NCBI RefSeq assembly: GCF_030177755.1
Contig: NZ_CP126539.1
Location: 2,938,001 to 3,002,000 of the forward strand
Direction of reading: 5' to 3'
Length of the DNA stretch: 64,000 bases
Source of the DNA: Devosia sp. RR2S18
GTDB taxonomy: Bacteria > Pseudomonadota > Alphaproteobacteria > Rhizobiales > Devosiaceae
Shown: piece by piece, positions 1 through 64,000 of the stretch
Layout: every line of letters begins with the position of its first letter
Numbering within the stretch: position 1 is the stretch's first letter
Notes under the pieces: generated by a model
What the model saw: the letters and a program-made list of their open reading frames with translations, nothing else
The model's database searches: none
Told to the model about the DNA's origin: nothing
Program-made: the position numbers and the translations under genes

Positions 1-128
1 CGATCGCCCGCGCCGGCGAAACGGTTGTTGAGCCCCCAGGCCTTGAGGGCTTCAGAAACCGGGCGCTTGCGCGATTCCACATCCGCAAGGACTGCAATGG
101 CGGCGGCCAGACGACCGGGGAGACGCAT
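1..128 (-). CDS. RsmB/NOP-family RNA methyltransferase, N-terminus only
   Basis: Only the first 42 codons lie in the window; the gene runs off the left edge. The peptide begins MRLPGRLAAAIAVLAD and contains RPVSEALKAWG and NRFAGAGD, which is the N-terminal helical segment I know from the RsmB/Sun (Fmu-like) SAM-dependent rRNA methyltransferases of rhizobia. In those genomes such a gene often sits close to guaB, which is about 2.8 kb away here. Its ATG overlaps the TGA of the upstream VOC gene (TGATG), so translation is probably coupled. No catalytic residues are visible in this fragment. Confidence 0.7.
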   Translation of the reverse strand, partial: MRLPGRLAAAIAVLADVESRKRPVSEALKAWGLNNRFAGAGD

Positions 129-496
129 CACTGTTTTCCTGGAAAATGGCAGACATTGATGCGGTTGCCGCTGAAGTCGGTGAAGTCAAACCAGCGCATG
201 GCTCCGTTGGTGTTGATCGGTGTTACCTCCGATCCTGCCGCAACAAGGCTCTCGCGGAGCGCCTCGGGATCGGGAGCGTAGAAGTTGAACGCCACGTGGG
301 TGTTTGGGTCGATTCGCTCCACCGGGATCAAGGTCAGGGCAGTGCTCGTTGACGGAGCGCCCGCGAACCGAAGGCCGATGTGCTGAGCCGAGCGAAATAT
401 CTCCACCATGTCAAAGAGCCGGCGATACCACTCGGCAGCAGCGCTGGTGTCGATAGCAGGCACGAAGATGGTGTCGATGCGCAGGACGGGTGGCAT
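128..496 (-). CDS. VOC-family (glyoxalase/bleomycin-resistance fold) protein
   Basis: A 122-residue single-module vicinal-oxygen-chelate protein. It has the typical opening (TIFVPAIDTSAAAEWYRRLF), a central beta-alpha segment with FYAPDPEALRESLVAAG, and the ending WFDFTDFSGNRINVCH, where family members place metal or substrate ligands. The specific substrate cannot be read from sequence. It is the last gene of the ArsR-headed operon and overlaps the RsmB-type gene by one base, so the methyltransferase may be co-transcribed with this operon. Confidence 0.75.
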   Translation of the reverse strand: MPPVLRIDTIFVPAIDTSAAAEWYRRLFDMVEIFRSAQHIGLRFAGAPSTSTALTLIPVERIDPNTHVAFNFYAPDPEALRESLVAAGSEVTPINTNGAMRWFDFTDFSGNRINVCHFPGKQ

Positions 497-511
497 TTGG
501 ACTTCACCGGC

Positions 512-937
512 TCAAACAAAAAGGACGCGTCCAACGAGCCATAGCCAGAGCAGGGTCAATACCGCAAGGCCGGCGACATAGGCGCTGAAGCGGCGGAAGA
601 CCCGATTGCTGGTCACGTGAATGGCGGCATGGACATAGCGGAGGGCGACGAAGAGCCAGGCGAGAACGACTTCAACCCAGCCCATCGCGCCGGCCCAGAG
701 CGTCACCAGAACGGCAACATAGAACAGCACAGGCAGCTGGAACTGGTTGTCGAAACTGTTCGACAGGAGGCGCGCGCGGAGTGGGTAGGCGGAGCGATCC
801 ACCGCGATATCCTTGACGTCGACCTCTCCGGACATCACGCGGGGCACGCGTTCCCGCCCCATCATGGCGAGGATTGCGATCGTCAGCAGAACTTGGGCGG
901 CGATTGCAAGCACGAGGAGCTTGGCAGTAAGGGGCAT
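512..937 (-). CDS. MAPEG-family integral membrane protein
   Basis: A 141-residue protein with about four hydrophobic segments (roughly residues 5-25, 65-85, 88-105 and 118-138). It carries the MAPEG-like pattern NSFDNQFQLPVLFYV in the middle and RYVHAAIHVTSNRVFRR between the last helices. MAPEG proteins are glutathione or lipid-handling membrane enzymes, and bacterial members are mostly uncharacterised. I chose the ATG at 937 over a TTG six bases upstream. It lies between the SRPBCC gene, 83 bp upstream, and the VOC gene, 15 bp downstream, on the same strand. Confidence 0.75.
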   Translation of the reverse strand: MPLTAKLLVLAIAAQVLLTIAILAMMGRERVPRVMSGEVDVKDIAVDRSAYPLRARLLSNSFDNQFQLPVLFYVAVLVTLWAGAMGWVEVVLAWLFVALRYVHAAIHVTSNRVFRRFSAYVAGLAVLTLLWLWLVGRVLFV

Positions 938-1020
938 GTTCAAGCTCTGCTGCAGATTCGGGGCGCGGGACTAAGTGCTTGTACCCTAATCAGTTCCCGC
1001 TTGCACACACCCCTTGCTGC

Positions 1021-1437
1021 TCAAGCCCGCTCTGCCACCTCTTCCAGCTGGTCGAGAAACCCCTTCCAACCGGCATGTGCGCCGCCATAGGCCTGCTTCT
1101 GGTCTGGGCGGAAGCCCGATTGCTCCATCCGCAGATGCGTCCCGGTGGCGGTCGGCGTTAAGGTCAGGGTAACGACACTCTCGAGCGCATAGGCGGGATC
1201 ATCGCTGGCAAAGTTCCAGCTATAGGAGAGCACCCGGTTGGGCTCGATGGCGAGCACCTCACAGTCGAGCGTGCCACCCCACTCGCCGCGCAACTGGAAC
1301 TTGTGACCGAGCTCCAGCGCAAAGTTATTCTTCATCAGCCACTCCTCGATCAGGTGCGGCTGGGTCAGGGCGCGCCAGAGCTTCTCGGGGGGATAGGCGA
1401 ATTCCCGTTCGACAATCGCCGTACGAAGTTCGGTCAT
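1021..1437 (-). CDS. SRPBCC / AHSA1-type lipid-binding-fold protein
   Basis: A 138-residue START/Bet v1-like protein. The features are an opening strand with IVEREFAYPPEKLWRALT, a WLMKNNFALELGHKFQLRGEWGG segment, a beta-rich middle and a long C-terminal helix with GGAHAGWKGFLDQLEEV. In bacteria such AHSA1-like genes are commonly encoded with ArsR regulators, as here. Its ATG overlaps the stop of the DUF1801 gene upstream (ATGA). Ligand and role are unknown. Confidence 0.8.
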   Translation of the reverse strand: MTELRTAIVEREFAYPPEKLWRALTQPHLIEEWLMKNNFALELGHKFQLRGEWGGTLDCEVLAIEPNRVLSYSWNFASDDPAYALESVVTLTLTPTATGTHLRMEQSGFRPDQKQAYGGAHAGWKGFLDQLEEVAERA

Positions 1438-1832
1438 CGAACCTCTCCCTTGGTGTGGGTCTTGGCTGGTCGAGAAAGATTGAGCGTAATCGCTGCGCGG
1501 ATCAGTTCCTTGAACGCCTCTTGGTTTATCTCCGCACCTTCCGGGAAATCGATAGCGCGTCGCGTATTGCCTTCCAGGCTGGAGTTGAAGAGGTGTGCCG
1601 GATCCGCCACGGCGGCACCCTTTGCGAAGGTGGTTTTTACGACCTTCTTATAAACTTCGCCGGTGCAGATAATGCCGCTGCGGGACCACACGGGCTTGTC
1701 CCATTTCCACTCTTCCTCCACGGCAGGATCGGCCTCAAGGATCAGTCGGCGGATCTGCGCGAGGACCTCCCCGCGCCAGTCGGTTAGAGCAGCAATCCTG
1801 GCGTCGATCAGTTCGGATGGACCCGCTGTCAT
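1434..1832 (-). CDS. DUF1801-domain protein (first copy)
   Basis: A 132-residue protein. EEEWKWDKPVWSRSGIICTGEVYKKVVKTTFAKGA is the DUF1801/YdhG-like core (cut here only for description), and the tail runs AFKELIRAAITLN. I chose the ATG at 1832 because the longer reading frame would run back into the upstream gene. Function is not known. A second DUF1801 gene lies directly upstream, and the two are diverged rather than recent copies. Confidence 0.7.
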   Translation of the reverse strand: MTAGPSELIDARIAALTDWRGEVLAQIRRLILEADPAVEEEWKWDKPVWSRSGIICTGEVYKKVVKTTFAKGAAVADPAHLFNSSLEGNTRRAIDFPEGAEINQEAFKELIRAAITLNLSRPAKTHTKGEVR

Positions 1833-1839
1833 TCTCTGC

Positions 1840-2271
1840 TCACATCTTCTCGCCTGGCAGGCGGCTGGCCTGAACGACCCAATCGGTAAACTGGGCCTCG
1901 TCGAGTTCGTCGTTCTCAAAGATATCGAGGTAACGAACCGCCTTCTGCTTGGAGGGCCCGGGCGGCTGCGGACTTAGAGAGGCCCCTTGCATGAAGGTGA
2001 CCTTGAGGTATTTGTCGAAGCAGTGGTAGCCGAGGAAATAATGATCCTGCTCTACCCCGTAGAGCGGCGAGTTCCACTTCACCGCTTTGCGGACCCCAGG
2101 AACGGTGCAAGTGACGAGCTGGTCGATGCGGCGAACCAGGGGGCTTTTCCAACCCGGCGCAGCGGCGATGTAGGCGTCGATCGGCGCCTGTCCATAGCCT
2201 TTAGGAATCTGCGGGTTGCCGCCTGAGAGCAGCACCACCCGGGCGGGCGCTTTCCACTCGTTCTCAGCCAT
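1840..2271 (-). CDS. DUF1801-domain protein (second copy)
   Basis: A 143-residue protein. It contains IDQLVTCTVPGVRKAVKWNSPLYG and a later KYLKVTFMQGASL stretch, which match the DUF1801 fold. The ATG at 2271 has an AGGTGG ribosome-binding site six bases upstream, better than the GTG at 2280. It ends seven bases before the next DUF1801 gene and starts just after the small membrane gene. No catalytic residue is recognisable. Confidence 0.7.
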   Translation of the reverse strand: MAENEWKAPARVVLLSGGNPQIPKGYGQAPIDAYIAAAPGWKSPLVRRIDQLVTCTVPGVRKAVKWNSPLYGVEQDHYFLGYHCFDKYLKVTFMQGASLSPQPPGPSKQKAVRYLDIFENDELDEAQFTDWVVQASRLPGEKM

Positions 2272-2280
2272 TTTCGCCAC

Positions 2281-2502
2281 CTAACTGCCGACGCGTCGGG
2301 CGGTGCGCCACCGGGCGAGATAAGGCAGCACGAACAGGTAGAGCCCGCTGAACAATAGCAGGAATAGCGGCACCAAGGTCAGAGCACCAATCCAGAGTGC
2401 TACGTCTCCGCGTCCCATGACGGCAAAGTTGGCAAGAACCATCAGCGTGAAGCTGATCGACAGCCACCGATGCGACTGGCGTATCCACTTGTTGGCATTC
2501 AT
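2281..2502 (-). CDS. small two-helix membrane protein
   Basis: A 73-residue protein with two hydrophobic segments (about residues 13-30 and 37-60) and a basic C-terminus (ARWRTARRVGS), predicting a helical hairpin with cytoplasmic ends. Its ATG overlaps the stop of the ArsR gene (ATGA), so it is translationally coupled to the regulator. I do not recognise a family. Confidence 0.6.
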   Translation of the reverse strand: MNANKWIRQSHRWLSISFTLMVLANFAVMGRGDVALWIGALTLVPLFLLLFSGLYLFVLPYLARWRTARRVGS

Positions 2503-2822
2503 TGATCCATCCTCTTGAGCAGGTCTTCCAAACTGTCGAAGCGGTTCTCCCAGAAGCCAGCCATTTCGCGCGTCCAGTCGAGTAGCGGGGAGAGGCCCCT
2601 GGCATCGGCCGTGTAGTGCGTTTGGCGGCCCTCATGACGATCCCGAACCAGCCCCGCTTGTTTGAGGACGGCAAGGTGCTTGGAAACGGTGGGCTGGGCG
2701 ACGCCGGCGAAGGTGGTGAGAGCACCCACCGTCTGCTCCCCCTCGCGACAGAGTCGCTCGAACAGTGATCGACGCGTGGGGTCCGCAAGGGATCGAAAAA
2801 GCAGATCCTGGTGTTCTTGCAT
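2499..2822 (-). CDS. ArsR/SmtB-family transcriptional regulator
   Basis: A 107-residue winged-helix regulator. LFRSLADPTRRSLFERL is the typical first helix, VAQPTVSKHLAVLKQAGLV is the recognition helix-turn-helix, and the wing reads RHEGRQTHYTADARGL. No CxC metal-binding motif is present, so this is the non-metal type usually found with SRPBCC/AHSA1 genes rather than an arsenic sensor. The start at the second Met (MQEHQDLLF) fits the family. It heads the minus-strand operon and probably binds the inverted repeat just upstream of it. Confidence 0.85.
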   Translation of the reverse strand: MQEHQDLLFRSLADPTRRSLFERLCREGEQTVGALTTFAGVAQPTVSKHLAVLKQAGLVRDRHEGRQTHYTADARGLSPLLDWTREMAGFWENRFDSLEDLLKRMDQ

Positions 2823-2851
2823 CAATCCATTCACCATTGACTATGAATTAA

Positions 2852-2880
2852 CGTATAGCCGGCGAGCTATGGAAAATCAA
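2852..2880 (-). promoter_or_regulatory. promoter and likely operator of the ArsR operon
   Basis: Read on the minus strand: TTGATT (2880-2875), a 17-bp spacer and TATACG (2857-2852). An inverted repeat ATAGC-N6-GCTAT (2855-2870) overlaps the -10 element, the usual position of an ArsR autorepression site. The motif match is by eye only. Confidence 0.5.
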
Positions 2881-2936
2881 TAGCACCGTCCGCCCTCCCC
2901 TATTCCAGGGGAAGGACGAGTTCAGGGTCTCAGAGA

Positions 2937-4490
<1,554 letters not shown>

Positions 4491-4599
4491 TCAGACAGCT
4501 ATTCTGCCGGAGCTCAGGTTGGCGAGGGTCAATAGCACCGCGAAGGGGACTTGCATAGGCTTTGTAGCGGAGCAGAATGGCGTTAGGCGGAGAGCTGAA

Positions 4600-5121
4600 A
4601 TGCGAGTTGGAACAGTAGTGGCGGGGCTGTTGATCGCGACACCGTTGTACGCGGGGGAACTCGGCGCTTGGCTACCGGCAGGGCAGGGGTCGGTCGCATG
4701 CTGGTCGCGCGAGTATGACGCGGCACATCTGGCTAGCCATCCTGAGCAGAAGGTCAGCCAGGTGGCGCTGGGTCTCACCTTCTCGGCAGCCGATGCGGAC
4801 AACCGCGACCGGCAACAGTTTGCCCTTTCGGCCAGCCTGCGGGATGGCAGCCACGGGACGGCGGTCGGTGAATGCAGGGCCGGCGATGGCGCGATGATCT
4901 GCGGGTTGGAATGCGACGGTGGCGGCATTGTCGTAACCTCGCGCGGCGAGAGTGTCCTGGTAGATTTGGAGCAGAGCGGATTTATCCGCCTCGCCAGCGA
5001 GTGCGGCGCAGACGAAGGCTTTGTTCTGGAAGCAGGAGCCGATGACCGGCAGTTCCTGCTGCACCAACTTCCCGCCGACCAGTGCACTGGAAGTCTCGGA
5101 GAATTGGCTAAGCTTCAGTAA
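4600..5121 (+). CDS. secreted protein of unknown function
   Basis: A 173-residue protein with a short signal peptide (MRVGTVVAGLLIATPLYAG, cleavage likely after TPLYA). The mature part has six cysteines, including CRAGDGAMICGLEC, suggesting disulfides in the periplasm. The ATG at 4600 has GGCGGAGA about six bases upstream. I do not recognise the family. It is divergent from guaB and followed after about 80 bp by the MFS pair. Confidence 0.6.
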   Translation: MRVGTVVAGLLIATPLYAGELGAWLPAGQGSVACWSREYDAAHLASHPEQKVSQVALGLTFSAADADNRDRQQFALSASLRDGSHGTAVGECRAGDGAMICGLECDGGGIVVTSRGESVLVDLEQSGFIRLASECGADEGFVLEAGADDRQFLLHQLPADQCTGSLGELAKLQ

Positions 5122-5202
5122 CGTCACGACTTGGCAGCGGAACCGAGCCTAGCTCATAGTACTTGTGGGCTCACCTCCCTCGGTCGACGATTCCCCGGTT
5201 TC

Positions 5203-6609
5203 ATGCCACCAATCCGCCTCACCCCGCTGATCCTGGCGGTCGCCCTCTTCATGGAACAGATGGACTCGACTGTCATCGCCACTTCGCTGCCGGCAATTGC
5301 GGCCGATATCGGCACCGATCCGATCGCGCTCAAGCTGGCGCTGACCGCCTACTTCGTGGCGCTGGCCATCTTCATTCCCATCAGCGGATGGATGGCGGAC
5401 CGGTTCGGCGCCAAGAACATCTTTCGCATCGCCATCTTCGTATTCATGCTGGGCTCGCTGGCCTGCTCCTTCGCCTCCTCGCTGGAGAGCTTCGTGCTGT
5501 CCCGGTTCTTCCAAGGCATCGGTTCATCGATGATGACGCCCGTCGGGCGTCTCTTGCTAGTCCGGGCGACACCGCGCAACGAGCTTGTTGCAGCGCTTGC
5601 GTGGCTGACAGTGCCGGCGCTGCTGGGGCCGCTCTCGGGGCCGCTGATCGGCGGTTTTCTTACTACTTACCTCAGCTGGCACTGGATCTTTTGGATCAAC
5701 ATACCCATCGGCATTGCAGGGATCATTCTGTCGAGCATCTATCTCAAGGTGCCCGAAATACGCAGCCCGCGGCCTATTGATCTCCCCGGTTTCTTTTTGG
5801 CCGGAGTGGCGTTTGCCGGCTGCGTCTTCGGCCTCTCGGTCGTGAGCCTTCCCGCGCTGCCGCTCGCCTATGGCTACATGACATTGGGCACCGGCGTCCT
5901 CTCGGGCATTCTCTACCTGCTGCACGCCCGACGCACTGCGTTTCCGCTGCTCGACCCAGCGCTGCTGCGGCACCGCCTGTTCCGCAGTGCCATCACCGGC
6001 GGCTCCATATTCCGCATCGGCGTGGGGGCGATGCCCTTCCTCCTGCCCTTGATGTTGCAGCTCGGCTTTGGGCTGAACCCCTTTCAGTCTGGCGCCATCA
6101 CCTTTGTGGCCGCTATCGGTGCGATCATGAGCAAGTTCATGGCCGAGCGCATCTATGCCCGCTTCGGCTTTCCGCGTGTGCTGGGCACTGCTGCTGTTGT
6201 GGGCGGCCTCTTGATCGGAGCGCAAGGGCTGTTCACCGCCACGACTCCGGTGCCGATCATGATGGCTGTGCTGCTGGTCGGCGGGGTCCTGCGGTCCGTA
6301 TTCTTCACCGGTTCCAACGCTATAGCCTATGCCGATGTGGACGACGAAGAGGCCGCTCAGGGCACGGCAATCGTTGCCGTGGCGCAGCAGCTCTCCATCG
6401 CCTTTGGGGTCGCCGTCGCGGGCGCCATTCTCGAGATCAGCACGCATACCCATGGCGGTGGCCTGACGCTGTGGGACTTCCGCATCGCCTTTTTCACCGT
6501 CGGCGGGCTCAGCGCGCTGGCGGGCCTCGTTTATTTCGCGCTGCCGGCAAATGCCGGCAGCAATGTCTCGGGTCATCGTGCCATCGAGCATCAGGAGGAG
6601 CGAGCATGA
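5203..6609 (+). CDS. MFS exporter, DHA2 (EmrB/QacA-like), copy 1
   Basis: A 468-residue drug:H+ antiporter-type transporter with about 14 predicted membrane segments. Family marks are LFMEQMDSTVIATSLPAIA in helix 1, GWMADRFGAKNIF between helices 2 and 3, and the helix 5 motif C region with LLGPLSGPLIGGFLT. I start at ATG 5203 because the N-terminal extension is not family-like. It overlaps the next gene by four bases (ATGA). The substrate is not predictable. The partner gene is a close paralogue of identical length. Confidence 0.9.
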   Translation: MPPIRLTPLILAVALFMEQMDSTVIATSLPAIAADIGTDPIALKLALTAYFVALAIFIPISGWMADRFGAKNIFRIAIFVFMLGSLACSFASSLESFVLSRFFQGIGSSMMTPVGRLLLVRATPRNELVAALAWLTVPALLGPLSGPLIGGFLTTYLSWHWIFWINIPIGIAGIILSSIYLKVPEIRSPRPIDLPGFFLAGVAFAGCVFGLSVVSLPALPLAYGYMTLGTGVLSGILYLLHARRTAFPLLDPALLRHRLFRSAITGGSIFRIGVGAMPFLLPLMLQLGFGLNPFQSGAITFVAAIGAIMSKFMAERIYARFGFPRVLGTAAVVGGLLIGAQGLFTATTPVPIMMAVLLVGGVLRSVFFTGSNAIAYADVDDEEAAQGTAIVAVAQQLSIAFGVAVAGAILEISTHTHGGGLTLWDFRIAFFTVGGLSALAGLVYFALPANAGSNVSGHRAIEHQEERA

Positions 6610-8012
6610 GCACGGCTGCGGCGACAGCTGCGCGCACCACGCCCCTGATCCTCGCTACCGCGCTTTTCATGGAAAACATGGACTCCACGGTGATCGCGAC
6701 CTCCCTGGCCGCCATCGCCACCGATATCGGCACCGAACCCATTGCGCTGAAGCTAGCACTCACCTCCTATCTTGTGGCGCTTGCGATCTTCATCCCCATT
6801 TCGAGTTGGATGGCGGATCGCTTCGGCGCCCGGCGCGTGTTCCGGACCGCCATGCTGGTATTCATGGTGGGCTCGATTGCCTGTGCTTTCTCGAACTCGC
6901 TGACGGCATTCGTCATCGCCCGCTTCGTGCAGGGCATGGGCGGGGCCATGATGGGCCCAGTGGCGCGGCTGGTGCTGGTGCGCCAGACGCCGCGACATCA
7001 ACTGGTCGACGCCATGGCCTGGCTGACAATACCGGCACTGATCGGCCCTATTGTTGGACCGCCCTTCGGTGGCTTTCTCACAACTTATTTTTCCTGGCAC
7101 TGGATCTTCATCATCAATGTGCCGATCGGGATTGCCGGTATCATGCTAGTCGGTCTGGTCCTGCCCAACGAGAAGCGCAACGCGCCCCGCAAGATCGACA
7201 TGAAGGGCTTTGTTCTCGCCGGCTCGGCCTTCGCGCTCTTTGCCTTCGGCTGCTCGGTGGTGAGCCTTCCAGCGCTGCCGCCGATCTATGGCGCCGTTGC
7301 CGCAGCGCTCGGTATTGGGCTGGGCGCCGCCTACACATGGCATGCGCTCGACACCGAGCAACCGCTACTGGACCTGCGCCTCCTGCGGTTTCCGGCGTTC
7401 CGCACCGCCGTCGTGGCGGGGACCTTCTTCCGTCTGGGCCAGGGCGCGACGCCCTTTCTTTTCCCGCTGATGCTGCAGCTTAACTTCGGGATGACGCCTT
7501 TCCAGTCCGGCATGGTGACGTTCTCGGCGGCTGTGGGCGCACTGGCTGCCAAGTTCGTCGCCAATCGCATCTTTGCCCACTGGGGGTTCAAATATCCGCT
7601 GGTGGCCTCCACTGCCATTTCGGCGCTGGGCGTGTTCGCCATGGGGCTTTATACGCCCGCCACCCCGATCCCGCTGATCCTTGGGGTGCTGGTGTTCGTG
7701 GGGTTCTGGAACTCCACCTTCTGGACGGGATCGAATGCCTTCGTCTTCGCCGACATTTCCGACAAGGACGCCGGCCAGGCCAACGTAATCAGCCAGGTGT
7801 GGGGCCAGTTGATGTTCGCCATGGGCGTAGCACTGGGTGGCGGCACCCTGGAACTCGCGCATCGGGTACGCGGCGGCGACGACCTTGCACTCAGCGACTT
7901 CCACATCGCCTTCTATGTGGTGGCGGCTGTCTGCGCGATCTCGACGGTGATGTTCATCCGCATTCCCCGCAATGCCGGCTACGAATTGCTCCGCGGCCCG
8001 CATCTTCACTGA
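6606..8012 (+). CDS. MFS exporter, DHA2 (EmrB/QacA-like), copy 2
   Basis: A 468-residue paralogue of the gene just upstream, aligning along its whole length: MDSTVIATSLAAIA, WMADRFGARRVF and IGPIVGPPFGGFLTTY correspond to the same places in copy 1. The shared length and ATGA coupling indicate a tandem duplication kept in one operon, so the two may act as a pair or differ in substrate. No membrane-fusion or outer-membrane partner is encoded beside them. Confidence 0.9.
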   Translation: MSTAAATAARTTPLILATALFMENMDSTVIATSLAAIATDIGTEPIALKLALTSYLVALAIFIPISSWMADRFGARRVFRTAMLVFMVGSIACAFSNSLTAFVIARFVQGMGGAMMGPVARLVLVRQTPRHQLVDAMAWLTIPALIGPIVGPPFGGFLTTYFSWHWIFIINVPIGIAGIMLVGLVLPNEKRNAPRKIDMKGFVLAGSAFALFAFGCSVVSLPALPPIYGAVAAALGIGLGAAYTWHALDTEQPLLDLRLLRFPAFRTAVVAGTFFRLGQGATPFLFPLMLQLNFGMTPFQSGMVTFSAAVGALAAKFVANRIFAHWGFKYPLVASTAISALGVFAMGLYTPATPIPLILGVLVFVGFWNSTFWTGSNAFVFADISDKDAGQANVISQVWGQLMFAMGVALGGGTLELAHRVRGGDDLALSDFHIAFYVVAAVCAISTVMFIRIPRNAGYELLRGPHLH

Positions 8013-8018
8013 CAGGGG

Positions 8019-8753
8019 TCAATCCTCTATCTCTTCCGCTGGTTCGTCAGTCCGTCCCTTGAAGCCCTTGGCGATCAAGTAGGCCTCGGCAGAATCGCTG
8101 CGGCTGGAGGGTGGCTTGGCGTGGAAAGTGCTCTTGAAGTGACGCTTGAGCATGTGGAGCAGTTCATGTTCGGTGCCGCCCTGGAACACCTTTGCAACGA
8201 AGATCCCGCCGGGCGCCAGCACGTCGAGCGCGAAGTCGGCAGCAATCTCGATCAGTTGCACGATGCGGATGTGATCGGTGGCGCGGTGGCCAGTGGTTGG
8301 CCAGGCCATGTCGGACATAACGAGATCGGCCTTCTTGCCGCCCATAGCTTCGATCAGCATGGCGGGCGCATCGTTCTCGGTGAAATCCTTCTGGAGCAGG
8401 ATGACGCCGGGGATCGGATCCATCTCGAGATAATCGATGCCCACGATCAGAGGATTGGCCACGGTCGAGCCGGTCGCCTTGGCGGCAACTTGCGACCAGC
8501 CCCCCGGCGCGGCGCCCAAATCGACAACCCGCATGCCCTTGCGAAAGAGCTTATGCTTGTCGTCCATCTCCTTGATCTTGAAGGCAGCCCGCGAGCGGTA
8601 GCCCTCCGCCCGAGCACGGGCGACATAGGGATCATTGAGTTGCCGCTCGAGCCATTTGGTCGAGGAGACCTTGCGGCCCTTGGCAGATTTGACGCGGATC
8701 TTGAGGTCCTTGTCGGACTTACGCCCGCCGGTGCCGAGAGCCTTATCCACCAT
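8019..8753 (-). CDS. rlmE: 23S rRNA (U2552-2'-O) methyltransferase
   Basis: A 244-residue RrmJ/FtsJ-type SAM methyltransferase. It has [16 protein letters not shown] [13 protein letters not shown], the SAM-binding [25 protein letters not shown] of the K-D-K-E site and the late [14 protein letters not shown] segment. The N-terminus carries an extra basic extension of about 35 residues, common in alphaproteobacteria. ATG 8753 is preceded by GGAGGAA and overlaps the end of the phosphatase gene by 11 bp, indicating one operon. Confidence 0.93.
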
Positions 8754-9927
8754 TGCTGTTCCTCCGCGGGTAGCGTGAGGGTCGACGCCCCCGATCGGCA
8801 TCAATCAGCGAGATCAGGATGCCCTCGCGCAAGCCCCGGTCGGCCACCCGCACCCGCTCGGTCGGCCATTCGCGACGGATCGCCTCGAAGATGGCGCAAC
8901 CGGGCAGCACCAGATCGGCGCGGTCCTTGCCGATGCAGGGATGGGCGACGCGCCGCTCGAACGGCATGCCAAGCAGCACCCGCATGGTCTCATCGACCTC
9001 GATGCGCTTCATCCAGAGCCCGTCGACCTTTTGCCGTTCGTACCGCTCGAGACCGAGATGCAGCCCCGCCAATGTCGTCACCGTACCCGAGGTCCCGATC
9101 AGGTGCACCGGATGGGTGCCGATCATCTGGCGCAGCTTTTCGCGCCCACGGAACTGCTTGAGGTGCTCGGCAACGTGCGCCACCATAGCCTCGAACACTT
9201 CGGGCGTGACATTGATCCCGCCGAACTTTTCAGCGATCGAGACCACCCCCACCGGCAGCGATTGCCAGGAGCGGATGGACGCTGACATGCGGCCCTGCGA
9301 TTTGGGCCGACCGCCCCTGAAATCGAGCCAAGCCAGTTCCGACGACCCACCGCCAATATCGAACATCAGCGCGCCCTGCGCCGCGCCCTCGATAAGGTCA
9401 GCACAGCCGGTCACGGCCAGTTCCGCCTCGGTACGGCGGTCGACGATTTCGAGCTCGATCCCCAGCTCTTCGTTCACCCGCTCCAGAAACGCCGGACCGT
9501 TCTCGGCAGCCCGACAGGCCTCGGTCGCGATCAGGCGCATGCGCGCAGGTTGATGCTCGCGCAGCTTGTTGCGACACTGGCGCAGCGCCTCCATGGTGCG
9601 GTCCATCGCGGCGTCCGACAATCTGCCGGTAACCGATACGCCTTCACCCAGCCGGACGATGCGTGTGAAGCCATCCAGCACACGGAAGCCATGGTCATGC
9701 GGCCGGGCGATGAGGAGACGGCAATTGTTGGTGCCGAGATCGAGCGCGGCATAAAGCGGGCCGCGATGCTTGCGAGGGGGAGTGGTGGCGGCGGGGGTCC
9801 GCTTTTCCGCTGTGACCTGGGGCCGTGAGCCCCCTGCCCCTCCCGGCCGGCCGGAGCCTGCAGGGATACGGATCGCCGGCTCGTCTGGCGACGAAAGCAC
9901 GGCGGCGGACCGATCAGAATCGGTCAC
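8743..9927 (-). CDS. Ppx/GppA-family exopolyphosphatase / pppGpp phosphatase
   Basis: A 394-residue protein of the actin-like ASKHA fold: [18 protein letters not shown] (phosphate-1 loop), [15 protein letters not shown], and [17 protein letters not shown] (phosphate-2 loop), then [11 protein letters not shown]. It lacks the long C-terminal HD-like domain of E. coli Ppx. The first ~55 residues are Pro/Gly-rich and low complexity. I chose GTG 9927 because AGGAGATCAAA sits directly before it. Whether it hydrolyses polyphosphate or pppGpp cannot be told. It is co-transcribed with rlmE, a pairing seen in other alphaproteobacteria. Confidence 0.88.
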
Positions 9928-10170
9928 TTTGATCTCCTGTCGTACGCGGTCGCAGGAGACGGCTGGGCCGCTCGCGCCCGAACGCACTGTTTTTGCGTGT
10001 CACCGAAGACCCTAGAGCAAGGGGACTGGGAGCGCAATGCAAAGCAGGATGAAGAAAGGTCGGCGGGAGGCGCTTGCAATCTCATGCGGCTTTGTCTATG
10101 CAATGCCCGCGCCGGACAGATGGCTTGCCTCACCCGCGCCGCCACCCAAGCTCCATGGTGGCACCCCTGC

Positions 10171-10244
10171 TGGGGAATAGTTCAATGGTAGAACAGCGGA
10201 CTCTGACTCCGTCGATCTTGGTTCGAATCCAGGTTCCCCAGCCA
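10171..10244 (+). tRNA. tRNA-Gln (anticodon CTG)
   Basis: A cloverleaf can be drawn by hand: acceptor TGGGGAA / TTCCCCA, D-arm GTTC...GAAC, anticodon stem GCGGA / TCCGT around loop CTCTGAC (anticodon CTG, reading CAG), T-loop GTTCGAATC, discriminator G and an encoded CCA. The last 17 bases are repeated exactly at 28465-28481, marking the integration site of the element that follows. Confidence 0.95.
10228..10244 (+). repeat. attL core (17-bp direct repeat)
   Basis: TCCAGGTTCCCCAGCCA, the 3' end of tRNA-Gln including its CCA, identical to 28465-28481. Flanking bases differ on both sides (A vs G before; A vs G after), so the match is exactly 17 bp. Confidence 0.92.
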
Positions 10245-10308
10245 ATCCTCCTTAAGTCGTTGATTTCATTGTAAGTCGCTGCTTTTGCAGTGCTTTCTTG
10301 CGGTCAAC

Positions 10309-10332
10309 TGATCCACTTTGGTGATCCACTTT
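10309..10332 (+). repeat. putative integrase arm-type sites (left)
   Basis: Two direct copies of TGATCCACTTT at 10309-10319 and 10322-10332, 13 bp apart, between attL and the integrase gene. A third copy in the same orientation lies inside the right end at 28384-28394. Nearby is a looser pair TAAGTCGTTG / TAAGTCGCTG (10253-10262, 10272-10281). Repeated short sites beside both attachment cores are the hallmark of integrase arm binding sites. Confidence 0.6.
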
Positions 10333-10392
10333 CAGGCACAATCGCCTGCATCTCGGCACCAGATGGCTATAACTTTGGGGAAGGAGAAATGC

Positions 10393-12036
10393 ATGACGTC
10401 CGGCTCCAATCTCAAGACTCGTGGCCCTGTCTATTACGCTAGGCTCAAGGTGCCTGTTGAACTTCAGCAGCTCATGGGCACCGCTGAGCTAGTTCGTTCG
10501 CTCCGAACTAAAGACCGGCGCACCGCCAACGTGCGAAAGCTCTCTGTGCTATCGGAATGGCACCAAAAGTTTGATGAACTCCGCCGCCGCCGCGATATGA
10601 CTGAGGCGGACTTTGCCAACGCCACATGGGAGCAATACACCACCGAGCTTCAGCACGACGACTTGGCGCGCGCCCTCCCCGGCACCGACAAGGAAACTCC
10701 TAAGGACATTCGCCAGTATCATTTGAAAGCCTTGCGCGACCATCTGGGCCGGGGCGAAACGGTTCTGGTGCATTGGGCTGCGGACAGCTTTATCGACCGT
10801 CGGCAGCTCCTCCTTGAAAAAGGCAGCGCTCAATATCGGGAACTTTGCTTCCGTCTGATGCGCGCCCAGATCGAAGCCTTGCAGCGCGCCAGTGAGCGCG
10901 ATCTTGGCAATTATGCCGGAATGCCATCCGATCCCATTGTTACCCGCCCAACGGCAACGGCAGAAGTCGCTAAGCCAGGAGAACGGCTGATGGACCTGTT
11001 CGAGCGTTATGCAAAGGAAAATCCAAAGCGCGTCAAGGAAGCTGCTCTCATGCAGGCACGGCGCGATATTGGCACGTTCATTGAACTTGTCGGCAGCGAC
11101 TTTCCCGTAACCAGCCTAGACAAGAAGGCAGCGCGTGAATGGAAGGCGCTGCTTATGGAATACCCGGTGAAGGCAGCAGAGATTGGCATCTTTCGAGGCA
11201 TGGGGATCAAGGAGATTGTCGAGGCAAACCGCCTATCAAAGACCCCCAGGCCGGTTATTACCGCTAAGACGGTCAACCGCTACATCGCTGCCTTCAGCGC
11301 CTTCTGCAATTGGCTAGTAGCGCACGACTACCTCTCGGCTAACCCATTCCCCGAAATGTATCTATCGGTGGACAAGACAAAGACGAACGCCCGCCCCTTC
11401 ACTGACGAAGAGCGCAAGGTGTTGTTTGCCTCTCCATTCTTCACCGGCTGCAAGGACGATTCTAAATGGCATGTGCCGGGAGACCATCTGATCCGCGACG
11501 ATCATCGCTATTGGCTCCCTTTCGTGATGATGTATTCAGGCGCACGACCCGGTGAAATTGCCCAGCTCCTAGTGGATGATGTTCGGCAGATGCACGGCGT
11601 TTGGGTGCTGCACCTTACCGATGAAGGTGACGACGAAAAGAGCCTGAAGACAAAGGGATCGTTCCGCGTGGTTCCCGTCCACTCCAAGCTGGTGGAGATG
11701 GGCTTTATCGATCATGTAAATCGCCAGCGGGAAGCTGGTGAGCGGCGCGTCTTCCCCGAAGCTGAACGCAATGCGCGAGGTCATATCGCATCAGCGTTCG
11801 AGAAGAAGTTCGGCACCTATCTCATCAAGCTCGGCCTGAAGCAGGGGCGCGGGATCTCGCTCTACAGCTTCCGTCACGGCTTCTCCGACGCGATGCGGGA
11901 GGCCGGCTTCATGGATGATGAGTTTGGCTTCCTTATGGGACACAGCAAGTTCAGCATGACTGCGCGCTATGGCCAGCTTCCGCAGGGCACCTTGCAGAAG
12001 CGTGTGCAGTTGATTGAATCAGCAACGTATAGATGA
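10393..12036 (+). CDS. int: tyrosine recombinase (site-specific integrase)
   Basis: A 547-residue integrase that would recombine attP with the tRNA-Gln 3' end. The N-terminal part (about 1-200) looks like the DUF6538-type arm/core-binding region of large alphaproteobacterial integrases. The catalytic domain shows Arg384 (YSGARPGEIAQL), a Lys in LKTKGSFRVVPVHSK, Arg494-His495 (YSFRHGF, a departure from the usual HxxR), His517 (MGHSKF) and the nucleophile Tyr526 (TARYG). The start at ATG 10393 has AAGGAG about six bases upstream. No excisionase-like ORF is seen beside it. Confidence 0.93.
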   Translation: MTSGSNLKTRGPVYYARLKVPVELQQLMGTAELVRSLRTKDRRTANVRKLSVLSEWHQKFDELRRRRDMTEADFANATWEQYTTELQHDDLARALPGTDKETPKDIRQYHLKALRDHLGRGETVLVHWAADSFIDRRQLLLEKGSAQYRELCFRLMRAQIEALQRASERDLGNYAGMPSDPIVTRPTATAEVAKPGERLMDLFERYAKENPKRVKEAALMQARRDIGTFIELVGSDFPVTSLDKKAAREWKALLMEYPVKAAEIGIFRGMGIKEIVEANRLSKTPRPVITAKTVNRYIAAFSAFCNWLVAHDYLSANPFPEMYLSVDKTKTNARPFTDEERKVLFASPFFTGCKDDSKWHVPGDHLIRDDHRYWLPFVMMYSGARPGEIAQLLVDDVRQMHGVWVLHLTDEGDDEKSLKTKGSFRVVPVHSKLVEMGFIDHVNRQREAGERRVFPEAERNARGHIASAFEKKFGTYLIKLGLKQGRGISLYSFRHGFSDAMREAGFMDDEFGFLMGHSKFSMTARYGQLPQGTLQKRVQLIESATYR

Positions 12037-12042
12037 TTGGCT

Positions 12043-12447
12043 TCAGCCGACGGCAAGCGCACGAATGCTAACTCCGATGAATATCGGCATGCTTACAGCG
12101 AAAAACGAGCATGTAAACCAAGCAACTACCCACACCGAACCGCGCAGCCACCGGTTGCGTGGAGCGATATTATGCGCCCAAACTGTTGGTAGGAGCGAAG
12201 TCAGGATCATCCACCTAACTGTAACTACAACTGAGAAGAGCAACGCGAGAGCCATGGCTGTGCCGGACATTGCCGTATACCAACCTGGCCCGTCCGAGCG
12301 AAGGACTGCGAATATTCCTGCCCAAGTAGCAGCCCAGATGGTTGGGACAGTAAGGGTATACCTGGCGTAGTCAAACCATGGTTTTTCCTTGTCGATGGCT
12401 TCCCGCGCAGTATCGGGAATAACGGGTCGCGGGATAGCGATCTTCAT
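12043..12447 (-). CDS. membrane protein of unknown function (element cargo)
   Basis: A 134-residue protein with about three hydrophobic helices (residues ~33-52, 58-82, 105-128) after a polar N-terminal ~30 residues containing DKEKPWFDYARYTLT. ATG 12447 has GGAGAG upstream. It lies tail-to-tail with the integrase. No family recognised. Its position next to int is where lysogenic-conversion genes often sit. Confidence 0.6.
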   Translation of the reverse strand: MKIAIPRPVIPDTAREAIDKEKPWFDYARYTLTVPTIWAATWAGIFAVLRSDGPGWYTAMSGTAMALALLFSVVVTVRWMILTSLLPTVWAHNIAPRNRWLRGSVWVVAWFTCSFFAVSMPIFIGVSIRALAVG

Positions 12448-12666
12448 TTGTGGCTCTCCAGCACGAGCTTCAGTATTTGATATCGCAAATTTGCTCGCTG
12501 TTGGGAGGGGTTGTGGTCAGGGAAAAGCAACACATCAAGATTGACGAGCTATCCAGAACAATGGTCCTTCTATTGGTCTAAGCAGTGACCTTGAAAGGCA
12601 ATAACCGTGGAGTATGGCGCTCCTGAACCGGCGATCACTCGCCTGCATAGAGCATGGGGGTAAGGC

Positions 12667-13428
12667 TTGGGTAAAGCGGAGTTATTGTTCGCGGTTTTCC
12701 TTCTATTCACTACTTTAACCGCTTTGGCCGTAGGTCCGACAATTGGCGGCGAACCGGACACTTGGCTCTACCATTATCAGACGCTATTCGCCGGGCTCCT
12801 TGCGCTAGTCAGCGCAATCGGAGCAGCTGTCCTATTGTATCAACAAACGCGTCAAACGGCGGCAATCGAGTGGGAGCGAAAGCAAGGACAAAGAGAGGCA
12901 GCCCGCAGTTGGCTATCACTCCATCTCTCGGCCATTGTCGGCTACGCTAAAGGGACAGGTCAGGGCATTTGGTATCTGATGGGTCAGTGCCACAACGGCA
13001 TATTGCCGGGAGGCGCGCAAATGCCGGACCTGCCTCCCCTTCCGATGGAAGCGGCGCTGGCGGTGAAGGAATTTGCAGAGTTCGCGACCAGGGAAGAGGC
13101 GCAGTATCTCGCGCTTATGTTCGCCACCATGCAGGTGCTGGAGAGCCGCGTCAGCTCAGTGGCTACTTCACGCGGAATGCACTACGCAAACTTAGAGGAC
13201 TACCTTGAAGATGCGGCGGAGCTTTATGCGCGCGCCGAAGTTCTACTCCACTATGCGCGGCACACAACTCAGACGTTCCCTCCCGGCGTGACATGGGACA
13301 GATATTGCGCGGCCCTGTTGTTCATCACAGACTACAATGGCGCAACAGAGCGCATCGCCCGGCACATTGACGAAGGCGCTCAGGGGAACATGCAGTCGCT
13401 TTTGCCAAACAGATTCCAGCGTGAATGA
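12667..13428 (+). CDS. membrane-anchored protein of unknown function (element cargo)
   Basis: A 253-residue protein with two N-terminal membrane helices (about 6-24 and 36-60, the second ending VLLYQQTRQTAAIEWERKQGQREAA) and a long, mostly helical cytoplasmic part. The start is TTG, with GGGGGTAAGG before it. The design (helical hairpin, then a charged helix and a soluble domain) resembles that of the 26812-27591 gene at the other end, though the sequences differ. It is the only plus-strand gene of the left part besides int, and it ends in a strong terminator. Possible superinfection-exclusion or abortive-infection effector; not proven. Confidence 0.6.
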   Translation: MGKAELLFAVFLLFTTLTALAVGPTIGGEPDTWLYHYQTLFAGLLALVSAIGAAVLLYQQTRQTAAIEWERKQGQREAARSWLSLHLSAIVGYAKGTGQGIWYLMGQCHNGILPGGAQMPDLPPLPMEAALAVKEFAEFATREEAQYLALMFATMQVLESRVSSVATSRGMHYANLEDYLEDAAELYARAEVLLHYARHTTQTFPPGVTWDRYCAALLFITDYNGATERIARHIDEGAQGNMQSLLPNRFQRE

Positions 13429-13452
13429 GCGCCCCATAGGTCTGGGGCGCTC
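13427..13452. terminator. bidirectional hairpin terminator
   Basis: A perfect 10-bp stem, GAGCGCCCCA / TGGGGCGCTC, with a 6-nt loop. It lies between the convergent genes ending at 13428 (+) and 13469 (-), starting inside the stop codon of the plus-strand gene. A T-rich GTTGGTTG follows on the plus strand. Confidence 0.7.
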
Positions 13453-13468
13453 GTTGGTTGCACCAGTG

Positions 13469-14026
13469 CTAGGTGGCGGTCAACGCGTTAGAAATCGCGA
13501 GAACGTTCGAGTTGAACCGCTGCCGGTCTGCCGGATGTTTCTCGGTGAAAGCCGCCAAGTATTCCAACAACGTCACCAATGAAGCGGGATCAGAAGCCAG
13601 AATGAGGCTCACAAGCTCTGCCGCTGCGGCAACATCAGCATCCGCAAACTCTTCATTGCCGCGCTTTTCCATGTAATCTGCCCTGGCCGACCGATCGCGC
13701 TCGCGCCGTTCCGCCATTGCGCGGTTCACCTCCTCAGCACTTCCATGCTTAGACTGCGCCTGCTTGATGATGCCGGAGATTGCTGAGCTCAGGCCAGGAG
13801 TGTTTCCGTCCTCCAGGAAATTCGCCGGAGTGCGACCATGCAACTCCAGCAGCCGCGCAAGTTCCCGAAGATGCTGCGCGCTGAGGCTGCCATCTTCGAC
13901 CTCCCTCAACAGCTCTTCAGAATCTCTCACCACAAGTTCGAGGTGCCCTTCCTCTGCAAGACCCGTGATGACATGATCGAGCTCATCAAGCACCGCACGT
14001 TCAATTGCAGTCGCGTTGTTCGACAT
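13469..14026 (-). CDS. hypothetical phage-element protein, helical
   Basis: A 185-residue, strongly helical, acidic protein: AVLDELDHVITGLAEEGH at the start, EEVNRAMAERRERDRSARADYMEKRGNEE in the middle and a leucine-rich C-terminal third (ELVSLILASDPASLVTLLEYLAAF). ATG 14026 is preceded by GGAG at eight bases. I chose it over the longer frame, which overlaps the upstream gene. No family recognised. Confidence 0.55.
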   Translation of the reverse strand: MSNNATAIERAVLDELDHVITGLAEEGHLELVVRDSEELLREVEDGSLSAQHLRELARLLELHGRTPANFLEDGNTPGLSSAISGIIKQAQSKHGSAEEVNRAMAERRERDRSARADYMEKRGNEEFADADVAAAAELVSLILASDPASLVTLLEYLAAFTEKHPADRQRFNSNVLAISNALTAT

Positions 14027-14124
14027 GGTATTGTCTCCATAGTGACGGCAGGTGGAAGCGCCTGCCACGCTGCGCCGCCGGGGTGGGTGACGATTGCAAC
14101 CCGATGCCCACCCGGCGGGATTTC

Positions 14125-14640
14125 CTACTTTTCCTTGACGCTCCATTCCGGCAGCGGCCAGCGGACTTGCCGCTCCAGGCGGGAGAGCAAACTGTTCAGC
14201 CGCACTACATCTGCGAGCGCCTGCTTTTTTCGTTGTGGGTCAGAGAGGTCCGCTGCCTGTAGTTCAGCGATGCGCTGGGCAATCTCCAGTCGCTTGTAGC
14301 GATTGATGATGCCTGCCAGTTCTGTGGCGGCATCGAGCAGTTGCCCCACCATGATTTCGGCCCGGCCAATTGATCCCGCGTGGCCCTCGTAAGTGGTTTC
14401 TTCGATTTCGCCAGTGGTGGATTTCGGCCCGCTGTCATCTTCGAACGACGGAGCTTCTAGACCCATGATGTCGAAGTTCATTTCGACATTCATCCAATTC
14501 CCATCTTGGCTGAGATACTCAAAGAAGGGAGTGCGCAAGAAGTCGGCAGTGCTATCCCCCGCCGTAAGTCGCTCTGTCTTCTTGGCTTGCGCCTGCCGTT
14601 CGCGGTAGCGCCGCTGCTTCTCTGCTGGTGAAAGTGCCAT
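14125..14640 (-). CDS. hypothetical phage-element protein with basic N-terminus
   Basis: A 171-residue protein starting MALSPAEKQRRYRERQAQAKK, a basic helix common at the start of small alphaproteobacterial phage proteins. An acidic linker (SFEDDSGPKSTTGEIEE) and helical C-terminal repeats follow. It is headed by a good promoter and an inverted repeat just upstream. Function unknown; DNA binding through the N-terminal helix is only a guess. Confidence 0.55.
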   Translation of the reverse strand: MALSPAEKQRRYRERQAQAKKTERLTAGDSTADFLRTPFFEYLSQDGNWMNVEMNFDIMGLEAPSFEDDSGPKSTTGEIEETTYEGHAGSIGRAEIMVGQLLDAATELAGIINRYKRLEIAQRIAELQAADLSDPQRKKQALADVVRLNSLLSRLERQVRWPLPEWSVKEK

Positions 14641-14659
14641 GCCTAAGCTTCCTCACTTG

Positions 14660-14696
14660 GTAACGGTCTTTTAGTTACCGTTACGTTGGAAGTCAA
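14660..14696 (-). promoter_or_regulatory. promoter with overlapping inverted repeat
   Basis: Minus strand: TTGACT (14696-14691), 17-bp spacer, TAAAAG (14673-14668). The inverted repeat GTAACGG (14660-14666) / CCGTTAC (14678-14684) straddles the -10 element, so a dimeric regulator bound there would block transcription of the 14640 to 13469 genes. Confidence 0.5.
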
Positions 14697-14706
14697 GCCG
14701 CTTCTG

Positions 14707-14919
14707 TCAGGGCTCGCGCTCGATGATCGCGCGCGCCCACTCCGGCCAAATGTTCAGGTCGCCACCTAGCCGGTCCATGATCATGTATTCCTCCACCCTG
14801 CCGGTCACCGGACAAGGCCTGAAGCCCATGCGAGCACATAGCTCCGCGTCGTGTTGCGCTTGATTTGTAAGGTTCGCCCAAGTCAGGCTGGAGAGGTAGG
14901 TTGGCGCGTCGTCGGTCAT
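14707..14919 (-). CDS. small hypothetical protein
   Basis: A 70-residue protein (from MTDDAPTYLSSL) with a Trp-containing C-terminus (DLNIWPEWARAII). The internal CPVTGRVEEYMIMDRLG stretch looks structured, but I do not recognise it. The longer frame to 14976 is possible. It is isolated between a terminator (15038-15072) and the promoter at 14691. Confidence 0.4.
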   Translation of the reverse strand: MTDDAPTYLSSLTWANLTNQAQHDAELCARMGFRPCPVTGRVEEYMIMDRLGGDLNIWPEWARAIIEREP

Positions 14920-15037
14920 TTGTGCCCCAGGTGCTTTGATGATGCTTTGCTGGCACGGCAAGAATCTGACTGTCAAACGAATTTATGCAGTCTGTTCAGA
15001 GACTTAAGGCGCTAATTCGCTAAATAGCGAAAGAGCT

Positions 15038-15072
15038 AAAGCCCGCATCGCAGGGGAAACGATGCGGGCTTT
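15038..15072. terminator. strong bidirectional terminator
   Basis: A perfect 13-bp stem, AAAGCCCGCATCG / CGATGCGGGCTTT, with a 9-nt loop, T-rich on both strands. It closes the minus-strand unit 16143-15147. Confidence 0.8.
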
Positions 15073-15146
15073 ATGTCTTCGCCGGTGACGGACCAAGGAA
15101 CCGGCAGGATCATTATAGCGCTAGGCTTCTGAGATGCAGACGATTG

Positions 15147-15653
15147 TCAGTTTTTCTTCGCGGCGCGCGCGTCACGCTTCCGCTTGGCTTCCTTCGCCTT
15201 GAAGGCCACTAGCTCTTCCGGGGTCATGTCTTGCAGCTTCGCCTGCTTAAAGGCTGATTGTTGCTTTCTACGGCGCTCCTGCTTCTCAGGGCCGTCTGGC
15301 ACCCGATACGCTCGAACTGTTCGGCGCTCGGTTTCCATGATGTGCCCGGCATACTCTCCACGACGCTGCGCATTGTATTCATCGCGCCCTTCTCCCTTGC
15401 GCTTCGCATCAACGGCTTCCCAATCCCGCTTGTTTTGGTTGTAGCGAGTGTCATGCTCTTTGATGTGTTCGGAGGCATCGCGCGCGCGGCGCAGCAGTTC
15501 ATCTTGCCGTGGCAACTTTGAGCCTTCTGACGGCTGCTCACCGGATGATGCATCGCCAATATCAGGGGAAATGCTGTCAAGATCGGCAAGAAAACTGATC
15601 ACCGCACCGGAGTGACTGTTCAATTTTGATTGACTATCATCATCTATTGGCAT
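15147..15653 (-). CDS. hypothetical basic helical protein
   Basis: A 168-residue protein with a Ser/Asp-rich N-terminus followed by a long, highly charged helix (RRARDASEHIKEHDTRYNQNKRDWEAV, then RRKQQSAFKQAKLQDMTPEELVAFKAKEAKRKRDARAAKKN, shown only in part). The lysine-rich tail suggests nucleic-acid binding. I start at ATG 15653 (MPIDDDSQ); a TTG at 15686 would add 11 residues. Family unknown. Confidence 0.5.
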   Translation of the reverse strand: MPIDDDSQSKLNSHSGAVISFLADLDSISPDIGDASSGEQPSEGSKLPRQDELLRRARDASEHIKEHDTRYNQNKRDWEAVDAKRKGEGRDEYNAQRRGEYAGHIMETERRTVRAYRVPDGPEKQERRRKQQSAFKQAKLQDMTPEELVAFKAKEAKRKRDARAAKKN

Positions 15654-15683
15654 ACAAATAGGCCTAATGAAGTGGCATTCATT

Positions 15684-15712
15684 CAAGCCCTTAGCGTCTC
15701 GCGCTAGGGGCT
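15684..15712 (+). terminator. terminator-like hairpin, plus-strand orientation
   Basis: A 12-bp stem AAGCCCTTAGCG / CGCTAGGGGCTT with one wobble, followed by TTCTTT on the plus strand only. It lies between two minus-strand genes, so it would stop antisense transcription rather than the operon itself. Confidence 0.4.
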
Positions 15713-15717
15713 TTTCT

Positions 15718-16143
15718 TTATGAGGCCTGCCGAACGAGCTTGGCGAAGTCTTCCGCTACGTCGCGGGAAAACGCGCGAGCTTCGCCTTCAAACGGCACCG
15801 AAACCTTCACACCGTTCCCGCGCCGCTCCACGACAAAGTTGCTGTCCAGGTCCATCAAATTGATGGGCTGACCCGTGGCGGCACGCTCAATGGCGGCGGC
15901 AAGATCAGCCGCAGATGCTTTGGTGAAAGTAGTCGGGGTATTCTGACCCAAGGTGATACGAACGCCATCAGCAAGGCGCTCAACCTTGATACCGGGCAGA
16001 TCAGCCGGAATGGTGCCACTTTCGATCTCTCTGCGGACAAAGCGAGCGATAGTTTCAGCCATGGAAAGCTTGAGGGTCTCACCAATGGCAACCAATTGTT
16101 GGTGCCGCTCGGTAGGGATAGTGACGGTGGTAATGTTGCGCAT
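15718..16143 (-). CDS. putative ribbon-helix-helix transcriptional regulator
   Basis: A 141-residue protein. Residues 4-40 (TVTIPTERHQQLVAIGETLKLSMAETIARFVRREIES, abridged) fit a beta strand followed by two helices, as in Arc/MetJ-type DNA-binding proteins. The rest is a beta-rich domain of unknown role. It has the best promoter of the element, with a perfect 10-bp inverted repeat across the -10 and a good ribosome-binding site (GAGAAGGG). I infer it is self-regulating and may be the main regulator of the element, since no CI-like gene is present. Confidence 0.55.
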   Translation of the reverse strand: MRNITTVTIPTERHQQLVAIGETLKLSMAETIARFVRREIESGTIPADLPGIKVERLADGVRITLGQNTPTTFTKASAADLAAAIERAATGQPINLMDLDSNFVVERRGNGVKVSVPFEGEARAFSRDVAEDFAKLVRQAS

Positions 16144-16156
16144 GAGCCCTTCTCGT

Positions 16157-16197
16157 TAATGCAATTTCGTTATAGAACGCAATTGCATTAGTGTCAA
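16157..16197 (-). promoter_or_regulatory. strong promoter with 10-bp inverted repeat
   Basis: Minus strand: TTGACA (16197-16192), exactly 17 bp, TATAAC (16174-16169). The arms TAATGCAATT (16157-16166) and AATTGCATTA (16181-16190) are perfectly complementary and enclose the -10, a classic repressor operator layout. Confidence 0.7.
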
Positions 16198-16211
16198 ATG
16201 GAGGTATGCGA

Positions 16212-16331
16212 GCGTCCGGCGACAAATTTCGGGGAACGCGTCCGGCGACAAATTTCGCTCGTATAGACCCTATATAGATAGAGATAGTTATAAGCAGATA
16301 ATCTATCCGATGCGAAAATTGTCGCGGACGC
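16212..16331. repeat. 20-bp direct repeat pair plus inverted copy around an AT-rich core
   Basis: GCGTCCGGCGACAAATTTCG occurs at 16212-16231 and 16238-16257 (26-bp period, identical). A third, inverted copy with one mismatch and one deleted base lies at 16313-16331. The 55 bp between the second and third copies are AT-rich (TATATAGATAGAGATAG and similar) in an otherwise GC-rich stretch. This could be a replication origin with iterons, a multi-site operator, or a terminase site. Confidence 0.65.
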
Positions 16332-16346
16332 GCTTTAGCGGCCTAA

Positions 16347-16404
16347 CTCGCCGCCTGCGGCGGCTCGCGCCCTCCGGGCAGGCGCGCGCTTCGCGCGCGG
16401 CGAG
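16347..16404. repeat. GC-rich multi-hairpin (cruciform) element
   Basis: Outer arms CTCGCCG (16347-16353) and CGGCGAG (16398-16404) enclose three further hairpins: GCCGCC/GGCGGC, CGCGCC/GGCGCG and GCGCGCGC around CTTC. It follows the end of the tape-measure operon. The rest of 16144-16579, from 16405 on, holds no gene I can support. Confidence 0.55.
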
Positions 16405-16579
16405 TAGATGACTTCCTGGCCGGAAGAGGGTTTGTTCCTCCGGCTTGAAACTTTGCTCCAGCCTCGACTTCAACAAACCTGTTTAGAGACTCACCGGCTG
16501 GGGCAAGCCCTGCGGCTGGGCATGCACTCCACCGCACACCCTTTCACCCGCCCAGAGTCACCGCTGCGCGCCTGAGGCA

Positions 16580-18862
16580 CTACTTGCGCATCACCCCGCC
16601 CGGTCGCATGGCCTGCCTCAGCTCCTGTTGCACCACAAGGCGCATGCTATTTTCAACTTGCTTAGCCATCCGGCGCGACAGGTCTGCGTTCTGCTCTGGC
16701 GTTCCAGCGCTTCCCTCCACCTTGATATTGTTGGTGACGCTCATGCTCACGCCATTGTCGTTGGCACCACGGAGGTTGTCATTCGCAGCGCGAACGGCGG
16801 GACCATCCCCGACAAGCCCACCCGACGAAAAGGCGGCAATACTGCCATCATTGATGGCGCGCAGCAGGTCTAGATGCTTCGCCGTCTGGGAAGCCCTTAC
16901 TACGAACTCACCATCGCTCAGCCGGGCCGGGATGCTGTCACTTGTTGCGGTGCCAGGCCCACGAATAAGCCCACCGGTCGCAGCCTCGACAACACCACCG
17001 TCACTGAAGCCAAAAAGGCCGCCAAGCAGCCCGCCGCCACCAGCGCCGCCCATGAGGTTCGAGAAGAGGCTGTTGATGACGCTATCTAGGGCCATATCAA
17101 GCAACCGGTCGGCAAGGCGGCTGAAGGCGTTTGTTAGTGCAGTGGCCGCATCGGTGCCGTTCATGAGGTCACTGAAGAGCCCGCCCAGGAAGTCTTTCGC
17201 CAAACCCTTCGCACCTTCCATGGCGCTCTGCATCTGATCCATGGCAGCGTTCTGCCGTTCGATCTCAGTCACCAACTCACGGATAGACTGCTTCTGCGCA
17301 TCTGTGGCGCTGGACCCAGCACGGCGAATCTCGGCATCGATGCGCTTCGCGACGTCACCCGTGCCGATCAAGCGCAGTTCGCTCTCCAGCTCGGCAATAA
17401 GCTCTTTCGCGGCATCACGCTCTGCCCTCATAGCCGAAGCACGACCACCACCGCCACCGCCACTACCATTGCTGGCAGGCGTGATCGGATAGTCTGCCAA
17501 CGTCACCGGCTTCACCGGCGTTGGTGCCTTGAAGGTGGAAGAGAACTCCTGCCAAGTCGGTGCCGAACCGACGGCATCGGTCTGCCCAGCGGCGGCATGA
17601 GCAGCAACAGCGGCATCGCGCAGCGCAATGAAGTTGCCGATGACTTCAGCAATCTTTGCCTGAAGGTTGGCGAAGTCGGGGTTGGCTTCCCCCAGCGCAG
17701 TGATGGCCTCCCCTGCCATGTCGGCAGTGCCCTTCCCCTCAAGAAGCTGCTGCACTAGGTCCTGAAAGGCTGCGCCCACTTCACCGAACTGGCCTTTGGT
17801 GTTCTGAGCCAAATTGACCACCGCCTGCTCTGCCTGCGCAAGCTCCAGCTCAGCATCGGTCACGGAAGTGCCCAAGCGGTCGAACTTAGCCGCTAAGCCA
17901 TCCACCATTTCGATGACACGCTGAATGTCCTTCACGTCATTGGCAAAGGTCTGGCTTATCGCATCGCCAAGATCATTAAGCGCGCTGTCAAAGGCGGGCG
18001 AGTTGACCAGATTGGTGATGCTGGTGCCCAGGGTATCAAGGAAGCTGGCGAAGCGCTGCCCAGCCTGTGACGTTTCATTGAACCGACCAGCGGCATCGAT
18101 TAGGACATTCTGAAGGCGCACAAACGAAGCTGAGACGGTCATCTCCGCACCAGCGACCTTGTCCTGCAACACCGCCGAACCGGCTTGAAAGGCGTCAAAG
18201 AACGCCTGCGACGAAACCTTGCCGTCGACAACCAGCGCCCGGAGCTTGGCAACCGATCCACCGGCTTCATCCAGACCGGCAGCAGCGGCCTGCGCAATCG
18301 GCAGTGCGCCCTCAAGGATGCTGTTGAACTCTTCAGCCCGAATGACGCCTGAGCCCATTGCTTGCGATAGCTGGAGCAACGCACCGCTTGCGGACTGCGC
18401 ATCGGTGCCTGCTACGCGCAGCGCCAAGGCTACGTTGTCGGTAAAGCTCAGCATGTCTTCCGTTGAAGCGCCAAGTTCGCCCTGCACCAGCGACACGCGA
18501 GAATAGAGCTGGGCAAGTGCCTCCAGCGGCGCGGCGTTACGTTGCGCAGATGCGAAGAGGCTCTGATAAACCTTGTCCAAGTCTTTTCCCGCCAAGCCCG
18601 CCACCTTCAGCGAGTTGGTGACGCGGGTGCTGGCGTCGATGAGCTGCTGAGCGGCGCGTGCAGAGAATGCACCGGCGAACCCAGCAAGCAGGCCAGTGCC
18701 GATGCCGGAGAAGTGGCGTTCAATGGTGGATGCCGCGCGCTTCGCCCGCTTCTCCATCCCGTCGAAGTTGCGGCCCACGATGCCGCTAGCCTTGCGCATC
18801 TCGCGCTCGAGCTTGTTGATGCGCGCCTCGATAGAGACGGCAAGGATCTGATCGTTACTCAT
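16580..18862 (-). CDS. phage tail tape-measure protein
   Basis: A 760-residue protein. The N-terminal third is the lambda-type tape-measure domain (AAPLEALAQLYSRVSLVQGELGAS, then MGSGVIRAEEFNSILEGALP). A helical middle and a glycine-rich hydrophobic stretch follow, then the typical ending GGLIRGPGTATSDSIPARLSDGEFVVRAS. It would set tail length, yet no tube or baseplate gene follows. ATG 18862 overlaps the terminase stop (ATGA). The tail contains two ANDN motifs. Being last in the operon, it ends next to a hairpin-rich region. Confidence 0.88.
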   Translation of the reverse strand: MSNDQILAVSIEARINKLEREMRKASGIVGRNFDGMEKRAKRAASTIERHFSGIGTGLLAGFAGAFSARAAQQLIDASTRVTNSLKVAGLAGKDLDKVYQSLFASAQRNAAPLEALAQLYSRVSLVQGELGASTEDMLSFTDNVALALRVAGTDAQSASGALLQLSQAMGSGVIRAEEFNSILEGALPIAQAAAAGLDEAGGSVAKLRALVVDGKVSSQAFFDAFQAGSAVLQDKVAGAEMTVSASFVRLQNVLIDAAGRFNETSQAGQRFASFLDTLGTSITNLVNSPAFDSALNDLGDAISQTFANDVKDIQRVIEMVDGLAAKFDRLGTSVTDAELELAQAEQAVVNLAQNTKGQFGEVGAAFQDLVQQLLEGKGTADMAGEAITALGEANPDFANLQAKIAEVIGNFIALRDAAVAAHAAAGQTDAVGSAPTWQEFSSTFKAPTPVKPVTLADYPITPASNGSGGGGGGRASAMRAERDAAKELIAELESELRLIGTGDVAKRIDAEIRRAGSSATDAQKQSIRELVTEIERQNAAMDQMQSAMEGAKGLAKDFLGGLFSDLMNGTDAATALTNAFSRLADRLLDMALDSVINSLFSNLMGGAGGGGLLGGLFGFSDGGVVEAATGGLIRGPGTATSDSIPARLSDGEFVVRASQTAKHLDLLRAINDGSIAAFSSGGLVGDGPAVRAANDNLRGANDNGVSMSVTNNIKVEGSAGTPEQNADLSRRMAKQVENSMRLVVQQELRQAMRPGGVMRK

Positions 18863-20478
18863 CCATAGACCTTTTTCATGAATTCTGGGTCGTCCCAGGC
18901 GGACGGTGAATTGTCGTTTGCAGCCGCGCGCGATACGGCCATCCAGGCGGCAACAGCGCCATCGATGCGCCCGGTGCTCTTGCCCTTGTGCATCGTGCGA
19001 TTGCCTGCGCTGTCGGTGTAGATGGCGACATTGGAGAAGCACCAGCGAAGCACTGGATGCCCACCATGCCGGAAGGTGCCACCAACAATGTTGCGCTCCA
19101 GCTCGTTCAGCGCGGGCGATTGCGTCACCCATCCCTGCCGCATGGTGAGCACCGGCAGGCCATCTTCAAGCAGCGGAGCCATCACCGGCTGTGCATAGGC
19201 CGGGTCAAAGTTCAGCTCCCGCACGTCATAGCGGGCGCACAGCTCGCGTAGGTGCTCCGTCACGGCGCTATAGTCGATGACGTTGCCGGGCGTGGCGGTG
19301 AGAAACCCCTGCTCTGCCCACTCCGGATAAGGCACACCGTCCCGATCGGCACGGTCGCGCAATAGGTCGCCCGGGAGAAAAAAGTGCGGCTGCACGCTGA
19401 TGGTGCCGTCTTCATCGCGGAACGCCGCGACAACGGCGGTGAGGTCGGTCGTGGTGCTCATGTCCACACCGATCCAACATGGCTCATTGTCCATCGGCTC
19501 GACCTCACCGGCGCATCGGTCATAAACGTCCATGTCAATGAAGGGATCGGTGCTCTGGTCTAGCCAGATGTTGAGCTTGAGCTGTCGGAAGCTCTGCCGC
19601 TCCCGCATGCTGCGCTCTGCCTTGGCGGCTGCGCGGCGGAAGCCTTCAAGGCTGGGATAGCCATGCCTCAGGCCCGGATTGGTCGCATACCAAACGGCTT
19701 CATCACGCCAGTCAGCATCGCGCTCGGCTTCGAACAGGATCGGGAGAACTGAAGGATCAACTACGTCACCGCGCGCCACCTTCCGCGCGTCTTCGATCTG
19801 CTCCCAGGCGACGTTCTCCTGCCCACGTCCGGCAGTCGTCGCCACTACCATCAGGGTGTTGTCCGACTTATCCAAGCCGGATTGCAGCGCTTCCCAAAGG
19901 TAGAAGTTCGGCCAGACGTGCAGCTCATCGGCCAGCACAAAGTTTGGTGTCCGGCCATGCTGCGTGCCAGCATCGCCGGAGATGACTTCTAACGTCACCC
20001 GTTCCTTGCCGTAGATGATCTTTTTTGCGCTGTTATGTGCATCATAGACCTTCACCGCGTCGGTGATCTGCTTGCGGGCATGCACGATGCCCAATGCTTC
20101 CTTGAAAGCGATGCTGGCTTGCTTCCGGTCGGCAGCGGCGAAGATGGCCTCACCATGCGGCACCCGCTCCGGCCCAATGGTGTGCAAGAGAGCAAGGGCC
20201 GCGGCAGTGCTGGTCTTCCGGTTGCCGCGGGGAAGCAAAAGCACCACCGTCTTCACGATACGCGTGCCGTCGGGATGGCGCGGGCCATAGATGCGCCGCA
20301 CCACCCGCTCCAGCCAAGGGTCTAGTTGAAAGCCCCTGCCCGGCAGCTTGCTCTTGGGATGCTTAAGCCAGCGCAGGAAATCGACGGCACGTTCCCCATC
20401 GCCGAAGGTGTCTTCGATGGGGGAGCCGTCATAAATCCAAGCCGGATAGGTGCTAGATGGCGAAGGGGTTATCGTCAT
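18859..20478 (-). CDS. terL: phage terminase large subunit
   Basis: A 539-residue packaging motor. The Walker A-like loop is VLLLPRGNRKTSTAAALAL, Walker B is FVLADELHVW, and the motor coupling motif is MVVATTAGRG. The C-terminal nuclease has acidic residues in WIGVDMSTTTDLTAV, NFDPAYAQPV and GRIDGAVAAWMA. This is the HK97/P27-associated TerL type. It overlaps the small subunit by 26 bp. Near the C-terminus is an AANDN motif. Unusually, it lies after the head genes rather than before the portal. Confidence 0.93.
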   Translation of the reverse strand: MTITPSPSSTYPAWIYDGSPIEDTFGDGERAVDFLRWLKHPKSKLPGRGFQLDPWLERVVRRIYGPRHPDGTRIVKTVVLLLPRGNRKTSTAAALALLHTIGPERVPHGEAIFAAADRKQASIAFKEALGIVHARKQITDAVKVYDAHNSAKKIIYGKERVTLEVISGDAGTQHGRTPNFVLADELHVWPNFYLWEALQSGLDKSDNTLMVVATTAGRGQENVAWEQIEDARKVARGDVVDPSVLPILFEAERDADWRDEAVWYATNPGLRHGYPSLEGFRRAAAKAERSMRERQSFRQLKLNIWLDQSTDPFIDMDVYDRCAGEVEPMDNEPCWIGVDMSTTTDLTAVVAAFRDEDGTISVQPHFFLPGDLLRDRADRDGVPYPEWAEQGFLTATPGNVIDYSAVTEHLRELCARYDVRELNFDPAYAQPVMAPLLEDGLPVLTMRQGWVTQSPALNELERNIVGGTFRHGGHPVLRWCFSNVAIYTDSAGNRTMHKGKSTGRIDGAVAAWMAVSRAAANDNSPSAWDDPEFMKKVYG

Positions 20479-20848
20479 CGTTCTCTTCGCTGCGCACGGC
20501 AGGCCGTGACCGGCTCACCGGCGTCAGGCCAAGCTCAGCAGCGCAAAGCCGCTGCGTCGTCTGGGCAGCATTCATGATGCCAAAGGCAGGGTGCCGCTTG
20601 CCCGCTGGGGTGACTAGGCCTTCCGCATTGAGCACGCGCCGGGCTTCCCGCATGGTTGCCACCGCAAGGCAATAGTTCTCCAGCGTTGCAAGATCGGCTT
20701 CGGTGAGGGTCTTGCGCTCCAGCACCAGAATAGGTGCGATCTTGCGCCATTCTGCCTTACCGTCTTTCGGCAGATAGGTCGGTGCATGGGGCACAACCGT
20801 AACAGGGCTGCTACCGCTCACGATGCTTGCTGGCTTCCGGCCTCTCAT
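20453..20848 (-). CDS. terS: phage terminase small subunit, P27 family
   Basis: A 131-residue protein. The N-terminus is MRGRKPAS, then PHAPTYLPKDGKAEWRKIAPIL, LTEADLATLENYC and a C-terminal region with MNAAQTTQRLCAAELGLTPVSRSRP, all matching P27-type TerS proteins, which recognise the packaging site. It overlaps the adaptor gene (ATGA) and the large subunit. Confidence 0.9.
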   Translation of the reverse strand: MRGRKPASIVSGSSPVTVVPHAPTYLPKDGKAEWRKIAPILVLERKTLTEADLATLENYCLAVATMREARRVLNAEGLVTPAGKRHPAFGIMNAAQTTQRLCAAELGLTPVSRSRPAVRSEENDDDNPFAI

Positions 20849-21159
20849 GTCGAAGCCTCACATCGAAGTTCAAGCGCGCGGTTCCGGCCTAGCTCGACGA
20901 TGCCGGTGAGGTCATAAGGATTGCCGCGATAGATCAGCCGGTCCTTGGTCGTTAGGCCATGATAGTAGCGAATACGAAACACCAGCGCGGCAGTGTCAGC
21001 TTCCCCGTAGGGCTGCCCGCCTTCCGTGATGCCGTTGCTCACCAGCTCAGCGCGAAGCACTGCGAAGTCAGTCCAAGTGCTGGTCACGGTGCCAGCCGGG
21101 CTGATGTGCTCGGTGCGCCGTTGCAGGATAATCGTGCGATCTAACTTCCCGGCGCGCAT
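20845..21159 (-). CDS. phage head-tail joining/adaptor protein
   Basis: A 104-residue protein: MRAGKLDRTIILQRRTE, then a beta-rich body with AALVFRIRYYHGLTTKDRLIYRGNPYDLTGI. This is the pattern of the phage head-tail joining family (SPP1 gp16 / HK97 stopper type). The ATG at 21159 overlaps the DUF3168 stop (TGATG), so I drop the upstream extension. Confidence 0.85.
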   Translation of the reverse strand: MRAGKLDRTIILQRRTEHISPAGTVTSTWTDFAVLRAELVSNGITEGGQPYGEADTAALVFRIRYYHGLTTKDRLIYRGNPYDLTGIVELGRNRALELRCEAST

Positions 21160-21569
21160 CAGAGGAACTTCCCCATCTGCGCGCGGAGGCTGATCACGCC
21201 ATGAGCCCAACCGGATGGGTCGCGCATATAGATGCTGCGCTCCACGCGGATGCCGTCGTGAAGGTCAAAGCCCGGCACCGAAAGCTCACGGCCAATGGCA
21301 TTCCATACGGCACCGCCGATGGTCTTTGCGCCTTCGAGCCCTTCCCCTTCTGCCCAAATGTGCAGGTCCAGATAGCAGGTCACGTTCCGATAGTTGCGGT
21401 AGTGACCGGCCACCTCGACCTGCCCAGCTCCCAGGATAATGCTGGGAAAGGCTTCGGGCCGGGTGTTGCCGTCGCGGATTTCGTGCGGGTCCACCAACTC
21501 CATCACGTGCGGTGAAGCGATAAGGCGGTTACGGATTGCAGTCTGTAGGGCAAGGCTTGGTTCGGTCAC
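21159..21569 (-). CDS. DUF3168 tail-completion-type protein
   Basis: A 136-residue protein beginning SLALQTAIRNRLIAS, with HEIRDGNTRPEAFPSIILG and DLHIWAEGEGLEGAKTIGGAVW, the DUF3168 signature. Members act at the head-tail or tail-terminator interface. The start is GTG, overlapping the gp10 stop by four bases (GTGA). Confidence 0.85.
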   Translation of the reverse strand: MTEPSLALQTAIRNRLIASPHVMELVDPHEIRDGNTRPEAFPSIILGAGQVEVAGHYRNYRNVTCYLDLHIWAEGEGLEGAKTIGGAVWNAIGRELSVPGFDLHDGIRVERSIYMRDPSGWAHGVISLRAQMGKFL

Positions 21570-21991
21570 TGTTTACTCCACCATTCGCGCACGGCCTTTC
21601 CGGCAGTGCGGTTGAGACGATTGTTGATGCGCTTCTGAAGGGTTCGGACGGCAGGCCAGAAGAATGGCTGGGCCGGTGCATGGGCGGTGCCGTATTCCAC
21701 CAGATGCGGATAGCGAACTTCCGAATTGCCAACCGTCACCACGGCCTCAAGCTCATGGGCGGTGCGGGAGCCGCCCGGTTGGGAGTAAGGGGGAGTGGTG
21801 CCGCCGGGTGGCGTCACTTCGATGCTTTCAATGAGTGCGCCCGTGTCACGCGACGGCTCAGCGAGATGCTTCATCACGCCTGCCAGCTCTTCACCTGATT
21901 TGACGATGGCGGGCTGCATGTCGCGCCGGACAGCATCGGGAATGCCTTCGATCCGGGCCAAAACCCGCTTTAGCTGCGGTGAATAGCCCAT
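21566..21991 (-). CDS. HK97 gp10-like head-tail connector
   Basis: A 141-residue protein with MQPAIVKSGEELAGVMKHLAE, GALIESIEVT and the family ending EYGTAHAPAQPFFWPAVR. It acts at the neck. The ATG at 21991 overlaps the TGA of the preceding connector (TGATG); the GTG at 22003 is less likely. Confidence 0.88.
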   Translation of the reverse strand: MGYSPQLKRVLARIEGIPDAVRRDMQPAIVKSGEELAGVMKHLAEPSRDTGALIESIEVTPPGGTTPPYSQPGGSRTAHELEAVVTVGNSEVRYPHLVEYGTAHAPAQPFFWPAVRTLQKRINNRLNRTAGKAVREWWSKQ

Positions 21992-22281
21992 CAAAACACC
22001 CACTTCCGGTGCGGTGCGATTAGATCGGCATAGCCAAGGGGAAGCTCCTGAGCGCCAACACCGACAAGCACGGCTTCCCGGTTTTCAAACAGGTGCGCGG
22101 CCTTCATGAGAATGGCTTCCTGAAGGTCGGCAGGCGCATCGCCATAGATGACCGGTGTTTCAGCGCCAATGTCCGCAGCAACGGACGCTTCGGCAGCGGC
22201 GATCTTGCGGGTCAGCAACTCATCGTCGGCATTGTCATCGATGATGTTGAGCTGGGCTCTAAGGTCGGTAAGTGCGGTCAC
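21991..22281 (-). CDS. gp6-like head-tail connector / DNA-packaging protein
   Basis: A 96-residue, mostly helical protein: TDLRAQLNIIDDNADDELLTRKIAAAEASV, then PADLQEAILMKAAHLFENREAV and PLGYADLIAPHRKWVF. This is the short HK97 gp6 family, which forms the ring below the portal. It is the first gene of the downstream part of the operon after a 415-bp stretch holding a plus-strand gene. Confidence 0.87.
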   Translation of the reverse strand: MTALTDLRAQLNIIDDNADDELLTRKIAAAEASVAADIGAETPVIYGDAPADLQEAILMKAAHLFENREAVLVGVGAQELPLGYADLIAPHRKWVF

Positions 22282-22428
22282 TGTAAAAACTCTATTTCGG
22301 TGAAATCTTGCGCGACGGGCCCCCCGCCGGTCCCCTCAAGGGCTGGCAAGTTCTCGACCACCCCCGGTGAGCAGCCTTGGGGCTTTGCTCGGCCAGGAGG
22401 CTGGTAACGAAGATTTAACAAATGTGAT

Positions 22429-22456
22429 TTGAGCCATGCGCTAGGCGGGATACAGT
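22429..22456 (+). promoter_or_regulatory. candidate promoter for the opposite-strand small gene
   Basis: TTGAGC (22429-22434), a 16-bp spacer and TACAGT (22451-22456) precede the small plus-strand gene by 28 bp. The motif match is moderate. Confidence 0.4.
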
Positions 22457-22484
22457 GTTGCATCTGACGCATGGAGGTGTGCTG

Positions 22485-22670
22485 ATGAACGTGCAGTGGA
22501 GCATTCTGACTTTGAGCCAGCAACAAGCCCTTCGTTCCATTCTCGCGGGGAGCCAAACTCAAGTTCACCGCGAAACGGAAGAGCAACTCCGAAACCTTGG
22601 GCTTGCTGAACGAGAAGGCAGTCATGCCCGGATAAGCCAGATCGGCTTGCAGCTTCTCTCTGGCCATTAA
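22485..22670 (+). CDS. small helix-rich protein, possibly winged-helix, opposite to the head operon
   Basis: A 61-residue protein (MNVQWSILTLSQQQALRSIL...). Its helices end in a NLGLAEREGSHARISQIGLQLL segment shaped like the last helix and wing of small wHTH regulators. GGAGGT lies six bases before the ATG, one of the best ribosome-binding sites in the element. It is the only plus-strand gene within the 26754-16580 structural operon. Function is inferred from shape only. Confidence 0.5.
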   Translation: MNVQWSILTLSQQQALRSILAGSQTQVHRETEEQLRNLGLAEREGSHARISQIGLQLLSGH

Positions 22671-22696
22671 CGGCTTGTTCAAGGCTAGGCGCCGCC

Positions 22697-23047
22697 TCAT
22701 GGCTGCACCGGCCTGCGCTCTTCACGCTGCTTGTGCTTGGAGTGGCAGGAGGTGCACAGCGCCTGCCAATTGGTGCGGTCCCAGAACAGCCGGTCATCGC
22801 CCTTGTGCGGAGTGACGTGATCCACCACAGCAGCGGGATTGCCGCACCGGACGCAATGGGGATGGGCTAGCAGGTAGGCAGCCCGCGCCTTCCGCCATTT
22901 ATGGTTGTAGCCACGCTCGCGCGCTGAAGGGCGGCGGCGATCATGGCGGGCTTTGCGGGCGCGATCCGAAGCGATCTGACAAGCGCAGCGCTCACGGGAC
23001 GGCACGATGCTTCCGCAACTGCAAAGGCGTGGGGGTGCGACGGGCAT
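22697..23047 (-). CDS. HNH endonuclease
   Basis: A 116-residue nuclease. The N-terminal zinc cluster is CSCGSIVPSRERCAC. The basic linker is YNHKWRKARAAYLLAHP. The HNH core is CVRCGNPAAVVDHVTPHKGDDRLFWDRTNWQALCTSCHSKH (abridged), with Asp-His, Asn and His in order and paired CxxC zinc ligands. In HK97-like phages such proteins cooperate with terminase at cos cleavage. Here it is about 1.8 kb from terS. Start ATG 23047, overlapping the chaperone stop region by position. Confidence 0.9.
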   Translation of the reverse strand: MPVAPPRLCSCGSIVPSRERCACQIASDRARKARHDRRRPSARERGYNHKWRKARAAYLLAHPHCVRCGNPAAVVDHVTPHKGDDRLFWDRTNWQALCTSCHSKHKQREERRPVQP

Positions 23048-23048
23048 G

Positions 23049-23660
23049 CTACTGCCTCGACTTGAGCGAGTGCAGTGCCTCGCGATTGAATGCGGGGTCA
23101 AATCCCTGCTCTTCAATCTGCTTGAGGCGCTCGGTGGTATAGACTTCTGGTGCGTGGCCGGTCTTTTCGGTCGTGCCAAACACGGCTTTCAGAATGTCCG
23201 TAATGAGGTCGGTGCGTCCGCTCTTGGCGGCGATGATTTCGGCGGGAGTTGCGTTCCATGCTTCCTCAGGTGCCCAGCCCAGCCAGCCGGTGGCGATGCC
23301 GAAGAGCTGCGCAAAGACTTGCTCAGGATCGGCAGGCTTACCGGATGCTGGCTTAGACGGCGTGGGTTCGTCAGGATCGATACCCGCGATAGCCAGGGCG
23401 AATTGTGCAAGCGGTCCGGTGAGCCTGCTCCGGACGTTGCCAAGGCCAGAAGCCGCGATTTCAGCCAGCAACAAGCCGGGCGTGATAGCCGCTTCCCTCA
23501 GCATGTCCGTGATGACGATGGTGTTGAAGTCCTGCACGGCGGCAAGCAGGCCGGATAGCCCATGCCGCCGGACAAGGCGCATGCTGGCGCGGAGGGACGG
23601 GCGAAGCTCATGAGCCTCGCCTGCCAACTCGACAAAGATGCCGTCCGCTCCAAACTTCAT
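23049..23660 (-). CDS. phage tail-assembly chaperone-like protein (two-part)
   Basis: A 203-residue protein. The first ~75 residues (LRPSLRASMRLVRRHGLSGLLAAVQDFNT) resemble the short GTA-type chaperones. The middle is a Pro/Lys linker, and the second part holds FGIATGWLGWAPEEAWNATPAEI, matching the W-G-W-x-P-x-x-x-W-x-x-T pattern of GTA gp10 / Phage_TAC proteins. It may be a natural fusion of the two chaperone halves that other phages make separately. It lies three bases after the capsid gene. Confidence 0.7.
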   Translation of the reverse strand: MKFGADGIFVELAGEAHELRPSLRASMRLVRRHGLSGLLAAVQDFNTIVITDMLREAAITPGLLLAEIAASGLGNVRSRLTGPLAQFALAIAGIDPDEPTPSKPASGKPADPEQVFAQLFGIATGWLGWAPEEAWNATPAEIIAAKSGRTDLITDILKAVFGTTEKTGHAPEVYTTERLKQIEEQGFDPAFNREALHSLKSRQ

Positions 23661-23663
23661 CGC

Positions 23664-25172
23664 TTAGGCGGCGATCTTCAGCTTGGTCAGGGCTTCGCCC
23701 ATCACCACGCGGCCACCAACACGGCGGCGGGCATGGAGCTTGACGATGCCATTGCCAGCGCCGGTGAGATCGTCGCGGATGATTTCGAAACCGGTCCGGT
23801 CTGCGATGGCATAACCGGTTGCGAAATCACCAAAGACGATAGGCGTGGTGCCTGCGGCGGCGTTTGGCATGTCCACTGCCTCATAGACCGGACGGCCAAG
23901 CAGAAGCGGCGGCTGACCGGCAGCGATGCCACGTTCCCAAAGGTAGGAGCCGTCAGTGTCCTTCAGCTTGCGGACGGTCGCCATGGTCTGGCGGTTCATC
24001 AGCCAAGCGCCGTTGGCGGAATAGGCAGTCTTGACCGAGTAGAAGAGGTCAATGAGGTCATCGCCGGTGATGCCAGCAACTTCGAAGTCCGCAACGTCAG
24101 CAGAAGTGAGCACGCCTTCAGCCTGAGTGGTGCCGTTGCCGGTCACAAACCAAGAGGCTTCCTTCTGACCAAAGCGGCGGGCGACGTGGTTGCCCAGGTA
24201 GCTGGTGAGGTCGATCTGAGCATCTTCGAGCAGGATGCGCGTGACCGGCACAATGACCGCCATCTCGAAGGGCTTGAGGTCGATCTGATCAAAGGTCGGC
24301 TCATCTTCAGTGCGGGCAGCGGTTTCGGTGACAGAGACCGGCTCGACTTCATCAACGAGGCGCGGGAGCTGAAGCAGCGGACCGGACATGCTGATGGTCT
24401 GAGCAAGGCCACGGACTGGAGAGAACTCAGCAACCTTCTCCAGAATGGAGGTGGCAACCTGCTCAGGTGCCAGAATGCCGCCGCTCGACGGTGCGGCATA
24501 GCCAAGGGACTTCACTTCGGTGCTGTCACCGGAGCGCACGAAATCGGCAAATGCCTTTCGCTCGTTATCGTTGGCAGCAGCCGGGCTGTTGTCGTTGGCA
24601 GCGGTTGGGCGGTTTGCCTTCGCTTCCATCTTGTCCAGGCGCGCCGTGAGCTTGGTGATGTTGTCGTTTGCCGCCTTCAGTTCGAGGGCGACTTCTTCGG
24701 TAGTCTCGTTTTCCATATGGGTGTGTTCCTGTTCCATGGATTTGACAGAGGTAATCCGCGCGCCGGGGTGCACCGGGCGGCGACAAAGAGAGATTTCCGT
24801 GACAGTGACGGCGGAGAACTTGCGACCGCCGGTCGGCAATGGGTCAAAGGCATCTGCCTTGAAGCCGATGCTGAGGCCATTGATGCGGCGCGCCTTCATC
24901 AGTGCATGCGCGTCGCGGGAAGGCTTCACGCCTTCAATGAAGAGACGGCCTTTGACCTCAAGCCCGGCGTCGGTCTGCTCAGCAGTTTCCCAGACGCCAA
25001 CAACCTTGTTCTGGTCGTGCTCTAGGATGATCGGCAGCGCATCGGGAAAGCTGAAGGCTCCCTTTTCGATCACGTCACCAACGCTATCCGGTAAGCCGAA
25101 CGGCCATGCGATGCCGGAGAGAGTGCCAGCGTCATCGATGCTAACCTCGGCTTTGACTTCTAGCTTCTCCAT
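23664..25172 (-). CDS. fused prohead protease - HK97-type major capsid protein
   Basis: A 502-residue single reading frame. Residues 1-150 are a prohead protease: GTLSGIAWPFGLPDSVGDVIEKGAF, the catalytic His in ILEHDQNKVVGVW and the Ser in RINGLSIGFKA. A coiled-coil/linker region (about 155-215) with three AANDN motifs acts as the scaffold-like delta domain. Residues 215-502 are the HK97-fold capsid (GGILAPEQVATSILEKV, FVTGNGTTQAEGVLT, ending GGRVVMGEALTKLKIAA). Self-cleavage between the parts is expected. The start overlaps the upstream chaperone stop (TGATG). Confidence 0.93.
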   Translation of the reverse strand: MEKLEVKAEVSIDDAGTLSGIAWPFGLPDSVGDVIEKGAFSFPDALPIILEHDQNKVVGVWETAEQTDAGLEVKGRLFIEGVKPSRDAHALMKARRINGLSIGFKADAFDPLPTGGRKFSAVTVTEISLCRRPVHPGARITSVKSMEQEHTHMENETTEEVALELKAANDNITKLTARLDKMEAKANRPTAANDNSPAAANDNERKAFADFVRSGDSTEVKSLGYAAPSSGGILAPEQVATSILEKVAEFSPVRGLAQTISMSGPLLQLPRLVDEVEPVSVTETAARTEDEPTFDQIDLKPFEMAVIVPVTRILLEDAQIDLTSYLGNHVARRFGQKEASWFVTGNGTTQAEGVLTSADVADFEVAGITGDDLIDLFYSVKTAYSANGAWLMNRQTMATVRKLKDTDGSYLWERGIAAGQPPLLLGRPVYEAVDMPNAAAGTTPIVFGDFATGYAIADRTGFEIIRDDLTGAGNGIVKLHARRRVGGRVVMGEALTKLKIAA

Positions 25173-25489
25173 CAGGCAGCAACCTCATCGCTGGGCTGCG
25201 CTGCCGGGCCGGTCCAAAGGTCGGTGAGAATGTCCAGCGCGAGCAAGTGAAGCTCACCAAGCGGGTGCGCTTTCACGTATGCCTGCACTAGGGCCTGAGC
25301 CTCTTCCGGATGAGTGCCACCGCCGATGAGGCCAAGCCGGACGGTGTTGACGATCTCGCCAAAGCCCATGCGGCGGGTGTTCTCGATAATGGCACCGATG
25401 CCCTTGCCGGTGAGGCGTTCAAGTTCTGGAATCAGGTGCGGCGTGAGCGAGAAGTCCCGCTCACGGTCGCCAAAGAATGCTTTATGCAT
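25172..25489 (-). CDS. GTA-family short tail chaperone (Phage_TAC-like)
   Basis: A 105-residue protein: DFSLTPHLIPELERLTGKGIGAI, then EIVNTVRLGLIGGGTHPEEAQALVQAYV. This is the helical pattern of the small gene-transfer-agent-family proteins (formerly DUF3356). It lies between portal and capsid, an unusual place for a tail chaperone. It overlaps both neighbours by one base (TGATG at each end). Confidence 0.75.
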   Translation of the reverse strand: MHKAFFGDRERDFSLTPHLIPELERLTGKGIGAIIENTRRMGFGEIVNTVRLGLIGGGTHPEEAQALVQAYVKAHPLGELHLLALDILTDLWTGPAAQPSDEVAA

Positions 25490-26754
25490 CAGGCGGCGTC
25501 TTTCTCGGTCTCAGGTGGATTGTCGTTGTTCGCCTGCGCCGGTGCAGCGCTGGTCGTGTAAGGGTTTTGCAGCACGTCACCGCCGGGCAGCGGCGGCAAG
25601 TTCCGAGCCGCTCGCACTTCATTGGCGGTCATCACGCCCATGCTGCGGTATTGTGCAAACGAGCGCGCCTGAGCCTCATGGCTCACGGTGAGCAAGTCAT
25701 CAGTTACGAATTCAAAGAAGCGCTTGGTGCGCTCTTCTGAGGTCAGCAGCACGCGGGCATAAGCCCATTCCCAAGCCTCCAGCCAAGGGCGGAGCGTGTA
25801 GGTAAGAAACTGGTGCCCCATCTCTTCGGTGTTTGACCAAGTGCCGCGCGTGAGATCGAAAAGCATGGTCGGTGGCACGCGGAAGGCGCGGGCAATCTCT
25901 TCGGTCTGAAACCGGCGCATCTGCTCAAATTGAGCGTCAGTGCTGGAAAGGCCAGTCTGCTGATAGGTGGTGCCTTCCGGCAGAATGGCGGGCTTGCCGC
26001 TGTTGCTCGGATTGCCGAAGGTGGCATTCCACATATCCGCAATGTTCTTGAGCGCTGCCGGGCTCTTGGCGTCAGTGCTCAAGATGCCGGACGGTCGTGC
26101 GCCATTGCTGAAGAGCTTGGCTGCATGGCGCTCTAGATCGATGGCAAGAGCAATGGCGTTGCGGGCCCGGTGAATAGGTGCGGAGCCGCCGAAGGCCTGA
26201 ACATGAAGCACGTCCCGATAGTCATACCGGACCGCTTTGCGGGCGTTGCCGTGCCGGACCAGGTAGAACGGCTCGGCAGTTGCGGCATCGGTCTTCACCT
26301 CGACGCTGCCGGGCTCCAGACGAATAAACTCTACAACGCGACCATCAACACGGTTCGCCAGGGCAAAACCGCCTTGATCGTGCAAGAGCGCATCTTGGGT
26401 GAGCTGAGTGCGCAGCTCGGCAGCGCTAGTCCAATCGTTGGCCTCATCGTGCGCAAGGCGAAAGGCAGGGTGAGCCGGGTCGGCTTCCTTGCCCTTGGCA
26501 TTACGCACGAAGAGTTTGGCCGGGAGGGTGCCAACCGCTTCAGCGATCAGCTCCACTGCCGAAGAGACAGCAGGCACCTGCATTGCCGTTGCTGGCGTGA
26601 CAGAGATGTTGGAGTGCGTTGGCGCGGCACCAAACAGGCAAGCAGCAAGCGGATCGGTGAGCGTTACCGGCTCAGAAGTGGCTTCTTCAGCCTTTGTTTC
26701 GGTGCGCTCAAAGAGGGCGCGGAAAGCATCGAAGAGGGACAAGGGATCGCTCAA
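25489..26754 (-). CDS. HK97-family phage portal protein
   Basis: A 421-residue portal: VPAVSSAVELIAEAVGTLP near the start, YDYRDVLHVQAFGG, ARNAIALAIDLERHAAKLFSNGARPSGIL, then FQTEEIARAFRVPPTML and a C-terminal crown region with RSMGVMTANEVRAARNLPPLPGG. It forms the dodecameric DNA gate. The start appears to be TTG inside a perfect palindrome, without a clear ribosome-binding site. It is the first gene of the structural operon. Confidence 0.92.
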   Translation of the reverse strand: MSDPLSLFDAFRALFERTETKAEEATSEPVTLTDPLAACLFGAAPTHSNISVTPATAMQVPAVSSAVELIAEAVGTLPAKLFVRNAKGKEADPAHPAFRLAHDEANDWTSAAELRTQLTQDALLHDQGGFALANRVDGRVVEFIRLEPGSVEVKTDAATAEPFYLVRHGNARKAVRYDYRDVLHVQAFGGSAPIHRARNAIALAIDLERHAAKLFSNGARPSGILSTDAKSPAALKNIADMWNATFGNPSNSGKPAILPEGTTYQQTGLSSTDAQFEQMRRFQTEEIARAFRVPPTMLFDLTRGTWSNTEEMGHQFLTYTLRPWLEAWEWAYARVLLTSEERTKRFFEFVTDDLLTVSHEAQARSFAQYRSMGVMTANEVRAARNLPPLPGGDVLQNPYTTSAAPAQANNDNPPETEKDAA

Positions 26755-26800
26755 GTTGTTTACTTGAGGAATATTGTCTCACAAACGTCATAAAAAGCAA
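26750..26800 (-). promoter_or_regulatory. promoter and palindromic operator of the structural operon
   Basis: Minus strand: TTGCTT (26800-26795), 17-bp spacer, ACAATA (26777-26772). The perfect palindrome CTCAAGT-N5-ACTTGAG (26750-26768) covers the expected transcription start and the portal TTG start codon. A bound dimer would block both transcription and access to the start. Confidence 0.5.
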
Positions 26801-26811
26801 AGAAGAAAGGA

Positions 26812-27591
26812 CTATATTCCTTCTTCCGAGCTTTGTGGCTCAACCAAACTGAGGAGCTTCTGACAGGCCACCCGCCCTTCGCGAACCCCCATTTGCCTCA
26901 CTTCAGCTTGCACCGGCATAGAGGCCTTCCTTGAAGCCTCGTGCAAATCCTTCAAATCTATGGAGAGCTGCTTGAGCAATTCGATCCCCCTGATCTCTAT
27001 GGCTTCATTCTCTCCAGCTAAATTCGCTGCCTTTTTAGAGCCAGCGTAAAGGAGCTCAATCCGAGCTGCCAATCGCGGGTTTGAAGAGGGAGACCAATCC
27101 TTCTCAAGAGAGATAATTACCTGCCCACCGTAAAGAACCATGAACCGGCTGCTCATCCTATCGAGAGTGCCGTTTGCTATCTCAAGCAATCTGTCGATTT
27201 GCTCATCAACGCGCCGTTCCTCATCAACCTGCCGCTGCCGCTTAAGTAACTCAGTTTGCTCTGCTATGAAGGCTACGTTCTTACGAGCTTCAGTAACCTG
27301 TTCAGTCGCGACAGCACGCGCTTCAATCAGCTCTTGCCTCTGAGCGGCCAATTCACGGCGCTGCAACAGGACCGCTGCGACCAGCCACAAAAAGGCCAGT
27401 GGGGCAAACGCGCCAGCGAAGAAGTCTCCCATCGCGTTCGGCTCAAGGCAAGTGAGGCGCTCGTGAAGCCACCAGCCTTCGCAATGTGAAGTTTGGCTCA
27501 GAAACCAGAGGCAAATAGCCGCCCAAACAACTGAGATGGCGAGTGCTATCCAGAGCTCAAGGCTTCTCTCATCTTCTTTCTTTTTAGCCAA
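26812..27591 (-). CDS. two-helix membrane protein with coiled coil (candidate exclusion/abortive-infection cargo)
   Basis: A 259-residue protein. TM1 is about residues 12-30. A short loop with CEGWWLHERLTCLEPNAMGD follows, then TM2 (about 55-76, FAGAFAPLAFLWLVAAVLLQ). Next come a long charged coiled coil (about 77-130) and a helical soluble domain. The GDFFAG...APLAFLWLV...LLQRREL pattern resembles the N-terminus of membrane proteins annotated as putative phage abortive-infection proteins (PutAbiC-like), but only in that part. The start is TTG. It overlaps the end of a 37-codon ORF. Confidence 0.6.
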   Translation of the reverse strand: MAKKKEDERSLELWIALAISVVWAAICLWFLSQTSHCEGWWLHERLTCLEPNAMGDFFAGAFAPLAFLWLVAAVLLQRRELAAQRQELIEARAVATEQVTEARKNVAFIAEQTELLKRQRQVDEERRVDEQIDRLLEIANGTLDRMSSRFMVLYGGQVIISLEKDWSPSSNPRLAARIELLYAGSKKAANLAGENEAIEIRGIELLKQLSIDLKDLHEASRKASMPVQAEVRQMGVREGRVACQKLLSLVEPQSSEEGI

Positions 27592-27697
27592 AACGAACGA
27601 TCTCCACCAGCTCAGCTCGCCGCCTTAAGGTTCCGTCCTGCTCTACATCATACCACTTGCCTGGCAACTTTAGCACAGACCACCAAACCACCCGCAT
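27584..27697 (-). CDS. small ORF coupled to the membrane protein gene (low confidence)
   Basis: A 37-codon frame beginning MRVVWWSVLKLPGKWYDVEQ. Its TAA overlaps the TTG start of the next gene (GGCTAA / TTGGCTAAA), a typical coupling arrangement. No good ribosome-binding site is seen and the peptide is not recognised, so it may be a leader peptide or chance. Confidence 0.3.
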   Translation of the reverse strand: MRVVWWSVLKLPGKWYDVEQDGTLRRRAELVEIVRFG

Positions 27698-27782
27698 GAA
27701 CTCGGCGCGCGAGACGTGGTCGGCCTAGAAGGATTGAACTCAGTCCCGCGTGATCGACTAACATCGATTGCGGTGAACGAGA

Positions 27783-28331
27783 TCACCCGATCAGTTCGAT
27801 ACCGGATTGCTGAGAGTCCATTACCGCATGATATGCTTCTCGCAACTGCGACTTTGATGCTATCTGACGTGTCTCAAAGCATTGATCCCACTCAGCGATC
27901 CACTTGAAATCAGGTGACTCCCGGCGGTTGCCGTCGCCGCCCTGAATTGCAGTCTTCAATCGGGCGTCCTCTCCTGCACCGTTGTAAGTTGAGAAGATCA
28001 TCTCCATGAAACTTTGATATTTATCGTAGAAATCTTTGGGAAGAAGATAACGATATATATGTATTTGCCGGTCAAGCGTGCGTTTTTTCGAAATTATGTC
28101 AATGGGCCTACTCTTCTTCCACTCACCGACCCACATAAAATAGCAGTAAATGTCGTTTAGAGCAGGGGATATTTGATCGTATAGCTCGATTCTCTTCTCA
28201 ATTAATTTCCGGCTTCGCCACTGCTTCTGTTCCAGGTCTTTTAATCTTTGATTTAGCTTTACACCGAGCACTACTACAGCAATCGGGGTGAGAGCTGAGA
28301 CGACTAGCTTCAGCACTTCCAGCCACACCAT
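27783..28331 (-). CDS. membrane-anchored protein of unknown function (right-end cargo)
   Basis: A 182-residue protein. One N-terminal membrane helix (about 4-25, VLKLVVSALTPIAVVVLGVKL) is followed by an amphipathic helix and a soluble helical domain (KLIEKRIELYDQISPALNDIYCYFMWVGEW, then IYRYLLPKDFYDKYQSFMEMIFSTYNG, abridged). ATG 28331 has GGAGGG upstream. The gene is visibly more AT-rich than its surroundings, suggesting recent acquisition. It lies just inside attR, a usual place for phage-defence or superinfection-exclusion cargo. Family not identified. Confidence 0.65.
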   Translation of the reverse strand: MVWLEVLKLVVSALTPIAVVVLGVKLNQRLKDLEQKQWRSRKLIEKRIELYDQISPALNDIYCYFMWVGEWKKSRPIDIISKKRTLDRQIHIYRYLLPKDFYDKYQSFMEMIFSTYNGAGEDARLKTAIQGGDGNRRESPDFKWIAEWDQCFETRQIASKSQLREAYHAVMDSQQSGIELIG

Positions 28332-28383
28332 CAGTCCCTCCGAATCCGTGCACTTACCTGCATCTTGCACTGTCCCACACAGG

Positions 28384-28394
28384 TGATCCACTTT
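28384..28394 (+). repeat. putative integrase arm-type site (right)
   Basis: TGATCCACTTT, identical and in the same orientation as the two copies at 10309-10332. It is followed by GG and a degenerate second copy (TCCATCTTT). It lies 71 bp inside attR. Confidence 0.55.
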
Positions 28395-28464
28395 GGTCCA
28401 TCTTTTTGGCTGATGATCTTGCTAACCTGTTGAAAACTATATACTACGTTCGATAAAGGTAGGG

Positions 28465-28481
28465 TCCAGGTTCCCCAGCCA
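28465..28481 (+). repeat. attR core (17-bp direct repeat)
   Basis: TCCAGGTTCCCCAGCCA, identical to the tRNA-Gln 3' end at 10228-10244. It marks the right junction of the element. Upstream of it no tRNA body is present, as expected for an attR. The 28482-28693 stretch beyond holds no gene I can support. Confidence 0.92.
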
Positions 28482-28693
28482 GCCTCTTTCGCGCGTTATT
28501 ATCGAGGGTTTAAAGATTAACCGGAACAGGCGATCGGAACACCCTTTCGTAACAAGCTAACTCGGCGTTGTCGTCCTGAACTGGGTGTGGCCACGCGACC
28601 ACATGAATCGCCTGATGACCCTCACGGCTATAGCCGCTCGGCGGAGCCTGGCGCTCTCTAAGTCTATCTCGGTATGGATCGCGTCGAAGATCG

Positions 28694-29623
28694 TTGCCGA
28701 TTTCGGCCCGCCCTTTGGCGCAGTCGGGGACTACTCCAACACCATCGATAGTGTGGCTGGACGCGTCGTTGCGACAGATGCGGACGGCACACGGATGGTG
28801 GCTCTCCCCATTTGCCAGCTTCGGCCGCGTGGACGGCGCCACCGCGGCGCAGGAAGCTGATGTGGGCAATGCCGGCGTCACTGGCGGCGTAGAGTTTGAC
28901 GTCACGCCCGAGTTCTCGTTGGGGCTTTTTGCCGGTGGCAGCGCTGGTTCACTACGTGCCGACGACGGCAACTCCGCCAATAGTAGCGGGATACATGGCG
29001 GCGCGGTGCTATCCTATGACAACAAGGCGGTGTTTGCCGACCTCACCATCGGCGTCAGCCGCTTCTGGGGCAACAGCAACCACGTTGCGGCGCCCGGTCT
29101 GGCTGGAACTGTGCTCGGCGCCGACGACTTCAGTGCTGGCGCTAGTTCCGTCGACATGGCGTTTTGGGGAGGGGCAGAGGTAGGATACCGCTCCAACCTG
29201 GACAAGGTCGATGTTGCTCCCTACGCCTTCGGTCGCGTGGTGAACCAGCAGCTCGGAGCCTTCGGCGAGAGCTCGACCAGCGTTTTGGCGCTGTCAGGTG
29301 ACGCGACCGGAATGACCACTGCAGAAGTAGGTGTGGGCGTTCAATGGCTCGGGTCGCCGCTGCTGGTTCAGCAGTTGACCATCACTCCCTCGCTTGACGT
29401 GGCCTACGGTCGCCGCCTGGGCGACTTCGAGCGTCCAGTAAGCCTGCTGGGCAATAGCCTGGCGTCGACAGTCCCTGTGGGCCGGGACATGCTGCACATC
29501 GATGCGGCTCTAGATGTGTCGAAACCCCAAAGTCCGTTAAGCGTTCGCCTCGGCTACTCCGGTTCGCTGAGTAGCGGCGCACATGCACACGCGGTTAAGG
29601 TGAGCCTAATCGGTTCTTTCTAG
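28694..29623 (+). pseudogene. autotransporter beta-barrel remnant lacking passenger and signal peptide
   Basis: The frame contains a C-terminal autotransporter barrel of about 270 residues. It starts near WWLSPFASFGRVDG, continues with alternating strands (GGVEFDVTPEFSLGLFAGGS, GYRSNLDKVDVAPYAFGRVV) and ends HAVKVSLIGSF with the terminal Phe required for outer-membrane insertion. No signal peptide or passenger precedes it; the ~35 residues upstream look out of frame. It therefore seems to be the 3' remnant of a larger gene. It lies just beyond attR, in what was originally the region downstream of tRNA-Gln. Confidence 0.65.
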
Positions 29624-29776
29624 CGCCGCACTTTGGCATAGGTTTCCGGGTGCAGCTCAGATCAGCACTCGGAAGCATGCCCCAGCTCTTCATTCGTTGT
29701 GGAGGAGCGTGATGGCTCGCGATCACCTGAGCACCTGCTGCTTCTCTGTCGTCACAGTCCGCCGCCCTAACAGCGC

Positions 29777-29825
29777 TTGACAGCGAAATAAAATCGGGAG
29801 CATCTTCTCTCTGGGATCGGTCCCA
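29777..29825 (+). promoter_or_regulatory. promoter and operator of the LacI-type regulator
   Basis: TTGACA (29777-29782), then an 18-bp spacer and a weak CATCTT. Near the expected start lies TGGGATCGGTCCCA (29812-29825), an imperfect palindrome very like the operator at 30927. This indicates autoregulation. Confidence 0.6.
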
Positions 29826-29854
29826 CAAGTGGCCGACGGGAGGAAGCAAACGGG

Positions 29855-30877
29855 ATGGCAACCATCACCGATGTTGCGCAGCTTGCCGGAGTTTCGCGCT
29901 CCACCGTATCGCGGGTGGTGGCGAGAAACGGTTATGTTTCGGACGCCAAACGCAAGGCGATTGAACAGGCAATCGCCGAACTGGGATACCGGCCGAATAC
30001 GCTGGCGCAAGCGCTACGCTCCAATCGCTCCAACGTTATTGGGGCGGTGGTGGTTGACATCGGAACTCCCTACTTCGCCAGCATGGTCTTCGGTGTGCAG
30101 AGGGCCATCCGCCCTGCCGGCAAATCGCTGATGGTTTCCTCCGGCTACGCCGATCAGGACCAGGAAGCCCGCGCCATTATGGAACTGGTCGATCGCTCCT
30201 GCGACGGTATCGTGCTTTACCTCGAGCGTCCCATGCGTCCTGACGTGGTGGACATCGTGCAAGCAGCTCAGATCCCCATAGTGTCGATTGGACACGATCA
30301 TTGCCCTGTCTCGCGCGGACGCGTGGTGCTCAACAATTATGAGGGCGCGCGGCAAGCGATGCGGTACTTGCTCGAACAAGGGCATCGCCAGATCGTCTAC
30401 CTTTCAGGGCAACTCACGATCGGCGACACGCTTGATCGCATGCAGGGCATAGCGGCGGCGCTTGAAGAGTTCGGCCTCGAACTTGACGATATTCACATCG
30501 TCAATGGCGCTTTCCATGAGAGTTTCGGCTATCGCGCCAGCAAAGAATTGGTGCAGCAAGGGCGCCAGTTTACCGCCATTTTCGCTGGCGATGATGACAT
30601 CGCTGCGGGCGTGTACCAGGCGCTTCGTGAACTCGGGCTGTCCATCCCCGGCGACGTTTCGGTTATGGGCTTCGATGACGCCTTCTACGCTAAGCACCTG
30701 ACACCGCCGCTGACCACCGTTCGCCAAGAAGTGGATGCGCTGGGGCAGAGCGCAGCGCAGATGTTGCTACGCCTGCTGGAGGATCCGCTCGCTGGCCCGC
30801 TGCACTCGGGCCACGAGACCAGTCTTGCTGTGCGCGCAAGCGTTGCTCAGCCCCACTCGATCGAGGAGGTCGCTTAG
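29855..30877 (+). CDS. LacI-family transcriptional regulator
   Basis: A 340-residue repressor. The N-terminal HTH and hinge read ATITDVAQLAGVSRSTVSRVV and LGYRPNTLAQALRS. The rest is a periplasmic-binding-like sugar-sensing domain (IGAVVVDIGTPYFASMV, then IFAGDDDIAAGVYQALRELGLSIPGDVSVMGFDD). It is the first gene before a complete ABC importer. Two similar palindromes, one upstream of itself and one upstream of the importer, are its likely operators. The ligand is probably a sugar or oligosaccharide taken up by that importer. Confidence 0.93.
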   Translation: MATITDVAQLAGVSRSTVSRVVARNGYVSDAKRKAIEQAIAELGYRPNTLAQALRSNRSNVIGAVVVDIGTPYFASMVFGVQRAIRPAGKSLMVSSGYADQDQEARAIMELVDRSCDGIVLYLERPMRPDVVDIVQAAQIPIVSIGHDHCPVSRGRVVLNNYEGARQAMRYLLEQGHRQIVYLSGQLTIGDTLDRMQGIAAALEEFGLELDDIHIVNGAFHESFGYRASKELVQQGRQFTAIFAGDDDIAAGVYQALRELGLSIPGDVSVMGFDDAFYAKHLTPPLTTVRQEVDALGQSAAQMLLRLLEDPLAGPLHSGHETSLAVRASVAQPHSIEEVA

Positions 30878-30926
30878 TCGCTCTACCATGCCGGTCCGTA
30901 GGAGGAAGCCGGAGTACTCTAGAATA

Positions 30927-30942
30927 TGGGATCGATCCCATT
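30927..30942 (+). promoter_or_regulatory. LacI-type operator before the ABC importer
   Basis: ATGGGATCGATCCCAT, a perfect 16-bp palindrome with the central CG typical of LacI-family sites. It begins directly after TAGAAT (30921-30926), a plausible -10 element. It lies 26 bp before the solute-binding protein ATG. Confidence 0.75.
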
Positions 30943-30968
30943 GTTTTTGTTCACGAGGAGGAGAACAC

Positions 30969-32666
30969 ATGACGGGAAACAAAATGAAGTCCATCGGGCG
31001 CATTGCCCTGATGAGTGTAGGCATCTCGGCACTGGCGTTGGGTTTGCCAGCCTTTGCACAGGACGGTGATGTGGTGCTTCGCCTGCACGTTCTAGACAGC
31101 GATGCACTGGTCGAGAACTTCAACCCCAACAATCCCACCGGACCCCAGCAGATCGTTCGTGATTTCGTTTACGAGCCGCTCTGGATCGACAATGTGTGGA
31201 ACCCCGACGAGGACTACCCGGCTCTCGCGACCTCCTATGAGATCGCTGAGGATCTGATGTCGATTACCTACAAGTTGCGCGAAGGCGTCACGTGGAGCGA
31301 CGGCGAAGAGTTCAACGCCGACGACGTGGTGTTCACCTTCGACTACGCCAAGGCCAATCAAGACTACCCGATGGGTATCGACGTCTATATGGAGGAGACC
31401 GACACCGGCAGCATCGTCAGCGTCGAGAAGGTGGATGACTACACGGTCAAGTTCAACTTGCATGAACCTGACTCGCTCGCCCGCTATGCGATTGGCGGCA
31501 TCTACCCACTGCCGGAGCACATCTGGGCCGATGTGGAGGATCCCAAGAACTTCGCCAATCCTGATCCGGTCGGCACTGGCCCCTGGACGGAACTTGCCAA
31601 TTTCTCGCGCTCCTCGGTCGATTTCTGCCGCAACGAGACTAGCCGCTATAATGAAGAAAATGCGATCGACTGCCTGCGCTTCCTGCAGCTCAACGGCAAC
31701 GAGCAGATCATCGCCTCGATGTCTGCCGGCGATGTCGATTGGCTGGGTACCGGACTGACCGATCCGGAAATTACCTTCAAGCCGCAGTCCGAATTCAACA
31801 ATTACTGGCTCCCCCCGGGTGGCGACGTGAACCTGCAGATCAACACCACCAAGCCGCCATTCAACAATCTCGAATTCCGCCAGGCCATGTCGGTTGCCAT
31901 CGACCGCGACACCATTGTGGATATCTCGACTTTCGGCCTCACCACCCACACGCGCTTTCCCGTGGGCACGGGCGAGACCTACAGCACCTGGTTCAACGAA
32001 GAAGCGCTCGAACCCTATACTTGGCTGATGCGGTACGATCCCGATCGGGCCATGGAACTGCTCGATGGCGCCGGGTTCGTCGATGCCGACGGAGACGGCT
32101 GGCGTGACAACCCCGATGGCACGCCCATCCAGTTCGACATCAACATCCCCAATGGCTGGACAGACTGGATCAACACTGGGCAGACCATCTCGGAAAACCT
32201 GCAGGACGTCGGCATCAACGCCTCCGTGCGCACCATGGACCAGGGTGCTTGGAACGATCAGGCCCGCACCGGAGACTTCGACTCCTACATCATGTGGACC
32301 AACGGCGGCCCGACCCCGTACAACACGTACAATCCGATGTTCAATCCGCGGAACATGGAAAAGGGCCGCGTCGACTACCAGGCCATGCACCAGATGCGCT
32401 TGCCCGAGGTCGAAGAAGCCCTCCAGGCCTTCCGCAGCACGGCTGACCGTGATGAACAGATGGCGCACATGAACACCATCCACACGGCAATTGCCGAAAA
32501 CCTCCCGATCATCGGGCTCTTCGCCAATCCCACCTGGTATGAATACTCGACCCGCAACTTCCAAGGGTGGGTGACCGAAGAAAACCCGTTCGTTCGTCCT
32601 ACCGTGCATGAGGGTACGCGTGAGCGGGTGATCCACGCTCTCGCTCTCAAGCCGGTCAGCCGGTAA
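30969..32666 (+). CDS. ABC transporter solute-binding protein, family 5
   Basis: A 565-residue periplasmic binding protein. The signal peptide ends LGLPAFAQDG. Family-5 (DppA/OppA-like) marks include PALATSYEIAEDLMSITYKLREGVTWSDGEEFNADDVVFTF (abridged), PVGTGPW, EFRQAMSVAIDRD and a late VEEALQAFRSTAD...TWYEYSTRNF region. ATG 30969 has GAGGAGGAG before it. The class includes oligopeptide and cellobiose/xylo-oligosaccharide binders; the LacI partner favours a carbohydrate. It is the first gene of the importer operon. Confidence 0.92.
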   Translation: MTGNKMKSIGRIALMSVGISALALGLPAFAQDGDVVLRLHVLDSDALVENFNPNNPTGPQQIVRDFVYEPLWIDNVWNPDEDYPALATSYEIAEDLMSITYKLREGVTWSDGEEFNADDVVFTFDYAKANQDYPMGIDVYMEETDTGSIVSVEKVDDYTVKFNLHEPDSLARYAIGGIYPLPEHIWADVEDPKNFANPDPVGTGPWTELANFSRSSVDFCRNETSRYNEENAIDCLRFLQLNGNEQIIASMSAGDVDWLGTGLTDPEITFKPQSEFNNYWLPPGGDVNLQINTTKPPFNNLEFRQAMSVAIDRDTIVDISTFGLTTHTRFPVGTGETYSTWFNEEALEPYTWLMRYDPDRAMELLDGAGFVDADGDGWRDNPDGTPIQFDINIPNGWTDWINTGQTISENLQDVGINASVRTMDQGAWNDQARTGDFDSYIMWTNGGPTPYNTYNPMFNPRNMEKGRVDYQAMHQMRLPEVEEALQAFRSTADRDEQMAHMNTIHTAIAENLPIIGLFANPTWYEYSTRNFQGWVTEENPFVRPTVHEGTRERVIHALALKPVSR

Positions 32667-32676
32667 CTCCCACGCG

Positions 32677-32763
32677 GACCAGCGGCTCCCAGCCGCTGGT
32701 CAAGTTCAAGGCCCTCACCCGCTGCTCTGCGGTGATCTCCCCGCACGTGAGGGGTGATTGTCT
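32677..32763 (+). terminator. hairpins after the binding-protein gene (attenuation/mRNA stabilisation)
   Basis: A perfect 11-bp stem GACCAGCGGCT / AGCCGCTGGTC with a CCC loop (32677-32701), without a T-run. It is followed by CCCTCAC (32712-32718) / GTGAGGG (32757-32763). Such structures between a binding-protein gene and its permeases usually raise the level of the first cistron. Confidence 0.55.
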
Positions 32764-32845
32764 GCCAGCCCAATAGCGACCTTCCCTCTAAGGAGAGGTC
32801 TGTCAGCCGGGCGGGTGACTGGGCTTTCCTTTCCGGAGGACCGAA

Positions 32846-33820
32846 ATGACCTATATTCTGCGGCGTCTCGCTTTCTATCTGGCGGCGTTTTTTCTGGCGG
32901 TCACGCTCAATTTCTTTATTCCGCGCGTCATGCCGGGCGATCCGTCAGCGCGCATCATCGCCTCCTTCCAAGGGCGCTTGAACGAAGCTCAAGTCGAGGC
33001 CATTCGGGCTTCATACGGCGCCAGCGGCTCGCTTTGGGAGCAATATATCGGCTACGTCGCTCAGGTGTTGCGCTTCGATTTCGGTATATCGACCGTCCAG
33101 TTTCCCGAACCCACCTCGTCGCTGCTGTTTTACGGCGCGACATGGACCCTGGTACTGGTTGGCATCTCCATTGCCCTCGCCTTTGTCATCGGCACCATGA
33201 TGGGCATTCATGCCGCCTGGAACCGGGGCGGCTTTTTCGACAGCCTGTTTACGCCGCTTAATGTCATCCTCAACGCTTTCACGCCTGCCGTGGTGGCGCT
33301 GCTGCTCTTTTATGCCTTTTCGTTGGAGCTCAAATGGTTCCCCCTAGGGCGCGCACATGCCACCGGTCTTGCACCCGCTCTTGACCTGCAATTCATCGGA
33401 AGCGTCCTCTACCATGCAACTTTGCCGGTTCTGTCGATACTGATCGTCAGCTTCGGTGGCTGGCACCTAGGCATGCGCAACGTGATGATCAACCTCCTCA
33501 ACGAGGACTTCGTGATCCTGGCGCGCGCCAAGGGACTGAGTGATCGACGCGTGCGCTACCGCTATGTGGCCCGCAACGCCATCATGCCGCAGATCACCTC
33601 CCTGGCGCTGTCCGTCGGGTTCCTGCTGGGCGGAGCCTTGGTGACTGAGCAGGTGTTCAACTATCCGGGGCTGGGCAAGTTCACCGTCACCGCCATCGAA
33701 AGCCGCGACTACTCCTTCATACAGGCGCAGCTGTTGCTGCTGACCATGTCGGTTCTCGTGGCAAACCTTCTGTCCGACATCGCCAATGTCGTTCTCGACC
33801 CGCGGCTGCGAAAGGGCTGA
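32846..33820 (+). CDS. ABC transporter permease (DppB-like)
   Basis: A 324-residue permease with six predicted membrane segments. The N-terminus YILRRLAFYLAAFFLAVTLNFFIPRVMPGDP is typical of DppB-type proteins. The EAA loop is ILARAKGLSDRRVRYRYVARNAIMPQIT. TCCGGAGGACC precedes the ATG. It works with the next three genes as the inner-membrane part of the importer. Confidence 0.93.
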   Translation: MTYILRRLAFYLAAFFLAVTLNFFIPRVMPGDPSARIIASFQGRLNEAQVEAIRASYGASGSLWEQYIGYVAQVLRFDFGISTVQFPEPTSSLLFYGATWTLVLVGISIALAFVIGTMMGIHAAWNRGGFFDSLFTPLNVILNAFTPAVVALLLFYAFSLELKWFPLGRAHATGLAPALDLQFIGSVLYHATLPVLSILIVSFGGWHLGMRNVMINLLNEDFVILARAKGLSDRRVRYRYVARNAIMPQITSLALSVGFLLGGALVTEQVFNYPGLGKFTVTAIESRDYSFIQAQLLLLTMSVLVANLLSDIANVVLDPRLRKG

Positions 33821-33823
33821 CCC

Positions 33824-34861
33824 ATGGCTGACATCATCCACACCGCTTCAGTTCCGCTACTGGATCGACTTGACGAGGCAGCCATTGCCAGCGCTGCCCC
33901 CAGCCAGGCCGAACTCATGCGCGAGTTGCGCATCAAGTCTCGACCGGGCTGGACCAGCCGTTTACCGCCATCCATGGCGGCCTTCGTGACTAATCCAAAG
34001 GGGATGGTGGGCATCGTCATCCTGCTTGGCATGGTCCTGTTTTCGATCCTGGTGCCGATTTTCAGCGAGTACAATCCCCACCGCCGCGCCGGTAAGCCAC
34101 ACGTGAGGCCCAGCTACGAGCATGTTCTGGGTACCACCCGCATGGGCAAGGACGTGTTTACCCAGGTCGCCTATGGCGGACGTATTAGCCTCGCGGTGGG
34201 CTTCGGCGCAGGATTGGCCTCTGCCCTGATCGGTTTGGCGATCGGTATCTCCGCCGGCTATTTTGGCGGCCGGACCGATGACATCCTGACCTTCTTTGTC
34301 AATGTGGTCCTGGTCTTGCCCGGGCTGCCACTCATCATCGTCATCGCGAGCCTGGTCGAAAGTGCGGGCCCCCTCGTCATCGGCATCGTGCTGGCGCTGA
34401 CCGGTTGGGGCTGGTCCGCGCGGACCATCCGCACCCAGACCTTGTCACTGCGGACGCGGGAATTTGTCCTCTCCGCCGAACTCATGGGCGAAAAGAAGTG
34501 GCGGATCATCCTCAAGGAGATCTTCCCCAATATGTTGAGCTTCTTCATGGGCGGGCTGGTGCTGGGCACCATTGCCGCAATCCTTGCCGAAGCCGCCCTC
34601 AGCTTCATCGGCCTGGGCGACCCCAATGCCGTTACCTGGGGCACCATGCTCTACTGGGCGCAGAACAACATGGCGCTTCAAAGCGGCGCCTGGTGGGAAA
34701 TCTGGCCACCGGCCATTGCCATCATGCTCACTGGCGCCGCCCTCGTCATGATCAATTTCGCGGTGGACGAAATCACCAATCCGCAACTCAAGGCATCACG
34801 CGGCATCGGCCGCATCAAGCGGTATCTCAGCCGCAGGGGGAGAAGCGCCGATGTCTTCTGA
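33824..34861 (+). CDS. ABC transporter permease (DppC-like)
   Basis: A 345-residue permease. It has a soluble N-terminal ~55 residues, a first membrane helix (VGIVILLGMVLFSILVPIF), and HVLGTTRMGKDVFTQVAYGGRISL, the usual DppC stretch. The EAA loop is LSAELMGEKKWRIILKEIFPNML. It lies three bases after DppB and overlaps the first ATPase by 11 bp. Confidence 0.93.
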   Translation: MADIIHTASVPLLDRLDEAAIASAAPSQAELMRELRIKSRPGWTSRLPPSMAAFVTNPKGMVGIVILLGMVLFSILVPIFSEYNPHRRAGKPHVRPSYEHVLGTTRMGKDVFTQVAYGGRISLAVGFGAGLASALIGLAIGISAGYFGGRTDDILTFFVNVVLVLPGLPLIIVIASLVESAGPLVIGIVLALTGWGWSARTIRTQTLSLRTREFVLSAELMGEKKWRIILKEIFPNMLSFFMGGLVLGTIAAILAEAALSFIGLGDPNAVTWGTMLYWAQNNMALQSGAWWEIWPPAIAIMLTGAALVMINFAVDEITNPQLKASRGIGRIKRYLSRRGRSADVF

Positions 34862-35803
34862 TCGCGTCCTGATCGAAGTTCGCAACCTGACCGTCGATTA
34901 TGTCGGCGAACATTCTGTCGCTCGCGCCGTCAACGGGATCGACTTCGACATCAAGGAAGGCGAGGCCTTTGGCCTGGCTGGTGAGAGCGGCTGCGGCAAG
35001 TCCACTGTCGCCTTCGCCCTGGCGCGGCTGACCCGTTTGCCGGGCCTGGTCTCCGGGGGAGAGGTGCGCCTCAACGGAGAGGATGTGCTCAAGTTCGACA
35101 AAGCGCGCCTCAAGGCCTATCGCTGGAACGAGGTCAGCTTCGTCTTTCAGTCGGCGATGAACGCGCTTAACCCGGTCATTCCGGTGTCCGAGCAGATCAT
35201 GGACGTGATCCAGACCCATCAACCCGAACTTGGCAAAGAGGGTGCCCGGACCCGCTCCATCGAACTCTTCGAGCTTGTCGGCATTCCTTCCAAGCGCCTC
35301 GACGATTACTCACATCAGTTCTCCGGTGGCATGCGCCAGCGCATCTGCATAGCAATCGCTCTGGCGCTCAACCCACGCCTTATCATCATGGACGAGCCGA
35401 CCACCGCACTCGACGTGGTGGTGCAGCGCGACATCATCGAGCAGATCGTTGAACTCAAGTCTCGCCTTGGTTTCTCAGTGCTCTTCATCACCCACGATCT
35501 TGGCCTGATGATCGAGTTCTGCGACCGCATCGGGGTCATGTATTCCGGTCAACTGGTCGAGATCGCTCCTTCCGAAGCCATCCTCCAGAATGCATTGCAT
35601 CCCTATACGCGCGCACTCGGCAACAGCTTCCCGCCGCTCACCGGCCCACGCGCCCGCATGGAAGGGATCCCGGGTACGCCCCCCGACCTTCGTTTCCTGC
35701 CGCAAGGCTGCCGCTTCGCCCCGCGCTGCCCGCACGCCATGGACATTTGCCGGGTTGATGATCCCGCCCTGCGTTACTATCCCGAGAACCGGAGCCAGGC
35801 CGC

Positions 35804-35822
<19 letters not shown>
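34851..35822 (+). CDS. ABC transporter ATP-binding protein (DppD-like)
   Basis: A 323-residue ATPase: Walker A GESGCGKST, signature FSGGMRQRI, Walker B LIIMDEPTTALDVVVQ and switch His in FITHDLGLM. The C-terminal oligopeptide-ABC extension contains a cysteine cluster (CRFAPRCPHAMDIC), which in this family can hold an iron-sulfur centre or zinc. It overlaps the next ATPase by 19 bp. Confidence 0.93.
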
Positions 35823-36820
<998 letters not shown>

Positions 36821-36880
36821 TACCCGAGCGTATTCCCCCGATTGCACTGTTCGAAGCAGCAACGCCTCAGGCGGTCGGCA

Positions 36881-36907
36881 GTGTCAGGGCCCCCAGGCCC
36901 CTGACAC
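36881..36907. terminator. hairpin terminator between convergent genes
   Basis: A 9-bp stem GTGTCAGGG / CCCTGACAC with a C/G-rich loop. It lies between the importer operon (+) and nadE (-). The T-run is weak on both sides. Confidence 0.5.
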
Positions 36908-36928
36908 ATCACGCAATCCAGTGATCGG

Positions 36929-37744
36929 CTATGGTGATGGTGCGACGGGCAGCGCGCGCTTGTGGCTGGAGTTGCGGTAGAAGCGCATGATGATCTGTTC
37001 GGCTTCGGTGTCGATCTGCTTGCCTTCGAGAAAATCATCGATCTGCTCGTAGGTAGTGCCGAAGGCCTCTTCGTCGGGACGAAGAGGGGCGCTGTCTTCC
37101 AGGTCAGCAGTCGGCACCTTTTCCACGAGATGCTTGGGTGCGCCCAAAACACCTGCAACGGCCCGGACGCGGCGCTTGTTCAAGCCCGAGAGGGGAAGGA
37201 CGTCAGCGGCTCCATCACCAAACTTGGTGAAGAAACCCATGAGCGCTTCGGCCGCATGGTCGGTGCCAATCACCAGACCCTGCAGGCCGCCCGCCAAGGC
37301 ATACTGGGCGATCATGCGTTGTCGCGCCTTTACGTTCCCAAGGACAAAGTCCTCTTGTGCTGGGCTAGCGGGGACGAAGCCAGAAGCTCTGACCTGCTCC
37401 CACATCGCGTCTGCCGCCGGTTTGATGTCGACCGTATGAACGGCGTCAGGCTTTATCGTTTCGAGTGCGGCCTGGGCGTCGGCTTCGTCGGCCTGTTTGC
37501 CATAGGGAAGACGCACGGCCACGAATTGTGCTGCATGTCCTTCTTCCCGCATCTCCTGAACCGCTTTTTGTGCGATCAGGCCCGCCGTGGTCGAATCCAC
37601 GCCACCGCTGATACCCAACACATAGGCCTTCATCCCTGAAGCCTTCAGATAGGACTTGAGGAAGTCGATCCGCCGTCTCGCCTCCTTTTCCGCATTGAAG
37701 TTAGCGGCGACGCCGAGCGTCTCGATGATCTCTGCCTGCTGCAT
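36929..37744 (-). CDS. nadE: ammonia-dependent NAD+ synthetase
   Basis: A 271-residue enzyme that amidates deamido-NAD+ to NAD+ using ATP and ammonia. The ATP pyrophosphatase loop is VLGISGGVDSTTAGL. Later marks are RQRMIAQYALAG, VIGTDHAAEALMGFFTKFGDGAADVLPL (abridged) and EKVPTADLEDSAPLRPDEE. No N-terminal glutaminase domain is present. ATG 37744 follows AAGGAAG; the longer frame adds an unlikely extension. Confidence 0.95.
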   Translation of the reverse strand: MQQAEIIETLGVAANFNAEKEARRRIDFLKSYLKASGMKAYVLGISGGVDSTTAGLIAQKAVQEMREEGHAAQFVAVRLPYGKQADEADAQAALETIKPDAVHTVDIKPAADAMWEQVRASGFVPASPAQEDFVLGNVKARQRMIAQYALAGGLQGLVIGTDHAAEALMGFFTKFGDGAADVLPLSGLNKRRVRAVAGVLGAPKHLVEKVPTADLEDSAPLRPDEEAFGTTYEQIDDFLEGKQIDTEAEQIIMRFYRNSSHKRALPVAPSP

Positions 37745-37860
37745 CAGAGTTGCTTCCTTTACCTGGTCTGTTGGTGGGTGAACGCCCGTAGGGCCGATCG
37801 GATGCCGGCCCCCACCATTGCCGCAATATCGCTCCTCCAAGCGCTCCCCAGCCCTACAGC

Positions 37861-39306
37861 TTAGCCGGTTGGATAGGAATGGGTGGTCTTATCCCAGACA
37901 ATAGGCGCGCCGGTCAGTTTGTGGCGCGCGAACACCGATATCGCACGAGCGAGGGCGAAGAAATTCAAGAGGTTCGAAACAACCATGCGGGGGCCAGCCA
38001 TCATCCCTTGCAGCGGGCCATAGAGGCGCGCGGTGAAGATGGAGCGCTGCAGCAGTCTGTTGCCCAGCAAAACCAGATTGGTCATGAGCAGCACGGCGTA
38101 GGCATCAGCGTTAAGCAGCAGGAACGGCGGCCGGTCGGTCGGAGGAACAAGCGAGAACACGATGTTCAGCGCCAAGAAGTTGAGCATCACGTAATAGGCG
38201 ATGATGGCAGCCGGCGCGGTGATCAGCCCCTTCCGGTCGCGGAGCAGAAAGTACTTGTGACCCAGCGACCCTTCCCAACCATGCTGGGACCAACCCTGGA
38301 ACGCAATGCCGAGCAACCAGCGGGCGCGCTGGCGATAGGCGGCGCGAAAGTCGGATGGAAAGTACTCACGCGTCGCCACCGGTAGCCATTCAAGTCGCCC
38401 GCGCGCCGCACCTGCATGACCGCGCTGGTCGACGGTGATGCCGATGGGAAATTTGACGAAAATTTCACGCATGCCCATGGCGGCGAGACGGAACGCGATG
38501 TCGTAGTCCTCCGTAAGGCTGGTGGTGGAGAACACCTCCCCTGCCCGCTCAGCGCGCAGAGCATCGATGGCACGACGGCTGAAGCAGGCGGAGACGCCCG
38601 CGCAAGGCACCACTCCGGTCATGCTTTCTCGTACCACCAGGTCCTTGGAGTGCCACTCGGCGAACTCATCCATATAGGTGCCGGCAACCAATTCCTCGAT
38701 GCCTCGCGGAAACGAGTAGACCGGCAGCTGGATCAAATCCATGCGTCCAAGGAGATGGTTGAACAGCTTGAGTTCGTAAGGGTGGATCACATCCTCGCTG
38801 TCATGCAGCGCTACACCCGCGAAGCGGGTATTCTGGCTGCGCTCATAGGCGAAGATGTCACCCAACACGACGTTGAGGCAGTCGGCCTTGTTGGTGGGGC
38901 CGTCGCGCGGCACCACCGACATTTGCACGTTGGGAAACCGCTCCATTGCCGCCCGCACCTCGGCGATTGTGTCGGGATCGTTCTGGTAGACGCCGACAAA
39001 AATCCGATAATTGCTATACCGGATCAGGCGATTGCTCGCTGCGAGCATGGCGCCGATCACCTCGCTTTCATGCCAGGCAGGAACCATCAGCGCGATCGGC
39101 TGCTCGGGCCGGGCGTCGAGCTGTTCGGCGGTGAGGCGCGGATAGATCGCCCGCGCCCAGAACCAGCGATAAAAGCTGTAGCTCCAATACCAGGCGTCGA
39201 CAAACAGATCGTCGAGGCTGGACAGCAGGATCAGCACGGTCACCGCCACCGCAAGCAACTCAATGACTTGCTGGTAGGTGGCCAGATAGAAAATGAACTG
39301 GCTCAT
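37861..39306 (-). CDS. membrane glycosyltransferase, GT2, NfrB-like
   Basis: A 481-residue protein. The N-terminal membrane helix (about 12-30) is followed by a cytoplasmic GT2 domain with IALMVPAWHESEVIG, the DxD-like HDSEDVIHP, the acceptor-side TEDYDIAFRLA and the processive motif QRARWLLG. Three or four C-terminal helices follow. It resembles the glycosyltransferase part of NfrB (phage N4 adsorption protein B), but has no C-terminal c-di-GMP-binding MshEN-type domain. It overlaps the BcsB-like gene (ATGA), so the two probably form one polysaccharide synthase. Confidence 0.85.
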   Translation of the reverse strand: MSQFIFYLATYQQVIELLAVAVTVLILLSSLDDLFVDAWYWSYSFYRWFWARAIYPRLTAEQLDARPEQPIALMVPAWHESEVIGAMLAASNRLIRYSNYRIFVGVYQNDPDTIAEVRAAMERFPNVQMSVVPRDGPTNKADCLNVVLGDIFAYERSQNTRFAGVALHDSEDVIHPYELKLFNHLLGRMDLIQLPVYSFPRGIEELVAGTYMDEFAEWHSKDLVVRESMTGVVPCAGVSACFSRRAIDALRAERAGEVFSTTSLTEDYDIAFRLAAMGMREIFVKFPIGITVDQRGHAGAARGRLEWLPVATREYFPSDFRAAYRQRARWLLGIAFQGWSQHGWEGSLGHKYFLLRDRKGLITAPAAIIAYYVMLNFLALNIVFSLVPPTDRPPFLLLNADAYAVLLMTNLVLLGNRLLQRSIFTARLYGPLQGMMAGPRMVVSNLLNFFALARAISVFARHKLTGAPIVWDKTTHSYPTG

Positions 39307-41102
39307 TGCCGCGGACGCTGCCCCAGCGTTTTGCGGATCGTCAGCCGCGCGGCAAGGATCAGCAGCATAAGGGCAAGGAGCCCCACGGCGATCCAGAGCC
39401 CGTATTGTTGGAAAAAGCCGGTGAGCTCGCGCCCGGTGTCGCGTGCCTCGGCAAGAAGTGGCCGGTCTGGCGTGGCGCCATCCTGCCAGAGCACGCCGGC
39501 ATCCCCGACCAGCGCGACCGTTCCGTTGCGGAATTCGAGGACCCGCGGCTGCGGCACGGGACTATTGGCGGGCAGAACGACCTCGACAACGCCACTCTCG
39601 GCCACAAGGTTTACCCGGGCCAAGGCGGCTTCAGCCGAAAAGTCCAGCGGCGCTTGTCCATCCGCAACAGGGATTGACGAGATGGGACCACCGGCCATTC
39701 GGATAGTAGGCAGGCTCGTCTCTGCAGCACCGAAACTTACCTCCACCTGCGGCGTCAACACGCCCAGTCCATGCAACAGTCGCGCTGCCAAGCTCAGATA
39801 GGCTTGCAGGTCTGGAGAGCCCGCCAGCGTCTTCGGCAGGGCGATGTGCACGCCACCACCAAGCCGGCCAGCAAAAGCAGCGAAGCCGTCGGCATTGTTG
39901 CGGTCGTAGCGCAGGCCGCTGCCGCTCAGGATCTGGACGGCGTAACCCGATTGCTGCTGACATTGGGCGGCGAGGGCGCGGTCCACTACGACGCGAAGAT
40001 TGTTGCTGAAATCGAGCATGTCGGGCGGCAGCGTCAGGCGCAGCGTGTTCTGGCCAGTGGCGAGCCGCTGGGCACTCAGCAGTTGCCCATTGAGGTAAAT
40101 GGTGGCGATTGGCGGTGCGCCCGAACGATCGGGGGCTGCAGCCAGCTCCAGCACCGCCTCGCTGGGCAGCCGCCCGCTTGCGCCGACCAGGGGAAAGTCG
40201 AGGTTGAACTCGCCGCGGCTGCGAATCCCTTGCGAGGGCGGCAGGTTCTCAAAAACCGTCAGACTATTTGTCACGGGCAGACGTGCACCCGGCGGCTCGC
40301 CAGTGGCCACGCGGCCAGCGCTTGCCAACACACCAGGGGCACTGCGCCAGAGTTGTGCCAGTGCACGAGTGCCTTCGCCCGGTGCAACGGCTATGCGCAC
40401 TTGCTCGCCCGTATTCACCAGTTCGGCGCCCTTGGCGTTCGCATCCACTGTCAGCGCCACCACGGCGTCTGTATCCGTTGCGAGGCTGAAGTCACGGTTC
40501 TGGGTTAACAGCATCACGCCCAGTTCGATCGCGGCAGCAGCTTCTGCCTCCGACATCTGCGAGGGCAGACCCACTACGCCCGCCTGCGGCATCAAGGACA
40601 GCGCGTCGGCAATCGTGGTGATCTCGTTGAGTTCCACGGCATAAGCGATGCTGCTGGCTGGCAAGATGGTGATGCTGTTGGCCGGGTCGATCTCTGCGGT
40701 GCAGACATCAGCGGGAGCAACCAGATCCCCGCGGAAGCGAACCTCCAGGCCCGCAGGAACCGCCAGAAATGGTTCCGGCACCGTCTCCAGCACGAAACGG
40801 GAGGCGGCCTGTTCACCCGGCAGCAGATGTATGGCATCAACGGGCAACCCGTTGATGCTGACAACGAGGCTGCCGCGCTCGAGATTGGGGGCCACCGCGC
40901 GCCCATTCACCGTCAGACGCAAGTCGCGGATAGTCGCCTGGCTCGGCATGGGCAGGAACGCACTCTTGGACTCGCTATCGGAGAGCAGCAGGCCATCGGA
41001 CAGGCCCAATTGACCCAACTCCCACTCGAAGGTGGCAGGAGCTGCAATCGCGCTGGCAGAAGATAGGAGCGTGGCCAGTACCACTTGCAGCAGTCGCTTC
41101 AC
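39303..41102 (-). CDS. BcsB-like periplasmic polysaccharide-synthase subunit
   Basis: A 599-residue protein with a signal peptide (VKRLLQVVLATLLSSASAIAAP), two beta-jelly-roll/ferredoxin-like repeats as in cellulose synthase subunit B (for instance ATIRDLRLTVNGRAV and PPIATIYLNGQLLSAQRL) and a C-terminal membrane helix (about 560-585) for docking to the synthase. The start is GTG at 41102. BcsB normally pairs with BcsA; here the partner is an NfrB-like GT2, and no bcsZ or PilZ gene is nearby. The polymer is unknown. Confidence 0.8.
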   Translation of the reverse strand: MKRLLQVVLATLLSSASAIAAPATFEWELGQLGLSDGLLLSDSESKSAFLPMPSQATIRDLRLTVNGRAVAPNLERGSLVVSINGLPVDAIHLLPGEQAASRFVLETVPEPFLAVPAGLEVRFRGDLVAPADVCTAEIDPANSITILPASSIAYAVELNEITTIADALSLMPQAGVVGLPSQMSEAEAAAAIELGVMLLTQNRDFSLATDTDAVVALTVDANAKGAELVNTGEQVRIAVAPGEGTRALAQLWRSAPGVLASAGRVATGEPPGARLPVTNSLTVFENLPPSQGIRSRGEFNLDFPLVGASGRLPSEAVLELAAAPDRSGAPPIATIYLNGQLLSAQRLATGQNTLRLTLPPDMLDFSNNLRVVVDRALAAQCQQQSGYAVQILSGSGLRYDRNNADGFAAFAGRLGGGVHIALPKTLAGSPDLQAYLSLAARLLHGLGVLTPQVEVSFGAAETSLPTIRMAGGPISSIPVADGQAPLDFSAEAALARVNLVAESGVVEVVLPANSPVPQPRVLEFRNGTVALVGDAGVLWQDGATPDRPLLAEARDTGRELTGFFQQYGLWIAVGLLALMLLILAARLTIRKTLGQRPRQ

Positions 41103-41220
41103 TTCAGAATTCCGGCACGAGCCCGTTTGAGAAAGTGTCGCCGCTACGCCCCTTTTAACCATCTGACCAGCCCTGGGTGAACATAGCTTGTGGTCAGTGT
41201 GGGCATGGCTCCGCGCACGG

Positions 41221-41385
41221 CTACCGACCCGCAAAACGCACGACAAGGAGAAAGCCGATGGCGCCCCCCAGGATCAGGCCCAGCGCGGCACCCCAGGTTC
41301 CGGCCAGATGCGCGCCCAAAAGGCTCAAGATGACGGAGATCACAAAGCCGAGAAGGACGAGAAGAAGGGACGCAAGAACTTCCAT
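41221..41385 (-). CDS. small membrane peptide
   Basis: A 54-residue, almost wholly hydrophobic protein (MEVLASLLLVLLGFVISVIL...) with two membrane segments separated by GAHLAGTWG and ending RFAGR. The ribosome-binding site is weak. It may be a small inner-membrane protein. No family recognised. Confidence 0.4.
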   Translation of the reverse strand: MEVLASLLLVLLGFVISVILSLLGAHLAGTWGAALGLILGGAIGFLLVVRFAGR

Positions 41386-41562
41386 GCACAACAACCCGGC
41401 AAATCCAACCAAGGAGCAACCGCCGTCCGCGCGGGATGGTTTCAAGCGTTAATTGTTATGGTTAATGAGGTCTGAATACGGAGGGTCGCATTCACCTATT
41501 TGAGAAGAGGGAACGGCAGCAGATTTGGTGCATTTTTGCGGATGAGGCAGGAGGCAGCGAAA

Positions 41563-41799
41563 ATGGCGCTGAAAGAGCTCTTCACAGGAACGCTGCAACG
41601 CGGCGACACCGCTACCAGCTTGCAACAGACCCATCGGTTCCGGAACTACGCCATCGTGGCCCTGGCTTGGGCCGCGTTGCTGCTGCTTTTGCTTCACCCG
41701 GCACTATCGCTCCTAGCACTGCTGAGCGCCCCAGTGCTGCTCCGAGCCCGGCCTGCGCCAGTCCCCGTGCGCGTACGGTCTCAGACAATCCTGAAGTAA
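41563..41799 (+). CDS. small membrane protein
   Basis: A 78-residue protein. A polar N-terminal half (MALKELFTGTLQRGDTATSL) is followed by two close hydrophobic helices (about 28-58) and a basic tail (RARPAPVPVRVRSQTILK). GGAGGCAG stands before ATG 41563. Function unknown. Confidence 0.5.
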   Translation: MALKELFTGTLQRGDTATSLQQTHRFRNYAIVALAWAALLLLLLHPALSLLALLSAPVLLRARPAPVPVRVRSQTILK

Positions 41800-42100
41800 A
41801 CACACGGCATTCTCGCTTTGTCTGAGGTAAAGCGAGCCGCGGTCGAGCGTCTGGTACGGATGGTGTTGAGCGTGTCGACACTAAGCCCACCTCCGTCGTC
41901 GGTGAGAACCGCTTCCACCGCATAACGGGTCTGCTCGAGTCCCAAGCTGCGGTCGATGGCGACCTGCACCTACGGCTCGAGATCCTTCACATTGAAGCAT
42001 CCGCCGGAAAATTGTGAACACCCAGGACAGGAACTTGCCTTCTTCCCCAGCATTGAAAGGCCAGCGTCACCAGTCCTAACAACTCTTCTTGAGGCTCCGT
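41800..42100. other. intergenic region with a hairpin
   Basis: It holds a hairpin CTCGCTTT / AAAGCGAG (41812-41836) that could end the preceding small gene. A 62-codon minus-strand frame (41781-41969) has no clear family and may be a decayed remnant. Nothing else is recognisable. Confidence 0.5.
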
Positions 42101-42481
42101 GTGACCGCCAATAACGCTACGCGCGTTCTGATCGTCGAAGACGATCCGATCATCGCCCTTATCATGGAAGAAATGGTCGAAGACCTGGGCTATCTTGTCG
42201 TCGGCCCCGCCCGTACCGTCGAGGATGGCCTTGCGCTCGCCGGTGGCGATGGCCTGGACTTCGCATTGCTCGATTTCGAGATCGGCGATGGCGACGCTTC
42301 CTCCATCGCGCAAACCTGTGCCGACCGCGCCATCCCGTTTGCCTTCACAACGGGCAACGATCCGGTGGCGCTCCGGCAAAATTTCCCGGAGCCTCCGATC
42401 ATCAGCAAGCCGGTGCTGCAGGCTGAACTGCTCAGCGTCTTGCCTGCTGCCGCGGCTTCAGGAACACTCGTCCAGCATTGA
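42101..42481 (+). CDS. single-domain response regulator (CheY-like receiver)
   Basis: A 126-residue receiver domain without an output domain. RVLIVEDDPIIALIMEEMV carries the acidic pocket, FALLDFEIGDGDA has the phospho-acceptor Asp (about residue 57), TTGND has the conserved Thr and IISKPV the conserved Lys. The start is GTG 42101 (TTG 42089 is possible). It resembles the receivers that partner HWE-type kinases in rhizobia; no kinase is nearby. Confidence 0.85.
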   Translation: MTANNATRVLIVEDDPIIALIMEEMVEDLGYLVVGPARTVEDGLALAGGDGLDFALLDFEIGDGDASSIAQTCADRAIPFAFTTGNDPVALRQNFPEPPIISKPVLQAELLSVLPAAAASGTLVQH

Positions 42482-42608
42482 AAACTCAGACCGGGAGCAC
42501 CACGCTCCCGGTCTCCCGCCGCCGCGTGACCTGAACGGACTCCAACCAGCACGTACCGTGATCGCCAGCGGCACACGCCTTGGAAATTCCCGCTAGCACC
42601 AGATCGGT

Positions 42609-44036
42609 TTAGCCGATCATCAAATGCCGCACCTGGGTGTAGTCAAGCAGCGACTGCATGGAGAGATCGGACCCATAGCCCGAATTCTTCATGCCGCCAT
42701 GTGGCATCTCGGTCGCCATCACCCCGTGAGTGTTGATCCAGGTGACACCATATTCGAGGGCATTGGCAATTTCCATCGCCACCTCAGCCTGGCGGGACCA
42801 CACCGAGGATCCAAGCCCGTACTCCGACTGGTTCGCCCAGTCGACCGCCTCCTGCACGTCGTTGAAGGGCGTGAGGCTTAGCACCGGACCGAAGACTTCC
42901 TTCTGCACGATTTCCGCTGTGATTGGCGCGGCAACCAATGTGGGCGTATGGAAAAAGCCTTCTGTGTCAGCCGGCGTGCCCTGGATGACGTCGGCGCCTT
43001 CACCGCGAGCGCGGCTGACAAAGCCCTCCACTCGCTCCAGTTGTCGGGCACTGATAACTGGGCCGAATTCGACATCGTCGCGTTCGGGCCGGCCGTAAAC
43101 CAGCGAGGTGATCATGGTCTCGAGTTTGTCGGTCAGCTTCTGCGCTAAGCTTTGATGGACGAAAATCCGGCAGGCTGCGGTGCAATCCTGCCCCGCATTG
43201 TAGAAGCTAGCCTCGCGCAGCGTGTCCACGAGCTTGTCGAGATCGGCGTCCTCGCACACGATGACGGGCGCTTTGCCACCCAGTTCCAGATGAGTGCGCT
43301 TGATCATCGGCCCCGCCGCTGCCTGCAGCACGGCGCGCCCCGTTCGAACATCCCCTGTCAGCGAAATCATCCGCACCAGATCGTGCGAGATCAAGGCATT
43401 GCCCACGTCCGGACCATTGCCGCAGACTACGTTGACCACGCCTGCGGGCAACACTTCGGCGAAAATCTCGCTGAGCGCGAGCAGGCTTAGTGGTGTCAGT
43501 TCCGAGGGCTTGATGACCACGGCATTGCCAGCGGCGATGGCGGGCGCGATCTTCCAGGCAGCCATGAGCAGCGGGTAGTTCCAGGGGGCGATCTGCGCGA
43601 CGACGCCGACCGGGTCTCGCCGCATCAGGCTCGTCATCTTGGAGGACCGATAATTGCCCGAAGCCGGTCCCGGCATGTTACGTACGGCGGTGCCAAAGAA
43701 GCGAAAGACATCGGCGACATTGGCGAGTTCGCCGCCCCGCACGAAGCGCAGCGGCTTGCCGGCATTGCGCGACTCGGTGGCTGCCAGCTGGTCCACGCGT
43801 GCCTCGATCGCATCGGCAATGCGCAAGAGTGCAAGGCTCCGCTCCTTAGGCGGGCGCTTCGCCCAATCCTTGTAGGCGCCATTGGCGGCACGCACTGCTT
43901 GGTCCACCTGATCCAGGCTTGCCGATGGCACATCGGCGAGCGGCTTGCCCAGGGCCGGCTCATAAGCGGTTTCCGCAGGGCCCTGCCCGTCTACGAACTG
44001 CCCGTCGATGAAGAGGCGCGTTGCAAAGTCTGTCAT
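42609..44036 (-). CDS. aldehyde dehydrogenase, probable gamma-aminobutyraldehyde / gamma-glutamyl-aminobutyraldehyde type
   Basis: A 475-residue NAD(P)+-dependent ALDH: QIAPWNYPLLMAAWKIAPAIAAGN (abridged), KPSELTPLSLL, catalytic Glu in HLELGGKAPVIV, catalytic Cys in FYNAGQDCTAACR and EVFGPVLS. It is most like PatD/YdcW and PuuC-type enzymes, which oxidise aldehydes formed from putrescine. It overlaps the puuD-like gene (ATGA) and is divergent from puuA-puuB, so it most likely provides the PuuC step. Confidence 0.87.
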   Translation of the reverse strand: MTDFATRLFIDGQFVDGQGPAETAYEPALGKPLADVPSASLDQVDQAVRAANGAYKDWAKRPPKERSLALLRIADAIEARVDQLAATESRNAGKPLRFVRGGELANVADVFRFFGTAVRNMPGPASGNYRSSKMTSLMRRDPVGVVAQIAPWNYPLLMAAWKIAPAIAAGNAVVIKPSELTPLSLLALSEIFAEVLPAGVVNVVCGNGPDVGNALISHDLVRMISLTGDVRTGRAVLQAAAGPMIKRTHLELGGKAPVIVCEDADLDKLVDTLREASFYNAGQDCTAACRIFVHQSLAQKLTDKLETMITSLVYGRPERDDVEFGPVISARQLERVEGFVSRARGEGADVIQGTPADTEGFFHTPTLVAAPITAEIVQKEVFGPVLSLTPFNDVQEAVDWANQSEYGLGSSVWSRQAEVAMEIANALEYGVTWINTHGVMATEMPHGGMKNSGYGSDLSMQSLLDYTQVRHLMIG

Positions 44037-44818
44037 GTCGTCAACTCCGATCCGGGCGCAGGCATATAGCTCGCCCGCGCGGTTTCCCCCACGAAATGCC
44101 AGAAGGCGAGATCATGCGGGCGCTCCGCAGGTCGCCACTCGGGGTGCCACTGCACCGCAAAAACCGGTGCCGGCGTGTGGGAGGTGGAGAAGGCTTCGAT
44201 CACGCCATCGGGCCCTCTTGCATTCACCACGAGGCCTTGGCCCAGGCGATCAACCACCTGAAAGTGGACGCTGTTGACGCGCAAACGGTCACCACCTGCA
44301 TAGCGTTGCAGCATGCTCCCGGTGGCGACGTCCACGTCATGGTCATGGGCGAACATCTCAGCAAGTTCGGCATCGGCATGGGCGTGGTGCCCATCGGCGC
44401 CGGCTCCCGCCCGCAGGTCCCGCAGCGAGCCCCCAAGGGCGACGTTGATCTCCTGCAAGCCGCGGCAGATGCCAAAGACTGGCTTGGCTGCCGTCATCGC
44501 TGCATGAATCAGCGCACTGCCGAACTGGTCCCGTCCCGCATCATGAGGCGCCTGCGCCGCCAGATCCGAACCATAGCGGCTTGGATGGATGTTAGAGTTG
44601 CTGCCGGTCAGCAGTATGGCGTCAAGCCGAGCGATGATTTTGGCTGCATGGCCTTCTGACTGGTTCGAAGGGACGACCAGCGGCACACAGTCGGCAAACT
44701 GCTCTAGCGCCTCAAGATAACGGTGCTTGACAGCCTGGGCAGGCTCCCCTTCAACCGGACGATTGCAGGCAATTACGCCGATGACCGGCTTGTGCTCTAC
44801 CATTGCTTGCTCACTCAT
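44033..44818 (-). CDS. puuD: gamma-glutamyl-GABA hydrolase
   Basis: A 261-residue class I glutamine-amidotransferase-fold peptidase. The nucleophile Cys is in KPVFGICRGLQEINVALGG, the His-Glu pair in FAVQWHPEW, and LLTGSNSNIHPSRYG is the usual PuuD segment. It releases GABA from gamma-Glu-GABA. The start could be ATG 44818 or 44803. It heads the leftward unit with the aldehyde dehydrogenase. Confidence 0.88.
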   Translation of the reverse strand: MSEQAMVEHKPVIGVIACNRPVEGEPAQAVKHRYLEALEQFADCVPLVVPSNQSEGHAAKIIARLDAILLTGSNSNIHPSRYGSDLAAQAPHDAGRDQFGSALIHAAMTAAKPVFGICRGLQEINVALGGSLRDLRAGAGADGHHAHADAELAEMFAHDHDVDVATGSMLQRYAGGDRLRVNSVHFQVVDRLGQGLVVNARGPDGVIEAFSTSHTPAPVFAVQWHPEWRPAERPHDLAFWHFVGETARASYMPAPGSELTT

Positions 44819-44823
44819 TTGAC

Positions 44824-44882
44824 GCTGAGGGGTTCTCAGCCTGCTTGCACCTGCTACTCTAACGCTATGACATACATAGCGT
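44824..44882. promoter_or_regulatory. divergent puu control region with perfect inverted repeat
   Basis: ACGCTATG-N5-CATAGCGT (44862-44882) is a perfect 8-bp inverted repeat, 13 bp before the puuA ATG. A second inverted repeat GCTGAG-N5-CTCAGC (44824-44840) lies just before puuD. A dimeric repressor, such as a PuuR- or GntR-type protein, could control both directions; no regulator gene is adjacent. Confidence 0.55.
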
Positions 44883-44895
44883 ACGACCGACAGTC

Positions 44896-46257
44896 ATGAG
44901 CACTGACATGATTGCGAACACCGACATCGTCTCCTGGCTCGAGCAGAACCCGCAAATCGAGGTGCTGCACACGGCGGTCTGCGACCTCAACGGCATCATG
45001 CGTGGCAAGCGGATCCCCATCGACCAGGCGCGTCGCATCGGCGAGAACGGCATCCGCATGCCCCTGTCGATCGTGGGGGTGGACGTTTGGGGGGAAGACA
45101 TCGTCGGCAATCCCCTGGTCTATACCGGCGGCGACACCGACGGCATCTGCAGCCCCACCGGGCGCGGCGCCTTGCCCATCAACTGGACAACCCGCCCAAG
45201 CGCGATGATCCCGCTCTGGCTGTTCCAGGACATCAACACGCCTTTCCTGGCCGACCCCCGGCAAGCGCTGGCCCATGTCGTTCGCCGCTATGCCGAGAAC
45301 GGCTTGCGCCCAGTGGTCGCCACCGAGCTGGAGTTCTACCTTGTCGATCCTGAGGCAGATTCAGCGGTGCCGCCGATCTCGCCCTATACCGGCAAGCGGC
45401 TCGATTCCGACGCCATCCTGTCGCTCGACGAGTTGGAGGATTTCGGCGAGTTCTTCCGCGACGTCTACCTGCAATGCGAGCAGCAGGGCGTCCCCGCCGA
45501 TACCGCCATTGCCGAAAACGGCATCGGTCAGTTCGAAATCAACCTGCTGCACACCGATGCGCTCAAGGCGGGCGACGACGCGGTGCTGTTCAAGCGGATC
45601 GTCAAGGGCGTTGCGCGCAAGCACAAGCTGGTCGCCACCTTCATGGCCAAGCCGTATGGCGGGCGTTCGGGTAACGGCTTCCATGTCCACTTCAGCGTCA
45701 ACGACGCCGCCGACATCAATGTTTTCGACGACGGCACCGAGTCGGGCTCGGAGGTGATGATGCACGCGGTCGGCGGACTCCTTGCAGGGATGGCCGAGTC
45801 GACCCTCCTTTTCGCCCCGCACTTCAACTCTTATCGGCGACTACGGCCCGACACCCATGCGCCCAGCGCCGTGTCCTGGGGCTATGAAAACCGCACGACC
45901 GCGGTGCGCATCCCCGGCGGCAATCACAAGGCCCGCCGTATCGAGCACCGCGTGGCAGGCGCTGATGCCAATCCCTACCTCGTCATCGCGGGCATTCTCG
46001 GTGCGGCGCTCGTCGGCATCGAGGACGAAATGAAGCCGCCCAAGCCGTTTTCCGGCCGCGCCTATTCCGAGCGCCTGCCCAAACTGCCGGCCGACTGGGC
46101 CTCGGCAGTCAATGCCTTCGAGGACGGCAACCTCATCCCCCGCATCTTCGACCCGACGCTGCAATCGATGTTTGTCGCCTGTAAGCGCCAGGAGATCGCC
46201 GGCTTTGCTTCGCAGGTGACCGATCTCGAATTCAGCGCTTATCTGGAGGTTGTGTGA
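44896..46257 (+). CDS. puuA: gamma-glutamylputrescine synthetase (glutamine-synthetase family)
   Basis: A 453-residue GS-like ligase joining glutamate to putrescine with ATP. Metal and nucleotide marks: VVATELEFYLVD, ENGIGQFEINLLHTDAL, GNGFHVHFSV and NRTTAVRIPGG with later EHRVAGADANPYL. It lacks the adenylylation region of GlnA. The N-terminus has AVCDLNGIMRGKRIP, usual in PuuA-like proteins. It overlaps puuB. Confidence 0.9.
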   Translation: MSTDMIANTDIVSWLEQNPQIEVLHTAVCDLNGIMRGKRIPIDQARRIGENGIRMPLSIVGVDVWGEDIVGNPLVYTGGDTDGICSPTGRGALPINWTTRPSAMIPLWLFQDINTPFLADPRQALAHVVRRYAENGLRPVVATELEFYLVDPEADSAVPPISPYTGKRLDSDAILSLDELEDFGEFFRDVYLQCEQQGVPADTAIAENGIGQFEINLLHTDALKAGDDAVLFKRIVKGVARKHKLVATFMAKPYGGRSGNGFHVHFSVNDAADINVFDDGTESGSEVMMHAVGGLLAGMAESTLLFAPHFNSYRRLRPDTHAPSAVSWGYENRTTAVRIPGGNHKARRIEHRVAGADANPYLVIAGILGAALVGIEDEMKPPKPFSGRAYSERLPKLPADWASAVNAFEDGNLIPRIFDPTLQSMFVACKRQEIAGFASQVTDLEFSAYLEVV

Positions 46258-47561
46258 TGGCCCAACCCAACTATGCTGGCGACGGTTCCTACCCGCCGAG
46301 CTATTATGCGGCCTCGCGCAACATTATCCGCACACCGGTCAAACTCCAGGGTGACGTCCAGGCGGACGTCTGTGTCGTGGGTGCCGGCTATTCGGGCTTG
46401 TCAGCGGCCATTCACCTCGCCGAAAAGGGCTTCAAAGTCGTCGTGGTCGAGGGCGCTCTGGTCGGCTGGGGTGCCTCGGGCCGCAATGGCGGTCAGGTCG
46501 TTAATGGGCTGAACGCCAGCCTTGAAACCGTCACCCGCCGCTACGGCGAGGACACGGCCCGTTTCGTCGGCAGCCTCCTCCAGGAAGGCGCTGGCATCAT
46601 CTATAACTGGGTCGATCGCTACGGCATCGAGTGCGACCTGCGGCGCGGCAACATCTACGCCGCCTACACCGCCCAGCACATGCGCGACCTCGAAGCCAAG
46701 CAGATGCTCTGGCTGCAGCACGGCATGGACGGCCACGAACTGCTCGATCGCGAGCGCATCCGCGAACATATAAACAGCCCGGTTTATGTCGGGGGCATGA
46801 TCGACCATTCGGGCGGCCACATGCACCCGCTCAACCTCGCTCTGGGCGAAGCCAAGGCGCTGGAAAGCCTTGGCGGGGTGATCTACGAGAAGTCGCCGGT
46901 CACTGGCGTCACGCAGGGTCCAGACACTGCCGTGGTAAAAACGGCCAGCGGTTCGGTCACCGCTCCCGCCGTCCTCGTCTGCGGCAACGCCTATCTGGGC
47001 AATGTCGTGCCCGAACTCACCGCCCGCGTCATGCCCGTCTCTACTCAGATGATGGCCACCGAACCGCTCGGTGAGGAGCGCGCCCACGCTCTCCTTCCCA
47101 CCGGCCTGTGCGTCGAGGATGTCCGCTATATCCTAGACTATTTTCGCCTCAGCGCCGATCACCGGCTGATCTTCGGCGGCGGCGTCGTTTATGGCGGCAC
47201 CGATCCCGCCGATGTCGTCGCCAAGCTCCGGCCCAACATGGAAAAGGTGTTCCCGCAATTGCGCGACACCAAGGTCGACTATGCCTGGAGCGGCAATTTC
47301 GCCCTCTCCTTCTCGCGGGTGCCGCAACTGGGCCGGCTGGGCAACCGGGTCTATTTCGCCCATGGCTATAGCGGGCACGGCATAACGGGCTCGCATCTCT
47401 TCGGCCGCATACTCGCCGAGGCTGTACGCGGCGATCTCACCCGCTTCGACACCTTTGCGAGCCTGCCCTGGATCCCCTTCCCCGGCGGCCGCATGTTCCG
47501 CGCCCAATATTCGACGCTGGGCTCATGGTGGTATGCGCTCAAGGACCGGCTGGGCATCTAG
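46257..47561 (+). CDS. puuB: gamma-glutamylputrescine oxidase (FAD)
   Basis: A 434-residue DAO-type flavoenzyme. The dinucleotide-binding motif is DVCVVGAGYSGLSAAIHLAE, then GWGASGRNGGQV, and the C-terminal FAD contact is FAHGYSGHGITGSHLFG. It forms gamma-glutamyl-gamma-aminobutyraldehyde from gamma-glutamylputrescine. I choose ATG 46257 because GGAGGT stands six bases upstream; it overlaps the puuA TGA. Confidence 0.9.
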   Translation: MAQPNYAGDGSYPPSYYAASRNIIRTPVKLQGDVQADVCVVGAGYSGLSAAIHLAEKGFKVVVVEGALVGWGASGRNGGQVVNGLNASLETVTRRYGEDTARFVGSLLQEGAGIIYNWVDRYGIECDLRRGNIYAAYTAQHMRDLEAKQMLWLQHGMDGHELLDRERIREHINSPVYVGGMIDHSGGHMHPLNLALGEAKALESLGGVIYEKSPVTGVTQGPDTAVVKTASGSVTAPAVLVCGNAYLGNVVPELTARVMPVSTQMMATEPLGEERAHALLPTGLCVEDVRYILDYFRLSADHRLIFGGGVVYGGTDPADVVAKLRPNMEKVFPQLRDTKVDYAWSGNFALSFSRVPQLGRLGNRVYFAHGYSGHGITGSHLFGRILAEAVRGDLTRFDTFASLPWIPFPGGRMFRAQYSTLGSWWYALKDRLGI

Positions 47562-47576
47562 CCCCGGCCACTTCCC

Positions 47577-48119
47577 TCAGCCCGGCTCCCGCCGCAGGGT
47601 GAAGAAGAAGGGCGGCAATCCGCGGCAGTCCATCAGCCCCAGCAAAAGATCGGAGGTGACGCTGCGGAACACATCGTTGATCGGCTGGCGATCGTAGATG
47701 ATGGCGGCGCTGACGACACTGCGGTGCAGCACCGCGCGCAGGCGCGCCGTGGGCTTGTCGTTCCGGATTAAGTGTTTGCCGGCCTTGAAGGCGGTCGCCA
47801 TCGCGCCAGTGCGCCGCATCGGCATATGCGCAGCCAAGCCCGGGTCTAGCCATTTCGGGTCCACCGCGACGATCCCCTCCGAACCGTGCCGGAATAGAAG
47901 CGGCAACACGCTCTCGCTGTCGCGCACCTCCTTGCCATACCACCCGTAAGCGGTGAGCACGCCGTCAAGCGGATGGCCAGTCGCAATCTCGGCGCCGCGC
48001 CACCTGCCGGTGAAAGCCTCGGGCGCGAACGCGGGCAGTGCGTCGAACGCGGCCAGCGCCGTCTCGGCGCTCGTCCCTTGCGCCTCCGCAGCTTCTATCC
48101 AAGCCTGGTTGATCGCCAT
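47577..48119 (-). CDS. GXWXG / DUF4334-domain protein
   Basis: A 180-residue protein. The FTGRWRGAEIATGHPLDGVLTAYGWYGKEV stretch (abridged) has the G-x-W-x-G motif, and the C-terminal half with KPTARLRAVLHRSVVSAAIIYDRQPINDVFR fits DUF4334. Function unknown. It starts four bases after the small gene upstream, so the two are co-transcribed. Confidence 0.75.
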   Translation of the reverse strand: MAINQAWIEAAEAQGTSAETALAAFDALPAFAPEAFTGRWRGAEIATGHPLDGVLTAYGWYGKEVRDSESVLPLLFRHGSEGIVAVDPKWLDPGLAAHMPMRRTGAMATAFKAGKHLIRNDKPTARLRAVLHRSVVSAAIIYDRQPINDVFRSVTSDLLLGLMDCRGLPPFFFTLRREPG

Positions 48120-48123
48120 CGCT

Positions 48124-48306
48124 CTAGTCGGGTCGCTTTTCGGGAGGTCCATGGATAATCGAGGGCTCGCCGCCACCCCGTTCGCGGCCCAGTTGTCGGG
48201 CGGCAGCCAGCGCCTCTTCCTGGCTTTCGAAGGGGCCGCGCCGCTGCCCATCGGAGAACTCGCAGCACCAGCCCTCCCCCATGATCTCCCAGATATAGAC
48301 GGTCAT
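48124..48306 (-). CDS. small tryptophan-containing hypothetical protein
   Basis: A 60-residue protein: MTVYIWEIMGEGWCCEFSDG, then RRGPFESQEEALAAARQLG. The pattern of a beta hairpin, G-P-F and a helix resembles small DUF2188-like domains. GGAGGCAG lies before the ATG. Its organisation is similar to the 54313 gene. Function unknown. Confidence 0.55.
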   Translation of the reverse strand: MTVYIWEIMGEGWCCEFSDGQRRGPFESQEEALAAARQLGRERGGGEPSIIHGPPEKRPD

Positions 48307-48429
48307 GCTCTGCCTCCTTGCGCCTCTCCAACCAACCGCGAAAGCTCCCCTTGGTTCACTCGCGCCTGTGTTGTTTAGGGGAACAATCTCTGCCGCGCCC
48401 GATTGCTCCAGCGTGACAGGAGACCCAAG

Positions 48430-48945
48430 ATGAGCGCAAACATTCCTGGCTTTGATGCCTCTGGCGCATTGATGGGCGCTGCCGCCGGCTTCGCGGCAGT
48501 CTGGATCATGGACCGTGTCGATTGGTTTGCGTACGAGCATGAGGATGCAGCCGCTCGCGAGCGCACCAAAACCGTGCGACCCGGCGGCATGGACCCGGCC
48601 CATGTTGCTGCCGATCGTATTGCCCGTCGAGCCGGCGTCACCCTCGAGCCGAGAGATCACAACCCGGCGGGTCTCGCCATGCACTATGCCATCGGCGTGG
48701 TGCCCGCAGCCTTTTATGGCGGGTTCCGGGAGAGCGTTCCCCAGATCAGCGCTGGCCATGGTGCGCTGTTCGGCATGGCCATGTTCCTGGGCCACGACGA
48801 GGTTATGAACCCGCTGATGGGGCTTGCGGTCAAGCCGAACGCCTATCCGTGGCAGGCCCATGGACGAGGCTTTATTGCCCATCTCGCCTATGGCCTCGCC
48901 CTCGAAACACTGCTCCGCCTAACCGACCCGCGCGTTCGGCACTAA
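48430..48945 (+). CDS. YagU-like DUF1440 membrane protein
   Basis: A 171-residue protein with three or four hydrophobic helices: GALMGAAAGFAAVWIMDRVDWFAYEHED at the start, HYAIGVVPAAFYGG in the middle, and FGMAMFLGHDEVMNPLMGLA later, as in DUF1440/YagU proteins. The role is unclear; E. coli YagU is linked to acid resistance. It stands alone between divergent units. Confidence 0.75.
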   Translation: MSANIPGFDASGALMGAAAGFAAVWIMDRVDWFAYEHEDAAARERTKTVRPGGMDPAHVAADRIARRAGVTLEPRDHNPAGLAMHYAIGVVPAAFYGGFRESVPQISAGHGALFGMAMFLGHDEVMNPLMGLAVKPNAYPWQAHGRGFIAHLAYGLALETLLRLTDPRVRH

Positions 48946-48953
48946 GCGGCGAT

Positions 48954-50066
48954 CTAGAGCTCGACCCAGCGCCCCTCGTCATGGCTGCGCGCCATGGCGT
49001 GTACCGCACGCTCGATCAGAAGCCCGTGGCCGAAGTCGATCACCCGCGCCGCCTCGCCTCCAATGGCCCGCAGCACTTCGTGGCATTCGATCAGCTTGAG
49101 GTCGTTGAAGCCCAGTCCATGCCCGGGCGCTGGGATGAACCTGTCATAGGGGGCATGCTGTGGTCCAGCCAGGACAGTGCGGAAACCTTGTTCAGAGGGG
49201 CGACCCTCCGCCACAAAGAGCTGGAACTCGTTCATCCGCTCCTGATCATAGGCAATGGTCCCCTTGTCGCCAAAGATCTGAAGCGCAATGCGGCCCTTGC
49301 GCCCCCAGGCTGATCGATTGAGCGCCATTACCCCGGACACGCCGCCATGCAGCCGCAGCAGCACGGAGGCGATATCCCAGGTCTCGACGGGGCGCTGCCC
49401 GCCGCCAGTGACCGGTCGCTGCTCATGGGGCTTGGCGAGCTGTGCCATCACGGCCTCGACAGGTCCAAGCAAGGTCTGCAGCAGGCTCAAGGGATGCACG
49501 CCGAAGTCGTCAAGCGCTCCATAGCCGGAGCTCCGTTCGCTCTTCCAGTAGAACGGAGCTTCGGGATCGGCCATAAAATCCTCGTCCATCTCCAGCCGCA
49601 CATGGTTCACCCGGCCGATAATCCCGTCTTTGACCAGCCCCTCGATGTGACGGACCACCGGGTTCTGGATGTAGTTGTAACCCAACACCGCGACGCGACC
49701 GCTCGCTGCGGCCACCGCCGCCATGCGCTCGGCGTCCTCCAGCACCACAGCCATGGGCTTTTCGCACCAGACGTGCTTGCCCGCTTCGAGGGCTGCAATA
49801 GCCATTTCGGCGTGAAAAGCATTGGGCGTGGTGATGGAGATCACCGCCACCTCGGGGTCGGCAAGCAGGTCGCGCCAGTCCGCCGTTGCGTGTTCGAAGC
49901 CGAATTCCGCGGCCCGTTGCGCGGCAAGGTCCGGATTGGCTTCGGCAAGGTGGCGCAACATGACCTTTGGTCCATCGCCGAACACTGCCCTCACGCCATT
50001 CCAGGCCAGCGCGTGGCACTTGCCCATATAGCCGGTGCCGATCAGTCCCACACCGATTGTGTCCAC
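48954..50066 (-). CDS. Gfo/Idh/MocA-family oxidoreductase
   Basis: A 370-residue sugar or inositol dehydrogenase-type protein. The Rossmann motif is VGLIGTGYMGKCHA, then ISITTPNAFHAEMAIAALEAGKHVWCEKP (abridged) with the catalytic Lys of the EKP motif, and DDFGVHPLSLLQTL holding the conserved Asp/His. I choose GTG 50066 because GGAGGATG precedes it. It ends the leftward operon of an ABC importer and is separated from the binding-protein gene by a hairpin. The substrate is probably an inositol or related polyol. Confidence 0.85.
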   Translation of the reverse strand: MDTIGVGLIGTGYMGKCHALAWNGVRAVFGDGPKVMLRHLAEANPDLAAQRAAEFGFEHATADWRDLLADPEVAVISITTPNAFHAEMAIAALEAGKHVWCEKPMAVVLEDAERMAAVAAASGRVAVLGYNYIQNPVVRHIEGLVKDGIIGRVNHVRLEMDEDFMADPEAPFYWKSERSSGYGALDDFGVHPLSLLQTLLGPVEAVMAQLAKPHEQRPVTGGGQRPVETWDIASVLLRLHGGVSGVMALNRSAWGRKGRIALQIFGDKGTIAYDQERMNEFQLFVAEGRPSEQGFRTVLAGPQHAPYDRFIPAPGHGLGFNDLKLIECHEVLRAIGGEAARVIDFGHGLLIERAVHAMARSHDEGRWVEL

Positions 50067-50103
50067 CTCATCCTCCGCTTCTTGCCTGCAGTCCCACATG
50101 AAT

Positions 50104-50129
50104 GCGCCCGGAGCTTTCGCTCCGGGCGC
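50104..50129. terminator. stable hairpin after the binding-protein gene
   Basis: A perfect 11-bp stem GCGCCCGGAGC / GCTCCGGGCGC with a GAAA tetraloop on the transcribed minus strand and no clear T-run. Its place directly after the solute-binding gene suggests partial termination or mRNA protection. Confidence 0.6.
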
Positions 50130-50151
50130 GGCCCGTCAGGAGGACGAGAGC

Positions 50152-51057
50152 CTACTGGTATTCAGCCGCGTTTTCGGATGTCACCAGAACCGTGCCGGTG
50201 TCGATCACCGGGTCGATGGTTTCGCCGTTCTTGAGGTCCACCAGCGCCTGGATGCCGAAGCCACCCATATTGCCGGGAGCTTGCGCCACCGTAGCCGCCA
50301 TGTCGCCGGCGATAACCGCGGCTGCGGCATCAGGATTGGCGTCGTAGCCCACCACCATCACGTCATCGCGGGCAGCAGCCTTGAGGGCTTCCACCGCCCC
50401 TAGCGCCATGTTGTCGTTGGAGCCGAAGATACCCATAATGCTAGGGTTACCCGCAAGAATGTTCTCGGTGACCGAGAGGCCCTTGGCACGGTCCCATTCG
50501 GCGGTTTGCTCGGCCACCACATTGAGCCCGCAGGCCTCGAGGCCAGCCTTGGCACCATTGGCGCGAAGCTGGGCGGTCGAGTGGCTCATCACGCCCTGGA
50601 GGATGGCAACGTCGGCGCCCTCCTCGATATTGTCGCACATATACTGCGCCGCCAGTGCGGCACCCGCCTCATTGTCGGTGCCGATAAAGGTCACACCTTC
50701 ATTGGAGCCCATGGTATCAACAAAGACGACGGGCACGCCCTGTTCACGCGCGGCCTCGATCACCGGGGCCAGGGCATTTGGATCGGTTGGGGCAATGGCG
50801 AGGCCATCGATGCCTTGGGCGAGCAGGTCCTCAACCTGGGTAATCTGTGCCTGCACGTCCGTCTCCGCGGGCGGTGCCACCACCACAACTTCTACCCCCA
50901 GTTCCTCACCCTTGGCCTTGGCGCCCTCTTCTACCGCTGCCCAGAAGGGATTGCCGGCGCCCGGCCCCTTCATTGCCAGCACATAGGCAGCATTGGCGCC
51001 GCTCGTCATTGCCGTCACCGTAGCGATTGCCACGCCGGCCATCAAAAGCTTCTTCAT
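50152..51057 (-). CDS. sugar/polyol ABC solute-binding protein (ribose type)
   Basis: A 301-residue periplasmic protein of the RbsB fold. The signal peptide ends TSGANAAY. It has PFWAAVEEGAKAKGEELGV, QVEDLLAQGIDGLAIAPTDPNAL (abridged), VVFVDTMGSNEGVTFIGTDNEAGAAL and IFGSNDNMALGAVEALK. Taken with the IolR-like site and dehydrogenases of the locus, it is a candidate inositol binder (IbpA-like). Confidence 0.88.
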   Translation of the reverse strand: MKKLLMAGVAIATVTAMTSGANAAYVLAMKGPGAGNPFWAAVEEGAKAKGEELGVEVVVVAPPAETDVQAQITQVEDLLAQGIDGLAIAPTDPNALAPVIEAAREQGVPVVFVDTMGSNEGVTFIGTDNEAGAALAAQYMCDNIEEGADVAILQGVMSHSTAQLRANGAKAGLEACGLNVVAEQTAEWDRAKGLSVTENILAGNPSIMGIFGSNDNMALGAVEALKAAARDDVMVVGYDANPDAAAAVIAGDMAATVAQAPGNMGGFGIQALVDLKNGETIDPVIDTGTVLVTSENAAEYQ

Positions 51058-51130
51058 TTCAACATCCTCCCAGTCTCCAGATCGTCCTCACCGCAGCGCC
51101 GGAGACATGTGCGTGCGGCTTATCTCTCCT

Positions 51131-52138
51131 CTAGCTGCGTGAGCCTGCTTTGCGCCGCAGCACATCGATGTAGACCGCAACGATGATGACGAGCCCGATC
51201 AGGATCTGCTGCCAAAACGCCGAGACATTGTTGATGTTGAGCCCGTTGCGCAGGATGCCCATGATCAGCACACCGGCGAGCACACCGATCACCGTGCCGC
51301 GCCCCCCGAAGAAGGAAGCACCGCCGATGATTACCGCTGCGATGGCATCCAGTTCGATGCCGATACCGGCATTGGGAAATCCAGAGTCCGTGCGGCCAGC
51401 CAGCAGCAGGCCCGAGAGCCCGGCGAAAAAGCCCGAGATCATGTAGACCACCACCAAAGTGCGATCGACATTGATGCCGGACACCCGCGCCGCGTAGGGA
51501 TTGCCGCCGATTGCGAAGATGTGCCGGCCCATATTGGTCCTTTGCAGGAAGAACCACAGGCTCACCGCGCAGACCAGCACCAGGATGAGGCTGGCTGGCA
51601 GGCCCGCCGGGGGAGCAAGGCCAAAGCCGAAGTAGGCCTGACCGATGAACCGGACCTCCTCCTGCAGGCCGGATACCGGCGCACCATTGGAGATGAGAAA
51701 GGTCAGCCCGCGTGCGACGTTGAGGGTGCCCAAGGTCATGATGAAGGGGTGCGGCAGCTTCAGCACCGTTAGGCCAATGCCGTTCACAAATCCGACGGCT
51801 AGCCCGATTGCGGGACCGATCAGCAGCACGATAGGCCAGGGGATGCCTGCCTTGCTGGCGATCGCCAGTGCCACCATCGACAGGGCCATGATCGATCCGA
51901 CGGAGAGGTCTATGCCCGCCGTGACGATCACCACATACATGCCTAGGGCCAATAGGGCGAGGCTGGCATTCTGCTTAAGAATGTTGGTTAGGTTGACCGA
52001 GCTGAGGAACACATCGGGCTTGATCGCTGCCAACACCAGCATCATAGCAATGACGACAAAGATGATGCCGTAGCCCTCGAGAAACTTGGTGAGCGTCGGA
52101 TTGGATTTGCGCTGCACGGGAGCGGTGGCTTCAGTCAT
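51131..52138 (-). CDS. ABC sugar/polyol permease (RbsC-like)
   Basis: A 335-residue permease with about eight to ten hydrophobic segments. Family marks are NILKQNASLALLALGMYVVIVTAGIDLSVGS, PHPFIMTLGTLNVARGLTFL and GIELDAIAAVIIGGASFFGGRGTVIG (all abridged). It partners the ATPase 23 bp upstream and the binding protein 73 bp downstream. Confidence 0.92.
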   Translation of the reverse strand: MTEATAPVQRKSNPTLTKFLEGYGIIFVVIAMMLVLAAIKPDVFLSSVNLTNILKQNASLALLALGMYVVIVTAGIDLSVGSIMALSMVALAIASKAGIPWPIVLLIGPAIGLAVGFVNGIGLTVLKLPHPFIMTLGTLNVARGLTFLISNGAPVSGLQEEVRFIGQAYFGFGLAPPAGLPASLILVLVCAVSLWFFLQRTNMGRHIFAIGGNPYAARVSGINVDRTLVVVYMISGFFAGLSGLLLAGRTDSGFPNAGIGIELDAIAAVIIGGASFFGGRGTVIGVLAGVLIMGILRNGLNINNVSAFWQQILIGLVIIVAVYIDVLRRKAGSRS

Positions 52139-52161
52139 TGGTTCGTCCCCGCTTCCATCCC

Positions 52162-52929
52162 TTAGTGCAGCCTGTCGTGGGCTAAAGCTTCAGTGTGCCC
52201 CTTGGTGCCCATGATCCAGCCGATCACTTCGTTGCGGCTGGTCTGCTCCAGCTTGGCTTCAGCAAAATTGGTCCCCTGAAAGAGCGCCATGACGCGATCG
52301 CAGCAGTAGAAGATGTCGTCCATGCGGTGCGAGATGATGATCACCGCCACCCCGTGCTCCTTAAGCGAGCGGATGAGGTCAAGCACCTTGCCCACCTCCT
52401 TGATCGCAAGGGCTGCTGTGGGCTCGTCCATGATGACGAGCTTGGCGTCGAAAGCCGTAGCGCGAGCGATCGCCACCGCCTGGCGCTGTCCGCCCGAGAG
52501 ATCCTCGGTGTTCTGGTCGATGGATTTGACGTGAATTTTGAGGTTTTCGAGGTGCTCGGCGGCCATGTGCCGGGCCCGCTGATGATCGATGATGGTCAGC
52601 GGACCAAACTTGCGGCCTGGCTCCCGCCCCAGATAGATGTTCTCGTAAATTGGCATGTTGCCCGCCAGGGCGAAGTCCTGGTGCACCATTTCGATGCCCA
52701 GGCGCTGAGCGTCCTTGGGGCTCGAAAATCTTACCCGCTTGCCGTCGAAGGTCAACTCGCCCTCGCTGGGTACGAACAGGCCCGAGAGGATCTTCATCAG
52801 GGTGGACTTGCCAGCGCCATTGTCGCCGACCACGCCCAGCACCTCTCCCGGCGCCACGTGAAAGTTCACGTCATGCAGCGCAGTGATGGCGCCAAAGTAC
52901 TTCGAGATGCCACGCGCCTCGAGCAGCAT
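52162..52929 (-). CDS. ABC ATP-binding protein, single-domain sugar type
   Basis: A 255-residue ATPase. Walker A GDNGAGKST, signature LSGGQRQAV, Walker B LVIMDEPTAALAI and switch His in IISHRMDDI. Most ribose-type ATPases have two fused domains; this is the single-domain (FrcA-like) form found in rhizobia, which would act as a homodimer. I choose ATG 52929 (MLLEARGISKYFG). Confidence 0.9.
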   Translation of the reverse strand: MLLEARGISKYFGAITALHDVNFHVAPGEVLGVVGDNGAGKSTLMKILSGLFVPSEGELTFDGKRVRFSSPKDAQRLGIEMVHQDFALAGNMPIYENIYLGREPGRKFGPLTIIDHQRARHMAAEHLENLKIHVKSIDQNTEDLSGGQRQAVAIARATAFDAKLVIMDEPTAALAIKEVGKVLDLIRSLKEHGVAVIIISHRMDDIFYCCDRVMALFQGTNFAEAKLEQTSRNEVIGWIMGTKGHTEALAHDRLH

Positions 52930-53001
52930 ACCAGCGATCCTCCCTTCCACCCGGGCCCTCCTCGCCCTGATGGAATAAAAAGAGGTTTTCAGCTTGCTGC
53001 T

Positions 53002-53015
53002 GGAATGTCAATTCC
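53002..53015. promoter_or_regulatory. IolR-type palindrome GGAA-N6-TTCC
   Basis: GGAATGTCAATTCC, 73 bp before the ATPase start. GGAA-N6-TTCC is the pattern I know for the RpiR-type repressor IolR in Sinorhizobium meliloti. A second palindrome AGGAACCGTTCCT (53109-53121) is nearby but has a different spacing. Confidence 0.5.
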
Positions 53016-53148
53016 CTTTACCATGAGTGGCACGCTTGTACCTGTGTGGCTTCTGCAACCGGTGTTTCTTGCCTGTTGCAGTATCCCTCGACGCTAAAGA
53101 ACACGTTCAGGAACCGTTCCTTCTCATGGCATTTTCCGGGCCGGCGCT

Positions 53149-54135
53149 TCAGGAGATGCGCACTGCTTCACCCGTTTGGAGCGAGCGCGCCGCTGCCTCC
53201 GCCAGCTTCTGCGCCATCAATCCATCATGGCCCGAAGCACTCGGCGCTTCACCCTTCTCGAGGAAATCGAGGAAGGCATTCACCTCATTGGCATAGGCCT
53301 GCTGGTAGCGCTCCACAAAGGAGAACGGGATCAGATCGGCGGTGAAGCCCCGCTCATCGGCGCGTTCCACCGTCGTCAAGTGCACATTGTTGGCGCGCAA
53401 CATTCCTTTGGATCCATGCACTTCGATGCGCTGGTCATGCCCGTAAGTAGCGCGGCGAGAGTTGGTGATGACCGCGATCTTGCCCGAAGCGGTTTGCATG
53501 TGAACGACGGCCGTGTCCACATCCCCAGCCCCCTTGATCGCCGGATCCGTTAGCACGCTTCCCAGCGCATGTACCACCACTGGTTCTTCTCCCAAGAGGA
53601 AGCGCACCATATCGAAATCGTGGATCATCATATCCCGATAGATGCCGCCAGATCGCTCGATATAGGAGACCGGCGGCGGTGCCGGGTCGCGCGCGATAAT
53701 GGTGACCATCTCCACCTCACCAATTGAGCCCTCCCGCAGTGTCTTCGCCAAGGCCGCATAGTTAGGGTCATAGCGCCGGTGAAAGCCGATCATCAGCGGC
53801 ACGCCAGCTTTCTCCACCACGGGCAGGCACTGCTCGATCCGCTCCACGCTCAACGACACGGGCTTCTCGCAAAGGATCGCCTTGCCCGCCCGCGCCACCT
53901 GCTCCATGATGTCGGCATGGGTATCGGTCGGCGTGGCGATGAGCACGGCGTCGACATCGGAGGCCAGGACCTCCTCGATCGAGGACACCTCAGCCCCCAC
54001 GCTCTCTGCGAGCGCTGAAGCAGCCTCCGGCACCGCATCGGCGATATACGCAACCCGCGCCCGACCCGACTGCTGCAAATTCCGCGCATGCACCTTGCCG
54101 ATGCGCCCCGCTCCCAAAATACCAAACTTGACCAT
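53149..54135 (-). CDS. iolG: inositol 2-dehydrogenase-like oxidoreductase
   Basis: A 328-residue Gfo/Idh/MocA enzyme: VKFGILGAGRIGKVHARNL, TDTHADIMEQVARAGKAILCEKPVSL (abridged), IGFHRRYDPNYAALAKTL and SGGIYRDMMIHDFDMVRFLLGEEP (abridged), all close to IolG proteins, which oxidise myo-inositol to 2-keto-inositol with NAD+. The symbol is assigned by family resemblance. The ATG at 54135 begins at the Rossmann strand. It leads the leftward inositol-type unit. Confidence 0.85.
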   Translation of the reverse strand: MVKFGILGAGRIGKVHARNLQQSGRARVAYIADAVPEAASALAESVGAEVSSIEEVLASDVDAVLIATPTDTHADIMEQVARAGKAILCEKPVSLSVERIEQCLPVVEKAGVPLMIGFHRRYDPNYAALAKTLREGSIGEVEMVTIIARDPAPPPVSYIERSGGIYRDMMIHDFDMVRFLLGEEPVVVHALGSVLTDPAIKGAGDVDTAVVHMQTASGKIAVITNSRRATYGHDQRIEVHGSKGMLRANNVHLTTVERADERGFTADLIPFSFVERYQQAYANEVNAFLDFLEKGEAPSASGHDGLMAQKLAEAAARSLQTGEAVRIS

Positions 54136-54151
54136 TCTAACGCGCCCTCGC

Positions 54152-54165
54152 GAAACATTTGTTCC
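54152..54165. promoter_or_regulatory. near-match IolR-type site before iolG
   Basis: GAAACATTTGTTCC, one base away from GGAA-N6-TTCC, 17 bp before the iolG ATG. Confidence 0.35.
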
Positions 54166-54312
54166 GTAGAGTGCCACTTCCAGAATCGGCACTCAAGCTC
54201 AGAACGCCGGGCACCGAGTAAGGAAAGTTGCCGCCCATCAAGGAGAGGAACCAATCGCGCCTCCGGGCAATTCAGAAGGGTTGCGCTGCGTATCGGCGTT
54301 GGGAGTTGTCGC

Positions 54313-54639
54313 ATGAACTTCATTGATCCTCTGGCAAAGATCACCGTCGAGCCTACCCGCTACTACCTTGTTCTTCATTGCCGTGACGCATGGTGGGTTG
54401 ATTGCGATGGGAAAGCCTTTGGTCCTTGCGCAAGCAAGGAAGTGGCAATCCACTCCGCGCAAAAGCTCATCAGCATTTTTGAAGACCCCGCGCATCGTGC
54501 CGAAGTCTGGGCGCCAGATGAAGGCGGCAGAACTAAGCTTGTGTGGAAACGCACGCCTGCTGGCGAGATCATTTGTGCAACGGAGGCCTGGACGGTACCG
54601 GCCGATCAGCGGAACTTTCAAGAGCACATTCAGTTTTAG
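54313..54639 (+). CDS. small hypothetical protein
   Basis: A 108-residue protein. RYYLVLHCRDAWWVDCDGKAFGPCASKEVAIHSAQKLIS (abridged) is a beta-hairpin/helix unit like DUF2188, followed by a strand with TKLVWKRTPAGEII. Function unknown. A run of small genes with AlkB follows on the same strand. Confidence 0.55.
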   Translation: MNFIDPLAKITVEPTRYYLVLHCRDAWWVDCDGKAFGPCASKEVAIHSAQKLISIFEDPAHRAEVWAPDEGGRTKLVWKRTPAGEIICATEAWTVPADQRNFQEHIQF

Positions 54640-54660
54640 CTCTCGAAGGAGAATACAAAC

Positions 54661-54867
54661 ATGAAGCTTCGAGACTTGCTGGCCCGAGTGAAGGACCTCC
54701 CGCCCGATACGCTGGTGTGCGTTGCAGAAGTGGATGAAGCTTTCGCCGCCAACGTCGCCGAGATTGAGCACGTGGATTCAGCCAAGGCTGAGCGCTCTCA
54801 GGCCGATGGCAAGGAAGCCATCAATCTCGACGGTGGTTCGGAGAAGGTTCTAGTCATCCGTTGGTGA
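54661..54867 (+). CDS. small hypothetical protein
   Basis: A 68-residue protein: MKLRDLLARVKDLPPDTLVCVAEVDEAFAANVAEIE (abridged) and a C-terminal strand KVLVIRW. CGAAGGAG stands 14 bases before the ATG. It lies 22 bp after the previous gene and 13 bp before AlkB, so they are likely one operon. Family unknown. Confidence 0.55.
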   Translation: MKLRDLLARVKDLPPDTLVCVAEVDEAFAANVAEIEHVDSAKAERSQADGKEAINLDGGSEKVLVIRW

Positions 54868-54879
54868 CATCCTCCCCCA

Positions 54880-55455
54880 ATGCAAACCGATCTGTTTGGT
54901 GGTCCTGAGCCAAGCCTGCCCCACGGCTTCCGTTATCAGCCGGACGTGGTCACCCCCAACATGCAAGCTGAAGCGCTGGCGGCGCTGACCTACCTCCCCT
55001 TCAAAGCCTTCGACTTCCACGGCTTTGAAGGTAAACGCCGCGTTGTATCGTTCGGCTGGCGATATGACTTCAGCAGCGAGAGATTAGAGCCGACGGACGA
55101 GATGCCGGCCTTCCTCTTGTCGCTCCGCGAAGTCGCCGCAGGGTTTGCAGGGCTTCCTTCCAGCGCACTCCAGCAGGCGCTCGTAACCGAATACGGGCCC
55201 GGCGCGCCTATTGGATGGCACCGTGATAAGGCGGTGTTCGGCAGGATTGTCGGAGTTTCGCTGCTGTCGCGCTGCGAATTCCGTTTGCGTCGGAAAATCG
55301 GTGCGAAGTGGGAACGAGCCAAGCTTACAGTGGAGCCCGGTTCAGCCTACCTGCTTTCTGGCCCCGCCCGAACGGAGTGGGAGCACTCCATACCGCCAGT
55401 GGAGCACATGCGTTACTCCATAACCTTCCGCGAACTTTTGGGGACCGGCCGGTGA
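54880..55455 (+). CDS. AlkB-like 2-oxoglutarate/Fe(II) dioxygenase
   Basis: A 191-residue protein. The Fe(II) ligands are His and Asp in IGWHRDKAVFG and the distal His in WEHSIPPVEHMRYSITFR, where the final Arg binds 2-oxoglutarate. VVSFGWRYDFS is the substrate-side strand. Members repair alkylated DNA/RNA or hydroxylate protein/lipid substrates; the nearest look is the short bacterial AlkB-like type. It overlaps the next gene by four bases (GTGA). Confidence 0.88.
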   Translation: MQTDLFGGPEPSLPHGFRYQPDVVTPNMQAEALAALTYLPFKAFDFHGFEGKRRVVSFGWRYDFSSERLEPTDEMPAFLLSLREVAAGFAGLPSSALQQALVTEYGPGAPIGWHRDKAVFGRIVGVSLLSRCEFRLRRKIGAKWERAKLTVEPGSAYLLSGPARTEWEHSIPPVEHMRYSITFRELLGTGR

Positions 55456-55754
55456 CCGCCCGTTCCCAAGTTGAGGTCAGCCCCGATGACGTCTGGGGAG
55501 CATTTCGCTGGGCGGAGCGCCCGCGATGCAGCTGCGGCGAGCTTGCTCGCGCGGTAGAAGAGGGACTCATTTTCGTCAGTGACCAGATCATCGAGGTCAG
55601 CGGAGAACAAGTTAACCGCTTCTACCTGCTGCCCGTCCAGGGCGATGGCTTCTTTGCCCTATCCGAAGGGGTCGCAATCGACCGCTGTCCGTGGTGCGGC
55701 GATCGCGCGATCGGCCGCAAGCTCAAATCAGTTCCGGCTCCTGGACTAGACTAA
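55452..55754 (+). CDS. small cysteine-containing protein coupled to AlkB
   Basis: A 100-residue protein with CSCGELARAVEEG near the start and DRCPWCGDRAIGRKL near the end; the paired cysteines suggest a zinc-ribbon half-site. The start is GTG, overlapping the alkB stop. The 3' end overlaps the 3' end of murB by 32 bp, tail to tail. Function unknown. Confidence 0.55.
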   Translation: MTARSQVEVSPDDVWGAFRWAERPRCSCGELARAVEEGLIFVSDQIIEVSGEQVNRFYLLPVQGDGFFALSEGVAIDRCPWCGDRAIGRKLKSVPAPGLD

Positions 55755-56757
55755 CGCCAAAGCGATCGCGCACTGCGCTGGTAATGCGCTCCGCCAGTTC
55801 GGCGATCTCCGCTTGCGTAGCGCCACCATTGTTGACCAGCACCAGAGCATGGCGCTCAGAGACGCCGGCGCCACCCAATCGATACCCTTTGAAGCCGCTT
55901 TGCTCGATCAACCATGCGGCGGACAGCTTCGCCCTGCCATCCGCCTGCGGATAACGGGGCATATTGATGTGGCTGGCTGTCAGCTGGTTGGCTACGTCGG
56001 CCGAGACAATAGGATTGTGGAAGAACGACCCAGCATTTCCTGTCCGCCGCCAATCGGGCAGCTTGCTCTGCCTCACGGCAACCACGGTGTCGAGGATCGT
56101 GGCGGCATCAACATCCTCGGGCAGTTGATTTAGCCCGGGATACGCCAGATTGGGACGCCACTCGCGCGGTAGGGATAGCTTGACAGAAACTACGATGAAA
56201 CGGCCCGGCGTGCCTTTGAAGACGCTCTGGCGATAGGAAAAATTGCAGGCGGCCCGGTCAAACGTAACCATCGCCTGTTCGGATGTATCGAAGGCCACCA
56301 GGGACACGAAGCGGTCCACCAGCTCACAACCATAGGCGCCAATGTTCTGCACGGGGGCTGCGCCCATCGTGCCCGGGATGCCTGCGAGATTTTCCAGGCC
56401 CGGCAAGCCTTGCGCGACTGTCCAGCAAACCGCTTCGTGCCAGTCTTCTCCGGCCCCGAACTCCACCACTGTCTCACTGGGGGTTTGGCTCACCACCGCC
56501 CTGCCCTTGATCGACATACGTGCCACCACACCATCGTAGAATGGGCGCAACACGACGTTACTGCCGCCCCCAAGGACGCGAAGCGGCAAGTCGAGGCGGC
56601 GCGCCTCCTCCAGAAGCGGTGCTGCTTCGTTTGCATTTGTGATGGTCGCACCGAACCGGGCTCGCGCCTCAAGGCCAAGCGTATTGTGAGCGCTAAGGTC
56701 GAAGTCTGGCGTTAACTCGACATGGTGGCTCGCGGAGAGGCTAGCTGTGACCGACAT
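55723..56757 (-). CDS. murB: UDP-N-acetylenolpyruvoylglucosamine reductase, type I
   Basis: A 344-residue FAD enzyme that makes UDP-N-acetylmuramate. It has NTLGLEARA, FAD loop VLGGGSNVVLR, GIPGTMGAAPVQNIGAYG, the type I Tyr loop NFSYRQSVFK, catalytic Ser in NAGSFFHNP and the late HALVLVNNGGA. The type I form (E. coli-like) is not what rhizobial dcw clusters usually carry, so this may be a second MurB or a transferred copy. Confidence 0.93.
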   Translation of the reverse strand: MSVTASLSASHHVELTPDFDLSAHNTLGLEARARFGATITNANEAAPLLEEARRLDLPLRVLGGGSNVVLRPFYDGVVARMSIKGRAVVSQTPSETVVEFGAGEDWHEAVCWTVAQGLPGLENLAGIPGTMGAAPVQNIGAYGCELVDRFVSLVAFDTSEQAMVTFDRAACNFSYRQSVFKGTPGRFIVVSVKLSLPREWRPNLAYPGLNQLPEDVDAATILDTVVAVRQSKLPDWRRTGNAGSFFHNPIVSADVANQLTASHINMPRYPQADGRAKLSAAWLIEQSGFKGYRLGGAGVSERHALVLVNNGGATQAEIAELAERITSAVRDRFGVSLVQEPELI

Positions 56758-56774
56758 GCACTCGTCTTTTCTTG

Positions 56775-56788
56775 TGGGACTTATCCCA
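56775..56788. promoter_or_regulatory. palindrome TGGGA-N4-TCCCA
   Basis: TGGGACTTATCCCA, a perfect 5-bp arm palindrome between murB and the divergent SDR gene. The arms are the same as those of the LacI operators at 29812 and 30927. Confidence 0.4.
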
Positions 56789-56934
56789 AACCAAAGCTGA
56801 TGGGCTTATGCCACCATCGCCAGTGAGAGGCAAAGATTGGGTTGCCCTGATTTGGAAGTCGGCAAGCTTGCGCTGATGCCGTGGCACCCGGATAGTATTG
56901 ACTGCTCGACTCCTAAGCCGAGTGGGAGGCACAA

Positions 56935-57681
56935 TTGAACAAGATCGATCTTGATGGGCGCATAGCTGTGGTGACCGGTGGTGCCCAGGGCATAGGTTAC
57001 GCGATTGCACGCCGTCTTATTGCTTCTGGCGCGCGCGTGAGCTTGTGGGACATAAATGGCGAGATGCTCGCCAAGGCGACATCCGAGCTAGGGGATGCAG
57101 CCTCCGGTCAAGTAGTCGACATTGTTGACTATTCCGCTGTTGAGGCTGCCACCGCGAACATCGAACAAACACTCGGCGGTTTGGACATCCTCGTTCACTC
57201 CGCAGGCATTGCGGGCAAGAACGCGCCGCTCGATGAGTATGATCTTAGCGAGTGGCAGCGTGTCATCGCAGTTGACCTTAATGGCGCCTTTTATGTGAAC
57301 CGTGCAGTTCTGCGCGGCATGAAGGCTCGCAACTATGGCCGCATCGTCAACATCGCCTCCATTGCCGGAAAGGAGGGCAACCCCAACGCGGCTGCCTATG
57401 CGGCGGCAAAAGCTGGCGTCATCGCCATGACCAAAGCGGTAGGCAAGGAATGTGCTGGGCACAACATTGCGATCAACGCTATCACGCCGGCCACCGCCAA
57501 GACCGGCATTCTTGATGAACTCAAGCCCGAGTTCATCGACTACATGTTGAGTCGCATTCCGCGCGGACGCTTTTTGGAAGTCGAAGAAGCCGCCAGCATG
57601 GTGGCCTGGTTGGTCTCTGAGGAGAACAGCTTCACAACCGCGTCGGTCTTCGATCTTTCCGGAGGACGAGCTACATACTAG
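56935..57681 (+). CDS. short-chain dehydrogenase/reductase
   Basis: A 248-residue SDR. The cofactor motif is VVTGGAQGIGYAIAR, DI replaces the NADP-type basic residue after strand 2 (LWDINGE, favouring NAD+), NAG is HSAGIAG, and the catalytic Ser-Tyr-Lys are in NIASIAG and YAAAKAG. It resembles sugar-acid dehydrogenases such as rhamnose or 2-keto-3-deoxyfuconate types. The start is TTG, five bases after GGGAGGC. The 57682-57943 stretch after it holds nothing I can name. Confidence 0.85.
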   Translation: MNKIDLDGRIAVVTGGAQGIGYAIARRLIASGARVSLWDINGEMLAKATSELGDAASGQVVDIVDYSAVEAATANIEQTLGGLDILVHSAGIAGKNAPLDEYDLSEWQRVIAVDLNGAFYVNRAVLRGMKARNYGRIVNIASIAGKEGNPNAAAYAAAKAGVIAMTKAVGKECAGHNIAINAITPATAKTGILDELKPEFIDYMLSRIPRGRFLEVEEAASMVAWLVSEENSFTTASVFDLSGGRATY

Positions 57682-57943
57682 AGCGGTGTGCAGACACCAG
57701 CTTGGCCAGAGATTGTGAACACTTCGGCCCCGCCATCACTTAACCGCGATCAGCTCCGCTCTCAAAGAAGTGGTAAGGCTGCATGGCAAATATTGGGCGT
57801 CTCACTATTTCCCATAGCTCTAACCGGCTATAAGGAAGCGGTTGAGCATCTATGCGCTCGTGACCTTCCTGGTCAGGGCCGCATTGGTGGAATTGATTGT
57901 ACCGGCCGATGCATAAGGCAGCGGTCGCTGTTTGGGGGCAAGC

Positions 57944-58465
57944 GTGCGGTTTCCTGTTCGTACTTTCGTGGCCGGAGCACTCGTGGCTACCACTTTCTTC
58001 GCCGCTGGAGCCGCGCAGGCCGGCCAAGCAGAAATCGATCGGCTGGCGAATTACGTCGGGGATTGGCGCGGCACAGGGCTACTGGTCGGCGGCGATGAGC
58101 CTGAGACCTTCACCTGCCGCTTAAGCGTTTCCAAGGGGAATGCGCTGAAGATCAACTATGCCGGCCGGTGCGCACTGCTTAACCGCAATCTGTCGGTCAG
58201 TGGGACCATCGCCTACAATGATCAGGCGCAGCAATACGAAGCTGCGATGTCTTCCAACGCCAAGTTCACCGGGCAGGCAGTCGGTCGCGTACGTGGCGAA
58301 AACGTTGTGTTTGATCTTCGAAAGCAAGACCGAGACCAATCGGGCAACGACATCGAAGTCGGCGCCGTCATTATCTTGGAGGGGCCGGCAATCACCGTGA
58401 ACTTCGAAGTGGAATTCAACGATTCCGGCGATGTTCTGACTGCAAGCGTTCCTTTCGCGCAGTGA
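57944..58465 (+). CDS. secreted lipocalin-like protein of unknown function
   Basis: A 173-residue protein with a signal peptide (cleavage after GAAQA) and a beta-rich mature part opening YVGDWRGTGLLVGG, as in lipocalin-like or THAP4-type barrels. It continues with repeated strands and two cysteines (TCRL, RCAL). The GTG start is six bases after GGGGGC. It stands just before an ABC pair and may be in one unit with it. Confidence 0.55.
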   Translation: MRFPVRTFVAGALVATTFFAAGAAQAGQAEIDRLANYVGDWRGTGLLVGGDEPETFTCRLSVSKGNALKINYAGRCALLNRNLSVSGTIAYNDQAQQYEAAMSSNAKFTGQAVGRVRGENVVFDLRKQDRDQSGNDIEVGAVIILEGPAITVNFEVEFNDSGDVLTASVPFAQ

Positions 58466-58491
58466 TCGGCAGGGATCAATCAGAGTCCAAG

Positions 58492-59205
58492 ATGCACGAC
58501 CGAATCCATCACGAGCAACCCTTGATCGACGTGAGGGGCGCCAGTCTTGTGGTCAATGCTCAGCGCCAGACGCATATTCTCAAGGACGTCAGCTTTAGCG
58601 TCTCGCCCGGAGAGATCGTGGCGATAACGGGAGCATCCGGCAGCGGCAAGACATCCTTGCTGATGCTGCTGGGTGGGTTGCAGAAGGCCACCAGCGGGCA
58701 GGTCGTCGTCGATGGTCAAGATCTGAGCGGCTTGAACGAGGACCAACTCGCCGTGTTTCGTCGCGGCCGTGTGGCCATACTCTTCCAGAATATCAATCTT
58801 ATTCCCTCGCTAACCGCGGGCGACAACGTTGGGCTGGCACTCGAGATCGTCCAACCCACCCTATCCACCTCAGAACTGACCGCGCGATCCATCGAAGCAT
58901 TGCGGCAGGTGGGTCTGGAAAACCGTAGCGACAACCTACCCGCTGCGCTTTCCGGCGGCGAGCAGCAGCGTGTCGGATTAGCGAGAGCCTTGGTGACGCA
59001 GCCCAAGCTGCTGCTGGCAGATGAACCCACTGGCAACCTCGATGCGGCGAGCGGAGCGAAGGTCATCGAACTTATGTTTTCGCTGGCACGAGAACAGGAT
59101 GCTGCTGTCGTGATAATCACCCATGACCCGGCCCTCGCTGCTCGGGCCGACCGCACCCTGGTGATGACCGCCGGTGTGCTGCGTCCGGAGACAGCCCTGT
59201 CTTGA
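58492..59205 (+). CDS. ABC ATP-binding protein (YbbA/LolD-like)
   Basis: A 237-residue ATPase. Walker A GASGSGKTS, Q-loop ILFQNINLIPSL, signature LSGGEQQRV, Walker B LLLADEPTGNLD, switch His in IITHDPALA. This is the MacB/LolD type that powers FtsX-like permeases. I choose ATG 58492; GTG 58462, overlapping the preceding stop, is possible. It overlaps the permease gene by four bases (TTGA). Confidence 0.88.
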   Translation: MHDRIHHEQPLIDVRGASLVVNAQRQTHILKDVSFSVSPGEIVAITGASGSGKTSLLMLLGGLQKATSGQVVVDGQDLSGLNEDQLAVFRRGRVAILFQNINLIPSLTAGDNVGLALEIVQPTLSTSELTARSIEALRQVGLENRSDNLPAALSGGEQQRVGLARALVTQPKLLLADEPTGNLDAASGAKVIELMFSLAREQDAAVVIITHDPALAARADRTLVMTAGVLRPETALS

Positions 59206-61745
59206 GCCGGCTGCTGCGTCAGATCCGTTTCGCGCTGGCCGACCTCAAGGGCGATGTTCGGCGCTTCGGCCTGCTCCTGGCCTGTCTGGCGCTCGGCACC
59301 GGTTTGGTGGCCGCTGTCGGATCTGTTAGCGCCAATCTTGAACGCACCCTTGAGCGCGAAGCCGGCGTGCTGCTGGGCGGTGACATCGAAGTCACTCAGG
59401 AAGGCGAGCCGATCGACGCGGCACTAGTGGAGCAGTTCCGTAGTCTGGGCGAAGTTGCAGAGGTGGTCGACACCAATGCACGGGCGAGTTCGGAGGGGCA
59501 GAATGCTCTTGTAGATCTCCTAGCCGCCGGTTCTACCTACCCATTGATCGGCACCATAAGCTCGCCGCAGCTTTCGCCTGGCGTCGCGCTCGATGCGTTC
59601 CTGGCCGAACGCGATGGCATGTCCGGTGTGCTGGCTGATCCGGTGCTCTTGCAGCGCCTGAGCGTCGGGCTCGGGTCTACTGTTCGGATCGGCGGAACGC
59701 CTTTCGAGGTCCGCGGCACGCTCTCGGGAGTTCCAGACGGCCCGGTTCGCGGCGTTCGCCTAGGCCTCACGGCCCTTATCCCCCTTGAGAGCTACAACAC
59801 CTTAGCGACCCGGGACATTCCCTTGCCTGGACTTTCGCCTCTCTACCGGTACAAGATCCGGCTTGGAGAAGACTTGGCCGTTCCGGAGGCGCTCGCAGTT
59901 CTGGAACAACTCTCCGCTTCTGCCGAGTGGCAAGTCCGCACGGCGCGTGAGGCGATCGGGCCGCTGGTGGAGTACTACGACCTCTTTGCCCGATATCTGC
60001 TGCTGATCGGGTTGGCCGCCGTACTGATCGGCGGGTCAGGCGTTTCTCAGGTCGTGACGGCCTACATGCTTGAGCGCCAGCGCTCTGTTGCCACAATGCG
60101 GGCGCTCGGCGCCACCGGCTCACGCCTATTGGTGCACTATATGGCCCAGATCGTGCTGCTGGCCATTATAGGTGTCGGCATTGGCGTCTTGGCGGGTGCA
60201 CTCCTCTCCTTTGCCCTTTTGACCCCGCTGAGTGCTGCCATCGGCTTTCCCTTGCGCGGTACGCTGGAGCTCGTCCCACTGGCAGCCGCGACGGGCTTCG
60301 GGCTATTGGCGAGCGCCTTGTTCGCCTATCTCCCATTGCTCCGCGCGCAGCAGATCAGCCCGGGCGTCCTGTTCCGCTCCGCCGTTGCCACGCTCCCGCC
60401 GATGCCCCTACGGGCGCTGACCGGACTGGACATCGCGCTACCACTGCTGGTTGCGGGATCCGCCGCCATTGCACTTGCCTACGTGCTGACCGGTGATCTG
60501 GCGTTGACGCTCGGAGCAGCGGTTGCTGCCGGACTGGTGCTGCTTGTGCTACAAAACGTCTCCAAATTGCTACAGTTTACCCTGGGACTGGTGCGGCCGG
60601 GTAAGGCATGGGTCCGCGGATTGCTGCGCGGAGCGACCGCTCCGGGGTCGGCTGCAGCCGCAACTATTGTCTCGGTCGGCATGGGTTTAACCCTGCTGCT
60701 TTCAATGGTTCTGGTTGTTTCCAGTCTCCGTGCAGAGCTGATCGATGCCGTAGTGGAGGATGCGCCCAGCCTCATCGCGACCGATCTTTTTTCCGATGAA
60801 GTTGAGACCTTGCAGCAGTTCGCTCAGGACGGGCAGATCGATTGGGTATTAGCAACGCCCATGCTGCGGGGGCGCGTCTTGCGTCTTGATGACAAGGACG
60901 TATCTAGCGCCGGCTCGCCGGAGGCCCGCTTTCTGTTTTCAGGTGACATTCCCCTCGGCATGGAACGCGAACTGCCACAAGGCTCCCGGATCGAAGCTGG
61001 CCAGTGGTGGGCCGCTGACTATGACGGCCCCCCGCTGGTTTCGCTGCCGTCCCAGCTACAGCGAGAGTTGGGGCTTGAGGTCGGCGACGTCGCTGAGTTC
61101 GAGCTTTTTGGGGAAGTCGTTCAGGCAAGCATTGCCAGCTTTCGCGAGTACCGCTTCCAGGAGGGACTCAACTTCGCCGTGGCGTTTTCGCCCGGGTTCA
61201 TAGAGCAATATCCTCTGACCTACCTCGCATCCATCAAGGTCCACCCCGGCGAAGACGTACCAGTTCAGCAGGCGCTCGCTGCCGAGTTCCCAGATGTCAA
61301 TTTCGTGCCGGTGGGAGATACCATTGCGCAGCTTTCCAGCGCGCTGAACCAATTAGCGGGCGTGGTACTGGCCGCTGGAGCGCTGGCGCTGACAAACGGA
61401 ATTCTCGTGCTGATTGGCGCCACCTCTACAGGCCGCAAGCAGCGCGAAGCGGAGGCCGTGATCATGAAAGTTCTGGGCGCGACACGACGCGAGTTGCTCA
61501 CCTCGGAAGCCATCTATTTCGTTGGATTGGCAATCTATGCGGCAGTGTTTGCCATGATCCTTGGGATCGTGCTTGCTTACCTCGTTGCAGGCAATGTTTT
61601 GGGCATAGCGCTCTCGCTCGACGCTACCTCGTTGCTGGTTGTTGCAATCGGGGCGGTGCTGCTGGTGACAGTCGTAGGAGTCCTCAACACGCGCCGCATA
61701 CTCTCGGTTAGCCCTTCGCAGTTTCTCCGAGGGCGCGTTCTATAG
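59202..61745 (+). CDS. FtsX-like ABC permease (YbbP type)
   Basis: An 847-residue protein with ten predicted membrane segments. One is N-terminal (RRFGLLLACLALGTGLVAAVGS), followed by a periplasmic domain of about 230 residues. Two FtsX repeats then appear, the first with SVATMRALGATGSRLLVHYMAQIV (abridged), the second with EAVIMKVLGATRRELLTSEAIYF (abridged). The layout is that of YbbP and related permeases, which act as mechanotransmission or lipid/lipoprotein-handling ABC systems. The start is TTG. Confidence 0.88.
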   Translation: MSRLLRQIRFALADLKGDVRRFGLLLACLALGTGLVAAVGSVSANLERTLEREAGVLLGGDIEVTQEGEPIDAALVEQFRSLGEVAEVVDTNARASSEGQNALVDLLAAGSTYPLIGTISSPQLSPGVALDAFLAERDGMSGVLADPVLLQRLSVGLGSTVRIGGTPFEVRGTLSGVPDGPVRGVRLGLTALIPLESYNTLATRDIPLPGLSPLYRYKIRLGEDLAVPEALAVLEQLSASAEWQVRTAREAIGPLVEYYDLFARYLLLIGLAAVLIGGSGVSQVVTAYMLERQRSVATMRALGATGSRLLVHYMAQIVLLAIIGVGIGVLAGALLSFALLTPLSAAIGFPLRGTLELVPLAAATGFGLLASALFAYLPLLRAQQISPGVLFRSAVATLPPMPLRALTGLDIALPLLVAGSAAIALAYVLTGDLALTLGAAVAAGLVLLVLQNVSKLLQFTLGLVRPGKAWVRGLLRGATAPGSAAAATIVSVGMGLTLLLSMVLVVSSLRAELIDAVVEDAPSLIATDLFSDEVETLQQFAQDGQIDWVLATPMLRGRVLRLDDKDVSSAGSPEARFLFSGDIPLGMERELPQGSRIEAGQWWAADYDGPPLVSLPSQLQRELGLEVGDVAEFELFGEVVQASIASFREYRFQEGLNFAVAFSPGFIEQYPLTYLASIKVHPGEDVPVQQALAAEFPDVNFVPVGDTIAQLSSALNQLAGVVLAAGALALTNGILVLIGATSTGRKQREAEAVIMKVLGATRRELLTSEAIYFVGLAIYAAVFAMILGIVLAYLVAGNVLGIALSLDATSLLVVAIGAVLLVTVVGVLNTRRILSVSPSQFLRGRVL

Positions 61746-61878
61746 TCAGTCAGGAACGCCTAGCATGCGGCGGCATTTGGCGCGAGTGTGCTGCAGCGCA
61801 CTGGAATGGAAATCAGATCCGACTCTGAACTGGAGGGCGGAAGGCGGAGCCCCTATCTAAGCTGGCAAAGGGGAAGAG

Positions 61879-62205
61879 ATGACGAGATCTGAGCTCGAGA
61901 AACTTAAGCGCATTCTGGGCTTACTAGGTTCAAACCACGGAGGAGAACGGGCGTCAGCTGCTTTGGCGGCTCATAAGCTCCTACAATCCGCCGGCACTTC
62001 CTGGGACGAACTCCTGCGCCGAACCGACCCCAGGCGGAAGACCGGATATGGCCAAGACTACCTTGAAGCTGCTGAATCGCGGATGCGCCAGTTGCGAGGC
62101 GAAAACGAGCGCCTGGAGGCACAGAACAAACTTCTGAAGTCCCGTTTGGCCGCGGCACGAGAGCAACTCGCGCATGCCAGAGCTGACGACGAAAGCCCGG
62201 CTTAG
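61879..62205 (+). CDS. small coiled-coil protein, DUF2786-like start
   Basis: A 108-residue protein. LEKLKRILGLLGSNHGGERASAALAAHKLLQ (abridged) resembles a DUF2786 helix pair. The C-terminal half is a heptad-rich coiled coil (ENERLEAQNKLLKSRLAAAREQL). GGGGAAGAG precedes the ATG. Function unknown. Confidence 0.65.
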   Translation: MTRSELEKLKRILGLLGSNHGGERASAALAAHKLLQSAGTSWDELLRRTDPRRKTGYGQDYLEAAESRMRQLRGENERLEAQNKLLKSRLAAAREQLAHARADDESPA

Positions 62206-62219
62206 GCAAACTCGCTCAG

Positions 62220-63464
62220 TTACGCAGGGTGCGCCTCGCTCTCCGGCTCCCCTTCAGGGTGCAGCGGCGCCACAACTGGTGTCGTTTGCGGGAGCGGACG
62301 GAAAGCGGCTTGTTCGTCGGCCGGCAGCGGCGGCCTCACAGATGCTCGCCAGACCCCGAAAGCAGCGGCAGCAGCGCCAAGGAGCGCGGTGAAGGCAAAA
62401 AGTCCCGCTGGCCCAAGCCGAGCCATCAGCACTGAGGCAACGAGTGGTCCAATAATTGCTGCGACGGAGTTTATAAGGATCATGCCCCCGCTCGCAGCGA
62501 CAAGATCCTGCTTGGCCACATGGTCGTTCGTGTGGGCCAGGCAGATGGGATAGATGCTGAAGGAAATACCCCCAAACAGGAGCGTTATCCCAAGGAATAG
62601 CCAGTTGCCGTCCGGAAGCAGCCACATGGCTACGCTGAGGACACCCAGCGCCGCTGAAACGCCGATGATGATCGTGCGACGGTCAAAAGCGTCAGAGAGC
62701 CAGCCTAATGGCCACTGCAAGACCACTCCTCCTGCAATGAGAATGGTCATAAATGCTGCCGTCCCTGACATGCCGAACCCGGATTGGGCCGCAAAGACCG
62801 GGGCAAGTCCATAGAGGGCGCCGCTTACAGCCCCGCTGATGGCAACTCCAGCGAGGCCGAGTGGCGAAGCCTGATACAGAGCGCGCAGACTGAATGAAGT
62901 CACATGTGGCAGCACGGGAGGCGCTGCTCGGGTTAGGCAGAGAGGCACCAGCGAGAGCGACAGCAGAACCGAAATGATCATGAACAGCACCGGACTGCCC
63001 AACACGTTGAAGTTCAGGAGTTGCTGACCTGCCGCCATCGCCGTGAACAGCGTGATCATATAGGTAGACAGGATTTGACCGCGGCTCTCATTGGTCGCCT
63101 GTTCGTTCAACCAACTCTCGATGCACATGTAGATGCCAGCCAGGCAGACACCCTCGATGAAGCGCAAGGCAACCCAGATCAGAAGGTCTGGAGTGAGCGC
63201 GTGACCCAGCGACGCGGCAGAATAAATAGAGGCTAGTGCGGCAAAAACCCGGATATGGCCGGCGCGGGCAATGAAGCGAAAACACTGCAGCGAGCCCAGC
63301 GTCAGGCCAGCAAAGAATGCCGCACTGACGAAGCCAATGGCGATCGAACTGGCGCCGGTATTGGCCATACGCAACCCGATGAGCGTGCCTAGGGCGCCGT
63401 TTCCCAGCATCATGAAGGCTACGCTGAAGAGTACAGGGAGGACAGGTCGGATGGCTGTGAGCAT
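62220..63464 (-). CDS. MFS transporter (YcaD-like)
   Basis: A 414-residue transporter with twelve predicted helices. It has LIGLRMANTGASSIAIGF, FIEGVCLAGIYMCIESWLNEQATNESRG (abridged), as in YcaD-type MFS proteins, and LGWLSDAFDRRTI as the second-half motif. The proline-rich tail (last ~30 residues) is cytoplasmic. The substrate is unknown. Confidence 0.85.
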   Translation of the reverse strand: MLTAIRPVLPVLFSVAFMMLGNGALGTLIGLRMANTGASSIAIGFVSAAFFAGLTLGSLQCFRFIARAGHIRVFAALASIYSAASLGHALTPDLLIWVALRFIEGVCLAGIYMCIESWLNEQATNESRGQILSTYMITLFTAMAAGQQLLNFNVLGSPVLFMIISVLLSLSLVPLCLTRAAPPVLPHVTSFSLRALYQASPLGLAGVAISGAVSGALYGLAPVFAAQSGFGMSGTAAFMTILIAGGVVLQWPLGWLSDAFDRRTIIIGVSAALGVLSVAMWLLPDGNWLFLGITLLFGGISFSIYPICLAHTNDHVAKQDLVAASGGMILINSVAAIIGPLVASVLMARLGPAGLFAFTALLGAAAAAFGVWRASVRPPLPADEQAAFRPLPQTTPVVAPLHPEGEPESEAHPA

Positions 63465-63774
63465 GTGCCTCGGCTTTGCGGTCAGAGAGTCTTGTTGAGG
63501 GTAACGTCTGCTGTAGTTGGGTGGGTTCCTGCAGTGCGGAAGTGACGCGCTACTGGTCTGAACAACAGCAGATTTCGTATATGGTCAACGAGAGTGGTGC
63601 GGGGCGGCAGTCTCGTAGGACGCTGTGGTAGAAGGCCGAAGTGCCCAATGCATGGGGAGCTTGTTAGTCGTTGAACGGCAGAAACGCCACCCGAGGTCGA
63701 CAGTTTGGCGGAACTGTGGAACTTCGCCGCAAAAGGGGACGTTGGTCCTTCAGGTCAAAAATGGAGGGCTTACC
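63465..63774. other. intergenic region
   Basis: 310 bp between the divergent MFS and DUF1328 genes. It should contain both promoters. No gene, RNA or clear repeat is seen. Confidence 0.5.
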
Positions 63775-63948
63775 ATGCTTGAACTACTTATCGCACTCGT
63801 GGTCATCGCGCTGATTGCCGGCGCCCTAGGCTTCACGGGCATTGCTCGCGGCGCTGCGGGTCTCGCCAAGATCGTGTTCTTTATTCTGCTGGCGATCATC
63901 GTTATTTTCCTGATTCTTGGCGTGCTCGGGATCGCGGCGATATTCTAG
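63775..63948 (+). CDS. DUF1328 (YtjA-like) membrane peptide
   Basis: A 57-residue protein with two membrane helices: MLELLIALVVIALIAGALGF, then ARGAAGLAKIVFFILLAIIV (abridged). This is the DUF1328 signature, frequent in proteobacteria and often stress-induced. GGAGGG lies eight bases before the ATG, so I reject the longer frame. The last 52 bases of the window hold nothing recognisable. Confidence 0.9.
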   Translation: MLELLIALVVIALIAGALGFTGIARGAAGLAKIVFFILLAIIVIFLILGVLGIAAIF

Positions 63949-64000
63949 CGCACGAACCCAGGTCGTAGGCGCTATTGTGCCAACATTGTCCAAAAGAACT

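Follow-up and report, generated by a model that had tools for sequence, protein, structure and literature searches.

Capsid-forming PICIs (cf-PICIs) carry an integrase, flanking att repeats, a PICI-type primase/replication module and an AlpA-like regulator; RcGTA is a host gene cluster without an integrase and with a tail tube of its own. In the sections of PMC10690885 that treat them, cf-PICIs, reportedly described by Alqurainy et al. (2023), have portal, protease, capsid, connectors, HNH, TerS and TerL, and are described as helper-dependent for tails only; Extended Data Fig. 10b of PMC12987554 depicts a selection of cf-PICIs with putative tmp genes. According to the part of the latter paper (2026) on Vibrio PLEs, these form chimeric tails, in which the satellite's own tape-measure protein (TMP) and chaperone replace those of the helper while the tube comes from the helper, and a PLE also adds a baseplate hub protein. 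The capsid that a PLE remodels is taken from a phage (PMC10945586). For the Streptomyces satellites MulchRoom and MiniFlayer, the relevant text of PMC10690885 gives capsid and packaging genes, direct terminal repeats and virulent helpers, reports no primase homolog and has 0 occurrences of a TMP.

Here, we describe an 18,254-bp element of Devosia sp. RR2S18, which we take, with a probability of roughly 70%, to be an integrative satellite with its own head and packaging genes that gauges and caps the tail of a helper siphovirus. Many elements resemble it and form with it a large family, the particles of which are probably completed with parts of other phages.

Bounds and gene map

The element lies in a window of 64,000 nucleotides, the whole stretch of DNA that was analysed. 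It is bounded by an exact 17-bp repeat of the 3′ end of a tRNA-Gln(CTG) gene (Table 1), the longest of the exact matches of at least 13 bases that link positions 10000-10500 to sequence elsewhere in the window, which confirms the insertion between exact att repeats proposed in the initial annotation. Integrase, portal, protease-capsid fusion, neck proteins, HNH endonuclease, TerS and TerL, TMP and tail-assembly chaperones (one clear and one weaker) are encoded between the repeats; the integrase, portal, protease-capsid, connector, terminase and tape-measure genes, previously named from the sequence alone, were recovered with PHROGs and Pfam. The HNH proteins of relatives, about 116-118 aa long, begin where the preceding gene stops; the equivalent position here is near 23050.

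Table 1. Features of the element, by position in the window. L numbers denote loci of relatives.
Feature	Position	Strand	Basis or remark
Attachment repeat, copy within tRNA-Gln 3′ end	10228..10244	+	17-bp exact repeat; tRNA 10171-10244
Tyrosine integrase (start possibly near 10393)	10318..12036	+	DUF6538, Phage_integrase, phrog_1
o134, 134 aa, hydrophobic by eye	12043..12447	-	no family (PHROGs, Pfam, NCBIfam, PADLOC)
o253, 253 aa	12667..13428	+	no informative family; homolog in L043, 48% identical
o225	13469..14146	-	no informative family; homolog in L043
o171	14125..14640	-	no informative family; also in L028, L030, L031, L043, L074
o89, small	14707..14976	-	no informative family; also in L031, L043, L065, L072, L074
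o179	15147..15686	-	no informative family; no relative among loci compared
o141, proposed ribbon-helix-helix regulator, first gene after TMP	15718..16143	-	sequence reading, alignment
Control region, possible operator and origin	16157..16325	.	inverted and direct repeats
TMP, 760 aa, TMP_3 in body	16580..18862	-	C-terminal 190-200 aa common to satellites
Terminase large subunit (TerL)	18859..20478	-	PHROGs, Pfam
Terminase small subunit (TerS)	20453..20848	-	Terminase_4
Head closure protein (Hc1)	20845..21210	-	Phage_HCP
Tail terminator (gp17-like)	21159..21569	-	Tail_completion_gp17, phrog_176
Tail completion/neck protein (HK97 gp10-like)	21566..22003	-	Pfam; 49% identical to phage vB_LagS-V1
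Head-tail adaptor (Ad1)	21991..22281	-	Phage_connect_1
Conserved cos-like block, core GACCGGCGGGGGG	22288..22367	-	function inferred
HNH endonuclease	22697..23179	-	PHROGs, Pfam
203-aa protein with TAC_6 stretch, proposed second tail-assembly chaperone	23049..23660	-	Pfam E 4.8e-5; phrog_7493
Prohead protease-major capsid fusion	23664..25172	-	Peptidase_S78, Phage_capsid
Tail-assembly chaperone, TAC_11/RcGTA-gp10 family	25172..25489	-	Pfam E 1.7e-16; alignment
Portal protein	25489..26754	-	Phage_portal
o259, cargo, hydrophobic start by eye	26812..27591	-	in L074, a 41% homolog lies between the integrase and portal genes
o202, cargo	27783..28391	-	no informative family (Pfam, PHROGs)
Attachment repeat, distal copy	28465..28481	+	17-bp exact repeat

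Tail, lysis and replication genes

Pfam and PHROGs placed none of the nine ORFs without an informative family in a family for tube, tip, lysis or replication, and across the whole element no family for tube, distal tail, hub, lysis or primase was recognised; the initial annotation had likewise seen no tail-tube, baseplate, lysis or replication gene. PICI-type primase/replication and AlpA-like regulator families had no match in the nine ORFs; the NCBIfam search covered seven of them (all except o179 and o89), PADLOC gave no match in eight ORFs of the window, and the absence of lysis genes was judged from family scans of the window ORFs. A tube profile seeded from two phages (cut-off E<1) matched seven of nine Devosia prophage loci with homologous TMPs, the same seven tubes being retrieved singly with the tube of Mesorhizobium phage P1 as the query, and none of 42 satellite stretches, including the element. 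Profiles for distal-tail protein, hub (both built from five rows), peptidase and megatron likewise matched 0 of the 42 stretches, and a distal-tail search of the element's own genome, run without a control, gave no match.

The 105-aa gene after the portal, called a tail tube by one PHROG and a Pfam description, belongs to the TAC_11/RcGTA-gp10 chaperone family; in phage P1, a TAC_11-type gene sits next to the annotated tail-tube gene, from which it is distinct. The gene of about 128 aa that follows the capsid in relatives was also rejected as a tube: it corresponds to phrog_5707, of unknown function, and also occurs in head-only relatives. The 203-aa protein, of which the TAC_6 match is slightly above the cut-off, is probably a second tail-assembly chaperone; profile comparison with gp10 is weak (probability 20%) and lends no support to a fused gp10 and gp10.1 copy.

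A divergent tube and tip might be encoded by some of the nine ORFs, beyond the TMP or ahead of the portal gene, which would make the element a self-sufficient minimal phage, and another branch of relatives does encode a tube. We consider this unlikely: most of these ORFs vary between relatives, whereas the structural block is constant; lysis or primase families were not found in the window ORFs; and o141, which comes next after the TMP gene, resembles a DNA-binding protein, with a 15-nt inverted repeat immediately upstream. We propose that o141 is a ribbon-helix-helix regulator; no informative name occurs among its 44 listed homologs. The adjacent control region, with two 20-nt direct repeats and an inverted near-copy (repeats noted without a chance control), is a candidate operator and possibly an origin, and scans for promoters and terminators were not above the chance level.

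Tape-measure protein and the proposed chimeric tail

The TMP directly follows TerL in 7 of 8 type B loci and in 15 of 16 type A loci, the latter including L030 and L044, cut by contig ends, and L075, placed there solely for a TMP without a tube, with no gp10 or 203-aa match and a long branch in the tree. In the two loci without a TMP after TerL, the contig ends inside or just past TerL. The protein is modular, its C-terminal 190-200 aa being joined to differing bodies. TMP lengths in type A, with approximate starts, run from 619 to 916 aa. In 136 genomes of the host family, strong matches to this C-terminus are confined to satellites and, therefore, no prophage in those genomes has a closely matching ruler end; the one weaker match outside the known satellites occurs in genome G121 (41% over 155 aa). 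The C-terminus is expected to meet the tail tip, and its satellite-type sequence offers a clue to the way in which rulers accept or reject tips.

In the cycle that we propose, infection by a helper, or induction, would be the start, and o141 would control the element. Its own DNA would be packaged in its own head, with portal, protease-capsid, HNH, TerS/TerL and the cos-like block, while the parts retained for the tail (a chaperone, probably two, TMP, terminator and neck) would set and close it. A helper siphovirus would supply tube subunits and tip complex, which would assemble around the chaperone-loaded TMP of the satellite, the satellite terminator would cap the tube at the length fixed by this TMP, and the neck would attach the capped tail to the satellite head. 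Full-tailed Devosia prophages with homologous TMPs exist; a search for the portal family of the element found no second complete portal in its own genome.

Alternatively, the TMP and chaperones could be decoys that mainly jam tail assembly of the helper, the particles using whole helper tails with the helper's ruler. The satellite TMP C-terminus is indeed unlike that of prophage TMPs, and PLE11 Rta, a satellite product, is described as interfering with tail assembly in the pertinent section of PMC12987554; yet terminator and neck, which serve assembly, are also retained, and deletion of tmp in PLEs lowered transduction (same section), so that we regard decoys as quite improbable.

Relatives and the cos-like block

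Elements that are bounded, 15-19 kb long and equipped with the same head genes recur across Alphaproteobacteria, among them Devosia (with D. naphthalenivorans as one carrier), Methylopila and Cypionkella. Repeats of at least 15 bp delimit 7 of 12 loci in one set and 4 of 8 regions in another, with lengths of 18.5, 18.3, 17.6, 17.1, 17.1, 18.0, 17.7 and 15.9 kb for TMP carriers and 15.5 and 15.9 kb for head-only relatives (a doubtful 15-bp repeat inside the tRNA of genome G045 being omitted). Relatives keep their head, neck, terminase and TMP genes in one order. The late genes of the element are open, and dN/dS against eight relatives (TMP, 0.12-0.21; gp10, 0.11-0.31; 203-aa protein, 0.22-0.35) shows that its structural genes are under purifying selection. 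In the tree, satellite TerLs cluster apart from phage TerLs; one row of its group "P" (pro_L027) is mislabelled, being the satellite of genome G038. No empty site was found with the joined flanks in 75 genomes of the genus: the tRNA part matches 72 of them and the right flank, among the matches listed, its own genome only.

Between 22.3 and 22.7 kb, this copy has no relative-supported gene and instead a conserved cos-like DNA block, which would serve as cos. A 140-aa ORF at 22.28-22.70 kb was rejected as a gene; its end is read as conserved DNA because synonymous change is low and the match to L080 and L028 is confined to the last 32-36 codons (L081 matches across 75 codons, without the sign of low synonymous change). 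The block, with at most 3 mismatches in 21, is present in 22 of 33 sorted satellite loci, is missing at that threshold from the other 11, and was found in none of 16 prophage and phage stretches (5-8 mismatches of 21 at best). Scanning viral contigs with the block alone yielded 111 stretches. Of these, 79 were read, including 76 that were new to the set, and for 52 of the 79 the contig is 14-21.5 kb long (median, 17.6 kb).

The initial annotation had left the choice between a satellite and a decayed siphophage. A siphoprophage on its way out, having lost tube, tip, lysis and replication genes, would fit the absence of most free-phage genes, and the same genome does hold another degraded phage-like locus with a split GTA-like portal. 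Against it, bounded relatives recur in one gene order and similar size in several genera, block-bearing viral contigs cluster at 14-21.5 kb, the late genes are open and under purifying selection, TerL stands apart from those of full-tailed Devosia phages, and two thirds of the sorted satellite loci share the cos-like block; decay is, therefore, very unlikely, and the satellite is favoured.

The gene set of the element is one rung of a ladder: some relatives are head-only (type 0; of its members, L054 has a 931-aa ORF at some distance past TerL, and L070 has a 1337-aa ORF after TerL that could be a TMP of a different kind), many add a tube, and two contigs add a distal-tail protein as well. Bounded relatives of similar size support a satellite, as the initial annotation had foreseen; the constant lack of a tube that it also required fails across the family, one branch carrying a tube gene. 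Since many relatives encode a tube, tube-stealing is not family-wide. The same backbone with a full tail, named beforehand as evidence against a satellite, was not seen in the 7 contigs, of 79, that were opened whole (lysis genes left aside). The odds are about even that one alphaproteobacterial satellite lineage, with one TerL group and mostly one cos-like block, spans this ladder from head-only through neck, chaperones and ruler to tube and distal-tail protein, swapping modules on a steady head; its chimeric rulers, joining a satellite-type C-terminus to interchangeable phage bodies, would, therefore, fit the tail of each satellite to a different helper class. If true, this would be a natural series in which to ask which parts a satellite has to retain for control over a helper tail.

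Comparison with known systems

A tail donated by the host's own RcGTA-like cluster is most improbable. In its favour, L061 in the same genome, presumably a GTA cluster from gene order and sizes, has an RcGTA-like order, and the element encodes a chaperone of the GTA-gp10 family; against it, the candidate GTA ruler has about 181 aa (by position) compared with 760 aa, the GTA-like portal is split, and both TMP and neck have their matches in siphophages V1 and P1. The element itself, with integrase and att repeats and no tube found, is unlike RcGTA. Siphophages vB_MseS-P1 and vB_LagS-V1 and the Devosia prophages share the TAC_11-type chaperone, a TMP 39-55% identical over 315-712 residues and, where found, a neck 27-49% identical, whereas portals, capsids and TerLs are 22-35% identical; the annotation of P1 lists tube, distal tail, hub and megatron, and that of V1 a major tail protein. 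A complete siphophage would have tube, distal tail, hub and lysis genes, none of which was recognised in the element.

MulchRoom and MiniFlayer resemble the element in capsid and packaging genes and in that no primase is reported; they differ in their direct terminal repeats and virulent helpers, and a TMP is not mentioned in the text on them. With cf-PICIs, the element shares MCP, protease, portal, connectors, HNH, TerS and TerL, as well as integrase and att repeats; it differs in having TMP, TAC_11 chaperone, terminator and neck, hence tail genes, and no recognised primase. Like Vibrio PLEs (PLE11), it encodes a TMP and a tail-assembly chaperone and would use a helper tube; unlike them, it has its own head, terminase and neck, no recognised hub, and its nearest relatives in Devosia. 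To call it a satellite of a type not matching known ones, as was first suggested, was too strong, given the TMP and chaperone of PLEs and the putative tmp genes of cf-PICIs in the sections cited (PMC12987554). Chimeric satellite tails being already known from PLEs and tmp being reported in cf-PICIs, the element is best read as a variant of these; if so, chimeric satellite tails would extend from one family, the PLEs of that paper, to a large family with heads of its own.

Bounds, gene content and relatives of the element

As the initial annotation had it, the element lies between exact attachment repeats at tRNA-Gln: the 17 bases at the 3′ end of the tRNA gene recur at the distal end (see table), and G+C content dips at both ends. 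Family scans found all of the announced integrase, portal, protease-capsid, connector, terminase (both subunits) and tape-measure protein (TMP) genes between these repeats. The integrase is on the plus strand; the minus strand carries genes for portal, a TAC_11 chaperone (gp10), the protease-capsid fusion, a 203-aa protein with a TAC_6 stretch, HNH, adaptor, neck, terminator, head closure, TerS, TerL and TMP. None of the nine remaining ORFs fell into an informative family in these scans, one being phrog_9267, of unknown function.

Coordinates of features in the window
Feature	Position
tRNA-Gln(CTG) gene	10171-10244
Attachment repeat, distal copy (exact match to the last 17 bases of tRNA-Gln(CTG))	28465-28481
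ORF o141	15718-16143
cos-like block	22288-22367

The host genome is a single contig of 3.97 Mb. Outside the window, it also holds a locus (L061, G000:C1:3108000-3126000) with an RcGTA-like gene order, judged by sizes and order; its portal looks split, because the portal matches are two pieces in different frames.

Of 136 genomes in the host family, 22 have TerL relatives at E ≤ 1e-30, some of these relatives being distant, phage-type and about 30% identical. Among deposited phages, 1857 records match the window TerL, none at ≥60% identity. Fourteen loci come from named genomes, i.e., Devosia (3), Martelella (3 loci in 2 species), Cypionkella (2), Jiella, Methylopila, Bradyrhizobium, Cereibacter, an Azospirillum MAG and a Rhodobacteraceae MAG, and 16 from viral contigs. 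Genes of the relatives were predicted with a codon model built from matched genes and set against those of the window; 33 loci were then sorted into three sets. Type 0 (9 loci, e.g., L034, L035, L036, L071) has only head and terminase genes. Type A (16 loci, window-like) has neck, terminator, Hc1 and TMP but lacks a tube; most of its loci also have the TAC_11 and 203-aa genes. Type B (8 loci) couples TMP with a tube protein (phrog_158) encoded between HNH and adaptor; the loci tested also have a phrog_313 chaperone. The gene set that the initial annotation named as a sign of a satellite, always devoid of a tube, thus does not extend to all relatives. A profile of four type-B tubes matches L033 (and its viral-contig copy), L047, L055, L066, L067, L068, L069 and L076, weakly one further locus (L112), and no type-A locus. 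In L074, a phrog_14 “minor tail protein” match directly follows TMP.

The tRNA-Gln(CTG) gene adjoins the window's element, L028, L030, L031, L032, L033 and G116, and tRNA-Gln(TTG) adjoins L037 and L041; other relatives sit at further tRNA genes, including those for Arg, Val, Ser or Cys. Attachment repeats were found in 7 of 12 loci and 4 of 8 regions tested. Repeat-bounded lengths are 17.1-18.5 kb in seven TMP carriers, 15.9 kb in an eighth (G116), and 15.5 and 15.9 kb in two head-only relatives.

A conserved protein of 126-144 aa and unknown function (phrog_5707) follows the capsid gene in L033, L034, L035, L051, L066 and L075, head-only relatives included; it is absent from the window proteins scanned. 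In D. rhodophyticola (L029, L063), a satellite TerL is immediately followed by a second, phage-type TerL, with only a short TMP match, a possible recombination with a prophage. In G073 (C1:2002835-2053430), a full tRNA-Gln lies 50 kb from a partial copy adjoining a satellite integrase, with a further TMP match between; phage and satellite may be in tandem at one tRNA site.

Cargo differs between relatives. An RT-TIR_XII defence gene (L042:970-2526) is flanked by an integrase-like ORF and the portal gene in a type-A satellite, and a domain scan found AIPR and TIR domains among relatives' ORFs of unknown function. The first gene past TMP in the window's element, o141, has a homolog next or next but one after TMP in seven Devosia-type relatives (L028, L031, L042, L043, L065, L073, L074). 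Inverted repeats lie just upstream of it in the window, L028, L031, L065 and L073, and from its sequence we propose its start as a candidate ribbon-helix-helix.

Tail genes in satellites and prophages

Nine loci with related TMPs from eight genus genomes (L122, L123, L125, L127, L129, L131, L132, L133, L135) served as prophage controls. The tube of Mesorhizobium siphophage vB_MseS-P1 (P1), used as the query, found a tube in seven of them, and an HMM seeded with the tubes of P1 and siphophage vB_LagS-V1 recruited the same seven but none in L132 or L135 (where TMP is interrupted). The HMM recovered nothing at E < 1 from 42 satellite stretches, some of which represent the same element, in line with the earlier claim that the element lacks a tail tube; a TMP model, run likewise, matched 30 of the 42 (weakest E 0.04). 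Prophage TMPs reach 55% identity to the window TMP over 635 residues, and prophage portal, capsid and TerL, where compared with the window, 24-35%. A satellite-type TerL locus and a related-TMP prophage coexist in G039 and G045, the satellite locus of the latter being the outlier L075.

The initial annotation named the same backbone with a full tail and lysis module as the refuting case; none of seven large contigs examined whole shows this backbone with a full tail. In G136 and G140, a distal-tail gene (42% and 37% identity to P1) follows TMP, and neither hub nor megatron was matched; in G137, a satellite neighbours a distinct prophage whose tube resembles that of P1. G141 combines a tube with both the TAC_11 and the 203-aa gene; therefore, the 203-aa protein does not take the place of a tube.

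Nei-Gojobori dN/dS between the window and eight relatives, rough because synonymous change was often near saturation, was 0.12-0.21 for TMP (five of eight comparisons limited to 303-449 codons), 0.11-0.31 for gp10, 0.22-0.35 for the 203-aa gene, 0.14-0.37 for neck, 0.18-0.56 for terminator and 0.05-0.41 for TerL.

A shared cos-like block and a modular tape measure

Upstream of the adaptor gene, the window carries a cos-like block: GGGGTGG, 5 bases, AACTT, 13 bases, GGGACCGGCG, then CGCAAGA and AAATAGAG. Scored on 21 fixed bases with up to three mismatches, it is present in 12 of 16 type-A, 6 of 8 type-B and 4 of 9 type-0 loci (in type 0, upstream of the portal), and in none of 16 prophage and phage stretches, where the best match has 5-8 mismatches, as likewise in the 11 satellites without it. 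Scanning viral contigs by the block alone yielded 111 stretches, 79 of which were read (76 newly seen): 52 on contigs 14-21.5 kb long (median 17.6 kb), 21 on contigs below 14 kb, two at 21.5-25 kb and four above 25 kb. Of the 54 that bear TerL, 44 have a TMP match. TAC_11 or the 203-aa protein was matched in 16, the type-B tube in 51, and both sets in two (L152 and L201, with near-identical scores). Profiles of prophage-type tube, hub, peptidase and megatron matched none of the 79, absences that are weak because the loci are often partial; a distal-tail profile matched two.

In a midpoint-rooted TerL tree, carrying a long-branch warning and one mislabelled row (pro_L027, the satellite of G038, in group “P”), satellite TerLs form one group separate from phage TerLs (support 95/87 with the long row L075, 99/95 without). 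Tail types are scattered over this group, forcing at least three, two and two changes for types A, B and 0, respectively.

The C-terminal 200 residues of the window TMP share 44-72% identity with ten type-A satellites (Devosia, Methylopila, Jiella, viral contigs) and 27-34% with L037, L041 and L051, with no match in L075; prophages reach 30-39% over 64-192 residues. Across the 136 family genomes, strong matches (≥64%, about 200 residues) occur in seven, every one with a satellite, and weaker ones in the type-B satellite of G055, in G121 and in a stray fragment of the host's own genome (G000:C1:3755024-3755194; 56 residues, 59% to the satellite C-terminus, within a 236-aa frame). Of 8000 candidates scored from the protein database, 523 matched; among the 120 matches listed, most with a precomputed domain have PF20155 or PF10145 and a few PF06791 or PF02557, and therefore one C-terminus is found on different bodies. 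Two Jiella TMPs (P0053, P0061) combine the satellite-type C-terminus with an M15 peptidase domain (PF02557).

Comparison with known satellites

The reading with the best support is a satellite that builds a head of its own and gauges a tail taken from elsewhere, in favour of the satellite option of the initial annotation. That it is of a type not matching known ones goes too far. The portions of the literature consulted (including PMC12987554, PMC10690885, PMC11389934 and PMC11080155) contained no description of this satellite family, nor of the stepwise series of tail sets, the common cos-like block or the modular TMP; the mechanism has a 2026 precedent in the chimeric tails of PLEs, a Vibrio satellite family that PMC12987554 states to be the first known for building them. 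The same paper presents a sampling of capsid-forming PICIs with putative tmp genes, and an alphaproteobacterial element may be among these.
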